Assembly (NCBI RefSeq): GCF_900496995.4
Contig: NW_024470382.1
Span: 744,001-808,000, forward strand
From: Aquila chrysaetos chrysaetos
Lineage: Eukaryota > Chordata > Aves > Accipitriformes > Accipitridae
DNA: 64,000 nt
Direction of reading: 5' to 3'
Below the pieces are notes generated by a model. It was given only the letters and a program-made list of their open reading frames with translations, was not told where the DNA came from and made no database searches. A program made the position numbers and the translations under genes. Below, piece by piece: positions 1-64,000 of this stretch (its first letter is position 1; every line of letters begins with the position of its first letter).

Positions 1-1830
1 AAGCCTTGAACAAGGATTTTGACCCGAAAACGGGGCTTTGGGCCCTACAAATAGGTGTTTGGACACTCAAAATGAGGCCTTGGACATGAAGGAAATGGGG
101 CTTTGAGCCCTAAGTAAGTGAGGCGTTTGTACCCTAACATGAGGGTTGGGACCCTAGCATGGAGTCTTTCAACCCTGGAATCAAGGATTTGGACCCTAGA
201 AAGGAGGCTTTGGGACCTAAACCTGAGGCTTTGAGCCCTAAAAGGGGGTTCTGGACCCTCCAAATGAGGGTTTGGACACTCCAGATGTGGCTTGCACCCT
301 AAAAATGCCTGTCTGGACCCTAAAAAGAGGCTTCGGACCCTGAACATGAGACTATGCAAACTAAAACTAAGCCTTTGCACCCTGAAAATGAGGGGTGTGG
401 AGCCTAAAATGAGCATTTGGTAGGCAAAATGAAGACTTGGACCCTAGAAATGCGGCTTTGGACTCTACAAATGAGGCTTTGGACCTTCAAAATCAGACTT
501 TGGGGCATAAAAATGATGCTGTGGGCCCTAGAAATGCATCTTTGAACCTTAAAAGCGTGAACCCTGGAACTTTGGACCCTCCAAATAAGGGTTTGGACAC
601 TGCAGATGTGGCTAGGACCCTAAAAATGCCTGTCTGCATACTAAAAAAGCAGCTTTGGACCCTGAAAAAAAGGCATTTTTGGAGCCTGATGTGAGGCTTT
701 GGAAGGCTAAGACTTTAGAAAGTAAACAATGAGGCTTTGGACCCTAGAAATGCAGCTTTGGACTCTATAAAGAGGCTTTGGACCATCAAAATCAGACTTT
801 GGGCTTAAAAATGATGTTCTGGACCCTTTAAAATGAGCCGTTGAACCTTAAAAGCGTGAACCCTGGAACTTTAGGAATGAGGCTTTGGACCCTGACAGGG
901 AGGGTTTGGACCCTAAAACTGAAACTTTGGGCCTGGAAAAAAGGCTGTGGGTACTAAAAGATGGGCTTGGGCCCTAAAACCAAGGACTGGGGCCCGAAAA
1001 CTGGGCTTTGGGGCCTAGAAATGGGTCTTTGGACGCTCAAAATGAGGCCTTGGACATGAAGGAAACGAGGCTTTGAGCCCCAGGTGAGGAGTCTGTAGCC
1101 TAAAATGAGGGTTGGGACCCTAGCATGGAGTCTTTCAACCCCGGAATCAAAGCTTTGGACCCTAGAAATGAGGCTTTGGGACCTAAACCTGAGGCGTTGA
1201 GCCCTAAAAGGGGGTTCTGGACCCTCCAAATGAGGGTTTGGACACTCCAGATGCAGCTTGGACCCTAAAAATGCCTGTCTGGAATCTAAACCTGATGCTT
1301 TGGACCCTGAATATGAGACTGTTGAAAATAAAACTGAGCCTTTACACTCTAAAAATGAGGGGTTGGTTGCCTAAAATGAGGCTTTGGAAAGTAAACACGA
1401 GGCTCTGGACCCTAGAAATGCAGGCTTTGGACTCTACAAATGAGGCTTTGGACCTTCCAAATCAGACTTTGGGGCTTAAAAATGATGCTCTGGACCCTTT
1501 AAAATGAGCCGTTGAACCTTAAAAGCGTAAACCCTCGAACTTAGGAATGACACTTTGGACCCTGAAAAGGAGGGTTTGGACCCTAAAACTGAAACTTTGG
1601 GCCTGGAAAAAAGGCTGTGGGTACTAAACAACAGGCTTGGACCCTAAATACGAGGATTTTAGTCCTCAACTGGGGCACTGGACCCTTACCATGAGGCTTT
1701 AGACGTGAAGGAAATATGCAGTTTTGCAGCCTAGAATGAGGCCTCGATAGCAGACTTTGGGCCTTCCAAATGATGGTCTGCGCCCTTGAAATGAGTCTTT
1801 GAACCTTTACGAAGCCTGTGATGGAATTAC
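1..1830 (+). repeat. 21-bp tandem repeat array, sense orientation
   Basis: Imperfect tandem array with a unit of about 21 bp; the commonest form is TTTGGACCCTAAAAA followed by TGAGGC. Units vary from about 19 to 22 bp and carry many substitutions, so the array is old. A longer higher-order period is visible, because a variant containing ATGCCTGTCTGGA recurs near 315, 625 and 1,270. Since 21 is a multiple of three, four of the six frames are largely free of stops and give short heptad-repeat ORFs such as LDPKNEA and LWTLKMR. I read these as by-products of the period and not as genes. From about 870 the array belongs to the long duplication and matches 46,257 onward; the part before 870 resembles 45,640-46,250 less exactly. 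Confidence 0.93.
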
Positions 1831-2330
1831 TCCTTCATTGTTTATAATGTTGAGCAGATGCATGGATTAGTAATGTTTCATAGTATTAATTCAGCAGGCT
1901 CTCAGTCACTTACTGAGGACCTGTGACGGGTAAGGGGTCTCTCTTCCTTGGGTACGGATCTGAAACCTTGAGAGGTGTCCCTGCTCGAGGGGACAGTCGC
2001 TGGGCGTGCAGTCCAGCTGCACTTCAGGGAGAGCTCGACGTGGGCACAACCTGATGAGCCAAGTGGCTGGCTGCTAGCCAAGAGCCGAGACAGGCTGGAT
2101 GTCTTCATTTCCTCTCCGGTATCTTGTTCTGTACTTTGGTTATCTTGCACTTCTTTTTGGGTGTCGAAACCACCTTTCGAAGTCTTTTCCGAGACACCTT
2201 CGCTCCCTCGCCTGTGAGCCAGGGGCTTTCCAGCTTGCAAGTTCACCCCCAGGACGCCAAGGAGCCTGTCGCTCCTCAGTCACCCCGCACCAAAGCACGG
2301 CTAGGGGTCAAGTGTATCCATCCCACCCGT

Positions 2331-2382
2331 GCCGGTGAAGGACCGTTGTGAACAATTAAAAAAGTCGGCGCTCTTTCGCAGC
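2331..2382 (+). repeat. Short dispersed element, first occurrence
   Basis: About 50 bp around the core GAACAATTAAAAAAGTC, preceded by GTGAAGGACC, recurs with few changes at 5,657-5,710, and both occurrences are repeated in duplication copy 2 (near 47,716 and 51,032). It lies immediately 5' of the CpG island. I do not recognise the family. It could be the edge of an old retroelement or a conserved part of a duplicated promoter. The stretch from 1,830 to 2,330 around it is unclassified, with no convincing exon. Confidence 0.55.
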
Positions 2383-2419
2383 TTCCCGTCCCCGCAGAGC
2401 TTTCCCTCCCCTCAGGGCT

Positions 2420-2760
2420 TTCCCGCCTCTCTGCCGCCTCCCGAGAGCGGCGCTGGGATTGGGCAGTGCAGGCCCAGCTCTGATTGGCGGCGCTTCCCGC
2501 GGCAGCAGCCGATTGGCTGTCGCTCTGCCGGCCGGGGAGGGCTCTGGGCTGCAGGGGGGAGCGCTCCGGGGCGGGGCGGGGGGGGGGCGGTTGTCATGGC
2601 AGCGGCGCGGCCCAGCCCCTGCCGCGGCCTGCGCTGTCAGGCGCTGGTGGCGGGGGGCTCGGGGCCTGCCCTCCCGAGCAGCACCGCGAGTTAAGGCTGG
2701 GCAGTGTCAGGGAAATTCCCTTCCCGAGCGATCCTGTCGGCCAGTCTTCACAGTAGGAGA
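2420..2760 (+). promoter_or_regulatory. Orphan CpG-island promoter with CCAAT and GC boxes
   Basis: A dense CpG island of about 340 bp. It has three inverted CCAAT boxes (ATTGG at 2,458, 2,483 and 2,512), the spacing expected of NF-Y sites, followed by a GC-box run (GGGGCGGGGCGGGG, about 2,568-2,582) of the Sp1 type. An ATG in fair Kozak context follows at 2,596 and opens a frame of only 32 codons beginning MAAARPSP. No downstream exon could be attached. The CCDC81-like gene ends almost 4 kb away and points towards the island, so the island is not its promoter. It may drive an unrecognised or non-coding transcript, or be a promoter captured by the duplication. The promoter architecture is clear; its target is not. 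Confidence 0.72.
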
Positions 2761-2982
2761 GCGTATGAACTTTGTGGCTGTAGCTGTTAGTTCAGCGTAG
2801 GGGCTGCAGGGTAATGAGGTACTGGAATGTGGCCGCAGGCTCTGGGGTTGCTTATGCCGAAGGAAAACAAACAAAAGGCAGGATGCGAGCTGCAATCCAG
2901 CTTGCTTAGAAGAAGGAGCACTACCTGCGCCTAGCGTCAGGCTTCAGACCGCGTCAGGATGGCTTTGTCCCCTCAGAGCAAG

Positions 2983-4610
2983 TAGTGAGGCTTTAAAAAC
3001 GAGGCTTGGGGCCCTAAAAATTAGGGTTTGGACCCCAGAAAGGAGGCTTTCAGTCCTCAAAAATAATGAACGTTTGGGCCCTACAATGAGGCTTTCAGCC
3101 CTTCCAATTAGGCTTTAGGCCTGAAAGAGTTAGACCCCCAAATGAATATCTGGACCATAAAAATGAGTATTTGGACACCCAACGTGCGGCTTTGGCCCTT
3201 AGAAATGCGTCCTTGTACGCCCCGAATAACCCTTTGGACCCTGAACCTGAGGATTTGCTTTTTAAGTGGGGGCTTACACCCTACAAATGAGCATTTGGGC
3301 TGTCAAAATGAGGCTTGAGACCCTTAAAATGAGGAGAGGGATCCTACAAATGAGGCTTTGGGCCCTACAAATGAGACATGCAGGGAGAAATTGTGGCTTT
3401 CAAGATGAGGCTTTGGACCCTAAAAACTAAGATTTGGACCCTAGAAGTGAGGCTTAGAACCCTAAAAATGAGGCATTGGACCCCGAAAATGAGACTTTGG
3501 AACCTCAAAATTTGGGACTAGAAACAAAAGACAAGAATTTGGACAATAAAATGAGATTTTGGACTCTAAAAGATAAAGATCGGGGTCTTATAAATGAGGC
3601 TGTGGAGCCTCCAAATAAAGCTTTGGACCCTAAACCCAGTCCTTCGTTCCCTAACAAGAGGGTTTAGACCCTACAAATCAGTATTTGGCCACTCAAAATG
3701 AGGCTTTGGACTGGGAAATCAGGTTGTGTCCTATAATAAGGATTTGAACCCCATAAATGCAGCTATGGATCCTAACAATGAGGGGTTGGGCCATATAAAT
3801 GGGAACGTTGACTCTCATCATCCCAGTAAACTAAAACTGAGGCTTTGGGCTCTAAAAATGAGGCTTGGTACCCTAAAATGAGGGCGAAGGCCCTACCAAT
3901 GAAGCTTTGGATTCTAAAAATGAAGGTTTTGATCCGAAACTGACTCTTTGAGCCTTAAAAATGAGGCTGTGGACAAAGAATGCCCCAAGCCTGTCAGTGT
4001 TTAAGAGGCATTTGGACAATGCCCTCATTAACATGCTTTAACTTTGTCAGCCCTGAATTGGTCAGGCAGTTGGACTAGATGATTGTCGTAGGTCCCTTGC
4101 AACTGAAATAGTCTATGCTGTTCTATTCTAAAAAAACGAGGCTATGGGAGCTAAACTGAGGGTTTGGACCCTAAAAATGAAGCTTTGGACATTCAAAATC
4201 AGACTTGGGGCATTAAAAGTGATGCTTTGGGCCCTTAAAAAGTCTTTGCACCTTTGAAGCGGGGTTCGGAACTTACAGATGCGTGTTTGTATCATAAAAA
4301 TGAGGTTTTGGACCTTAAAAATGACTTTCTGGACCCCCAAAAGGAGGCTTTGGGCCCTAAAAATGAGGCTTGCATCTTGAAAATGAGTGTTTGGATCTTA
4401 AAAATGAGTCTTTAGAGACTAAAACGAGGCTTTGGACCCTGAAAGTAATGATTTAGGCTGTAAATTGAGGCTTTGGGGCCCTTAAGTAGGTTTTTGTGCA
4501 TTTAAGATGCAGCTTTGGGCTCTCAAAAGGAGGCTTTGTACCCTAAACATGAGGGTTGGGCCTCAGAAATGATGATTTGGGCCTTAAAAAGGAGGGCTTT
4601 TTTACCCAAA
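2983..4610 (+). repeat. 21-bp tandem repeat array, sense orientation
   Basis: Second block of the same 21-bp unit, sharing the TTTGGACCCTAAAAA core but more diverged than the first block. It is split by a CR1 3' end at 3,966-4,130. Its right half and the unique sequence after it (to about 4,885) also occur in a diverged third copy at 57,870-58,640. No coding sequence is supported here; the ORFs are period artefacts. Confidence 0.9.
3966..4130 (+). mobile_element. CR1 LINE 3' end, truncated
   Basis: The text around AGGCATTTGGACAATGCCCT, then GTTGGACTAGATGATTGTCG, then GTAGGTCCCTTGCAACTGAA is the characteristic 3' end of an avian CR1 element in sense orientation. It finishes in a short degenerate tail with TTCTATTCTA. 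Only the last ~165 bp are present, the usual 5' truncation. It sits inside the 21-bp array and is shared by both duplication copies, so it predates the duplication. Confidence 0.85.
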
Positions 4611-6340
4611 GTGTGCACAGACCTTGTAGCCCAAGGGGCAAGACTTGGATGGTATTCATACCTCAACCAGGCATGTCCTTGAGCAGCCTGATGGGCCCTG
4701 CTGTGAGCATGGGGTTGGGCTAGAAACTGCTTGATGTCCTGATTTGACGAGCTCAGCTGGGCAGGGTGACACTACAGACTCCCCGGTGAGACACATCTCA
4801 CCCCAACACTGAGCTCCTCGTTCTGGGTAGATCTCTCAAGTTTGGCACTTCAACAAGATATTCAAATTCCCAGCCTGGCACCCTCAGATCTCTTGCAAAC
4901 GGTGCAGAAAGATCTGCCCCTGCAAAGTGAAATTCAGCTTTACAGACACTCATCACACTGTTCCCCTCAGGAACAACCTTCACTCAAGGTCAGGCTTGAA
5001 TTTTTAGGGACCCTTGCCCCAGATGCTGGAGGGGGTCCTAAGCAGAAGCTTCCTGTAAGGACGGTTTGGTTCCTGGGTTGAATAGGATGGATTTGTGCAA
5101 AGAGGAAAATGCCAGGAAACAGGAGGCTACGTGATGAGTGCCATAGTGCTGGGACTGGAGCTGGACCTTCTGTCAGTGTGCTTGGCCCATGGGATGGCCA
5201 CATGGGGCACCTACTTGGAGGATTTCCTAAGTAGAGATATAAATAGGATATAAATTGGGTAAATTGGGAGTCAAGAGCCCTGAGTGGAAGTAGAAAGTCC
5301 AGCCCAGCAGAGCTGGGCTCAGCCTTGCTCTCTTTCCTTCCCTGGTCCCTTATGGCCCTGGGTGAAAGCTCGAGTGGCCTCCACTGCCCCTGCCATAGGT
5401 GCCCTCCATGCCTCCCGAGCTGCACTCGCATCTTCTCCTTTCCCCTCCAGGGACTTTCAGTTCTTCACAACATTGCTCCAAGTGTCTGGTTGCCCTCCCT
5501 TGCCCCAGAAAGCAGGTTCCTTTCCATAGCGGCCATGGAAAAGGTCCCTTGGATGGAAGAGGTCCTGAAAGAAGGTCCCTCAGATGGCCCCGCTTCCAGG
5601 ACCATGCTGGGCTGGTCTCAGAGCCATGGCCAACTGTAAAACCCTTCTGCCCCATTCCAGTGAAGGACCATTGCGAACAATTAAAAAAGTCAACACTCTT
5701 TTGCAACCTCTCCTTTGTGTTCTTACTCATCTCTCTCCCAAGCTCCTTGTGTCCCAAAGACAGATGGGTTTCTTGAAAAGAAGAGAGACCTCTAAAACAG
5801 TACTGCACGTTTTGGGAGCTCTTTGCCCACAGGAATGGCTTCAGGTCAGGACACTGAGGACAGGGCAGCTGTTTCTCTCCCTCTGTTTGCCCCTTCTCTG
5901 CAGCCTCTCCAGCAGCAGTGGTTTGCTCCCAAGCTGTGCCAGATGCACCCAAAAAGCCTTTCTTTTCCCACCGGGGATGTGAAGGAGCAATGAGCTGGGA
6001 AGAAACAGTCCCCTCTCCGGCCCAGAGCAGCCTTGTGGTTAGTTAGACCTTCCAAACATGGCCAAATAACATGCCCTTGTGTGTTTCCTGAGAAAAGAGA
6101 ACGCCACTGGAAAATGAGTACCGCGCCCCAGGTGATGGAAAAGCCCAAGGTGGCAATTTAGCCATGACATCAGTTACATCTAAGGGCTCTTTGAAGAGTC
6201 CCCACTGTCCCTCTAAATGTGCATTTCTAGAAGGAAGCGGCACCCCAGAACACAGATTCAAATCACGTACCTGTTTTGCCACTTCAGGTGGTGCTCCCTC
6301 TGCTCCGGGCACTCCAAGCTCTGGTCATTCTGGCTTGGGT
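4611..6340. other. Intergenic sequence without recognised gene
   Basis: Unique sequence between the repeat array and the 3' end of the CCDC81-like gene. The first ~275 bp recur, diverged, at 58,345-58,640. A second occurrence of the short dispersed element lies at 5,657-5,710. Open frames up to 200 codons exist on both strands (for example 5,350-5,952 minus), but none shows splice-flanked boundaries or a family I recognise. The tail end probably includes 3' UTR of the CCDC81-like gene. Confidence 0.5.
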
Positions 6341-6457
6341 CACTCCATCCTGGGTAGCCGTGATCTTCTCTTCTGGTAGTAGCATCGCATTGACGCCTCG
6401 TCCACTGGTGGCATCAGAAAAGAGGTGTCGTAGAGGGGCACCTCGAGTGGGCTGGTC

Positions 6458-9400
6458 TCAGGGCTTGATGGCGAAAGTATGGCTATTCGGGGTGGTGGAG
6501 GCAGGGTCTGGACTCCGCAACTGCTGGAAGGTCTTTCCTTTGGCCATCTTCAGCTCTCCACCTTCAAGGGCATCTTTCTTCTCTCCTTTTCCCTTTCCCC
6601 TGCACCTCGGAGGTTTTGCTGCCTGTGCTCGGCCCAGCTCTGATGCTCGGCCTTTGGGTGCGGGTTTGCCCTTGGGTTGGCCGGTCTTACGCTGCTTTTT
6701 GGCAAAGGAGGCTCCTGGGATCTCTGGCAGCCGCCTGGAAGGACACAACAGGAGGAGTCTGCCTGAGGGCACGGTGGGTTTGGGGCTGCATCCTGCCAGC
6801 AAGCCGTACACCTGTTTGCGCAGCCTCTGGCAGCTCAGCTCAGGAGAGGAAACCCCTGAGCTGAGACCCTCGGCTGACACACGGCTGTCCCCGTGCACAG
6901 CTCAGGAGGCCATGCTGGGGGTCTCCTGAATGGCTGGAGAGGAACCAGCCCTGTGAAATGGGGAGCTCCCGGCAGCCTCATCCCATGCCTCCAGGCGCTG
7001 CCTTCACCACTGTCGGGCAGCGATGAACGGCAAGTGTTTGGGTCTGCACAATGGGCTCTTGCCGGGTCAGAAAATGACCCTGTGCAGCACCAGCCCTGAA
7101 CCTCCAGACTCACCTGACCCGCAAGTTGTTCCTCATCTCCATCACCGCCTTATCCCAGAGCTGCTCACATTCGTTATTAGTCAAGCTTGAATTAGCAGGC
7201 AAGGGCGGTTCAGGAAATCTCGCTGGAAGCGGGAGGGAGAGATCTCGTCAGAAGAGCACTGTTGTGACGCTGCCGGCCCCACTGATACACAGGGGTGCTC
7301 AGGCCTCTTCCCAAAACACCCGAGTGGGCTGTTCTGCTTCCCTCACAGCTGCCAGAGGCCTCATGCCCTCCTCAACACTAGCTCTTTCCCAGCCCCCTCA
7401 TTTCCATGGTGTAATACGGTTTTGCAACCACACCATTGGCGCCAGATTTGGAAAAGAGGAGCAGGTGCTGTTGAGGTGACAGTCTCTTTTGGAGATCTAA
7501 TTCCTCGGGGGTGGGTGGGGAGGGGGGGACAGGGTCTTGGATCGCATCCTCCCACCACACCCTTGGGTGCATCCCACCCCAGGGCTCTGTTTTGGTGAAG
7601 CCAACGAGTTGTCAGGATAAAAAGCTGTGCCAAGCTGGTGTGAAGCTTTGGTGCAAGTCAGAGCCTTTTGACTGTCATCACCGGGGACTTTCTCATCAGA
7701 TCACAGAAGGTGGTTGCCCGCGCTATGGAAACAAGCCAGGAGCTGCTTTACCTTCCGTGTCTTGCCCGAGAGGTGGCAAACCCTCTTTTTTCTTCCCCTT
7801 GTCCTCAGCAGGGACATTTCTCAAGGCCTTCAGAGGGTCCCTGGGTGTTGGTTTGGTCACAAGCTCCAGTTCAAACCTGGAGACAAAGAGATGACACCAG
7901 CATGACCCACGGCACCAGCAGCCCTTGCCGCTTGCCGCGATCACCTGCTCACTGGCAGATTTTGGCACTGTTGTAGAGGCCGTTGTTTTCTCAAGTCAAC
8001 TCTCCCCCGTCCCTGAGGGCTGTCCTAGGAAATGGGGTCACCTGCCAAATAAGTCCAGGTCACCTAAACTCCTCTACCTGTGCCATCAAGTCTGCCTACA
8101 GGCTGGGGATATGCATGATTGTCACTGCCTGTGTCTCCCTGGGAGGACACCCATGGTCATAAGGAGCAAATGCTACCAAACTGCAGCTGAGCAGCCGCGT
8201 CAGCTGGAAACATACTCACTCAGGAAAGATGATAACACGGCCAGAGAGAGTCAAGGAAGCAATGGATGCCACCCGGGACACCACCATTTTGAGCAGCTGG
8301 GGGACCTGCAACAGATGAGCATGAAGGTGGCGGGAAATCCTCAATGTGGCCGAGGCACTCAATTTGGGAGGAGTCCAAGGCAGCGAGAGATGTTGAGACC
8401 GTAGCTCTCACTGGTCACGACTGGCTGGCCACGTCCTGGCGGGCCACATGCAAGCAGTGCTGGGGCACTGCAGTGGGACTGCCCGAGCAGTGGGGAGACC
8501 AAAAGGCTCACCTTGAATGCAGCCTTTTCTAGGTTCCTCTTCCCAGACATCCTTTCCAGGAAGTCAAAGTAGAATCTCATTTGCACACTCCTGCCTTCGA
8601 TGAGGAGCACCCCCACGTCCCTCAGGACAAGGGCAACGTTCTCCCCCTTCCCCAGGCACTGAGACAGGAGGGACGTGACGCCTAGGATGCAGCCCTCCAC
8701 TTTTCGCCGGGACACAGAGGCATCCATGGCCACCTTGGCATATTTCATAGGCTCCAGCACCTTACTGCCTGGAAAAACACACAAGAGGGACAGAGGCGCT
8801 CACCCAGTGGCCGTTCCACAGCCATTTCCCAAGGGCTGCTTATTGCAGTCATCGCCCAGAAAGGCCCCATTTTTGGACCTGCTCCGCAGAGGGGGCAGTT
8901 TGCTTTCAGAAAAGGGATGCGATATCCCCTTTCACCCCGACCGTGCAGGCAGCCAGGGTTTAATCCGCCATCTTACCAGGAAGGTTGTCTTTATCGTCCA
9001 TGAGATTGTGCACAGTTGCAAGGTTCCTGGCCAGGCGAAACACCGGCCTCTGGATAATCACAATCTCATTCCCAACCTGTGTCCGTGTGGGGACCACATC
9101 GAAGGAGCCAAGGGTGGGAATTCGGACCCTCTGTGAGTGGAAGAGAAGGGAAGAGCTGAAGGGTGAGGACTGGCTGGAGGGAAGAGCGGGGGGTGGCCCT
9201 GTTTAGGCCGGACCCTGCCAGCTCCCGCTGTTCAGAGGCACGAGCCAGGGCAGTGGGGAGAGCTTTGAGGAAGAGATGCTGAGTCCTCTCCCTCTCCTTT
9301 CCCCTCTAAAAGAACAGTGCTGGAGTCAGGGCAGAAGCAGCCCGAGGGCATCCAGGGGTCTCCAGTGACCAGGATCAGCCCTGTGGTACAATACCACCTA

Positions 9401-9981
9401 CCACAGGTGATACCACCCTTGCACGAGCCCTGTTTGTCCCTCAGTGTGGGCTTTTGGGGGGGGTGTCCTGCCTGCTGAGGAGGGGAAGAGTAACTGCAGG
9501 CCATGCCCCAGGGCCATGGGGACTCCCCACTTCTCTGGGTGGATGAGGAGGATGCGGGTGTCGCCCCACCTTGTGCAGCAGGAGCTGTTCTTGAACGTAG
9601 CCGGCCACTGCATCCCAGACAGAGGTTTGCTCTGGAAAGCAAAGGAAGATCAGGTCCTGCTCTGCATTTGCTGGCCCTCAACCCTCCAGCATCCCCTGAG
9701 CTGCGGCACATTGGCAGATGTGAAGTGTCATTGCTGTCCCCAGCCCCAGATGGAGACACCCCTGAGGTGGCTGCTGTGCTGAGTCTCGCCTACACAATGC
9801 TACAGCTGTTGGTCCTGACAATGCTCCTGCGGTGGCTGTGGCTGCCTGTACCTTTGGCGGTGGCGCTGGGCATCATGAAGGCGTGCTCCATCCCATCCCA
9901 GAAGTCCATCTTGGTCCGCCTCACGCTGGTGGGTTGCTCCTTAGGGGCGACAGCCATGTAGGAGCTCATCCCTGCGTTCAT
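6458..9981 (-). CDS. CCDC81-like protein with HU-CCDC81 domains, copy 1, last exon frameshifted relative to copy 2
   Basis: Eight minus-strand coding exons with matching phases: 9,981-9,852; 9,631-9,570; 9,130-8,977; 8,768-8,512; 8,305-8,220; 7,876-7,752; 7,222-7,114; and a terminal exon from about 6,860 to 6,458. They sum to 441 codons. Recognisable CCDC81 features are SVWDAVAGYVQEQLLLHK, then RIPTLGSFDVVPT and IIQRPVFRLARNLA (first HU-like domain, about residues 45-115), then VEGCILGVTSLLSQ and LRDVGVLLIEGRSVQMRFY (second HU-like domain, about 125-200), then VVSRVASIA. Human CCDC81 is centrosome- or cilium-associated; its longer coiled-coil tail is replaced here by a lysine-rich tail. The tail differs from copy 2 because of one extra C near 6,523, which shifts the frame and ends the protein about 39 codons earlier. 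Start choice (9,981) and the last acceptor (6,860) are the least certain points. Confidence 0.8.
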
Positions 9982-10084
9982 CCTATGGATGCTCCTCCAG
10001 GGTGCAGGACCCACTGTGGCCCACTTTTGTACTCCTGTGCAGGCGTGTCAGAGACCCAGTGTGACACCACGGTGACATAGCCAC

Positions 10085-10200
10085 TGCTGACTCTGCTGCC
10101 CACTGTGACATACAAGTGACCTGCTGCCCACTGTGACACGGTCTCAAGTGACCTGCTGCCTGCTCTGACATCCATCACCTTCTGCCTGCCGTGACATTGC
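10085..10200 (+). repeat. Short ~30-bp tandem repeat
   Basis: Three to four imperfect units built on GACCTGCTGCCCACTGTGAC, just upstream (5') of the CCDC81-like gene. The block is identical in the second duplication copy at about 55,459-55,574. No regulatory role is evident. Confidence 0.7.
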
Positions 10201-10269
10201 CACCACTATAACTGTTCGCTCAGCTCCTGCTCAGGTTTTGGCTGGACACGCAACTCACACTGAGGCCTG

Positions 10270-11276
10270 ACACGTGCTGGGAGCAGGGCCATTAGGTCAA
10301 AGCGTGGGTAAGACATTCGCAAGACACGATAGACAAGACAGGGTGATGGCTGTTCTGCAGCCCTTAAGACCTGCAGCTCACTGTCTCCGGTGGCCTTCGC
10401 CGCCTGTATTTTTGCCTAGTAACTGTCTGGCAGTTTCTTCAATATCCACTAACTTCCAGACATGGTATAGCTGGGAGGTAGAAATACGTCAGCTTGCCCA
10501 AAAAGCTATTGAAGTGGAGCCAACAGCAGCCGGGCTGTTGGGGCTGACGTGCTTCCCAGTGCGATACAGGGGACACCCACACCATGACGGAGGAGGAAGG
10601 ATGAGCACTCTCACCATTGCCTCAGGAACTACTTTGCTCATAAGCGCATGAGTTGGAAGTGAGGAGTCAGAGAACGTGGGAGTGAGACGTGTCGTGAATT
10701 ACTGAGTTAGTGACTCCAGGTGTCAGACTAGTCTGTGCTAGTGGGATTGAGCCCTTCTTTGATGTGTTTGGTTTTTTTCCAATGAGCTTCATAAAGTAAA
10801 GTTTCATTTACAGAGTACATTGGCCTGCAAATTTAAGAGATCCAAATGGACCGTAACATTGCATTGGTATCAGAAGCGGGATCTCTCTCAGACGGATTTT
10901 GTTGGAGGCACAAGGTGCTTTCGCCATGCCAACTGAGGCATTCATTTAAGGGTGAGTGTAGAGATACTGCGTGTCTGTAGATGCATGTCATGATGCAGGA
11001 AGAAAATCTGGACAGTGAGCAGCCACAACTGGGAGATAAATTTGAGAAGGGGGAGTGGCAAAACCCCCCAAGTGGGATTTATCCTGGGTTGAGAGCCACT
11101 GCATGAATACTGGTAGTATTTGGCATGAGTTTGACAGATGGCAGCTTTCTTGTCAGTTAAGGAAGGGAAAAGGAAAAGATGCGGTGTGTTGGCTACTGGA
11201 GAGGTGTCTTAGAGCAGCAATGGATACGATTGATGAGTTGAAGGGGGAGGATGTATGACCGAAAGAAGAAAACAAG
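10270..11276 (+). mobile_element. ERVL-like LTR, primer-binding site and leader fragment
   Basis: A retroviral primer-binding site reads TGGTATCAGAAGCGGGAT at 10,865-10,882, close to the leucine-tRNA type site of ERVL elements. It is preceded by sequence ending in CA at 10,863, with a possible poly(A) signal region (CATAAAGTAAAG near 10,790), so the LTR occupies roughly 10,270-10,863; its 5' border is not fixed. About 390 bp of leader or gag-region sequence follows, until it is interrupted at 11,277 by another LTR. No intact retroviral gene is present. In copy 2 the internal sequence resumes beyond that LTR. Confidence 0.65.
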
Positions 11277-11596
11277 TGTCGTGGTTTAACCCCAGCCAGC
11301 AACTGAACACCACACAGCTGCTCACTCACTGCCCCCCCACCCAGTGGGATGGGGGAGAAAATCGGGAAAAGAAGTAAAACTCGTGGGTTGAGAGAAGAAC
11401 GGTTTCATAGAACAGAAAAGAAGAAACTAATAATGATAATGATAACACTAATAAAATGACAACAGTAATAATAAAAGGATTGGAATGTACAGATGATGGG
11501 CAGTGCAATTGCTCACCACCCGCCAATCGACACCCAGTTAGTCCCTGAGCGGCGATTCCCCCCCGCCCCCACTCCCCCCAGTTTATATACTAGATG
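11277..11596 (-). mobile_element. ERVK-like LTR, truncated at the duplication breakpoint
   Basis: Starts TGTCGTGGTTTAACCCCAGC and follows, base for base with few changes, the complete LTR at 56,651-57,234, but stops at 11,596 after ATACTAGATG, where unrelated sequence begins. Orientation is set to minus because the related copy at 21,018 is flanked by a reverse-complement primer-binding site. A class II (ERVK-type) assignment rests on that lysine-type site. Confidence 0.85.
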
Positions 11597-12100
11597 ATAG
11601 GAGGAGGAGCATGGCATCTGACTGCTGCAGTGCCGGAAAGGAAGAGGAATCCAGGAATTGAGGAAGCATCAAAACTTCCCCCAGCAGGGACCAAGCTGCA
11701 CAAAGGGCACCAGCAGCCCACCCTGTCCCTCCTCCCAGTGCTGCCCCTGGCCAGGAAGAGCTCAGAGAGACCTTCCAGAGACTCGGACAGCTCTGCCGGC
11801 TGGCCTGCCTGCCCACAGGTCCCTCGAGGAAGAGCTTTAATCCGTGTTCAGCTTCTGGGATTGCCTTGCAGAAACAACACTCGTTTGGACCCAGCAGGCA
11901 GAAAAGCCAAAGCCAGAATTAAAAACACTCGTTGGCCTTGCCTGTGGAATTTATGGGGTGTTTCCTTTCTCTGTAGGTTTTGCGGCAATTGGTGGAAATA
12001 CCCAGTCCGAGAAGTTTACATTGTGGGATTTTGAAAGCAGTGTGTTTGCATGTGCCCATCTTGCAATCTCTTCTTTTTAAAGCTGGAGTTAAAGTCACTC
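11597..12100. other. Unclassified sequence at the duplication edge
   Basis: About 500 bp of single-copy sequence following the breakpoint. There are open plus-strand frames of 60-146 codons, and a pyrimidine tract followed by CTGTAG near 11,975 looks like a splice acceptor, but I recognise no protein and could not chain exons. Nothing is called here. Confidence 0.4.
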
Positions 12101-12595
12101 GAATGGAAGTGGGCTGGATGAGCCGACAGCGAGCGGGACTGCAACGGGCTGAACGGCCGGGCCCTGAGGGTGCTGCTCAGTGGCACCAAGTCTAGTGTGA
12201 GGCCAGGAGCTAGCGGCGCCTCCCGGGGGTCAGTACCGGGTCCGATCCTGTTTAACATCTTCCTTAACTAATGGTCTGGGTGATGGGCAGAGTGCACCCT
12301 CAGCAAGTTGGCAGATGACACCAGGCTGGGAGGAGAGGCGCTTCAGCCAGGGGGTCGTGCTGCCATCCCGAGGGGCCTGGGCAGGCTGGACAGATGGGCT
12401 GACAGGGACCTCACGCAGTTCAGCAAGGGGGAGTGCAAAGGGTGCTGTGCAGGTGACGAGCACCGGCACAGGCTGCCCAGGGAGCCTGTGGAGTCTCCAT
12501 CCTTGGAGATGTTCCACAGCCCTCTGGACATGGTCATGGACAACCGGCTGCAGGCAGCCCTGCTTGAGCAGGGGGCTGGGACCAGGTGACTTCAC
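12100..12595 (+). mobile_element. CR1 LINE fragment, internally deleted
   Basis: Sense-strand CR1 reverse-transcriptase text: GSVPGPILFNIF-like sequence around 12,225, then LADDTRLGGEA, a run resembling RLDRWADRDLTQFSKGE, then a jump to HRHRLPREPVESPSLEMF near the 3' end of ORF2. About 250 codons of the normal protein are missing between these parts, and stops are present. It is a dead element. Confidence 0.85.
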
Positions 12596-12724
12596 CCTCC
12601 AGGTGACCTCCTGGCCAGCCTCAAGTAGCCTGTGTTTCCGTGAAATGGGCACCTAGAAGAGGATCCAGCCACCACCGCTGTCACCCTCAGGTGGCCATCG
12701 ACAGCCCCACCAGGAGCTGTCCCA

Positions 12725-13010
12725 CCACATCATCCCAAGTAGGTGACGGGTCAGGAGCAGGCCCCTGGCTTCTGATGTCATAGGTGGCTGAGTAGGTGAC
12801 TGGGCAGGAAGATGCACCTGGCTTGTTCAGGTGCTTGTGATGTCACTGGTGGCTGAGTAGTTGATTGGGTATGAATGGACACCTGGCTTGTGTAGGTGCT
12901 TGTGATGTCACATGTTCCTAAGTAGGTGATAAGACAGGATCAGCGAACTGGGTCGTGCAGCTGCTGGTGAGGTCATACGTGCCTGAGTCGGTGATAGGGC
13001 AGTAGCTGGC
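12725..13010 (+). repeat. ~65-bp minisatellite
   Basis: Four diverged units of about 65 bp, each with a form of GCTTGTGATGTCA, GGTGGCTGAGTAGGTGA, and a G/A-rich stretch. It runs directly into the inverted 21-bp array. No gene is seen. Confidence 0.75.
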
Positions 13011-14640
13011 CAAAATCTCATTTTTACTTTCCAAAGTCCTAGTTTTGGCACCCAAAGCCTCTTTTTAGGCTTCAAAGCCTCAGATTTAGGGTCCAAAAGC
13101 TCAGGTTTAGTGGCAAAGTTGTATTTTTAGAGTCCAAAGCTGCATTTTTATCTCCAAAGCCTCATTTTCAGGGTCCAGCATGTGGTTTGGAGGGTCCAAG
13201 TCACATCTTGAGTGTCCAAATGCTCATTTTTATGGTCCAAACCCCTCTTGAAGAGCTCAAAGCCTCATTTTTAGGTCCAAAGCTTTGATTCTAGGGTCAA
13301 AAGCCTCATTTTTATGGTCCAAACCCTCACTTTTAGGGCAGAAAGCCTCTTTGTAGGCTCCAAAGCTACATTTATAGTCGTCACACCTCATTTTCACTTT
13401 CCAAAGCCACATTTTTGTGTCCAAAGCCTCATCTCCAGGCTCCAAAGGCTCAGTTTGAGGATCCAGGTAGTCATTTTTAGGGTCCAAGCCACATCTTGAG
13501 TGTCCAAACCCTCATTTTTATGGTTAGTACCCCTCTTTTAGCTCCCAAAGCCTTAAGTTTAGAGTCCAAAGCTTTGATTCTAGGGTTGAAAGCTTCGTTT
13601 TTATGGTCCAAACCCCCATTTACAAGTTCCAAGCCCTGCTTGTACACTCCAAAAGCTCATTTTAAGGACCCAAAGCATCATGTTTAAGGGCCAAAGTCTG
13701 ATTTTGAATGTCCAAAGCCTCATTTATAGAGTCCAAAGCCTTATTTATAGGGTCCAAAGGCTCAGTTTCAGGAACCATAGCCTTATTTTTAGGATCCAGT
13801 CTGCAAGTTGGAGGGCCCAAAGCCTTATTTTAGGGTTGAAACTCGTCATTTAGGGCACAAAGCCTCATTTGTTATAAGTCCAAAGGCTCATTTTGAGGGT
13901 CCAGAGATCGATTTTTAGGGTGCAAAGCCTTATTTTTTGGTACCAAAGCATGATTTGAGGGCACCAAACCTAACTTCAGGGTTCAAAACCTCATTTGCAT
14001 TTCCAAAGCCCCATTTTTAGGGCCCAAAGACTCATTCTTAAGGCCAAACCCCTCATTTCAAGGGTCTAAACTCACATTTTGAGGGTCCAAACTCTCATTT
14101 ATACAGACGAATCCCCTCTTTTACAGCTCTAAGCCTCCACTGGAGTGCCCAAAGCCCTGTATTTGGGATCAAAGCTTCATTTCTGGGGACTATAGAGGAA
14201 CCAAGAGGTTCCCCTCCTTTTCAGGGTCCAAAGCATCATTTGTAGCACCTAGCCCATCATTTTTAGTGCCCAGAGGCTCATTTTGAGGGCCCAAAGCCTC
14301 ATTTGTCTTGTCCAAACCCACCTTTTATGACCCATAGCCTTTTCTCAGGGCACACAGTTTCATGTGGGGGGTCCCAACCTCCACTTTTGGAGCAGAAAGC
14401 CTATTTTTAGGGTCCAAAGCCTCATGTATAGTATACAAAGCCTCATTTTTCCTTTCCAAAGCCTCATTTTCAGGCTCCAGCTGCACATTTTGAGGGTCCA
14501 AACTGCATCTTGAGTGTCCGAGCCCTCATTTTTGTGGTCCAAACCCCTCTTCTAGGGCTCAAAGCTTCATTTTTAGGGTCCAAAGCTTCGATTCTAGCTT
14601 TGAAAGCCTCCATTTCAGGGTCCAAACCCTCCTTTTTATG
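13010..14640 (-). repeat. 21-bp tandem repeat array, inverted orientation
   Basis: The same unit as at 1-1,830 but on the opposite strand: here the plus strand reads CATTTTTAGGGTCCAAAGCC. It spans ~1.6 kb with heavy divergence. With the sense array starting at 45,255, it places the central 30 kb (membrane gene, MROH block) between inverted copies of one satellite. The segment 14,205-14,375 is specifically similar to 44,362-44,540. Confidence 0.9.
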
Positions 14641-15600
14641 GTCAGCCGTCCCATGCCCAGCTCCCTGCCTGCTGACACCACAGGCCTCCACGTGCCCCCG
14701 TGCCCCGACACGAAGTTCAGCCCAGAACTGGTGAATTCCTGGGTTTGCTGCCATTACGACCCAGACAATTGTGCTACTGCTCCATATTTATTGCTGTGCT
14801 CTTATTCAGCAATAAACGGTCAACCCCTGAAGCTGTCCATCGGGAGCGTCTCATCGCACCCCGCAGCCTGTACCCTGCTGGGGCCACCTCAACCTCTTGT
14901 AGGAGGATCGGGGCCATGCGCTTGCAGGGTGGGCGGACAGTTTCAGTTCCTCTGGGTCCCGGAGGGCACTGGGCTGGTCCCACAACAGCCGGCTGGGTGA
15001 GTAGGAAAGCCACTGGGGCCTTGCTGGGGGCGGGCGGGCCGGGTGGCTGGCCAGGCTCGCGCGGGCCCATCCCTCGGTGCTCCACGGCAGGCGGGCCGGT
15101 TTTCCAGGCACAGGCGGTGGCTGTTGGCGTCGGGTCCGGCTCTCGGGGGTGCTTTGGTGGGAGGTCCAGTTGTCTGGGCGTGAGGGGTAGCTGCTGGTGT
15201 CCGGCCAGGCTTGCGAAGCTGCGGCGAGGCGCCTGTGGAGAGAAGAGGCTGCTGAGGCCCCAGTGCGGCTGTGGTGCCGGGCGGGTGCGAGGGTGCGGGG
15301 CAGCGCTGGGTGCACTGTGGGGTGCGGGCACCCGGCTGCACGTGGGAGCTGTGGGCACGGAGAGCTCCGTGCAGAAAACGGGACGCCCCGCACCCCTCGG
15401 CTGGGGCTCTGCTCGCCTGCCCATGGCTTGTCTCCTCTCGGCCCTGACCATCCTGACCGGCCGGCTCTACACGTGCCAGGAAGGAGACCTGACCCTGCAG
15501 ACCGAGGGGACCAAAGCTGGGCATGGTAGGGAGATGGCACTCTTGCGGGTCTCACTTTCTATGGCCATGTCATCCCTTGCTGGTTTTACTTTCTGACCTT
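14641..15600. other. GC-rich segment with an LTR-like poly(A) region
   Basis: Between 14,730 and 14,880 the sequence has ATTCAGCAATAAACGGTCAA followed by a pyrimidine-poor stretch, reminiscent of the R/U5 region of an avian LTR; I cannot name the family. From about 15,000 to 15,440 it is CpG-rich. Long open frames exist on both strands (298 codons plus, 234 minus) because the GC content suppresses stops. They share no recognisable protein signature and lack exon-like boundaries, so none is called. Confidence 0.4.
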
Positions 15601-15867
15601 GCTCTGCCTACGTCTGTCGCTGGGTCTGCTCTTGTCCAGGCAGGGTCACTTTTAACTAACAATTCCCACAGGAAGAAGGCGTTTCAGAAAAGAATGCCCA
15701 TCAATTGAGAGGTCAGTTGAAACATGATACAGTAGAAACCAACTCAGTCGAGCCTGGCCAGTAAATAACTCAGCACTCCAGAATACCTTACCTCTAAATG
15801 CTTCATGTCTAATACATCTCAGCCAGCTAATACACAAGTTTGGCAAAAAACACTCCCAACAACTCAC

Positions 15868-18800
15868 CGTCTTCTCTTCCTCCACAGACGGACCACGCAA
15901 CACAAGACCATGCCAAGCAGCACGGAGACCAAGACCACCGTGGCACCTTCTATGCCGTACTTCTGGAAATCCTTAGCGTCTGCGGCATTTGCATTTCTCT
16001 TGCCATCCACACCTGGAGGAAAAATTCTGCACGTTAGTGGGTCCTGCGCACTACTGGTGATCTCACAGGAGGTCTGACATTGCCAGGAAATGTTCTTTCT
16101 CACTTTGTTAGCATCTCCGAACGAGTGAACATCCTGGGGCTGCAACATTTCCTTGGTTTCAGCAGAAACAAAGGAACCTTGCAAAGCCATTGCAAGTCAA
16201 TGCACTCTGGAGCCTCTCTTTCTCCTCTCAGCTTTGCTTACACTCTGGGATGGCCGTAATCCAGTTTTCCCAGTGTCATGGCTTTGCTCCCCCTTCTCGG
16301 CCACCTTCACATTTGTGCGCAATTTCTTTTCCGCTCGCCCACGTTCACTCTCCGAGGCTCGCTAGTGCTGCTGCCTGGAGGCTCTCGCTGACCCGTTGGG
16401 ACAAGCTGTCCCACTGAACAGAACTCAGGAGGCCAGATGGAGAGCACGTGGGGGAGCGCAGCTCTTTGACCAATCGCTCCTTTGAGCCACACCGACAAAA
16501 ACCATCCCTGCCTCAGGGAGTGCCACCCGCAGCTCTCCCCCCCAGCCCAGCACCCACACCCCTGAGGGGATGGAGTCAGGCCCTCTCAGGAGACACCTGA
16601 ACCTCGCTCTCCCCCTTTGCCTTTTCTCCAGCACGGGCACCGCTTGCACACCCCCTGGTTTTCAGGACTTGTCTCCCACTTATGGCTCCCTGCAAGACTG
16701 CTCAGTACCTGGATTCTTTTGAAAAACATCATACATCCCGGCGTGGTGAGCTTCCCCGGGGCTGCCCAGCACTGCTAAGAATCAGAGAAAGGTAAAGCCT
16801 CAGCGTGGCTCAGGCACAGAGGATGCGGAAGGATGGTGCAGGTTCCCTCTAAGCCCGTGCTGGATCTGCAAGTCAGTGCATCCCTTTGGCCCTCAGTTCA
16901 CGGGAGGGATCCCTCTCTGTTGTGCCTAGGGCCTCCAGGGACTCACGGCAAGCTCTGGGATGCAGGGACTGGGGGAGGTACATTCAATCAAGAGTCACAT
17001 TTCCCATCATCTGCTGAGCGTGGTTCAGATGGCCTCATTACCAAAACAGCAGAGTTCTGAAATTCCTGTGAATGGGGTGCGGTGGGCGGTGAACATCTCA
17101 CCGCGTCCAGAGAGGGTTACCGGCATCTCTGGCACGCTTATGGCGATAACCTCCACACCCCAGAGATGACCGTCATCCTCAGAGAGCCGTGCCTGGCTTC
17201 TTTTCGAACACTTGCTCTGTACTAACAATTTGGCTGCTGACAGGATGTGCAGTAGGAGGCACCAGGGGAAGAGCCTGCAGACACCCAGTGATTTTGATTC
17301 ACGACACGGGATGATGGAGGGACAGCAATTACCTGGCACGCCTGTTGATTGAATTACCCCTGTTTTTTCATCAGAGACTGGCACTGTGGGACCGTGTCCT
17401 TCCTCAAGCGCCTCCTCCTCCACAGTCTCACAGTCCGTCTCTTTAGAAAGAAAGTTGGTCAGTTTAATTAGAAGGAACCGCTCCTCGTCAGGAAGACGAC
17501 ATCTTCAGGAGGCAAAATACATTAATAATGCTTAAGAAGCAAAGCCTGGGCATTTGGGGCTGCACCTCGTCACTAGTCGAAACAATGTGTCATTCATGGA
17601 GAAAAATGAACGAGCTAGACATTTTCCGGTTTCCCAGTAGACAGCCCAACCTGACCTGCTGAGAGACTAGGAGGATTGCATGTCATCCTCTTGTTCGCAC
17701 TGAGAGCATTTTTGGCAAACTGCAAGATGATGGTAAATTACTTCCTTCAGAGAGGACAGGAAGATGCTGCAGCCAGTTCAGCTGGGGAAAGGGCCCTTCG
17801 GAGAAGCACGTCCCCCCATGCCAACTCCAGCACACGGGAAGAGGAACAGACACACACGGTGGACTGACCCCTCAGCTCTTGCAACCATGTTCTGGGCACT
17901 TTCACAAGTGGCAGTGAAGGGCCCACAGTCCCCTTGTATTGACAAGAGGAAAACCACAGCCAAGTCACCTAAAACACAACTAGAAACAGACGGCTAAACC
18001 ACCCGAGACTGAATTCACAGCCCTTCATTTTAGCTGCCTTCAAGTGAGGTGTCCAGCCTCAAGCTGGGTGTCCAGCTTCCACCTCTCCTTGACCCCAAGG
18101 TGTCACCGAGAGTCCTCAAATGTCAAGAAGAACAACAGGGCTGGAGCAGGCTGTGAAGCTGGGGCTGCTTCGATCCTGGCCAGGGCATGCCTGCAGCCCC
18201 AGCAAAGTCTGCCGGTCTCCCAAGCTGCCTGCCCATCCTCTCCGCCGCCCAAGGGCACTCTCCCCTCCGGCGACCGGCAGCAAGGCCTGAGCAGCGCCAG
18301 TCCCTGCCAGCTGGATACCAATGTCTGCCCAGAACAGCTCCGGCTAGTAATAGTACAACTGGGGCAGCAGCTGTCCCTGGGGCTCAGCTTGAACCACAAC
18401 TGCCCTCTGGACCATCTCTGGACCATCTCTGTGGCCCACCAGTGCCTGTCAGGCGTGAAATGGAGTGTCAGTGCAGTGAGGCTTGGACTGATCCCTTTCT
18501 CCTTGTGTAGGCTACAGCTTGTCCATACGTGAATCTAAAACCTCAGCTTCCCAGCTCTTCTGGTTAAGAGGGCTATATACCCACCACGTGCTGCTTTCTC
18601 CAGTTCTTGCAGGATTTCCTTTAGGTCTTCGGATGACTGCTGGGAAGATTTCCCTACGTTGACTTTATACTTTGCTCTTCGAGGACCTTAACAGAAAGTA
18701 TTAGGTTAAATTTCTCACTAATAAAATATTGGAAAGGAGTGCTTAGCCTGTGAAGTCAGTCAAGACTGACTCCTCAGCCCTGGGATGCCGGGTGAGCTCC

Positions 18801-20275
18801 AGCCCAGGATCCAGCCGAGGAGATGGAGATGGAGCCACACCTGCAACCAAACACCCACGAGAAGTTTTCATCATCCATTGTGATATACACCCTCATAACT
18901 GAACAGCAGAACATATGAGGGGACCACGACTGACACGGCACAGAGAATGCGGGTCTATATTCTCACACTCGCAAGAGACGCCTCGCTCACATTTGGGCTT
19001 TGAGCTGGCAGCTCTGAAAAGAAGGAAAAAGCCATGAGGTACCCATGCGATCTCCCAGCGTGTCAACCCTGGAACCCAGCTGGGAAGCTGGACATCCATC
19101 GCCCTCAGCCACGTCTGTAAAGAAACACAACAGAGCAGCTCTCGTGAAATATTTCAATAGACTTCTTCAGATCTGAATGGCAGTGAATGCCATTCAAATG
19201 TGAGATTGTTCCACGGCACTCGTCTCTCCCTTTCACTCAGGAGTGTCATGCAGACAGTTACTGGGTGCCTGGACCATGCTGATCCAAAAGAAACCATGCA
19301 CGGAGCTGTTGGGAGAAAGGACTCCCTGGAGTTCACACCAGCTCCAAACTCAAGCCCAACAAGCCCGCTGGCTTTGCAGCAGGCACTGGAAGAACCGCAG
19401 GCTCGGAGAGGCTGGCAAAGACAGCTTCGCAAGGCAGAGCAGAGAGCCCCGGGGCACATCACTGAGCCCGACCCATTCCCCCTCTGCTCTTCTGCATGTC
19501 TGAGCATTGGCCAAGAAAATACTAAATTTCATATGAAGAGAATGTTAAAACCTACATGCTTATTCATTCAAGCGACATACCTGTGGGATGGCCCTGAGGC
19601 TCCCAGACAGGGTCCGGCTGAGCACTCAGGTGGCCATGGCCTGCAGGCACAGCTGTAATCAAGCACATTTCCATTAGAGGTTGTGATCTACTTCTTTCTG
19701 AGTGACCTGCAGTGACTGGAGGGGGGGTCAGGTAATGACGGGTGACCCAGACGTGGGTGGAGATTTCTAAAGCTGCAGAGGGGCCTGAGTGACCTGTTGG
19801 CTGGAACCTGGAAGCTCTCCAAATACCATTTCCAGCCCACGTGCAACACCCCTCCAGGACCGGACGGGCAAACATACGTCCCTTGGGGATTTCTTACTGG
19901 GAGATCTCTACTGTGCGCAAAAGAAGCCCACAGGAAATCATCGGTGGAGAAAAATGATCATTCCCACTTCTCGTGGAGAAGAGCCCACTGGCCAGGGAGA
20001 GGCTGCACCAGCGCTGCCCCGTCTGTTCCCCGAGCTGCGGGCTGGGGCTGTGTGTTGGGGACCTGGGTTTGCCCCAGGAGAGCATTGCAGGACTGGAGCA
20101 GGACCGCTCCCGTTTTCCTGAGAGGATATCTCCCGAGGACAGACGTCCCCGAGGCTGAACGCCGGCCCTCTCCCACCCGCCTACCTAATTCCTGTGCTTG
20201 CCATGGAGCAACCCAGGCATCCCGGGCTGACTGGGCCACCAGGAGGAGGAGGAGAAGGAGGTGGATGGGGGCCAT
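15868..20275 (-). CDS. Unrecognised single-pass membrane protein, multi-exon
   Basis: Minus-strand exons inferred from splice sites. A signal-peptide exon at 20,275-20,185 begins MAPIHLLLLLLLVAQSARDA. It joins in phase to 19,652-19,581 and probably to an exon ending near 19,150 that contains PCMVSFGSAW and WNNLTFEWHSLPF. Later candidates are an exon near 18,665-18,589 (KYKVNVGKSSQQSSEDLKEI), an acidic exon near 17,440-17,345 (ETDCETVEEEALEEG), and a final visible exon to 15,868 with cysteines in SWQCQTSCEI and LTCRIFPP. That exon then has a membrane span (ATVVLVSVLLGMVLCCVV) and a basic stop-transfer RLWRKRRR. The signal and membrane exons are convincing; some middle joins are tentative and the 3' end is unresolved. 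The topology is type I, with an extracellular cysteine-containing part and a short tail. I do not recognise the family and assign no function. Confidence 0.5.
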
Positions 20276-20295
20276 GGCCCCCCACGCCTGCACCA

Positions 20296-20366
20296 TGCTG
20301 CGGCTGCTGCTGCGGCTGCTGCTGCTGCGGCTGCTGCTGCCACTGTTGCTGCTGCCGTCGCCAGCA
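20296..20366 (+). repeat. CTG/CAG-rich trinucleotide tract
   Basis: Interrupted (CTG)n with CGG interruptions on the plus strand, equivalent to CAG/CCG on the transcribed minus strand. It lies just upstream of the signal-peptide ATG at 20,275, so probably in the 5' UTR of the membrane gene or its promoter. A variable length is likely. Confidence 0.85.
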
Positions 20367-20386
20367 CTGCCGGAGCAGTGGTCGTC

Positions 20387-20418
20387 GCACAGCACAGCAC
20401 AGCACAGCACAGCAGGGC
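20387..20418 (+). repeat. AGCAC pentanucleotide microsatellite
   Basis: Five to six units of CAGCA/CACAG type in a row, next to the CTG tract. A simple sequence repeat with no gene. Confidence 0.85.
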
Positions 20419-20564
20419 GTGGCACAATGGGAGTCTGTGACCTCACAGCCCCGCCTCCCCACCATAGCCCCAGGGGTACCGCCCCCAAGCCCCACCCCCA
20501 TAAGCCCCACCCCCACAGGTCACCTCGGGAGGGCGGGGCTCCAGGGGAGGAGACCGTGCTTAAG

Positions 20565-20775
20565 GAGTGTTTTGACTGTCCAGAGCTTGAGGCTGGTGAT
20601 GGTGAAAGGGTAGAGTGGTGTTGGTCGGTACGAATCAGGGGAAAGGCCAACAAGGCAGATCTCGTGGTGGGAGTCTGTTATAGACCACCCAACTGGGATG
20701 AGGAGATGGGTGAAATATTCTACAGGCAGCTGGGAGAAGCCTCACGCTCACTAGCCCTTGTTCTCGCAGGGACAC
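20565..20775 (+). mobile_element. CR1 LINE ORF2 endonuclease fragment
   Basis: Translates in one frame to IRGKANKADLVVGVCYRPPN and then EIFYRQLGEASRSLALVL, which is the CR1 endonuclease region. It is cut at both ends, the right end abutting retroviral leader sequence near 20,780. Non-functional. Confidence 0.88.
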
Positions 20776-20779
20776 GAGT

Positions 20780-21593
20780 TTTCAAAGCAAAAACCTTAAT
20801 CCACCTCCCACGGATGATAAGCAGCAGCAAGTGAGGTGATATGTAACACAACTCTAAGCACGAGCGCCACAACTCTAAGAACCAATAAATCAACACTGTG
20901 ACCAGCGACTGTTAGACTAATATAATGAATCCTTGTAACAAATTCATTTTAACACGCTCTGGTCAGGTCTGTCGTTATCTCAACCCTTCGTGCCCCATGT
21001 TGGGCACCAAAAAGGACTGTTGTGGTTTAACCCCAGCCAGCAACTAAGCACCATGCAGCCGCTCGCTCACTTCCCCCCCACCCTGTGGGATGGGGGAGAG
21101 AATCAGGAAAAAAAAAAAGTAAAATTCGTGGGTTGAAATAAGAACAGTTTAATAGGACAGAAAGGAAGAAAATAATTATGATAATAATAATAAAATGATT
21201 GGAATATACAAAGGAAGTGATGCGCAATGTAGTTGCTCACCACTCGCTGACAGATGCCCAGTTAGTTCCCAAGCAGCAATCTGCGCCCCCCCCCCCCCCC
21301 CCAACTCCCCCCAGTTTCTATACTGGGCATGATGTCACATGGTGTGGAATACCCCTTTGGCCAGTTTGGGTCAGCTGTCCTGGCTGTGTCCCCTCCCAAC
21401 TTCTTGTGCCCCTCCAGCCTGCTTGCTGGCTGGGCATGAGAAGCTGCAAAATCCTTGACTTTATCTAAACATTCCTTCGCAACAACTGAAAACATCAGTG
21501 TGTTATCAACATTCTTGTCATCCTGAACCCAAACCATAACACTATACCAGCTACTGGAAAGAAAATTAACTCTATCCCAGCCAAAACCAGGAC
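20780..21593 (-). mobile_element. ERVK-like leader, primer-binding site and LTR
   Basis: Read on the minus strand, a complete LTR (21,593 to 21,018; the plus strand starts TGTTGTGGTTTAACC and ends AAACCAGGAC) is followed after 8 bp by TGGTGCCCAACATGGGGC at 21,009-20,992. This is a lysine-tRNA type primer-binding site typical of class II endogenous retroviruses. About 210 bp of leader follow before the CR1 fragment cuts it off. No retroviral coding region remains. This copy sets the orientation of the other LTRs of the same family. Confidence 0.8.
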
Positions 21594-22904
21594 CGCCTGA
21601 AAGAAACAGGAAAACTGCCCATCCCATGGAGCTCTGCAGAAGGAGGATGGAGCCGTACAAAACACGAGGTGATACAAGTGGGATTAGCACATAGAGAAGA
21701 CTTTTGTGGGGAAGGCCCTGCAAGGGAGGACCCTGGCTTCACCCAGCTAAAACCAGAGAGCAGGCAGTGTGCTGAAGGAATGGGGAGAAGTGTTCTGCGT
21801 TAGAAGAGCATGGATGACAGAAGGTTGGAGAGATTTGGGTGGCAGAGATTTGAGGCTGTCCTTTCAAGATCTGAGCAGGCTGAGCTTTGAAGCCAAGACA
21901 AAATAAAGAAGCTCTCAGGGATGTTTTGGAATTAGTGGTACTGCCACTAATACCAGTAACAGGACAGTGCTGTAAGGGAACTGCTGCTGCTGAACTAAAA
22001 CTCTTTAATTTCCTTCCCAACAGTTATTCTATATTGACAAACTAGCTATAAGTTCTCAGTAGCTAGCCTCTGGCATGAAGTTCTTAGAACAGTGGTTTTT
22101 CCTCTCACTGCTACCTCTTGGTTATCATTTAAAGATTACACCTCTTAGATTTATCCCTAAATCATCCCTGCACCATGTCTTTTTGCCCTCTTCTCGGGAG
22201 GCAGAGGAGGTGGAATAGCAGAATTGTTTCTTTTTTAGCCCAAGAAGACCAAAGGACCAATCCCAGGTTAGTGCAAAGGCACAAAGGAAGCCAGAATTTT
22301 TACCTGGTGTACACCGTGCTTCATATGGTTCATGTGGTGTACACCATTATGTGCATTTCCTCTCTCTGAAGTCCTAACTGTGCAGAAGAGAGCCTGGAAG
22401 CTCTGAGCTCCCTCCCTTCATCTGCTCTGCATGTCAGCATGTAAAATGAAACTAACCTAGTCCAAAAGTTGGGTTTGTTTCTCTTCACAGCCTAAAGCAC
22501 CGCATGAGCCAGGAGACATAGACCCAGACACCTAAAGAGGAATCACACTTCTCTGGACAAAAAGCTTAGGTGTTCCCGGCATTCTTGGGAGGCATGGCAT
22601 ACCAATTCCTAGGTTCCAAGAGCTGGTCAAAGGCCTCGTCTCTGTTTCTGCAATGTTTCCGGGCTTCAGTGCCCGGATCATTTGTAGATTCTGTATGTGG
22701 GTGCTGACATTTGTTGAGCAGCCTGCTCTGAAAAGATTAACAGGATACGTTGTTATTTTTGGAGAGTGTTAGAATAGCAAAAGAGAACTTGGCTTTGGGC
22801 AAATGAAAAAGGAAGCAAAGGATGTGGTCAGGGCTGTTTAGGGGCACCTGTGAAGCAGCCAAGCACCTGATGTGAATTACTTCTGTGGTCAGGGAGAACC
22901 TGAG
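21594..22904. other. Unclassified AT-richer sequence
   Basis: About 1.3 kb of lower-GC sequence with no exon, repeat or family that I recognise. It contains a few short ORFs and no splice-bounded candidate. It may be old retroelement debris. Confidence 0.35.
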
Positions 22905-24370
22905 AGCTGTCCTGAATTTGAAAGCACAAAGGGAGAAGGAAGGAAAGCATCATTCAGGCTGGAATGGACCTTGGGAGATGTCTTGACCAACCTCCCGCAC
23001 AAAGCAGGGTCAGACCTGAATACTTGGGGCTTTATTCAAACACGTCTTGATCACTTTCCCAGACAGAGCCAGTACACACTCCCTGGGAAACAGCTTCCCA
23101 GCGCTTGACTACTCTAATGCTGGAAAAGTTTCTCCCTGTATCTAGCCTGACCATCTCTTGTTTCAGCCCCTTGCCTCCTGTCCTTGTGTCTTCCACCACA
23201 GATGTGAAACTGAGTCCATCTTCTTAGGAACTGTGCAATGCTGCTGCATGTTCCCCCCCAAGATCTTCTCTACTCCCATCTGAGCAAGTCCAGCTCTCTA
23301 AGCCTCTTCTCACAGCACAAGTTCTCCCACCCTACTGGCCTTGATGGCCCTCCACTGAACTGGCTCCAGTTTGTCAAGGGCTCTCTGGCATTGTGGGGTG
23401 GCAAAACCTAGGGAAATATTCTGGATATGGTGTAAAAAGTGCTGAGCAGACTTGCTCGTACAGCCCAGGATACTGTTGGATGCCTTTGATGCTGGCTCAT
23501 GTTTTACCTAATGTAACCCAAGGGCCACCTCAGCCTTTCCCGCAGAGCTGCTACCCGCCTGGGCAGTCCCTGGTCTCTATCATTGCAGGGGCTTAATCCA
23601 CCTCAAGGTCAGGACTTACTGGCTATCATGAGGTTCCTATTGGCCCACTGCTCCAGCCTGTCTAGGTCCCTTGGGATGGCAACCCTGCCCTCCAGTGCAG
23701 TGTCTGCTCTCCTCAGTGTGATGTCATCTGCTAAGGTTATGAACAAGCGCTCATCTCCTCTGGGTCACTAAAGACACGTTGAACAGGCCAAGTTGCAGGA
23801 TAGACCCCTGTAGGACCTTGCTAGCTACATGCCTCCAGGCAGAGTACCATGCCACTCCAGGCTTGATCATTCAGCTTGTTTTTTACTTGTCTAGTTATCC
23901 ACCCTTGCAGACCATAATATCCTATCTTGGACACAAGAAAATTGTGGGAGACGATGTTGAAAGCCTTGATGACTTCTCAGTAAAAGAGCACTATTGCTCT
24001 CCTGAGTCCAGCCCAGAGAGCAAAGAGGCTGGCCAGGCACAGTCTACCCTGGGTAAATCCAGTCACCTTCTTTTTCAGATACCCAGAGATGGGATCTGGG
24101 TGGACACACTGTGATGCACAGCCTTTCATTCCCCTGCTCATCTGTTGGCTGTTTTTGAAAGGCGCAACGACCATCTGGGCGCTGCCCGTCATAAGGGAGT
24201 TCCTTCCATCTCCATGACCTTTCAAAGATGATGGAGAGTGGCTTCTCTGTGACACCGGCCTGCTCTCTAATGTTTCAGTTATTCCTATGATATCATAATT
24301 TGCTGACCGGGCACGGAACTCCAGTTCCTCCTGTTTGTCCCCCTCATTGGCTGGTCTTCTGGTTCTCATC
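22905..24370 (-). mobile_element. CR1 LINE, antisense, internally deleted
   Basis: On the minus strand the endonuclease start appears at about 24,365-24,265 (KQEELEFRARSANYDIIGIT). The plus strand then shows the familiar antisense CR1 text CATGACCTTTCAAAGATGAT at 24,218 and a long, diverged 3' part with GGAATGGACCTTGGGAGATG at 22,963. The middle of ORF2 is missing and frames are broken, so it is an old dead copy. Confidence 0.85.
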
Positions 24371-27003
24371 TTGGGAGACAGCTAAGGAGCAGTTGTCGCT
24401 GCTCTCGTTGGCCTGGCTTATTCCCCGGTTGGTTGCAATGGCGTGAGCATTGCCACTTTGGACACCGCAAAGAGTGTCCAAAGAGTGGGGTTCGCAGGGA
24501 CTGTTCCTCACCCTGGAGGGAAGGGGATGTCCTCTCCTGAGTGGACCGTCCCCAACCCAGTGCCATGATGAGAGAGCACGCTGTAGGGGGGGTGCCCATC
24601 TCCCCTGGGGAGGCAGGGGCTGCCCACCAGGCTGCTGTGGAGCACAGTGTCTCCCAGCTCCAGTCAAAGTCCCTTCCCCATCCACTGGCATTTCTGGGCC
24701 AGCTCTGCGCCACCCAGCTTTCCTTGTGCCAAAGCAGGGGGAGGAATTTGACTCCTCTCCTGAGGCACTGCTGTCCCCCGGCCTCCTGGTCCCTTCTGCT
24801 TTCCTCCCCAGATCTGCCCATCCTGCACGGGGAGCCTGGCCCTGAAACTCTGGTCTCCTGGCTTCCCCGGGGGCCGTTTCCCCATCCCCCACTGCAGAAC
24901 CCCCCCCAGGGAGCCTTGGGAGCCAGTGTCTGCTCCCAGGGCACACCAGCAGCTTCTTTCCTCCCAGATGCTGCTGAACTTCACCAACTCTGAGAGAGCA
25001 GCTGTGTGGGAGAGGGCTGTGGGGAGGATCAGGATGCTGAGCCATTTGCTGTCCAACTCTTCCTCACTGGGGGTAAGGAGCCCAAGCACCCTCCAGCCAG
25101 GCCATCTGCCCTCCCTGCACACCAGAGCAGCCTGCAGCTCTCCCCACGGGGGGCTGCTGCCCAGCTCTAGCTGCTTTGGGAGCCGCAGCCGGCACGGTCC
25201 TGCAAAGCCCTGACTCACCGGGGATCCAGCCCTGGGCACACTCTTGGGTTTGGGGCTTTGGCCTGAGCTGCCTGCCCTCAACCCTTCTGCTGTTCTGCCT
25301 CCCTCGCCTAGACCTGGCTTCTCATTGGAATACACGAGTACAGCCCTGCCTGCCATGGAGAGCTCCAGATCCCAATCCTGGGACAGCTGGTGGGACAGCT
25401 AATCCTGCTCTGCTTTTGCAAGGAAGAAGAGAGCAGCCATGTGGCTTTGGATGCTCTCTAGTACCCCTTCAAATTCAACCGCCAGCAAAAATGGAAGAGA
25501 AGCTGTGGTGGGCTGCAACCCTCTGCACACAGACATCACCTGATAAGTCTGCTTATCTTCCTGGGTGTTGCGATGGACCATTCTTGTGCTTGGTGGAGGC
25601 ACCACCATGTCACCAGCACTGCCTCTCCTCTGCTCCTGACCCGCACGCTCTCTCCCAGACTGTTGACTGTCCCATGTAGCTGAGCTGCTCCTTCACACGG
25701 GAGGCAGCCCCACTCCTCATCCTCCCCATCTCCCCCGAAGAGCTTGTATCCCTGCTCTCCAGCCATGCAAGCCGTGCCCCACGTCACCGTTATTCCAACC
25801 ATGGTTTAATTGTGGGACTGACTGCCTGCAGAGCTCTAGGTCCTTGACATTTCCCAGGCCAGGACCATTCGCATACATACACTGGAGGTGGTCACCCTTT
25901 AATTTACACCACTGTCCACCACCTCCTCCCCTGACTGTGGGTCATAACCTCTCGCTGGTGGTGGGTGATGCTCTCGCTGGTGCTCAGGGGCCTCATCACG
26001 CTCTTGGAGAGACCTGACACCGTGAGCAGGGCGTCGTCAAGGGGAGCCATGTTGGCAGCCGGGGCCTGGGGCAGGGGGTAACACAGTGGCTTGGCCTTGG
26101 CTGGGAGTCAGGAGGTGGGGTGACTGCTCCAAATGCCCACCTTGTCATGGTGGGGCCTGGTGGCTGCCTGGGGGGCTTTCCAGGCACAGAGGGTTACCAA
26201 GCCATCCACCCCTTTGGGCCTGTGGGAAAAGGGGGTGGCTGAGCAGGGGACAGGGAGTCTTTGCTTTCCTGCCCTCCCACGTCCCCATCAGCATGCCCAT
26301 GGCCACCACCAGTAGAAGCTCCTGGCCCTCTTTGACAATGTCAGGCTGACGTGGGATACTGAGCCCTGCAGATGGGCACACTGCAAGGACAGCTGCCCTT
26401 CAGCCCAGCCCTGAGAGCAGCACTTGGAGCAGGGTCTGCTCACCTGGCCTCTCGTGGGATGGCTCCTGGGCTTTGCAGCCCAGCACAGCTTCTCCCTGCT
26501 GCAGAATCTGACCCTGGAGCATCTCCCTTCACATCAGCCATGATAACGCCCCTGCTCACCATAGGCAGAGAGCCACTGTTTCTGAAGTCCACCTTTCCTT
26601 CTTCCTACCAGGAGTCCAGCTGGCTATGAGAGCTCTCCATCTGCCTCTTCAGAGTCCTGGTGGAGTCAGTGGTGGGGACTGACAAGAAGAGCATGAAGAA
26701 TGATGTGTGGAGGGTACTGGTCCCGTTCTTCTTTTGCATGAGCGACCAGACCAACAGTGTGACCAATGTAAAGATCTCAAAGCTGACCACTGACACAGAG
26801 AAGGGCATGCTGACTCCACACGGGTGGCCTGGGCATCAGGGGCAAGGGCAGCTGGCAGCCCTCCTTCAGTGCAGCCCCTAGGAAGGTCCCCACAGAACCA
26901 GTGTGAGCAGGGGCAGAGAAGACGGCACAGACATTTCCAACACCTGCCCTACCTGCTCCAGCAGGGCTCAGCAGCAGCCCGTGGCCACCGAGGCCTGAAC
27001 ATG

Positions 27004-28145
27004 TGTGATGGGTTGACCCTGGCTGGTTGCCAGGTGCCCACCAAAGCCATTCTATCACTCCCCTCCTCAGCTGGACAGGGGAGAGAAAATATAACAAAGA
27101 GCTTGCGGGTCGAGATAAGGACAGGAGAGATCACTCACCAATTACCGTCACGGGCAAAACAGACTCAACTTGGGGAAAATTAACTCACTTTATTACAAAT
27201 CAACCAGAGCAGGGTAATGAGAAATAAAACCAAATCTCAGAACACCTTCCCTCCACCCTTCCCTTCTTCCCGGGCACAACTTCACTCCCGGATTCTCTAC
27301 CAACCCCCCCCAGCGGCACAGGGGGACGGGGAATGGGGTTTACGGTCAGTTCATCACACGTTATCTTCTGCCGCTTCATCCTCCTCAGGGGGAGGACTCA
27401 TCACACTCTTCCCCTGCTCCAGTGTGGGGTCCCACCCACGGGAGACAGTCCTCCACGAACTTCTCCAACGTGGGTCCTTCCCAAGGGCTGCAGTTCTTCA
27501 CGAACTGCTCCAGCATGGGTCCTTTCCACAGCGTGCAGTCCTTCAGGAGCACACTGTTCCAGTGTGGGTCCCCCACGAGGTCACAAGTCCTGCCAGAAAA
27601 CCTGCTCCGTGGGCTCCTCTCTCCACAGATCCGCAGGTCCTGCCAGGAGCCTGCTCCAGCGCGGGGTTCCCACGGGGTCACAGCCTCCTTCGGGAACCCA
27701 CCTGCTCCGGCGTGGGGTCCTCCCTGGGCTGCAGGTGGAGATCTGCTCCACTGTGGACCTCCATGGGCTGCAGGGGGACAGCCTGCCTCACCATGGTCTT
27801 GCCCACGGTCTGCAGGGGAATCTCTGCTCCGGCGCCTGGAGCACCTCCTCCCCCTCCTTCTTCACTGACCTTGGTGTCCACAGGGTTGTTTCTCTTACAT
27901 GTTCTCACTCCTCTCTCCGGCTGCTGTCTTCTGTCTGTCCCAACTTTTTTCCTTCTTAAAAATGTTATCACAGAGGTGTTACCACTATCGCTGATTGGCT
28001 CGGCCTTGGCCAGTGGTGGGTCCGTCTTAGAGCCGGCTGGTATTGGCTCTCTCTCGAACACAGGGGAAGCTTCCAGCAGCTTCTTACAGAAGCCACCCCT
28101 GTAACCCCCCCTGCTACCAAAACCTTGCCATACAAAGCCAATACA
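27004..28145. mobile_element. Solo LTR, complete, in MROH pseudogene intron
   Basis: Begins TGTGATGGGTTGACCCTGGC and ends CCAATACA, about 1.14 kb, matching an LTR family I recognise from neoavian genomes. The flanks carry a target-site duplication (ACATG at 26,999-27,003 and 28,146-28,150; six bases if the terminal A is shared). The paralogous intron at 41,578-41,600 shows the empty site. Internal CTGCTCC...GTGGGTCC motifs repeat about every 60 bp. No retroviral genes are present. Strand was not determined. Confidence 0.88.
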
Positions 28146-28544
28146 ACATGTGAGTCCCTAAAGGCTTTCCAGCTGTCCCTGCAGGTGTTGAAGGCCAGGG
28201 CTTTGAGCCCCAATCCCTATCCGCCAGGGCTGTGCCCAAGAGACCCCCAGCTATTTGGGCCAGGGCATGTCGCAGCTTCCTAAGGCCAGGGGTGTTGTCA
28301 ATGAAAAACAGGATGACTTAAAAGCTGACGTGGAAAGGGGTTATTCAGACAATGTCCCTTGCCAAGCGGGTTCCCAGAGTCTCCCTTTCCACTGACACCT
28401 GACTTAAGACACAGGGTTGCTGTGGTGCTGAAACAGCAATGGCCAGGTGAAAGGATGACCTGTCCCGCAGCAAAATGTTGCTGGGAACTTTTTGCAGGAT
28501 GGGGGATCTGCTCAGGGCCCATCACCTGGGTCCAGCCAGGGAGG

Positions 28545-28957
28545 CAGGACTGGCTGTGGGGGCATCCACCTGCTCTGGCGTGGGCTCCTCTCTCCCTGGG
28601 CTGCAGGTGGGCATCTGCTCCCCTGCTCACCTCCATGGGCTGGGGGGGACAGCCTGCCATCTCACCACGGGCTGCGGGGGCCATCCCCTCCTCCGGCGCA
28701 CCTCCTCCCCCTCCCTCTTCACTGACCTTGGTATTTGCATAGGGCTTTCTCTCACATTCCAATCCCCTCCCCCACTGTAGGTTCCCCTTCTTAAATACAT
28801 TATCCTAGAGGTACTACCACCGTCGCTGATTGGGTTGGCCTTGGCCAGCGGTGGGTCCGACTTGGAGCCGGGGAAGTTCCTAGCAGCTTCTCACAGGAGC
28901 CACCCCTGCAGCCCCCTCCCTCGCTACCAAAACCCTGCCACACAAACCCCAAACAGA
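28545..28957. mobile_element. Second, truncated LTR of the same family
   Basis: Matches the last ~600 bp of the LTR at 27,004-28,145 in the same orientation, with deletions (for example TCACTGACCTTGGTATTTGC and GGCCTTGGCCAGCGGTGGGT). It is more diverged, and its right end abuts the remnant of exon 18 of the MROH pseudogene, so its insertion or a linked deletion removed most of that exon. Confidence 0.8.
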
Positions 28958-30177
28958 TCTGCAGCGGTGAGAAGGGGCAGTGCTGTGTTGGCCGGGGCTG
29001 GTGGGGCAGGGGACAGAGCCTGGGCAGGGTGCTTCAGGGGCAGGGGAACATGGCAGGGGCATTTGGGGCATTCCTGTGCAGCAGCTCTCTCCTGGCCAGG
29101 GAAAGAGGCGGGTGGGGATGCCTGGGGGTCTCTGCAGACAGGAGGGCTCGTCTCAGCTCTGTTTCTTCAGGTCACAGCCCCTCAGTCCCTGGAGACAGAC
29201 AGCGATGCCTTCGTCTGCTCCCTGGCAGCTCAGACCATCCTCATCCCGGGCTCTCCAAGGGTGCAGCGAAAATCAGGACACACCCTTAGGACACACGGTG
29301 CTGCTGGTGCTGCTAAGCCAGGCAGAGGTGCAACTTTCCTCAGGAAAAGTACCATTTTAATAAAGCTGAAACGAGAAGCCCAAACCCATGGTGTCCCTCA
29401 GATGTGTAGAGCCCTGAGCGTGCTGAGCGGATGGAGTCATTCCGTGCCTCTCCCACTGCCTGCAGGACAGCTGCCCCCCTCAGCACACCCTGGCCCCAGG
29501 CTTGTTTGACAAGTTTACCCCTCTGAGAGGCTTTCCCCAGAAGCAGCTGTGTTTCTACAGACTATATTTCATTTATTGGGTTTGACCTGAAACTTGACTG
29601 TTTTGCTGAGACAGCGAATGGGGCTTGTGGGAATCGCTGAGAGCTCTTCGCAGAAGGTCGAGACTTACGCATTGATAAATACACATTTCTAAAGACCAGC
29701 GCTCCTGTTTCCTGGCAAGGCCGGTAGCAGGAAGAAGTTTGACCACAGCTGGGCAAGAGCAAAAGTTGTGACCGTAGGGATGTTTCTGGTTCTTCTTTTC
29801 TGCCCTGCCACTCTGTTGGTAGTTTCAAGGGTGACATTTCCTAGTTGCCATGCTTGAGCTAACCGTGACTCCCTGGCGAAAGATGCATTTTAGGCAGCAG
29901 GTTTTCCACTAAGCCTGGACATGCAGAAGAGGAAACCGACACTCGGCGTGCTGTTCCCTCCCACGTGTCTGCTTTGGCATCGGGCAGGCTATTCTCCAGG
30001 CCTGGAAACAGAACTGCCTGGAATAGGCCTGGCGCTTGTTTAGGAAGGGAGCTGCTGTGCTGGTGTCTCCATGGGGCAGGAGCTCCTCGGGCTGGCCCGG
30101 ACCCCCGCCGTGGTGCTCGCAGGCGGGCGCTCGCGGGTGTCCCAGGCCCTCCGCAGCACCGGGATGCTGGCCGGGCG

Positions 30178-31093
30178 TCAAGGGCACCAGCGTGGGTGGG
30201 AGCAGCCGGTGACCAGCACCTGGAAAAAAAGAGGCTGGCTCCCCCGTGGGACTGCTTCCCCAGCGTGGCCGCGCATCTCGGCAGCAGGGTTTCAGCCTGT
30301 GGGCCCGGCTCCCAACAGGCCCTGCTGGGCTGCCAGCTCCCTGCCATTCCCACCAACGAGCCTGCGCAGGGAAAGGGAAGAGCGATGAGTGAAGCGGCTC
30401 CTCGGCTGGGGCTTTCCCCGGGGCCTACTTGCTTGCCCCGCTTGGGCTCTTCCTCCTGGCAAGAGGAGGCCCCTCGGCCGGGGCAGGGTCCCTGGGTGGC
30501 TGGCGTCGCCTGCCAGGGCTGGGGCAAGGGGCCGTGCCGCTTGCTACCTGCTGGGACTCGGTCTCCTCCATCTCCACCAGGAAAAAGGGCTGCACGAAGC
30601 CGCCGCGGACGGTGCCCTCCAGCCGCCGGATGTGGCGAGGGTGGGGGTGATTGAGCATCTCCCGCTGCCTCACCGGCGGCTTCGGCTGGCGGATGTCAGC
30701 CCTGGGGACGCGGTGGGGAGCAGGGTCCCGATGGAAAACGCGGCTGAAGGTGTCGGGACTGAAAGAACAGAGAGCGCGCTCTCAGGACAGGCCCGGGAGG
30801 TGGTGTCTCGCCGGGGGCTCTGCCCCGAGGTGCTGCCCCGGCCGGGAGCATCAGGAGCTCTGTGCTTCCCCCCCAGCCGAGCACTCTGGCTGCAGCAGCA
30901 CCTACAAGTGCTCTGGAGCCACCTTCCTCTTCTGTTGAACACCCATCTCCAGCCGCTGGTGGAAGCGGGGAGGGTCCAGGTCCGAGCGCCGGGGGGGAGG
31001 CCGCAGCACGTGCCTCGTGCTGCTCCACGGTGCCGCGGGGACGGTCATGGCAGAGTTCGCCGGCAGCGTGCCTGGCCTGCTGCTCGTCACCAT
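30178..31093 (-). CDS. Small three-exon gene, unrecognised product
   Basis: Three minus-strand exons chain in phase: 31,093-30,906 (starts MVTSSRPGTLPANSA; donor GTAGGT), 30,758-30,548 (PDTFSRVFHRDPAPHRVPRA, then RQREMLNHPHPRHIRRLEG and GFVQPFFLVEMEE), and 30,219-30,178 (ends HPRWCP, stop TGA). The total is 146 codons. The second exon has well-formed borders and no stops in 70 codons; it is rich in Pro, Arg and His, with no membrane segment or signal peptide. An AATAAA on the minus strand at 29,577-29,572 is placed as its poly(A) signal, giving a tail-to-tail arrangement with the MROH pseudogene. The first ATG directly follows a possible acceptor (CCGCAG), so a 5' non-coding exon is likely. 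I do not recognise the family. Confidence 0.55.
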
Positions 31094-31224
31094 CCTGCGG
31101 GTAGCTGGCCAGGAGGGTCAGAGTGGCAGGGCCGTGCCCGGGAGCAGGACCAGCAGCCCCCGGCCATTGTGACAGGACAGACAGGGACAGGGACAGGCAG
31201 GGGTGAGGCAGGGGCACTTTATTA

Positions 31225-31605
31225 CCATAGAAGGCAATGCCAGCCCCGCCCCCTGGGCCTGGACACTCCATAGAAGGCAATGCCAGCCCCGCCCCCTGGG
31301 CCTGGACACTCCATAGAAGGCAATGCCAGCCCCGCCCCCTGGGCCCAGACACTCCATAGAGGGCAATGCCAGCCCCGCCCCCTGGGCCTGGACACTCCAT
31401 AGAAGGCAATGCCAGCCCCGCCCCCTGGGCCTGGTCACTCCATAGAAGGCAATGCCAGCCCCGCCCCCTGGGCCCAGACACTCCATAGAGGGCAATGCCA
31501 GCCCCGCCCCCTGGGCCTGGACACTCCATAGAAGGCAATGCCAGCCCCGCCCCCTGGGCCTGGACACTCCATAGAAGGCAATGCCAGCCCCCCCCCATTT
31601 TGGTG
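31225..31605 (+). repeat. 43-bp minisatellite, nine units, with 129-bp higher-order period
   Basis: Near-perfect tandem units starting AAGGCAATGCCAGCCCCGCC and continuing CCCTGGGC, C(T/C)(G/A)GACACTCCATAG, at 31,231, 31,274, 31,317, 31,360, 31,403, 31,446, 31,489, 31,532 and 31,575. Linked variants (GAGGG versus GAAGG; CCTGG versus CCCAG) recur every third unit, giving a 129-bp higher-order unit. Since 43 is not a multiple of three but 129 is, two minus-strand frames stay open through the array; I treat those ORFs as artefacts. It lies ~130 bp upstream of the small gene's ATG. Confidence 0.97.
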
Positions 31606-33775
31606 TGCACAGGACAGGACATACCAGAGAAGGCAATACTTGCCTGTCCCTGGGTGGGTTGATGACCCGGCCGCGTTTGGCTTGCACAGCCTCGGGGCCT
31701 CTTCCTTTTCCCACACTGCCCCCAGCGAGTGGGCTGAGGAGGGCGAGAAGGCGGGAGGGGACTCGGCTGGGATGGCTGACCAGGGGCATAGCCCACACCG
31801 CATGACATCGTGCTCAGCGGTAGCCACTCGCCTGTCCCACCGGAGGAAGAGGGAACCTTTGGGGTGACGGGGTTTGTCTTCCCAAGCCACCGCTATGCGT
31901 GACGGAGCCCTGCTTCCCAGCAAGTGGCTGGACATCCCCCCCGCCAGGGCAAGTGGTGAATCGGTTCCTCGCTTGGCTTTGCTTGCACGCACAGCTTTGC
32001 ATCACTTACTAAACTGCCTTTATCACGACCCCCATGTTTACCTCCCTTTTTTGTCCACCTGATTCTGTCGCCCATCCCTGGGGTAGAGGACTGAGCGAGC
32101 GGCTGGCTGGGGACTTAGCTGCTGGCCAGGGTCGGCCCACCACACAGGTCAAGGACCGTTGCAGTTCAGGGAATAAGGTGCAACAGGCAAAGCCATAAAT
32201 AAAACACACGATGACACAAACCTGTTCAGCAAGCCGTAAGGGAGACGCTGACAAAGACCAAAAGTGCTCAGCCATTAGCTGAGGGATCACTAAGGAGCCA
32301 GGAGTATGCGGGTCCTTGGGAGACCAGCGGGTGATTGCACGCATCTGTTTGCTGGCAGCCGTCCAGCTGGACTGGCTGGTGAGTATAAAGACATCAAAGT
32401 CACACGGAAAAAAAAAACCAAAAGAAGTGAGTGTTTAGGCTACGTTCCTCTGCATGGAATGCAAAATGCATCAATGCCACGGACACGGATTGCCTTTGGC
32501 TTGGCAAGTAAAGGGGAGCGGGGGCCTTGGCACAACCGCTGGTCTGGCAGACGCAGCCGTTCTCCATCTGCTCTGAACACCAGAGGAGCCTTAGCCCATC
32601 AGTACAAACAGAAGGAAGCCAGACCTTCCCTTCACAACTTCAGTGTGGTCTGAAGTTGGTTTGAACACAGAGAGCTGTAAAATGAGAAAATATTCTCAGG
32701 ACTTACTCCTTCCAATGAACTGATCCCTTTGGCATTTTCAATCTCTACAGGGCAATACAAACCAAAAATCGGTGGGACCACCTTTTTCCTCTCAAATATT
32801 ATTGTCTGACCAACAACGACCTTGTCTGGAGAGGTTTGATCCCTCCTCTGCCCTCTCCGGGGTACCCCTTTGCTGACGCTGGGGAGTGCTCCAGGTCTGC
32901 CTGACTACAGAAGCCAGTCAAACACAGGCGGTACAGTCAGGGCAGGTTTATTGTCCTGCTTCTAGGCTGCGCTGGGCAGGTACAGGGCTGCTGGACTGGG
33001 ACCCCCGGAGTCCCAGCCTCATTCTTAGCTGCACCTTCTATTCCCTCTTTCCTTCTTTTCCTGATGCTCCGCTTTCATGTCTTTTGTCTGATAGTTTTCC
33101 CCCTTATTGTCGTACTAGTTTAACCCCACGCCAGCTAGATTTCCCCTTTTGTGGTCTGCCAGCTCCACCAGCTTCTCATTTTGGTATATGCTTAGTTTAA
33201 CCTCGAGCCAGGGTTGGTGAAGACAAAGCTGAGTGAGAGCTTCTGTAAGCAGCGAGGCAGCAGACACCATAGAAAAAGTCTATCCTCTCTGCTGCCCACC
33301 CTAGAAATCCCTAGAAATGGCTAAAGGCCCACCAAAGGAGCAGCTTAGCTGCTCTTGAGGTCAGTCAACCAGGTGAACACGGGGCTCTGGGACACACCGG
33401 AGGGCAACGGGGAGGTCCCCAGGGGATGTGAGGGCAAAGGGGAGCCTGGAGGCACCCCGAGAGCACCCAGGTGCCCAGGGCCGAGCCGGCCCCGTGACCC
33501 CCCCGGGGACGCCCTGCCCCTCCCTGCCCGGGTGGCGGGTCACAGTGGGGCCCTTTGTGACCTTCCCTTTGTGACCCCCACTGCACCGCATATGATCAGC
33601 ATGGCTGTGGCCCGCAGTGTCCGGCAGGACGGCAACGGGACAGGGCAAGAGCACGGGAGTGGCGAGGAGCCCCTGAGCACAGACGCCGTCTTTCCCCGCC
33701 GCCCCCGGCAGCCCTGCGGCGTTTTGCCAAAGCTTCCCCCTTCCCCACCCCTATCCCTTTCCTCCGTCCTGCAGG
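31606..33775. other. Intergenic sequence between divergent genes
   Basis: About 2.2 kb separating the small minus-strand gene from the MROH gene. The right half (33,355-33,775) becomes GC-rich and CpG-rich and may hold the MROH promoter and a 5' non-coding exon, because CTGCAG at 33,769-33,774 directly precedes the proposed ATG. Several open frames were checked and none forms a supported exon. Confidence 0.45.
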
Positions 33776-36700
33776 ATGGCGGAGAGACCCCCCAGCCGCC
33801 CCAGGGTAGCCTGGGAGGAGGACAGGGCTTCCCAGGAGAGCAGCTCTCCCCCAGAGCTCTACAGGGTGTCCACGGCCCAGCCGCTGCAGACTGGTGAGTG
33901 AGTGGCCTCTGGGCTGGGAGTAGGGATGGGGCCAGCGAGCGCACCCTGCTCAGTGCCAGGGTCCCGTTTCCCCGGCATGCCGGCAGCGGGGGTCCAGCGG
34001 TCGGGGGGCACGGCAAAATGCTGGGTCAGCTCAGGGCTGGGAGCCGGCCCCAGCACAGCCACCCCCGGCGGGGAGAGAGCAGAAGGGACCCAGCTCCTTC
34101 TCCAGGGGACGGGCAGCGAGAGGCAGCTGGGCTGCCAGGAGGCAGCGATGCTCTGGGACGGGGACCTTGCCCGTCTGCAAGGGATTTCCTCAGCCCGATG
34201 AAGTCGGGGCTTTCCCTGCCACATCACGCCCCAGCATCGCAGCCCTTTTGCTGGGCACCCTCAAGCCCAAACACCTCCAGGGAGACTGCGCCAGGGGAGC
34301 GGGCACGGGGCTGGACGGAGGGCAGAGCTCCTTCTTCTGCTCTCTCCCGCCTTGGGGCCCTCTCGACAGCCCTCCTTGCTCTGCTCCTTGACTAGATGGC
34401 AGCCGGTTATCTGCCGATGAAGAGGAAGAGGAAACCGTGCACTGCATCCAGGCTTTTCTCACGAGCACCGAAAAGGTAACCGCAGTCATTCCCCTGCCAG
34501 CTCTGCCTGCGTCTCCTGATGGCCCCCCCAGCTCTGCTGCCTGCTGCCAGGCTGCTGGAGGGCTGCCGGCTGGGCAGAGCGACTCCCCGCCAGGTCCTCC
34601 ACAAGGCACTGCACCCCCCTGTGCTCTGGTCGAGCTGGCCGTGTGTCTCCCCCTCTCACGCTACCCCTTTGTCTCCCTGTCCCCCGGCTGCCAGGACGAG
34701 ACCCAGAAGATGCGTTTTCTCCAGAGCATCCGCACGATCTGCAGAGCCACCAGGCACAAGGGCTTGTCACAGGGCCTGGATGTCTTCTGCCATGGAGATG
34801 AGCTGGCAGGGAGTATCACGGTGAGGGGACACCCGGCGGGTTTGGCCGGGGGGCAAGGCCCCTGGGCACCGGCACACTGTGATGGCAGCGCTTAAGTGGG
34901 GACGGGGTGGTGGCGAGCGTGCGTGGACACCGAGCTGCCCCTCGGGGGACGTGGTTTCCGCTGAGAAGCCCTGCCAGCAGAGACCCCAGCACCGGGGGAG
35001 GAAGGGGGGCATTCTGGGGGCCGGCACCGGGCTGGGGACAGGGGGGCTCCGCCAGCCCCGCCGACCAGTGCCAGGTCTGCTGGCACTGGGTGCTGGCGGC
35101 TGACAGGTCCCATCCTGGCTGCGCTCTACAGGTGCTGCTGAAAGAGGAGCCCAGGGATCACCTGCGCACGGCAGTGCGGCAGCAAGCCATGCTTGCCATC
35201 TCTGCCTTGAGGTACTTGCCCAGCCCCTGCTTTGGCTGCCACCTCTCCGCAGCCAGCAGCCCTGGGCCTGGCTGGGGGGCAGCCCCCATCTGGGCGGAGT
35301 CAGACGGTGGCGTCTGCAGGAACTCTGCTCTCCCCTGTTCGGGGCTTGTCCGGAGGGCGGGAGGCATCAAGGACTGTCCTCTGGCCCAGGCCAGTGTCAG
35401 GGAGGGAGGAGGTGCCTCCAGGCAGGGCTCCCCCCACGGCCTCCGTCCTTCCCAGGGACCCATTCCCCAAAGGCGCCTCGAGGCACCACTCCCGGCACCT
35501 GTGTCCGACAGGCCCCTCTCTCTGCAGCTCAGTGGAGATGGTGCCGGAGGACCAAACGATGCACCTCTTAGACGCCTGCTTCAGCAGCGTCTTCTGCCTT
35601 CCTCCAAAAGAGGACATGCAGGGCTTGGACACTTCCCTCTACCACGAGGTAAGGGCTGGGTGAGCCCCAGGAGCTCTAGGGTCCCCTGGGGCCCCCGGTC
35701 GCCCTGTGCCGAGAGACGACCGGACATGCAAGGCAAGGCAGGCTCTTGGCTTTGCTTTCCCACCCTTGCTCTTTGCCCCCTTCCCACGGGCCTGGCCACA
35801 CCCAGTGCCTCAGGCTGCACTGCCCACAGCAGCTTGTCTGGCCTGAAGCCTCTCCCGGGCACCATGAGGCAGCGCGGCTGTCCTCCCCTTGAACGGGGAG
35901 TTCGGATCTGTCTCCTGCAGGTAAGAGGGACCGCCAAAAGACTGCCACCACCCTTTGTCCTCCTTGCAGACCCTGCACGCCATGGACTGCATGCTGCAGA
36001 CGTTGGTACTCCGCTCTCCTGCCTCCAGACTCAGCCAGGAGCTGCAGAGGATCTTGCAGGTCTGGCACGGGCAAAGCATGGGATTCGCAGGGGCTGCTCT
36101 CCACCCTGGGGGACAGCGCGTGTCCACTCTTGAGCGGACAGTCCCCACCCCACTGCCACGCACAGACCACACTGCAGGGAGGGTGCCAGCCTCCCGTGGG
36201 GGAGCCAGAGCTCTTCCAGAGCCCACTGTCACCTGGCTACAGGCAAAGTCCCTTTCCCCTCCGCGGAGTCCTCCTGTGTCATGAAAATGAAGTTAGTCCA
36301 GCCGGGAGTTCAGCAGTGCTGCTTCTGCTGGCACGGGCGTCAGCTCCCAGGGCACACCAGCAGCTTCTCTCCTCCCAGATGCTGCTGACCTTCACCAAGT
36401 CCCAGAGCGCGGCGGTGTGTGAGAGGGCCGTGAGGAGGATTGGGATGCTGATCTATTTGATGGCCAGATATTCCTCGCTGGAGGTAAGGAGCCAGGCCCC
36501 CTCCGGCCAGGCCGTCTCCCCTTCCCTGCACGCCAGAGCAGCCTGCAGCTCAGGGGTGCCTGCGAGGCAAGTCGGGGCACAGGTTAGGGCACTCAGCAAG
36601 GCTCTGCCCTGAAGCAGGGGTCTCGGCCCCTCCTTTCCCCAGGCTCTTCAATCCCCAGTCCCCTCTCTGCCAGGAGCCAGCTCTGCCCTCAGTCCTGCGC

Positions 36701-39700
36701 AGGACAGGACTGCCCCAGGAGCATGGCGGGAGCCCAGGCCTGGCAGCTCTCCCTGCGCAGGGATGCTGCCCAGCTCTAGCTGCTTTGGGAGCCGGGGCCG
36801 GCAGGGCCCTGCAAAGCTCCGACTCACCGGGCATCCAGCCCCGGCGGACTCTTGGCTTCACGGCTTTGGCCCGAGCTGCTGCCCCTCAGCCCTTCTGATG
36901 TTCTGCCTCCCTCGCCCAGGCCTGGCGCCCCTTTGGAAGAGAGGAGGACAGCCCTGCCTGCTACAGAGGCTTCCATATCCCCAAGCTGGGACAGCTGCTG
37001 GGACATCTCATCCTTCTCAGCTCTTGCAAGGACAAAGACACCAGCTGTGCCGCCTTGGATGCTCTTTACCTCCTCTTGATATTCCTCCTGCAGCAAAGAT
37101 GTAAGAGAAGCTCTGGTGGGCTGTGTCCCTCCACACGCACACATCTTTTGCTATGTCTGCTTGTTTTCGTGAGCATTGCCATCGACTGTTCCTGTGCTTG
37201 GTGGAGGCTGTCCATGAACGTCGGCCAGCTTCCCTGACCTCCTTTGCCCTTCACAGCTGCTTTCTGTAGCATCCCAACTCTCATTTTGCTGCAGAAGCTG
37301 AATGCTCACCTGAAGTCCAGGATCTGTTCTCTGCTGCTCTCCTTCCTCACTCCTCCCAGGATCTCAACCCTGGCTGTTTCCTGGGCCCTGCAGCCGCAGC
37401 CACAGCCACCCTCCATGACCACCTCCCACAACCACTTCTTCCCTATCAGTGAAGAGCAGATCCAGCTGGGCATCACGCCGGCTGCCCCCTCCAGTGCCTG
37501 TAGCAAGAAGCCGTCCCTTCTCCCAGTCCTTCTCCATCATTCCTGAGCAACGTTCCCATCTTGTTCCCATCGCCCGTCACCCTTTGCTTTACACCCCTGC
37601 CCACCACCTCCTCCCCGACCATGGGTCATAACCTCCCTCCTCCGCTGTTCCCAGTCCAAAGCGCTTTTTGGCAAAGAGGTGGAGTCCTAACGACTCTTCA
37701 GTGTTTCTCCCCTGTTTAGGCAGTGCGTGGCCAGAGGATAGTCCACAGCACCAAAGCGTGTGGGGAGCTGCCGGCACCTCCTGTCTTTCTTTGCACAGCA
37801 CCGGGGACTTGACCAAGGTAATGAGCTCTCCCCTTGCTGGGACTCCTGTCCATGGCATCGGCAGGGGAACTGTGCGAGCAAAGGGACCCAGAGTCAGCGG
37901 GGCCGGCATGGCCTCAGTGTCCCTGGTGAGAGGGTTCCTGCTGTCCCCAAGCAGGGACGATGTGAGGGCAGCACTCCAGTGTCCCAGCAGCAGCTCCAGC
38001 CCTCCTGGCCTCCAGCAAGCCCTGGATCTCTTTAGGGCCAGCACACTGTGCCCACGACCCCAACCCTCCTCCCTCACCCTGAGGGCCCTCTGTTCTCATC
38101 CTCCCCTGTGCAGTGACTGCAGCCCCTGCTGCCAGCTTTCCTGCAGGCACTGCTGGCAGCACTGCCGGGCCTCTCTTGCCAGAGCTGCTCTCATGGCTCA
38201 GCTAAGCATCACCACCAGGGCATTCGGTGTGACACGTCTTCCCTCCCTTCCTTCCTTCCTTCCTCCCTCCCATAGGCGTTTGGAAAATACCTCAAACCTG
38301 GGGAGAAGACAGATGTCATCCTCACGGCCATCAAGGCCATGACAGACACCAGCGCTTCTGACAAGGAGGGGGCCAGCAGCATGCTGGATGAGGCCATGAA
38401 AGACCCTGACTCCTGGCTGATGGACGTAAGCAGCCTGTGGCTGGATTTCCCTGCCCACAAGCCCTTTCAGGCTTGTTCGTTCTTTTCCTTCCTCCCTCCC
38501 TTCCCAAGCTGAAGCTCCCTTAAGCCAGCGGAGAGGGATGGGAAGGGCAGCAGTTTCAGTGGCAGCAGCTGGGGAAAGGGTTGCACTCCAGTGGCAGCAC
38601 CATCCTCACCTGTGTCCCCTCCAGGTGCCAAAGATCATTAATGGCATCCACGAAAACCTGGAGCACATCTGCACGGCGCCAGCCAGGCACAGCATAGACT
38701 CACTCCTTCTCCTGCTGACCAACCAGTACCCCAGCAAAGTGGTCAGAAGCCTGCTGAAGTACTCTAAACTAGCTGACAGGTACCGGCCCCAACAGCCCTG
38801 AGGGCTTGTTCCACATGGGGAGAGGGGCCCGGGGACTCTGGCTGCCAGACCCACGGAAAACTGCAGGACATCCCCGAGGAGCAGGGCCCTCCGTCCCACC
38901 ACGCCCTCCGGCTCCGCTGGGTCGGCCAGGCCCGCAGCAGCCAAAGCTGGCCAAGCCAGCCCACAGCCCTGCCACCAGGCTCCCCCCTGCCCCACAGGGA
39001 ACACCACCGCAGCCCTCTCCTGCCTGCCCAGGCAGGGCCCCCAGGCACTCCAATCCACGGGGGCAGGCAGACCCAGGGTTGCAGGACCCGGCACGGTGGC
39101 CGAGGCAGCCCTGCTGACAGAGCGCTCTGGGTCTGCAGTGCTGCCCTGGCCATGTGGAAGGTGATGTTCTCCCTGCTCCAGCCTTTGGAGAAGGTCTTGA
39201 GGGAGCTGCACAGAGAATACAGGAAGCGGCGGATCCACATGCTGTTTGGCACCATGACAGGGGACAGCAGCATCCTCTGCCTGGCCGTGAGTGACCAGAG
39301 CAAACCTGGCTCTCCTGCAGGGCTGTGTGTGCCTCTCGAGGAAAACAGGCACAGCCCTCTCCCCTCCCATCTGCCCCCAAACACTGCTCAGTTGCTCCTC
39401 AGAGGCGTGCGAACAAGAGGCTGATGACGGTCAGAGGACAGGAGGAGCCAACAAAGACACTGTGCGGTGTGCAGCGAGGCACAGGGCATGGGGGCGGCCA
39501 AGTGGCCCTCCGCAGGCAGAGCTGCCCCCAGGACGGGCTTTCTGGCCCCAGTGCCCTTGCCCTGAGCTGCCAGTGGGAACTGGGAGCCGCACGGTGCGGG
39601 GAGCCCTGCAGGCTCTGCCAGTCTCTCACTGCTGTCTTTGTTTCAGATCATCGCCACCAGCAACATTCCATCAGAGACCTTTGCTGCCGCGATCTCTTTC

Positions 39701-42700
39701 TGGGGGTGTCTGAGGGATGAGAGCCTGGAGGTGATCTCGCTGGTGCTCCAAGGCCTCATCACGCTGTCGCAGAGACCCGAGATGGTGAGTGGGGCATAGT
39801 CGAGTGGAGCCACATTGGCAGCCTGGAGGCTGGGGCAGGGGGTAACACGGTGGCTTGGCCTTGGCTGGGAGTCAGGAGGTGGGGTGCTGGCTCCAAACGC
39901 CTTCCCTGCCATGACGTGGCCTGCTGGCTTCCTGGGGAGCTCTCTGGGCACAGAGGGCTGGCTACCAACTCATCTGCGCTTTGGGCTGGTGGGAAAAGGG
40001 GCCGGCTGAGCAGGGGACATGGAGTCTTTGCTCTCCTAGCCTCCCTTTCCTCCCCTCGCTCTCCCCGCATCCCCATGAGTGTGCCCATGGCCACCGCCGG
40101 CCAGGAGGCTGCTGCAGCAATTCTCGTGCCTGCTGCCAGGAAGCTGGACGGGAGGCTGGTGCTCAGAGGCTGGAGCATTTTTGCCAGGGTGGTCTTTCAC
40201 CGCTTCGCAGAAAGGAAATGGTGTGTTTCATACAGGCAAGAAAAATGAAGGTCCTGCTGGAAGACATTGTGAAGACCCTGCAGTATGCCAGTGAAGATGT
40301 CCAGATGAAGGCCCTGCTTGTCTTCAGAAACATGCTGGGTCATATGACGAGGGAGGAGGCCAGTCCCATCGCTCTGAAGCTGGCAGAGAGGCTCCTGCTG
40401 CTCTTCAGCAATGTAAGGCTGCTGCAGGAGCCTGAGCCACGGCGATGGGCGCGCCGCAAGGAAAGCTGCCTGTCAGCCAAGCCCTGCGGTCGGCACTCAG
40501 GCAGGGCTGCTCCTCTCTGCACTCCCCTGGGCTCTGCAGCCCAGCATGGCTTCTCCCTGACAAGTTGATGCCTCCGGGCGACCTTGAGACCCCAGGCTGG
40601 GTCCCAGCCCGGCCCCTGGGCAAAGCACCAGCAGGCCAAGAGCTGCTCTCAGAGCCCCGAGGGCTCCCCTGGCTGCGCTGCCAGGCAGGACCAGACGTTC
40701 TGCCCAGGCACTGTAGCAGGGGGGCCGAGGCTGAGCCGGCAGCGTGTGCCCCAGGGGCGTTGACGAGGGCCAGCCTGGTCTCCTCCTCAGCCCGTCCCCG
40801 GGGAGCTCTGTGCTGGCGTGGCTGGTGCGGCTGGTGGTGAATGCTGGGTGGCTAGGGGAGCACTCGGAGGCACAGGCACCGCCTGATGGAAACCTCTCGC
40901 GTGGCCTTTCACGGGCCCGGGGCCGTTCAGCCACTGCTGCAGATCTGGTCCACAGATCCCGCGTTCAGAACCCGACGCCGCAGCATCTCCCCTCGCATCA
41001 GCCACGCTAAAGCCCTTGCTCACCGTGGGCAGGGAGCGGCTGTTGCTGAAGTTCTCCTGTCTTCCTCCCGACCAGGCGTCCAGCCAGCTGCGAGAGTCCT
41101 CCATCTGCCTCTTCAGAGACGTGATGCAGATGGTGGTGTGGAGACACAGGAGAAAAATGAGGAAGAACGTGCAGCGGGGCCTGCTCCCACTGCTCTTTCA
41201 CATGAGTGACCAGACCCAGAGCGTGGCCAAGGTACAGATTCAAACCCGACCAGTGACGCGAGGAAGGGTGTGCTGACACCACAGGGGTGATCTGGGCATG
41301 AGGGGCAAGGGCTGCTGACAGTCGGAGTCTAGGAATATGTGCCACCTCAGGGTCCCACCGCTTGAGTCACTGAGCACAGGGCAGAGCTCCCCTCCTTCCC
41401 TGCACCGGTCCCACCGCTGCCTTCCTCCTCCCCCCGTGCCTCCTTCCCCCATGCAGCCCTCCTCCGGCACAGCTCTGAGGAAGGTCCCCGCGGCGTGAGC
41501 AGGGGCAGAGAAGCCGGCACGGACGTTTCCAACACCTGCCCCACCTGCTCCAGCAGGGCTCAGCAGCAGCCTGTGGCCACCGAGCACGCAAGTCCCTACA
41601 GGCTTCCCAGCCGTCCCTGCAGGCGTCGGAGGCCAGGGCTTTGAGCCCCCAGGGCTGTGCCCAAGAGCCCCCCAGATGTTTGCGCCGGGCCATGTCCCAG
41701 CTCCCTGAGGGCAGGACTGCCGCAGGAACAAAACCCCGCTCACCGAGGTCCCCTTGCGTGGGGCCAGCGAACTTGGCCTCTGCACAGAACTGCAGTGCCT
41801 GCAAGGGGCGCAGAGCCAGCTTGTTCCCCAGGCTGGGGCAGGGAGAGCATGGGAAGGGAGATGCAGCTGGAGGCAGACTGGCCCCGCATCCCGGGACCAA
41901 AGCTCTGCCCACGCAGCGCCTGGGCACGAAGGAGCTGGGGCAGCCCCAGCTGGGGAGCCAAGCATTCTGCTGGGGGATGCCCATGGGAGGTGCTGCTGGC
42001 GCCGTCCTGCCCCAGCGTCTCTGGGACTCCAGCCCTCGCTGCCTACAGCCGTGGGCTTACACCTCCTTTGCCCTCCAGTCTGCCCCCAGCCCTGGCAGCA
42101 GCTCAGCAGCTCTTGAGGATCTCTGTTCTGCTAGCTGGCAGCATGAGATACGTGAGGTGGTGGCTGCCCCGTGTCCCTGCCCCGGGAATTGACTCCAGTT
42201 CAGACTCGGGCCCCCGCCGCCTCTTCCCATAACGGGCTGGGAACGGTCCGGAGCCTTGCCAAGAAGCAGGGGACGCCAGGTCTCCTTCCTAGGGCTGTGG
42301 TGACATCTCCCAGCCTCTGCTGCACTGCAGGCCTCCAGGGAAGCCCTCCTAGCTGCTGCGGAATTCCTGGAGCAGAAGCAGCTCAAGTACCTGACCCAGA
42401 CGGAGCAGGCATGGAGGATTGGAGAGTGCTTGGTGAGGACAACCCCCAAGCCCCAGGGCCAGGCTGGATGAGGGCTGCCCCACGTGCCCGTGGGGTGGGC
42501 TGTGCAGCTGTGCCTCCCCTGCCCTGCTCCAGCCCGGAGCCCGGAGCCTGGAGCTGCATCCTCCTTCCCTGCCCTCAAGGGCTCTTCTCCAGGACTCTCT
42601 CCCCTCCCCGCACACGCCCCAGGGTGCTGAAGGTGACCCCGGCCCATCTGGGCCCGGGCAGCAGGATGGAGGGGTCTCAGTACCGCTGGGCCCCCTCTGC

Positions 42701-43702
42701 GTGCGGCTCTTTCTGGACCTCGGCCCCACAGGGCTCCTGGCTGGGTGACGGGAAAGGCCTGGCGGGGGAAGGGGGTGCTGGGAGGAAGGACTGCTCTGGC
42801 TGGCTGGGGAGGGTCTGTGCCAGCCCCGTGCCCTTGTGCTCTCTCCAGCTGGTGCAGGCCAGGAACAGGGTGGAAGAATACCTGTGGCAGAGCCTGCTGT
42901 ACCTGAATGATGCTCAGGCCAGCGTGCAAGAGGAGGCCATCAGGTTCACCGGTAAGCCACAGCCCCTGGAATCCGTCTTCTGGCAGCCTGGCCCCACTCC
43001 CAGCCACTGCGCTGGCAGCAAGGAGCAGCCTGGGGCTGCCAGAGCCCCGGCTGCCCCGTGCAGGGCCTGGGCAGACAGGGGCTCTGCGCTTCCCTCCCAC
43101 CCCTGCCCGTGCAAGTGAGCCTGGTGGCCGCCTTGCTCAGTGCCCCCCTGCCTCGGGTGCTGTCCTTCCCTGGGGTCGCCCTGCTGAGGGGGAGGAGGCC
43201 GTGCAGCCGAGCCGGCAGGGCCGGGCTCTGCGCTGCTAGGAGAGTGCTGGGGAGCGAGAGGTCTGACGACGCTCTGTGCCTAGGGCTTGCCACGCGGCAC
43301 CTGAGGGACCAAAGTGCGGAGAGGCTGCAGGAAGTCTGTGATGGTGAGCGGGGGCAGTGCTTGTGGGGCTAGGAACAGACCTGGGACGGATGCGGCCATG
43401 CCTTGCCCTGCTCCGGGGAAACACTTCGGGGCCAGGGGAACATCTCAGGGGCCAGGGACAGAGCCGGGTGGGGCTGGCGTGCTCCAGAGGGGATGCCTGG
43501 GGGTCTCTGGAGACACGGGGGTTTCATCTCTGCTCCGTGTCTTTCTGTCGCAGCCCTCAAGCCCTTGCAGGGAGACATCGAGCCCTCCATCCGTTCGCTG
43601 GCAGCTCAGACCATGCTGATCGTGGGTTCTCCAAGGAAGCGGCCAGCATCAGGATGGACCAGGGTGCTGTGCTGCTGGCCCTGCAAAGCCAGGGAAAGGT
43701 GA
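33776..43702 (+). CDS. Maestro HEAT-like repeat-containing protein (MROH family), intact 19-exon gene
   Basis: Coding exons: 33,776-33,893; 34,396-34,475; 34,695-34,820; 35,132-35,211; 35,528-35,648; 35,970-36,059; 36,379-36,483; 36,920-37,100; 37,720-37,817; 38,276-38,425; 38,625-38,779; 39,139-39,286; 39,647-39,784; 40,236-40,412; 41,076-41,231; 42,331-42,432; 42,849-42,951; 43,284-43,343; 43,554-43,702. All junctions keep phase, and the 2,337 nt give 778 codons plus stop. Maestro-family text includes RFLQSIRTICRA, MLLTFTKSQSAAVCERAVRR, IPKLGQLLGHLILL, FGKYLKPGEKTDVIL, IINGIHENLEHI, ALAMWKVMFSLLQPLEKVL and MGHMTREEA-like helices. HEAT repeats are paired helices forming a protein-interaction solenoid; the function of avian MROH copies is unknown to me. 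There is no signal peptide or membrane span, so it is presumably cytosolic. Orthology to a numbered MROH is not claimed. The start ATG (MAERPPSRP) is plausible but could have an upstream exon. Confidence 0.88.
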
Positions 43703-43725
43703 AGGTCTCCTTGGGAAAATGGAAA

Positions 43726-43731
43726 ATTAAA
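43726..43731 (+). terminator. Poly(A) signal ATTAAA of the MROH gene
   Basis: ATTAAA lies 24 nt after the MROH stop codon, a common variant signal. The paralogous pseudogene has AATAAA at the equivalent place (29,359-29,364), which supports the assignment. Confidence 0.65.
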
Positions 43732-44361
43732 GCTGCATCAGCCAACTCAGCGCTGTGGTCTCCTTCCCGCGGGGAGCGCCCCGAGCAGGCAGAGCAGGCA
43801 GCGCCGTTCCTGCCCTCTGCCGCTGCCTGCAGGACAGCTCATCCCTCAGCACACCTTGGCCACTCAAGACTTTGTTTGACAAGTTCACCCCTCGGCCAGG
43901 CTCTCCCCGAGAAGCAGCTGTGTTTGTTCACCCCCTGCAGAAATCTTTTCTTCAGGGGGGTGGAGGGCGAAGGGGAAATGGCAGCCCCCAGAAGAAGCAG
44001 GGCTGCCTGGGGAGCTGCCCAACGCCCTCCCTTTCCAGCAGCCCGTGGCAGCCCAGCACACACTGGCTCGGGGTGCCCTTGCAACAGAGCCCCAGCTGCC
44101 CCGCTGGACCACAAAAACCCGGAGGGGAAGAGGAGAGAAGCTTTAGGCAACCTGGCCCCTCCCGAGACAGCCCAGTGCAGGAAAAGGCACCCGCGCTCTG
44201 CCAAGCTGGCCAGTCGTCTCTCGGTCCCGGTCTTCAGAGGTGGCTCTGGGCACCTCCTGCGTGCTCTGGGCTGGCACAGCCTTGCCCGTGAGCCACGGGA
44301 AGTTTCCCTCTCCCTGAGTCCAGAGTCCTGCCCCATAGGCGGCACCCTGGGGCAAAGGGGA
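43732..44361. other. MROH 3' flank
   Basis: Downstream flank of the MROH gene. The part at 43,835-43,935 is homologous to the pseudogene flank at 29,455-29,555, showing that the MROH duplication unit extended past the gene. No further exon is seen; overlapping open frames on both strands reflect high GC. Confidence 0.5.
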
Positions 44362-44560
44362 GAGGAACCAAGAGGTTCCCCTCCTTCGCAGGGTCCCAAG
44401 CGTCAACTGTAGCATCTTGCCCGTCCTTTGTAGTGCCCAGAGCCTCACGTTTCGGGCCGAAATCCTCAGTTTTAGGGTCTAAACCCACCTTTGATGGCCC
44501 ACAGCCTTTCCTCAGGGCCCACAGCTCCATCGTGAGGCTCCAAGCCCTCAAGGTGGAGCT
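44362..44560 (-). repeat. Diverged inverted 21-bp repeat stretch
   Basis: Same sequence type and order as 14,205-14,375 (shared AACCAAGAGGTTCCCCTCCT, then GTGCCCAGA and CCCACCTTT motifs), in inverted orientation relative to the array at 45,255. It marks a second, more ancient paralogous segment at the right end of the MROH block. Confidence 0.75.
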
Positions 44561-44599
44561 CGTTGCCTGGCAACGCCCACCCAGTAGTCTGGAGGGAGT

Positions 44600-45065
44600 C
44601 AGTGGACCCAGGAGAGCCAATCACATTCGAGGAGGGCAGGGGGGGCGGGCAAGGCACGTGATTGATATGTAACCAACCAGTCAAGGTTCGGGGCCTGCAG
44701 GAAAGGTGGCAGGAGTGGAAAAAGCTGGGTACTGGGGGGCAGGGCACGCCGGCTCCACCAATCATAGCTGGCAGTAGAGCAGCACAAAGATGATCGATAA
44801 GCGGTCTGACCCATCATTTGATGGGAGGAGCAAGGGAGAAATCCCAAGCAGCCAATCAGAGGAAACGTCACCTCAGGGGAGGGCGGGCAGCACACCTCGG
44901 CACACTGACAGCCCAGGCAGCCAATCACAGAGAGCATCACCTCAGGTGAACTGCACCTGGGCAGCCCTGTGGCCCAATCAGAGGCAGCCCTCAGGGAAGG
45001 GCAGGCCCCAAACCAGAGCACAGTGACAGCCTAGGGGACCAATCCGAGGCAGCATCACCTCAAGA
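44600..45065 (+). promoter_or_regulatory. Tandem CCAAT-box array
   Basis: Six forward CCAAT pentamers at 44,617, 44,758, 44,852, 44,921, 44,974 and 45,039, mostly in the strong NF-Y form CCAATCA/CCAATCAG. The last four lie in imperfect tandem units of about 53-70 bp in which CCAATCAGAGG is followed by GCATCACCTCAG and ACAGCC. The array ends about 200 bp before the 21-bp repeat. CCAAT repeats on one strand at this spacing are a classical promoter or enhancer arrangement, but I could not attach a transcript. It may equally be a minisatellite that happens to carry CCAAT. Confidence 0.6.
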
Positions 45066-45254
45066 GAGGAGACTGACAGCCCTCCCCACCTGTGCTGACC
45101 GATGGGAGAAGGATGCGAGCTACGCTGGGGACCAGACCCAGCTTCGACATGGCACACGCGGGGCCTGCCCCGAGGCCCAGCAGCCCCCAGCCCAGGCCCA
45201 GGGCCCCTACCATCCCTTCCACCCCTGCCCCCGCTCTCCCTCCCGCCTTACGTA

Positions 45255-47200
45255 GCCTTTCATTCCAAGTGGGCTTTGGGCCCTCCAAAAGAGGGCTCGG
45301 ACCCTCCAGAGGCGGCTCGGACGCTGAGGGTGCCTGTCTGGATGCTAAAAAAAGAGGCTTTGGACCCTGAAATGAGACTACGCAAACTAACAGTGAGCCT
45401 TTGGGCCGTAAAAATGTGGGGTTTGGAGCCTAAAATGCGGCATTGTAAGACAAGAGTAAGACTTTGGAAAGTAAAAATGAGGCTCTGGACCCTAGAAATG
45501 TGGGTTTGGACCCTAGAGATGAGGCTTTGAACCATCAAAATCAGACTTCGGGGCTTAAAAATGATGCTCTGGGCCTTTAAAATGCAGCTTTGAACCTTAA
45601 AAGCGCAAACCCTGGAACTTTGGACCCTCCAAATAAGGGCTTGACACTCCAGATGCGGCTTGGACCCTAAAAATGCCTGTCTGGATACTAAAAACGTGGC
45701 TTTGGACTCTGAAAAAAGGCATTTTTGGAGCCTAACACGAGGCTTTGGAAGGCTAAGACTTTGGAAAGTAAAAATGAGGCTTTGGACCCTAGAAATGCAG
45801 CTTTGGACTCTACAAATGAGGCTTTGGGCCTTCAAAATCAGACTTTGGGGCTTAAAAATGATGCTCTGGGCCTTTAAAATGCATCTTTGAACCTTAAAAG
45901 CGCAAACCCTGGAACTTTGGACCCCCCAAATGAGGGCTTGGACTCTCCAGATGCGGCTTGGACCCTAAAAATGCCTGTCTGGATGCTAAAAAGAGGCTTT
46001 GGACCCTGAAATGAGACTACGCAAACTAACAGTGAGCCTTTGGGCCCTAAAAAAGAGGGCTTTGGAACCTAAAATGAGGTTTTGTAAGACAAGAGTAAGA
46101 CTTTGGAAAGTAAAAATGAGGCTCTGGGCCCTAAAAATGTGGGTTTGGACTCTACAAATCAGGCTTTGGACCTTCCAGATCAGACTTTGGGCTTAAAAAT
46201 GATGCTCTGGGCCCTTAAAATGCATCTTTGAACCTTAAAAGCGTGAACCCTGGAACTTCGGAATGAGGCTTTGGACCCTGACAGGGAGGGTTTGGACCCT
46301 AAAACTGAAACTTTTGGGCCTGGAAAAAAGGCTGTGGGTACTAAAAGATGGGCTTGGGCCCTAAAACCAAGGATTGGGGCCCGAAAACTGGGCTTTGGGG
46401 CCTAGAAATGGGTCTTTGGACGCTCAAAATGAGGCCTTGGACATGAAGGAAACGAGGCTTTGAGCCCCAGGTGAGGAGTCTGTAGCCTAAAATGAGGGTT
46501 GGGACCCTAGCATGGAGTCTTTCAACCCCGGAATCAAAGCTTTGGACCCTAGAAATGAGGCTTTGGGACCTAAACCTGAGGCGTTGAGCCCTAAAAGGGG
46601 GTTCTGGACCCTCCAAATGAGGGTTTGGACACTCCAGATGCAGCTTGGACCCTAAAAATGCCTGTCTGGAATCTAAACCTGATGCTTTGGACCCTGAATA
46701 CGAGACTGTTGAAAATAAAACTGAGCCTTTACACTCTAAAAATGAGGGGTTGGTTGCCTAAAATGAGGCTTTGGAAAGTAAACACGAGGCTCTGGACCCT
46801 AGAAATGCGGCTTTGGACTCTACAAATGAGGCTTTGGACCTTCCAAATCAGACTTTGGGGCTTAAAAATGATGAAATGAGCCTTTAAAATGAGCCGTTGA
46901 ACCTTAAAAGCGTAAACCCTCGAACTTAGCAATGACACTTTGGACCCTGAAAAGGAGGGTTTGGACCCTAAAACTGAAACTTTGGGCCTGGAAAAAAGGC
47001 TGTGGGTACTAAACAACAGGCTTGGACCCTAAATACGAGGATTTTAGTCCTCAACTGGGGCACTGGACCCTTACCATGAGGCTTTGGACGTGAAGGAAAT
47101 ATGCAGTTTTGCAGCCTAAAATGAGGCCTCGATAGCAGACTTTGGGCCTTCCAAATGATGGTCTGCGCCCTTGAAATGAGTCTTTGAACCTTTACGAAGC
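45255..47200 (+). repeat. 21-bp tandem repeat array, sense orientation, with higher-order structure
   Basis: The ~21-bp TTTGGACCCTAAAAA unit over ~1.9 kb. Blocks of ~310-640 bp recur inside it; for example GAGACTACGCAAACTAACAG occurs near 45,375 and 46,012, and the CCTGTCTGGAT variant near 45,330, 45,675 and 45,977. From 46,257 it merges into duplication copy 2. ORFs here are period artefacts. Confidence 0.92.
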
Positions 47201-47804
47201 CTGTGATGGAATTACTCCTTCATTGTTTATAATGTTGAGCAGATGCATGGATTAGTAATGCTTCATAGTATTAATTCAGCAGGCTCTCAGTCACTTACTG
47301 AGGACCTGTGACGGGTAAGGGGTCTCTCTTCCTTGGGTACGGATCTGAAACCTTGAGAGGTGTCCCTGCTCGAGGGGACAGTCGCTGGGCGTGCAGTCCA
47401 GCTGCACTTCAGGGAGAGCTCGACGTGGGCACAACCTGATGAGCCAAGTGGCTGGCTGCTAGCCAAGAGCCGAGACAGGCTGGATGTCTTCATTTCCTCT
47501 CCGGTATCTTGTTCTGTACTTTGGTTATCTTGCACTTCTTTTTGGGTGTCGAAACCACCTTTCGAAGTCTTTTCCGAGACACCTTCGCTCCCTCGCCTGT
47601 GAGCCAGGGGCTTTCCAGCTTGCAAGTTCACCCCCAGGACGCCAAGGAGCCTGTCGCTCCTCAGTCACCCCGCACCAAAGCACGGCTAGGGGTCAAGTGT
47701 ATCCATCCCACCCGTGCCGGTGAAGGACCGTTGTGAACAATTAAAAAAGTCGGCGCTCTTTCGCAGCTTCCCGTCCCCGCAGAGCTTTCCCTCCCCTCAG
47801 GGCT

Positions 47805-48145
47805 TTCCCGCCTCTCTGCCGCCTCCCGAGAGCGGCGCTGGGATTGGGCAGTGCAGGCCCAGCTCTGATTGGCGGCGCTTCCCGCGGCAGCAGCCGATTG
47901 GCTGTCGCTCTGCCGGCCGGGGAGGGCTCTGGGCTGCAGGGGGGAGCGCTCCGGGGCGGGGCGGGGGGGGGCGGTTGTCATGGCAGCGGCGCGGCCCAGC
48001 CCCTGCCGCGGCCTGCGCTGTCAGGCGCTGGTGGCGGGGGGCTCGGGGCCTGCCCTCCCGAGCAGCACCGCGAGTTAAGGCTGGGCAGTGTCAGGGAAAT
48101 TCCCTTCCCGAGCGAGCCTGTCGGCCAGTCTTCACAGTAGGAGAG
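47805..48145 (+). promoter_or_regulatory. Orphan CpG-island promoter, copy 2
   Basis: Same island as 2,420-2,760: three ATTGG boxes (about 47,843, 47,868 and 47,897), a GC-box run and the MAAARPSP start, with only a shorter G-run. It is unchanged enough to suggest that both copies could be active. Confidence 0.7.
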
Positions 48146-48367
48146 CGTATGAACTTTGTGGCTGTAGCTGTTAGTTCAGCGTAGGGGCTGCAGGGTAATG
48201 AGGTACTGGAATGTGGCCGCAGGCTCTGGGGTTGCTTATGCCGAAGGAAAACAAACAAAAGGCAGGATGCGAGCTGCAATCCAGCTTGCTTAGAAGAAGG
48301 AACACTACCTGCGCCTAGCGTCAGGCTTCAGACCGCGTCAGGATGGCTTTGTCCCCTCAGAGCAAGT

Positions 48368-49995
48368 AGTGAGGCTTTAAAAACGAGGCTTGGGGCCCTA
48401 AAAATTAGGGTTTGGACCCCAGAAAGGAGGCTTTCAGTCCTCAAAAATAATGAACGTTTGGGCCCCACAATGAGGCTTTCAGCCCTTCCAATTAGGCTTT
48501 AGGCCTGAAAGAGTTAGACCCCCAAATGAATATCTGGACCATAAAAATGAGTATTTGGACACCCAACGTGCGGCTTTGGCCCTTAGAAATGCGTCCTTGT
48601 ACGCCCCGAATAACCCTTTGGACCCTGAACCTGAGGATTTGCTTTTTAAGTGGGGGCTTACACCCTACAAACGAGCATTTGGGCTGTCAAAATGAGGCTT
48701 GAGACCCTTAAAATGAGGAGAGGGATCCTACAAATGAGGCTTTGGGCCCTACAAATGAGACATGCAGGGAGAAATTGTGGCTTTCAAGATGAGGCTTTGG
48801 ACCCTAAAAACTAAGATTTGGACCCTAGAAGTGAGGCTTAGAACCCTAAAAATGAGGCATTGGACCCCGAAAATGAGACTTTGGAACCTCAAAATTTGGG
48901 ACTAGAAACAAAAGACAAGAATTTGGACAATAAAATGAGATTTTGGACTCTAAAAGATAAAGATCGGGGTCTTATAAATGAGGCTGTGGAGCCTCCAAAT
49001 AAAGCTTTGGACCCTAAACCCAGTCCTTCGTTCCCTAACAAGAGGGTTTAGACCCTACAAATCAGTATTTGGCCACTCAAAATGAGGCTTTGGACTGGGA
49101 AATCAGGTTGTGTCCTATAATAAGGATTTGAACCCCATAAATGCAGCTATGGATCCTAACAATGAGGGGTTGGGCCATATAAATGGGAACGTTGACTCTC
49201 ATCATCCCAGTAAACTAAAACTGAGGCTTTGGGCTCTAAAAATGAGGCTTGGTACCCTAAAATGAGGGCGAAGGCCCTACCAATGAAGCTTTGGATTCTA
49301 AAAATGAAGGTTTTGATCCGAAACTGACTCTTTGAGCCTTAAAAATGAGGCTGTGGACAAAGAATGCCCCAAGCCTGTCAGTGTTTAAGAGGCATTTGGA
49401 CAATGCCCTCATTAACATGCTTTAACTTTGTCAGCCCTGAATTGGTCAGGCAGTTGGACTAGATGATTGTCGTAGGTCCCTTGCAACTGAAATAGTCTAT
49501 GCTGTTCTATTCTAAAAAAACGAGGCTATGGGAGCTAAACTGAGGGTTTGGACCCTAAAAATGAAGCTTTGGACATTCAAAATCAGACTTGGGGCATTAA
49601 AAGTGATGCTTTGGGCCCTTAAAAAGTCTTTGCACCTTTGAAGCGGGGTTCGGAACTTACAGATGCGTGTTTGTATCATAAAAATGAGGTTTTGGACCTT
49701 AAAAATTACTTTCTGGACCCCCAAAAGGAGGCTTTGGGCCCTAAAAATGAGGCTTGCATCTTGAAAATGAGTGTTTGGATCTTAAAAATGAGTCTTTAGA
49801 GACTAAAACGAGGCTTTGGACCCTGAAAGTAATGATTTAGGCTGTAAATTGAGGCTTTGGGGCCCTTAAGTAGGTTTTTGTGCCTTTAAGATGCAGCTTT
49901 GGGCTCTCAAAAGGAGGCTTTGTACCCTAAACATGAGGGTTGGGCCTCAGAAATGATGATTTGGGCCTTAAAAAGGAGGGCTTTTTTACCCAAAG
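48368..49995 (+). repeat. 21-bp tandem repeat array (copy 2 counterpart)
   Basis: Counterpart of 2,983-4,610, again split by the CR1 3' end at 49,350-49,514. Near-identical, so the repeat has hardly turned over since duplication. Confidence 0.9.
49350..49514 (+). mobile_element. CR1 LINE 3' end (copy 2 counterpart)
   Basis: Same 5'-truncated CR1 tail as at 3,966-4,130, in the same place in the array; duplicated with it. Confidence 0.85.
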
Positions 49996-51700
49996 TGTGC
50001 ACAGACCTTGTAGCCCAAGGGGCAAGACTTGGATGGTATTCATACCTCAACCAGGCATGTCCTTGAGCAGCCTGATGGGCCCTGCTGTGAGCATGGGGTT
50101 GGGCTAGAAACTGCTTGATGTCCTGATTTGACGAGCTCAGCTGGGCAGGGTGACACTACAGACTCCCCGGTGAGACACATCTCACCCCAACACTGAGCTC
50201 CTCGTTCTGGGTAGATCTCTCAAGTTTGGCACTTCAACAAGATATTCAAATTCCCAGCCTGGCACCCTCAGATCTCTTGCAAACGGTGCAGAAAGATCTG
50301 CCCCTGCAAAGTGAAATTCAGCTTTACAGACACTCATCACACTGTTCCCCTCAGGAGCAACCTTCACTCAAGGTCAGGCTTGAATTTTTAGGGACCCTTG
50401 CCCCAGATGCTGGAGGGGGTCCTAAGCAGAAGCTTCCTGTAAGGACGGTTTGGTTCCTGGGTTGAATAGGATGGATTTGTGCAAAGAGGAAAATGCCAGG
50501 AAACAGGAGGCTACGTGATGAGTGCCATAGTGCTGGGACTGGAGCTGGACCTTCTGTCAGTGTGCTTGGCCCATGGGATGGCCACATGGGGCACCTACTT
50601 GGAGGATTTCCTAAGTAGAGATATAAATAGGATATAAATTGGGAGTCAAGAGCCCTGAGTGGAAGTAGAAAGTCCAGCCCAGCAGAGCTGGGCTCAGCCT
50701 TGCTCTCTTTCCTTCCCTGGTCCCTTATGGCCCTGGGTGAAAGCTCGAGTGGCCTCCACTGCCCCTGCCATAGGTGCCCTCCATGCCTCCCGAGCTGCAC
50801 TCGCATCTTCTCCTTTCCCCTCCAGGGACTTTCAGTTCTTCACAACATTGCTCCAAGTGTCTGGTTGCCCTCCCTTGCCCCAGAAAGCAGGTTCCTTTCC
50901 ATAGCGGCCATGGAAAAGGTCCCTTGGATGGAAGAGGTCCTGAAAGAAGGTCCCTCAGATGGCCCCGCTTCCAGGACCATGCTGGGCTGGTCTCAGAGCC
51001 ATGGCCAACTGTAAAACCCTTCTGCCCCATTCCAGTGAAGGACCATTGCGAACAATTAAAAAAGTCAACACTCTTTTGCAACCTCTCCTTTGTGTTCTTA
51101 CTCATCTCTCTCCCAAGCTCCTTGTGTCCCAAAGACAGATGGGTTTCTTGAAAAGAAGAGAGACCTCTAAAACAGTACTGCACGTTTTGGGAGCTCTTTG
51201 CCCACAGGAATGGCTTCAGGTCAGGACACTGAGGACAGGGCAGCTGTTTCTCTCCCTCTGTTTGCCCCTTCTCTGCAGCCTCTCCAGCAGCAGTGGTTTG
51301 CTCCCAAGCTGTGCCAGATGCACCCAAAAAGCCTTTCTTTTCCCACCGGGGATGTGAAGGAGCAATGAGCTGGGAAGAAACAGTCCCCTCTCCGGCCCAG
51401 AGCAGCCTTGTGGTTAGTTAGACCTTCCAAACATGGCCAAATAACATGCCCTTGTGTGTTTCCTGAGAAAAGAGAATGCCACTGGAAAATGAGTACCGCG
51501 CCCCAGGTGATGGAAAAGCCCAAGGTGGCAATTTAGCCATGACATCAGTTACATCTAAGGGCTCTTTGAAGAGTCCCCACTGTCCCTCTAAATGTGCATT
51601 TCTAGAAGGAAGCGGCACCCCAGAACACAGATTCAAATCACGTACCTGTTTTGCCACTTCAGGTGGTGCTCCCTCTGCTCCGGGCACTCCAAGCTCTGGT
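49996..51700. other. Intergenic sequence (copy 2 counterpart)
   Basis: Counterpart of 4,611-6,340, with no recognised gene. It includes the second dispersed element at about 51,030-51,085 and the short deletion near 50,637. Confidence 0.5.
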
Positions 51701-51714
51701 CATTCTGGCTTGGG

Positions 51715-54700
51715 TCACTCCATCCTGGGTAGCCGTGATCTTCTCTTCTGGTAGTAGCATCGCATTGACGCCTCGTCCACTGGTGGCATCAGAAAAGAGG
51801 TGTCGTAGAGGGGCACCTCGAGTGGGCTGGTCTCAGGGCTTGATGGCGAAAGTATGGCTATTCGGGGTGGTGGAGGCAGGGTCTGGACTCCGCAACTGTG
51901 GAAGGTCTTTCCTTTGGCCATCTTCAGCTCTCCACCTTCAAGGGCATCTTTCTTCTCTCCTTTTCCCTTTCCCCTGCACCTCGGAGGTTTTGCTGCCTGT
52001 GCTCGGCCCAGCTCTGATGCTCGGCCTTTGGGTGCGGGTTTGCCCTTGGGTTGGCCGGTCTTACGCTGCTTTTTGGCAAAGGAGGCTCCTGGGATCTCTG
52101 GCAGCCGCCTGGAAGGACACAACAGGAGGAGTCTGCCTGAGGACACGGTGGGTTTGGGGCTGCATCCTGCCAGCAAGCCGTACGCCTGTTTGCGCAGCCT
52201 CTGGCAGCTCAGCTCAGGAGAGGAAACCCCTGAGCTGAGACCCTCGGCTGACACACGGCTGTCCCCGTGCACAGCTCAGGAGGCCATGCTGGGGGTCTCC
52301 TGAATGGCTGGAGAGGAACCAGCCCTGTGAAATGGGGAGCTCCCGGCAGCCTCATCCCACGCCTCCAGGCGCTGCCTTCACCACTGTCGGGCAGCGATGA
52401 ACGGCAAGTGTTTGGGTCTGCACAATGGGCTCTTGCCGGGTCAGAAAATGACCCTGTGCAGCACCAGCCCTGAACCTCCAGACTCACCTGACCCGCAAGT
52501 TGTTCCTCATCTCCATCACCGCCTTATCCCAGAGCTGCTCACATTCGTTATTAGTCAAGCTTGAATTAGCAGGCAAGGGCGGTTCAGGAAATCTCGCTGG
52601 AAGCGGGAGGGAGAGATCTCGTCAGAAGAGCACTGCTGTGACGCTGCCGGCCCCACTGATACACAGGGGTGCTCAGGCCTCTTCCCAAAACACCTGAGTG
52701 GGCTGTTCTGCTTCCCTCACAGCTGCCAGAGGCCTCATGCCCTCCTCAACACTAGCTCTTTCCCAGCCCCCTCATTTCCATGGTGTAATACGGTTTTGCA
52801 ACCACACCATTGGCGCCAGATTTGGAAAAGAGGAGCAGGTGCTGTTGAGGTGACAGTCTCTTTTGGAGATCTAATTCCTCGGGGGTGGGTGGGGAGGGGG
52901 GGACAGGGTCTTGGATCGCATCCTCCCACCACACCCTTGGGTGCATCCCACCCCAGGGCTCTGTTTTGGTGAAGCCAACGAGTTGTCAGGATAAAAAGCT
53001 GTGCCAAGCTGGTGTGAAGCTTTGGTGCAAGTCAGAGCCTTTTGACTGTCATCACCGGGGACTTTCTCATCAGATCACAGAAGGTGGTTGCCCGCGCTAT
53101 GGAAACAAGCCAGGAGCTGCTTTACCTTCCGTGTCTTGCCCGAGAGGTGGCAAACCCTCTTTTTTCTTCCCCTTGTCCTCAGCAGGGACATTTCTCAAGG
53201 CCTTCAGAGGGTCCCTGGGTGTTGGTTTGGTCACAAGCTCCAGTTCAAACCTGGAGACAAAGAGATGACACCAGCATGACCCACGGCACCAGCAGCCCTT
53301 GCCGCTTGCCGCGATCACCTGCTCACTGGCAGATTTTGGCACTGTTGTAGAGGCCGTTGTTTTCTCAAGTCAACTCTCCCCCGTCCCTGAGGGCTGTCCT
53401 AGGAAATGGGGTCACCTGCCAAATAAGTCCAGGTCACCTAAACTCCTCTACCTGTGCCATCAAGTCTGCCTACAGGCTGGGGATATGCATGATTGTCACT
53501 GCCTGTGTCTCCCTGGGAGGACACCCATGGTCATAAGGAGCAAATGCTACCAAACTGCAGCTGAGCAGCCGCGTCAGCTGGAAACATACTCACTCAGGAA
53601 AGATGATAACACGGCCAGAGAGAGTCAAGGAAGCAATGGATGCCACCCGGGACACCACCATTTTGAGCAGCTGGGGGACCTGCAACAGATGAGCATGAAG
53701 GTGGCGGGAAATCCTCAATGTGGCCGAGGCACTCAATTTGGGAGGAGTCCAAGGCAGCGAGAGATGTTGAGACCGTAGCTCTCACTGGTCACGACTGGCT
53801 GGCCACGTCCTGGCGGGCCACATGCAAGCAGTGCTGGGGCACTGCAGTGGGACTGCCCGAGCAGTGGGGAGACCAAAAGGCTCACCTTGAATGCAGCCTT
53901 TTCTAGGTTCCTCTTCCCAGACATCCTTTCCAGGAAGTCAAAGTAGAATCTCATTTGCACACTCCTGCCTTCGATGAGGAGCACCCCCACGTCCCTCAGG
54001 ACAAGGGCAACGTTCTCCCCCTTCCCCAGGCACTGAGACAGGAGGGACGTGACGCCTAGGATGCAGCCCTCCACTTTTCGCCGGGACACAGAGGCATCCA
54101 TGGCCACCTTGGCATATTTCATAGGCTCCAGCACCTTACTGCCTGGAAAAACACACAAGAGGGACAGAGGCGCTCACCCAGTGGCCGTTCCACAGCCATT
54201 TCCCAAGGGCTGCTTATTGCAGTCATCGCCCAGAAAGGCCCCATTTTTGGACCTGCTCCGCAGAGGGGGCAGTTTGCTTTCAGAAAAGGGATGCGATATC
54301 CCCTTTCACCCCGACCGTGCAGGCAGCCAGGGTTTAATCCGCCATCTTACCAGGAAGGTTGTCTTTATCGTCCATGAGATTGTGCACAGTTGCAAGGTTC
54401 CTGGCCAGGCGAAACACCGGCCTCTGGATAATCACAATCTCATTCCCAACCTGTGTCCGTGTGGGGACCACATCGAAGGAGCCAAGGGTGGGAATTCGGA
54501 CCCTCTGTGAGTGGAAGAGAAGGGAAGAGCTGAAGGGTGAGGACTGGCTGGAGGGAAGAGCGGGGGGTGGCCCTGTTTAGGCCAGACCCTGCCAGCTCCC
54601 GCTGTTCAGAGGCACGAGCCAGGGCAGTGGGGAGAGCTTTGAGGAAGAGATGCTGAGTCCTCTCCCTCTGCTTTCCCCTCTAAAAGAACAGTGCTGGAGT

Positions 54701-55355
54701 CAGGGCAGAAGCAGCCCGAGGGCATCCAGGGGTCTCCAGTGACCAGGATCAGCCCTGTGGTACAATACCACCTACCACAGGTGATACCACCCTTGCACGA
54801 GCCCTGTTTGTCCCTCAGTGTGGGCTTTTGGGGGGGGTGTCCTGCCTTCTGAGGAGGGGAAGAGTAACTGCAGGCCATGCCCCAGGGCCATGGGGACTCC
54901 CCACTTCTCTGGGTGGATGAGGAGGATGCGGGTGTCGCCCCACCTTGTGCAGCAGGAGCTGTTCTTGAACGTAGCCGGCCACTGCATCCCAGACAGAGGT
55001 TTGCTCTGGAAAGCAAAGGAAGATCAGGTCCTGCTCTGCATTTGCTGGCCCTCAACCCTCCAGCATCCCCTGAGCTGCGGCACATTGGCAGATGTGAAGT
55101 GTCATTGCTGTCCCCAGCCCCAGATGGAGACACCCCTGAGGTGGCTGCTGTGCTGAGTCTCGCCTACACAATGCTACAGCTGTTGGTCCTGACAATGCTC
55201 CTGCGGTGGCTGTGGCTGCCTGTACCTTTGGCGGTGGCGCTGGGCATCATGAAGGCGTGCTCCATCCCATCCCAGAAGTCCATCTTGGTCCGCCTCACGC
55301 TGGTGGGTTGCTCCTTAGGGGCGACAGCCATGTAGGAGCTCATCCCTGCGTTCAT
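51715..55355 (-). CDS. CCDC81-like protein with HU-CCDC81 domains, copy 2, longer tail
   Basis: Same eight-exon structure as copy 1, shifted by 45,374: 55,355-55,226; 55,005-54,944; 54,504-54,351; 54,142-53,886; 53,679-53,594; 53,250-53,126; 52,596-52,488; terminal exon from about 52,234 to 51,715. The exons sum to 480 codons and an exact frame. The two HU-like domains and the lysine-rich stretch are as in copy 1. After the single-base difference near 51,899 the frame continues through TLPPPPRIAILSPSSPE, EVPLYDTSFLMPP and CYYQKRRSRLP before TGA. This tail has ordinary codon usage and sequence character, so I regard copy 2 as the better-preserved version. No CpG promoter is obvious at its 5' end; an ERVL-like LTR lies about 290 bp upstream. 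Confidence 0.82.
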
Positions 55356-55643
55356 CCTATGGATGCTCCTCCAGGGTGCAGGACCCACTGTGGCCCACTT
55401 TTGTACTCCTGTGCAGGCGTGTCAGAGACCCAGTGTGACACCACGGTGACATAGCCACTGCTGACTCTGCTGCCCACTGTGACATACAAGTGACCTGCTG
55501 CCCACTGTGACACGGTCTCAAGTGACCTGCTGCCTGCTCTGACATCCATCACCTTCTGCCTGCCGTGACATTGCCACCACTATAACTGTTCGCTCAGCTC
55601 CTGCTCAGGTTTTGGCTGGACACGCAACTCACACTGAGGCCTG

Positions 55644-57784
55644 ACACGTGCTGGGAGCAGGGCCATTAGGTCAAAGCATGGGTAAGACATTCGCAAGACA
55701 CGATAGACAAGACAGGGTGACGGCTGTTCTGCAGCCCTTAAGACCTGCAGCTCACTGTCTCCGGTGGCCTTCGCCACCTGTATTTTTGCCTAGTAACTGT
55801 CTGGCAGTTTCTTCAATATCCACTAACTTCCAGACATGGTATAGCTGGGAGGTAGAAATACGTCAGCTTGCCCAAAAAGCTATTGAAGTGGAGCCAACAG
55901 CAGCCGGGCTGTTGGGGCTGACGTGCTTCCCAGTGCGATACAGGGGACACCCACACCATGACGGAGGAGGAAGGATGAGCACTCTCACCATTGCCTCAGG
56001 AACTACTTTGCTCATAAGCGCATGAGTTGGAAGTGAGGAGTCAGAGAACGTGGGAGTGAGACGTGTCGTGAATTACTGAGTTAGTGACTCCAGGTGTCAG
56101 ACTAGTCTGTGCTAGTGGGATTGAGCCCTTCTTTGATGTGTTTGGTTTTTTTCCAATGAGCTTCATAAAGTAAAGTTTCATTTACAGAGTACATTGGCCT
56201 GCAAATTTAAGAGATCCAAATGGACCGTAACATTGCATTGGTATCAGAAGCGGGATCTCTCTCAGACGGATTTTGTTGGAGGCACAAGGTGCTTTCGCCA
56301 TGCCAACTGAGGCATTCATTTAAGGGTGAGTGTAGAGATACTGCGTGTCTGTAGATGCATGTCATGATGCAGGAAGAAAATCTGGACAGTGAGCAGCCAC
56401 AACTGGGAGATAAATTTGAGAAGGGGGAGTGGCAAAACCCCCCAAGTGGGATTTATCCTGGGTTGAGAGCCACTGCATGAATACTGGTAGTATTTGGCAT
56501 GAGTTTGACAGATGGCAGCTTTCTTGTCAGTTAAGGAAGGGAAAAGGAAAAGATGCGGTGTGTTGGCTACTGGAGAGGTGTCTTAGAGCAGCAATGGATA
56601 CGATTGATGAGTTGAAGGGGGAGGATGTATGACCGAAAGAAGAAAACAAGTGTCGTGGTTTAACCCCAGCCAGCAACTGAACACCACACAGCTGCTCACT
56701 CACTGCCCCCCCACCCAGTGGGATGGGGGAGAAAATCGGGAAAAGAAGTAAAACTCGTGGGTTGAGATAAGAACGGTTTCATAAAACAGAAAAGAAGAAA
56801 CTAATAATGATAATGATAACACTAATAAAATGACAATAGCAATAATAAAAGGATTGGAATGTACAGATGATGGGCAGTGCAATTGCTCACCACCCACCAA
56901 TTGACACGCAGTTAGTCCCTGAGCGGCGATTCCCCCCCGCCCCCACTCCCCCCAGTTTATATACTAGATGTGATGTCCCATGGTATGGAATACCCCGTTG
57001 GCCAGTTTGGGTCAGCTGCCCTGGCTGTGTCCTGTGCCAACTTGTTGTGCCCCTCCAGCTTTCTCGCTGGCTGGGCTTGAGAAGCTGAAAAATCCTTGAC
57101 TTTAGACTAAACACTACTTAGCAACAACTGAAAACATCAGTGTTACCAGCATTCTTCGCATACTGAACTCAAAACGTAGCACTGTACCAGCTACTAGGAA
57201 GACAATTAACTCTATCCCAGCTGAAACCAGGACAACAAGGAAAAAGAAAACCAAAGGAATACTTGGGAAGTAAAGTGCAGAGAATTAAAAACGCAACTGA
57301 AATTGCTTGAGTCAAAACTTTAGCCCCAGGTAACTGCTGAGGCTGAAGGGTGCGGGAGGAGGTTGCTGGGAGCAACTGCAGTAGAGCCAGTTAAAGTTTA
57401 TTGTGCCTTGTGTGAAGATGGTATCTGGAAACGGGTTGGATTCAGTGGAACTACTTGTGGCCGCTGCTCCCACTGCTACAGACCCCAGTCCCGAGTTAGG
57501 GATTGCTACTTTACCACGTTCGTCATTCCACAGGAGCCCAAATGTGGATGGTAGATAAGGACAGTTACGCAAGACAGCCTGCACTTAGGAAGCAATGAGT
57601 TTCTGTTGTAGGCCTTAATGGGCACGTCACTACCCACGCGCTGGTCAGGGCTAAATTATTTCTGTCTAATGGATGGACAGTCCTCCCAACTGTACTCCAG
57701 GTCCCTGCAATATATATTAAGTGTGGAGGTACTGAAGGGTCAGGCATGACCCCTGCTCATGCTACATTGGCTAAAGAGCTAGAA
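55644..57784 (+). mobile_element. ERVL-like element fragment with nested solo LTR
   Basis: LTR to about 56,237, primer-binding site TGGTATCAGAAGCGGGAT at 56,239-56,256, then leader or gag-region sequence to 56,650. It is interrupted by a foreign LTR (56,651-57,234) and resumes at 57,235 for about 550 bp with a cysteine-bearing open stretch (CALCEDGIWKRVGFSGTTCG). It ends where 21-bp repeat sequence begins (about 57,868). All frames are broken; no functional gene. Confidence 0.65.
56651..57234 (-). mobile_element. Complete ERVK-like solo LTR with target-site duplication
   Basis: About 584 bp, plus strand TGTCGTGG...CCAGGACA, flanked by ACAAG on both sides (56,646-56,650 and 57,235-57,239; six bases if counted as AACAAG). 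A clean solo LTR left by recombination between two LTRs. The equivalent in copy 1 is cut off at 11,596. Confidence 0.9.
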
Positions 57785-57867
57785 GGTTGCTGTGGTGCAG
57801 TATACAGATGTCTTAACAGAGGGCCACTCTACAGAACCTGCGGAACAGGACAGTCAATTGGGGTCAC

Positions 57868-58640
57868 GTTTGAGGCTTTGGACTTTACTAATGAAGCTTT
57901 GGTCCTTCCAGATCAGACTTTGGGGCTTAAAAATGATGCTCTGGGCCCTTACAATGAGTCTCTGCACCTTAAACGTGGAGCTTGGAACTAATAAATGAGT
58001 TTTTGTACTCCATATATGTGGGTCTGGACCTTAAAAATGACTGTTTGCACCCCCAAAAGTAGGCTTTGGTCTTTTAAATTTATGCTTTTTGCCCTAACAT
58101 TGAGGCTTGCATTATAAAAACAAGGGTTTACCCTTGAAAAACTCAGGGTTGAATTTTAAAAATGATGCTTTGTGCTTTGAAAATGATCGTTTAGGCTCAA
58201 AATTTTTGCTTTGTTGCGTTTTAATAGGGGTTTTTTTTGCCTTTAAGATTCAGGTTTCCACTCTAAGAATGAGGGTTTTGCCTTAAACAGGATGGTTGGG
58301 ACTCAAAAATGAGGAGTTGGGTGTTAAAAAGGAGGGCTTTTTTACCCAAATTGTGCGCAGATCTTGTAGCCGGAGGGGCAAGGCTTTGATGGTGTTTGTT
58401 CCTCAGTTGGGCATGTCCTTGAGCAGCCTTCTGGGACCTGCTGTGAGCGTGGGGTTGGGCTGGAAACTGCTCAATGTAGAAATAGAAAGACCCAGTTTGA
58501 CAAGCCTAGCTGGACAGGGTGACACTACAGACTCCCCAGTGAGACACATCTCACTCCAGCACTGCGCTCCCGGTTCTGGGTAGATCTCTTAATTTTGGCT
58601 CTTCAACAAGATGTTCCAATTCCCAGCCTGGCACCCTCGG
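57868..58640 (+). repeat. Third, diverged copy of the array edge and its flank
   Basis: 57,868-58,345 is 21-bp repeat; 58,345-58,640 follows the unique flank at 4,605-4,885 (shared AGGAGGGCTTTTTTACCCAA, GGCATGTCCTTGAGCAGCCT, GACACTACAGACTCCCC and ATTCCCAGCCTGGCACCCTC) with many substitutions. It is therefore an older duplicate of the same unit. No gene is present. Confidence 0.85.
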
Positions 58641-58970
58641 ATGCCCAGCTAGACCCCAAGCAATGGCAGCCCCTGCCAACCTCCACCTCCCTGTCTAGTT
58701 TTATTGCTGAGCATGACATCATATGGTATAGAATATGCCATTGGTCAGTTAGGGTCAGCTGTCCCAGCTGTGTCCCTCCCCAACTTACTCATTGGCAGGG
58801 CAGCGTGAGGAGCTGCAAAGGCCTTAATGCTGTGTAAGCGCTGCTCAACACTAACTAAAACATCAGTGTGTTATCATCAGCACTGTTTCCAGCACAAATC
58901 CGAACCATAGCCCCATGCAAGCTACAATGAAGAAATTTAACGATCCCAGCCAAAACCAGTACAGGTGGTT
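58640..58970 (-). mobile_element. Old ERVK-like LTR fragment
   Basis: Diverged second half of the LTR family seen at 21,018 and 56,651: GCATGACATCATATGGTATA, then GGTCAGCTGTCCCAGCTGTG, AACATCAGTGTGTTATCA and a final CCAGCCAAAACCAG. More substitutions than in the other copies, so an older insertion. Confidence 0.8.
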
Positions 58971-58974
58971 AACC

Positions 58975-60775
58975 CTGGTTTCCCATCACCCCTTAGGCCC
59001 ATCACCCTTGGGGTAGTTAAACCTGGGGGTCCATCAACCATGGGCTGGTAAAGCCCAGCATCCAATCAGCGCAGGGGCCCATCACCATTGGGTTGTTTAA
59101 CAATATTGGGCCATCATGTCTTTGGCCCATCACCCTCAGGGTGGTTAAGCCTGGGACCCATAACCCCTTGGACCCATCAACTTCGGGGTGTTTAACTGTG
59201 GGGGTCCATCACCCCTTGAATCCAGTCACCCTTTGGGTGTTTAACCCCAGGGGCCCATCAGCTTTGGAGCCCCTCAGCTTTGGGGTGTTTAAACTCCAGG
59301 TGCCCATCGCTCCTTGGGCCCATCAACCTCGGGGTATTTAACCCCAGGGGCCCATCAGCTTTGGAGCCCCTCAGCTTTGGGGTGTTTAAACTCCAGGTGC
59401 CCATCGCTCCTTGGGCCCATCAACCTCGGGGTATTTAACCCCAGGTTCCCATCACACTTGGGGTGGATAACCTTGGGAGCCCATCACCCCAAGGTGCCCA
59501 CCAGCCTCGGGGTGGTTAACACTAGTGGCCAGTCACCCCTTGGGCCCGTTATCCTTGGTGGCTTAACACTGGGTGACCATCACTTCTTGGGCCTATCGCC
59601 CTTAGGATGGTTCAACACTTGGGGGCCCATCGCCTCTTGGGCCCATCACTTTTGGGGTAGTTAACCCCATCAGCCTGGGGCCTCATTGCACTTGGGGTGG
59701 CGAAACCTGGTTTCCCATCGCCTCTTGGGCCCGTTACCCTTGAGGTGGCTAACCACTGGGGCCCACCAACCCTTGGGCTAATCACCTTTTAGGTTGTTAA
59801 CCCCGGGGTCCCACTGCCCTGGGGTCCATCACCCTTGGTATGGTTCACCTCAGGGGATCTCACCCTTGGGGTTGTTAACCCTGGGGACCCAACACCGTTT
59901 TGGCCTATCACTTTTGGCATGGTTAACCCTGTAGGCCCATCACCTCAGCGGCCCATCACCCATGGGTTGATTAACACTGAGGGCTTATCACCCCTAGGGC
60001 CCATTATCCTCTGGGTGGTTAACCCTTGTGACCATCGCCCTTGCGGTGGTTAACCCTGGGGGTCCATCATCCTTGTTGTCGTTAATCTTGGGGACCCACC
60101 AATGCATGGACCCATCACCGTTGGCCTAGTTAACCCTCGGGTTCCCATCACCTCTCATGTGACGATGGCCTCATCACCCTTAAGATGGTAAACCCCAGGT
60201 GGCCATCACCCCTTGGAGTGGTTAACCCTGGAAACCCATCATCCCTTGGGCCCATCACCCTTGGGGTGGTTAACTCTTGGGGCCCATCAGCCAGGGCACT
60301 CCTCCCCCTTGGGGTGGTTTACTCTGGGGCACAGCACACACAAGGTGTTTAACCCTGGAGGCCCACCACCATGGGGGGCCTATCGCCCGAGGGGAGGTGA
60401 AACTTGCTTTCCAGTCACCTCTCGGGCCTATTACCCTGCGGGTTGTCAACCCCCACCAACCCTGGGGGCCCATCACCCTTGGAGTTGTTAACCCTGGGGG
60501 CCCATCCCATCTTTGGCCCATCAGCCTTGCGGGGGGTTAACCTTGGGGACCCACCACCCCTTGGGCCCATCACGCTCAAGGTGGTTAACCCCCAGGGCCA
60601 ACATCCCCGGGGGACAACCACCCTTTGAAGTGGTTAACACTGGGGCACATAACCCTTGGGGGTGTTTAACTCTGTGTTCCCATCACTCCTTGGGCCCATC
60701 ACCCTTGGAGTGGTTAACCCGGGGGGCCCATCAGTGGGGGGCCCATCACTTTTTGCCTCGAAGGACCTTGGGCTG
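58975..60775 (+). repeat. GGTTAACC-palindrome minisatellite, ~1.8 kb
   Basis: Tandem units of about 48-50 bp made of CCCATCACCCTTGGGG, the palindrome GGTTAACC, CTGGGG and a variable second CCCATCACCCCTTGGG. Units are degenerate except for one exact 97-bp doubling (59,250-59,346 repeated from 59,347). The TTAACCC text is not telomeric repeat. Open frames through the array are artefacts. Confidence 0.93.
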
Positions 60776-60877
60776 TGGTTCCCGCTAAGGTGACCATAAG
60801 TAGCAACATGCGAAGGCGGCCATCACCATCCCGGGTGGCACTCGGAGGGGTGTGGCAGTACGGTTGTGTGCTTCTTC

Positions 60878-61098
60878 CTCTCCACTCAGCACTGACGAGC
60901 CCACCCTTTGAACACTGGGTCCAAGTCCTGGGCTACCGGTACAAGAGAGATGGAGTGACTGTGAGAGAGTCCAGCAAAGGGCCCCCGAGATGCTCCACGG
61001 CCGGGAGCCTCTTGGAGGGGCTCTGTGAGCCAGAACGGTTCAGCCTGGAGAAGATTTGGCTGTAGGGGGTCCCACCCAGGTGGGATCTCAGCAATGGC
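60878..61098 (+). mobile_element. CR1 LINE fragment, 3' part of ORF2
   Basis: Sense CR1 text: CTCCACTCAGCACTGACGAG, then HWVQVLGYRYKRD (for the usual WVQFWAPQYKRD), GAGAGAGTCCAGC and GTTCAGCCTGGAGAAGA. Diverged, with stops and short deletions; inactive. It lies just beyond the 3' end of the ADP-ribosylhydrolase-like gene. Confidence 0.82.
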
Positions 61099-61264
61099 AG
61101 TGACAGGACAAGAGGCGCAGGGCACAAACCTAGACACAGAGTGACCGGGAGGACACTTTTTTACTGTGGGGGTGACTGAGGCTCCTCAGGGAAGTTCTGG
61201 GGTCTCTAACTGTGGAGGGATAAAAGGCCACCTGGATGTGGCTATGGTGGTCTCCGTGGGGCTT

Positions 61265-61480
61265 GCCTGAGGCCCCCAGCACCCCTTGAAGGGCCCCGCT
61301 TCCCCCCAGGGACTCTCCCAAGCCCCCCCAGGACCCCGTGAAGGTCCCAGCTGACCCCCAAAGACTCTCCTGAGCCCGCCAGCACCCCATGAAGGGCCCT
61401 GCTGACCCCCAGAGACCCTCCCAAGCTCCTCCAGGATCCCGTGAAGGTCTCTGCTGCACCCTGGGGACCCACAGGGGCTT
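61265..61480 (+). repeat. ~52-bp tandem repeat downstream of the hydrolase gene
   Basis: Four units with ACCCC(T/G/A)TGAAGG cores at 61,281, 61,333, 61,384 and 61,436, separated by GACCCCCAGAGACTCTCCC-type sequence. It is in the 3' UTR or just beyond the minus-strand gene, whose poly(A) site may be near 61,160 (AGTAAA on the minus strand). Confidence 0.85.
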
Positions 61481-61525
61481 TCCTGGGAGGGGGACAGCAG
61501 GTGACACCAGGGACACAGGGGGGCC

Positions 61526-64000
61526 TCAGCGTTTCCCCCAGGCCAGCGCGTGGAGGCGGTGGGCAGCATCGCGCAGCCGCCCACGGTACTCAAGGCAGCA
61601 GTGCAGCCCAGGGGGGATGGGCGCCAGCCCCCCCCGCAGCCCCCAGCACCCAGCGGCGATGGTCCCCGTCGAATCGCTGTCCCCGCCATGCAGCACCGCC
61701 CTGGCACACAGGTCCCCCCAGCACCCACCGGCTGCCAGCAGGGCCTCCAGGGCCACCATGGGTGCGTCATGGCCGCTGCGCCCTGGCCACCCCTCCAGTG
61801 CCCAGCCCAGGTACGCAGCATCCCGCTCGGCTGGTGACGGAAGGGACGGCACCTGTGGTGGGCCATGACCCTCCAGAAGCCCCCGGGATTCCAGGTACCT
61901 GCAGGGACACGGGACACTGAGGTCACTGGGAACACTGGAGTCATTGAGGACAAGCGGACACTGGGGTCACTGGGGATTGTGGGGACTCAGGGATATTGGG
62001 GTCAGCAGGGACGTTGGCGTCATTGGTGTCACCGGTGACAATGGGGTAATCAGTGGCGCTGGGGGTCACTGGGCTGTGGCTTTCCAGCAGCCCCTGTGAC
62101 AGCAGGTACCTGTGGGGACACTGGGGACAATCAGGACACCCAGGGGCACCATGGCAGTGGATGTAGTGGGGACACCAGTAATACCAGGGAAACCAAGAGC
62201 ACCAGGGACACCGAGGTCAGTGGGGGTGTGGGGTGGCCCTGGGCCACATTCCCACAGCTGAGGGTGGCGGCACTGGTTGGGACACTGGGGACACTGGGAG
62301 CAGCAAGGACAGGATGGGCACCGGTGGCCCTGCAGACAGAGTGGCCACCAGGGTCAGCAGTGACACCAGTGACAGTGGGGCAGGGGACACTGGGGACATC
62401 CAGGCACTGGGGCAGAGCAGCGACACCAGTGGCACCAGTGCGGTGCGCCTCCAGGACTGGGAGAGAGCCTTGCAGGCACCAGTGACACCAGTGACCCCCT
62501 GAGCCCCTCCCAGTATCCTCACCAGCCACTCCCAGTGCTCCCAGTGACCCTACAGAACCCTCCCAGTACCCCCTCACCTGTGCCAGGCATCCCCAAAGAA
62601 GGGCCAGGCGGCAGCGTTGTCCCCCACGGCAACCCCAGCACCCTCCACGTAGTCCCATGCGAGGGGCAGGACCCGCAGCAGCTCGGCCCCCCAGCGCTCT
62701 GGGGGCTCCCCCCGAGCCCCCAGCGCCCCGAAGAGGGCCACCGCCAGTGCCCCGAGGTACCCTGCGGGGACAGGGATTTCAGGGGGGGCTTCAGTGTCCC
62801 CTCCTCCCCTGTCCCCCCCTGCCTGGCACCCACCGGTGGGGTGGTGGTGGGTCATGCGTCCACTCTCGATGCTCACACGGATCAGCGTCGGCAGCTCCCG
62901 GGCGTGTGGGTACCTGCATTGGCATCAGCCCTGTCCCCGTCCTCCCCTCTCCCCTCCCTGTCCCTGTGTCCCTAGCCTTGTCCCTATCCCCATCCCGCCA
63001 CCCTTGTCCTTGCTGTCCTTGACCCTGCCGTCCCCATCCCCCCGGCCCCCCCCACCTCCCTACCCCCCTCTCTGCTCTGTGACCCCTATGTCCCTTCCTC
63101 TCTATCGCTGTCCCCATGTTCTCTCCCCCCTAGGGCCCCCTGCCCCAGCTCAGACATCCACGGACCCCCATGCCCACTGTCCCCGGCCTCCCAGTGCCAG
63201 CACCACCATATGCCCAATCCCCAGTCCTTGTCCCCTCCAGGTCCGACACCCCCATGTCCCCATCCCCCTCTGTGTCCCCATTCCCCCACCTCTTACACCC
63301 CCATGTCCCTGTTACCCCATCCCCATCACCTCATGCCCCCTTCCCTCCAGCTCTGACACCCTCATGTCCCTGTCCCCCAAGCTCTGGCACCCCCGTGTCC
63401 CCATCCCCATGTCCCCCCATCCCGCCTTGTCCCTCTTTCCCCATGTCCCCACCCCCCCCCAGGTCTGACAGCCTTGTGTTCCCATCCCAGTCCCCTCCAT
63501 CTCCCTGTCCCTTCCAGCTCTGACACCCCCACGTCCCCAGCCCCGACACCCTCATGTCCCCATTCCCCAGCTCTGACACCCCCTCGTCCCCGTCCCCCGT
63601 GTCCCCGTCCCTCTATGTCCTCATCCCTCCAGCTCTGACACCCCCACGTCCCCATCCCTGACTCCCCTATGGCCCTGACACCCCATCCGCACTACGTCCC
63701 CATCCCTCCGTCTCTGGCACTCCAGTGTCCTGTCCCCCTGTGCCCCCCGCCCCCCATGTCTCCACCCGCCAGCTCTGACATCCCCATGTCCCCATTCCCC
63801 CTGCTCTGACACTCCCATTCCCCCGTCCCATCCATGTCCCCATCCCTCCAGCTCTGCCACCCCCCTGTCCCCACCCCCATCCTGCCCCTGTCCCCCCAGC
63901 TCTGATACCTCCGTCCCCCCCATCCCCACGTGTGCCCCCGTGTCCCCATCCCCGCGCTGCTGTCCTTTCCCATGTCCCTGTCCCCACCTGAGGCCGATGG
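61526..64000 (-). CDS. ADP-ribosylarginine hydrolase-like protein (ADPRH/ADPRHL1 family), C-terminal part, runs off window
   Basis: Minus-strand exons: 64,000-63,988 (the last 13 nt of an exon, encoding IGL and part of R), 62,913-62,834, 62,761-62,578, 61,898-61,526. All join in phase. Family signatures in order: [75 protein letters not shown] and [20 protein letters not shown] removes ADP-ribose from arginine of modified proteins; the aspartates of GGDSDST help bind the two Mg2+ ions. The other metal-binding aspartates lie in the N-terminal exons outside the window, so whether this is an active ADPRH or a catalytically inactive ADPRHL1-like protein cannot be decided here. It is cytosolic in known relatives. 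The last exon is 124 codons including the TGA stop. Confidence 0.88.
61900..62577 (-). repeat. Intron with short GACACTGGGGACA-type repeats and a duplicated exon start
   Basis: The intron before the last hydrolase exon is filled with degenerate repeats of CACTGGGGACA/CACCAGTGACA type. At 62,109 it contains a second copy of the exon's acceptor and first codons ([13 protein letters not shown], compare [13 protein letters not shown] at 61,898), then drifts into repeat. Whether the copy is ever used is unknown. Confidence 0.75.
62920..63987 (-). repeat. C-rich intronic minisatellite
   Basis: About 1.07 kb of degenerate tandem repeat built of CTCTGACACCCCCATGTCCC and CATCCCTCCAG-like pieces on the plus strand. 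The minus, transcribed strand is strongly G-rich (GGGGACATGGGG, GGGATGGGGAC), so G-quadruplex formation is possible in the nascent transcript. It fills a whole intron of the hydrolase-like gene. Apparent ORFs (up to 224 codons) are artefacts. Confidence 0.88.

Follow-up and report, generated by a model that had tools for sequence, protein, structure and literature searches.

A probable recent segmental duplication of about 10.7 kb carrying a CCDC81-like gene in the golden eagle, weighed against joined haplotypes

Introduction

Two long stretches that match almost base for base within one assembled sequence may be true duplicates or two haplotypes of a single locus, and identity alone cannot decide between these readings. 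The window analysed here, a 64,000-bp stretch of golden eagle (Aquila chrysaetos) DNA, offers a clean case, in which allelism of the flanks can tell a true recent duplication from joined haplotypes. The initial annotation of the window had offered three options for its pair of near-identical copies, namely a very recent duplication, ongoing gene conversion or an assembly joining two haplotypes. Of these, the recent duplication proved the best supported, with gene conversion a possibility and joined haplotypes disfavoured.

Extent and divergence of the duplicated segment

Self-BLAST of the whole window returned the two copies as a single plus/plus match of 10,891 columns at 99.33% identity, and global alignment resolved their differences into 55 substitutions (36 of them transitions) and 10 indels. 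The exact self-alignment for which the initial annotation had called thus bears out its near-identical direct duplication of about 10.7 kb.

708..11596, plus strand: copy 1 (self-BLAST, global alignment), its best-matching part starting at about 873
46096..56970, plus strand: copy 2 (self-BLAST, global alignment), its best-matching part starting at about 46259

The copies lie 45.4 kb apart, with some 34.5 kb of other sequence separating copy 1 from copy 2, and their similarity is far above chance. Segmental duplications are defined as exceeding 1 kb in length and 90% in identity, and the pair, with its 10,891 columns at 99.33%, lies within this definition. Both copies include a CpG-rich stretch (2101-2400 and 47501-48000) that passes simple criteria, in agreement with the CpG island annotated earlier.

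Divergence is unevenly distributed along the match. In its first segment (708-872) 18 sites differ (10.9%), followed by 8 sites (1.0%) in segment 873-1659 and by a core (1660-11389) in which 22 of 9,730 sites differ (0.23%); the last 207 bp (11390-11596) then carry 7 differing sites (3.4%), about 15 times the divergence of the core.

Edges of the two copies

On the left, identity is lost within a 21-bp minisatellite in both copies.

13..1600, plus strand: 21-bp minisatellite array with a unit close to AGGCTTTGGACCCTAAAAATG, containing the left edge of copy 1 (tandem-repeat evidence)
45281..46985, plus strand: 21-bp minisatellite array containing the left edge of copy 2 (tandem-repeat evidence, self-BLAST)

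Divergence does drop at 870/46257, where the start of the duplication had been placed, but this point is no junction with unique sequence, and the diverged 21-bp arrays run on leftwards from it. The array of copy 1 extends nearly to the start of the window, and the unique left flank of this copy lies beyond the window. BLAST matches inside 1-872 to other arrays of the window reach about 87% identity, and two matches overlapping the end of that segment reach 89-91%. The same 21-bp minisatellite is also present between the copies, in the opposite orientation, at 13052-14643.

The right edge is one exact point, as annotated: the copies are identical up to 11596/56970 and have no similarity beyond it. 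This point falls inside an LTR-like element, with which the earlier mention of retroviral debris is compatible; identity as an LTR was judged from form alone.

11277..11596, plus strand: first 320 bp only of an LTR-like element, cut at the right edge of copy 1 (sequence comparison)
56651..57234, plus strand: complete solo LTR-like element lying across the right edge of copy 2 (self-BLAST, form)
21018..21593, plus strand: third, diverged LTR-like copy, aligning across the edge point (self-BLAST)

The element at 56651-57234 starts with TG, ends with CA and is bordered on both sides by the 5-bp repeat ACAAG, and past 11596 in copy 1 other sequence replaces the rest of the element. With the full LTR-like element present in copy 2 and no more than its first 320 bp in copy 1, the natural reading is that copy 2 preserves the original arrangement, with copy 1 derived or later cut. 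To the right of copy 2, further tandem arrays occupy 59075-60750 and 61266-61461, with units of about 48-49, 97 and 52 bp.

Both copies have an array at their left edge, and an LTR-like element lies at the right edge, a layout to be expected if repeats on either side had recombined by ordinary unequal crossing-over, array with array and LTR with LTR. Such an exchange, however, should leave a joined LTR that continues across the edge, and the LTR of copy 1 ends at 11596. LTR with LTR recombination at the right edge was rejected on inspection of 11597-12700, which has no LTR match in the window and a single match of any kind there, of 108 bp at 73% identity, to 23629-23734. Unequal crossing-over is thus extremely improbable as the origin of the pair.

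The CCDC81-like gene

Gene models were derived by mapping relatives (10 of the 120 found) back to the window by tblastn, and place a CCDC81-like gene on the minus strand of each copy.

6458..9981, minus strand: CCDC81-like gene of copy 1, 8 exons, 399 codons (tblastn-based model)
9981-9852, 9631-9570, 9130-8977, 8768-8512, 8305-8220, 7876-7752, 7222-7114, 6734-6458, minus strand: exons of the copy 1 gene
51715..55355, minus strand: CCDC81-like gene of copy 2, 8 exons, 438 codons (tblastn-based model)
55355-55226, 55005-54944, 54504-54351, 54142-53886, 53679-53594, 53250-53126, 52596-52488, 52108-51715, minus strand: exons of the copy 2 gene

All 14 internal splice sites of either gene copy follow the AG/GT rule. 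The protein predicted from copy 2 contains two CCDC81 HU domains (PF14908, 41.7 bits; PF18289, 78 bits; Pfam cut-offs 26.1), confirming the CCDC81-like identity assigned previously. A complete gene had been claimed for each copy; this holds for copy 2, which is open over 438 codons, but not for copy 1, where a one-base indel at 6524, outside any homopolymer, shifts the frame in the last exon. The 1,200 coding bases of copy 1 contain no substitution between the copies; because only about 2.7 would be expected there at the core rate, this absence is no evidence of constraint.

A full-length search returned a golden eagle protein (P0121) at 96% identity over 99%. In alignment with copy 2, a single residue of P0121 differs, at the site of the indel; its other differences are a start four residues later and extra stretches of 13 and 5 residues, which look like other splice choices. 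Because P0121 stays in the copy 2 frame right up to the last residue, the frame of copy 1 is the derived one. P0121 is the sole member of its 90% cluster, a weak hint that the golden eagle reference may have one annotated copy. Other birds with more than one CCDC81-like protein include Jacana jacana (P0052, P0072) and Arenaria interpres (P0045, P0078), and within each of these pairs the contigs have an identical stated length. A dedicated study of CCDC81 duplication in birds was not found among the matches listed from open-licence PubMed Central full text.

Neighbouring sequence

The sequence between the copies contains a gene of a second family, with PF21047 detected in 2 of the 10 ORFs scanned, both located there.

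34392..43700, plus strand: MROH-like (maestro HEAT-like repeat) gene between the copies, exons set by eye, boundaries approximate

Among the 7,996 candidates sharing most words, to which scoring was confined, Morphnus guianensis supplies the nearest relative of the exon peptide assembled by hand (77% identity over 89%), ahead of a protein of the golden eagle with 53% over 99%. MROH-like sequence also forms an older direct duplication, in which 24928-29554 matches 36339-43925 in nine collinear pieces of 72-89% identity, which shows that this region had been duplicated before. Together, this older pair and the presence of several CCDC81-like proteins per bird show the CCDC81-like family to be duplication-prone. 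Also between the copies, a minisatellite at 31225-31596 consists of 8.7 copies of a 43-bp unit with 95% matches, across which long minus-strand reading frames stay open.

The CR1 remnant reported inside the copies was not recovered. Pfam searches of 10 copy-1 ORFs gave no transposon domain and no match at or above cut-off, with one weak NUDE_C match below it (E 0.08), and a CR1-type 3' octamer pair is absent across the window at up to 3 mismatches. A plus-strand reading frame at 20600-20830 resembles the CR1 endonuclease region and, if CR1, lies outside the duplication; the ORF at 19746-20831 had no Pfam match, and its batch of 10 ORFs likewise yielded none at or above cut-off. At gathering scores, Rfam matched nothing in the window, and a tRNA-Tyr called by ARAGORN at 28038-28124, lacking Rfam support at those scores, is probably spurious.

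Flanks and the joined-haplotype reading

Heterozygosity in a North American golden eagle is given as 0.248% in the excerpted text of PMC13326411. The divergence of the core, at 0.23%, is close to this published value, and an assembly artefact, in which one false join near 11596 would have set both alleles of a single locus one behind the other, is therefore a serious rival. The repeat arrays to the left of both copies would be places prone to assembly error, and the isolation of P0121 in its cluster points weakly in the same direction. In the excerpted text of PMC9516828, false duplications are recognised by half read depth, a gap separating the copies, discordant pairs of reads or one-copy k-mers; connections that have a read-depth gap and no sequence gap are mentioned as well. 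Against the artefact, no assembly gap separates the two copies (0 N in the 64,000 bases of the window), tens of kilobases of other sequence stand between them, and divergence is uneven, rising at the right end.

The flanks were compared by their 31-mers, of which alleles at 0.248% are expected to share about 93%. On the left (1-869), 81 of 839 31-mers occur in 44600-47050, and on the right (11597-12597) none of 971 occurs in 56971-64000; the duplicated part of the array (873-1659), taken as a comparison value, shares 599 of 757. The reverse comparison, in which 17 of 799 31-mers of 45267-46095 were found in 1-1660, is less telling, as the start of the window truncates the copy 1 array. Neither flank looks allelic, and these low counts weigh against alleles in series, a reading that we regard as rather unlikely. 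The pair is probably genuine, a recent direct segmental duplication of about 10.7 kb whose source would be copy 2, set among CCDC81-like and MROH-like genes and 21-bp minisatellites. Copies that differ about as much as alleles do may belong to a duplication that is still polymorphic.

Proposed route of copying and possible gene conversion

With repeat homology on the left and no visible homology on the right, the edges fit one-sided repair. Copy 2 would have been the source: a broken end in one 21-bp array would have paired with the sister array, break-induced replication would then have copied about 10.7 kb, and the copied end would have been rejoined inside the LTR without homology. The frameshift that gives the copy 1 protein a different end would have arisen later. 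Given a true recent duplication, this break-induced, one-sided route is put forward tentatively, as one possible course of events.

One observation speaks against a single recent copying event, which does not predict the 3.4% divergence of the last 207 bp. All 7 substitutions at the right end fall within 150 bp, a clustering that 1 of 20,000 uniform simulations produced, for an interval width picked after viewing the data. The third LTR copy polarises four of these sites, assigning three changes to copy 2 and one to copy 1, a split for which errors confined to the new copy do not account. Outside the LTR, polarising through internal paralogues is weak, as the array at 4157-4889 assigns one change to each copy and the alignment of the array at 1400-1600 is ambiguous.

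The contrast between right end and core, the cluster of substitutions and the direction of the polarised changes would all suit an older duplication evened out by gene conversion, in which the right end would retain the true age and the segment from the array to about 11390 would have been overwritten by the other copy. All 7 sites, however, lie in the LTR-like element, where conversion of the copy 2 LTR by another LTR copy, or local mutation, is an equally adequate explanation, and the gradient on the left falls in a fast-changing minisatellite. Within the core, clustering of the differences is not unusual, 4,741 of 5,000 simulations being at least as clustered, and the longest identical run was matched or exceeded in 990 of 5,000. 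Taken as a test for a bounded tract of low divergence, the segment values (10.9%, 1.0%, 0.23% and 3.4%) could outline such a tract, for each edge of which there is an alternative explanation. About 10 kb is, moreover, a long tract for gene conversion, and we consider this history of the pair unlikely.

A broader and still less likely proposal is that copying from one CCDC81-like unit of eagles to another repeatedly starts in the 21-bp minisatellite. The pair would then be renewed over about 10 kb, its edges meanwhile ageing, and both copy number and the frameshifted form would segregate in living eagles; we offer this as speculation.

Comparison with known systems

The most likely account of the pair is a recent segmental duplication that is genuine and of a familiar type, an ordinary genome event. 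Should the duplication be real, one of the bird's two versions of this gene is open and the other frameshifted. The best use of the locus is as a test case for separating duplication from joined haplotypes.

The false heterotype duplications described in the excerpted text of PMC9516828 resemble the pair in their heterozygosity-level divergence and in having both copies on one sequence; here, in contrast, there is no N gap, the right flanks are unrelated, the left array is non-allelic and 34.5 kb lie between the copies. Gene conversion in human segmental duplications is the subject of PMC10172114 and PMC3790853. With other avian CCDC81-like genes, such as those for P0121 of Aquila chrysaetos and P0001 of Spheniscus humboldti, the genes described here share the pair of HU domains and the order of exons, but they occur as two near-identical copies in one window, one of them frameshifted. 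Recent intrachromosomal segmental duplications are a known class in vertebrate genomes, and the pair is like them in exceeding 10 kb and 99% identity, in bearing a gene and in lying amid older duplicates and tandem repeats. Nothing differs in principle from this class, the particular feature of the eagle locus being edges that pair a minisatellite with a broken LTR.
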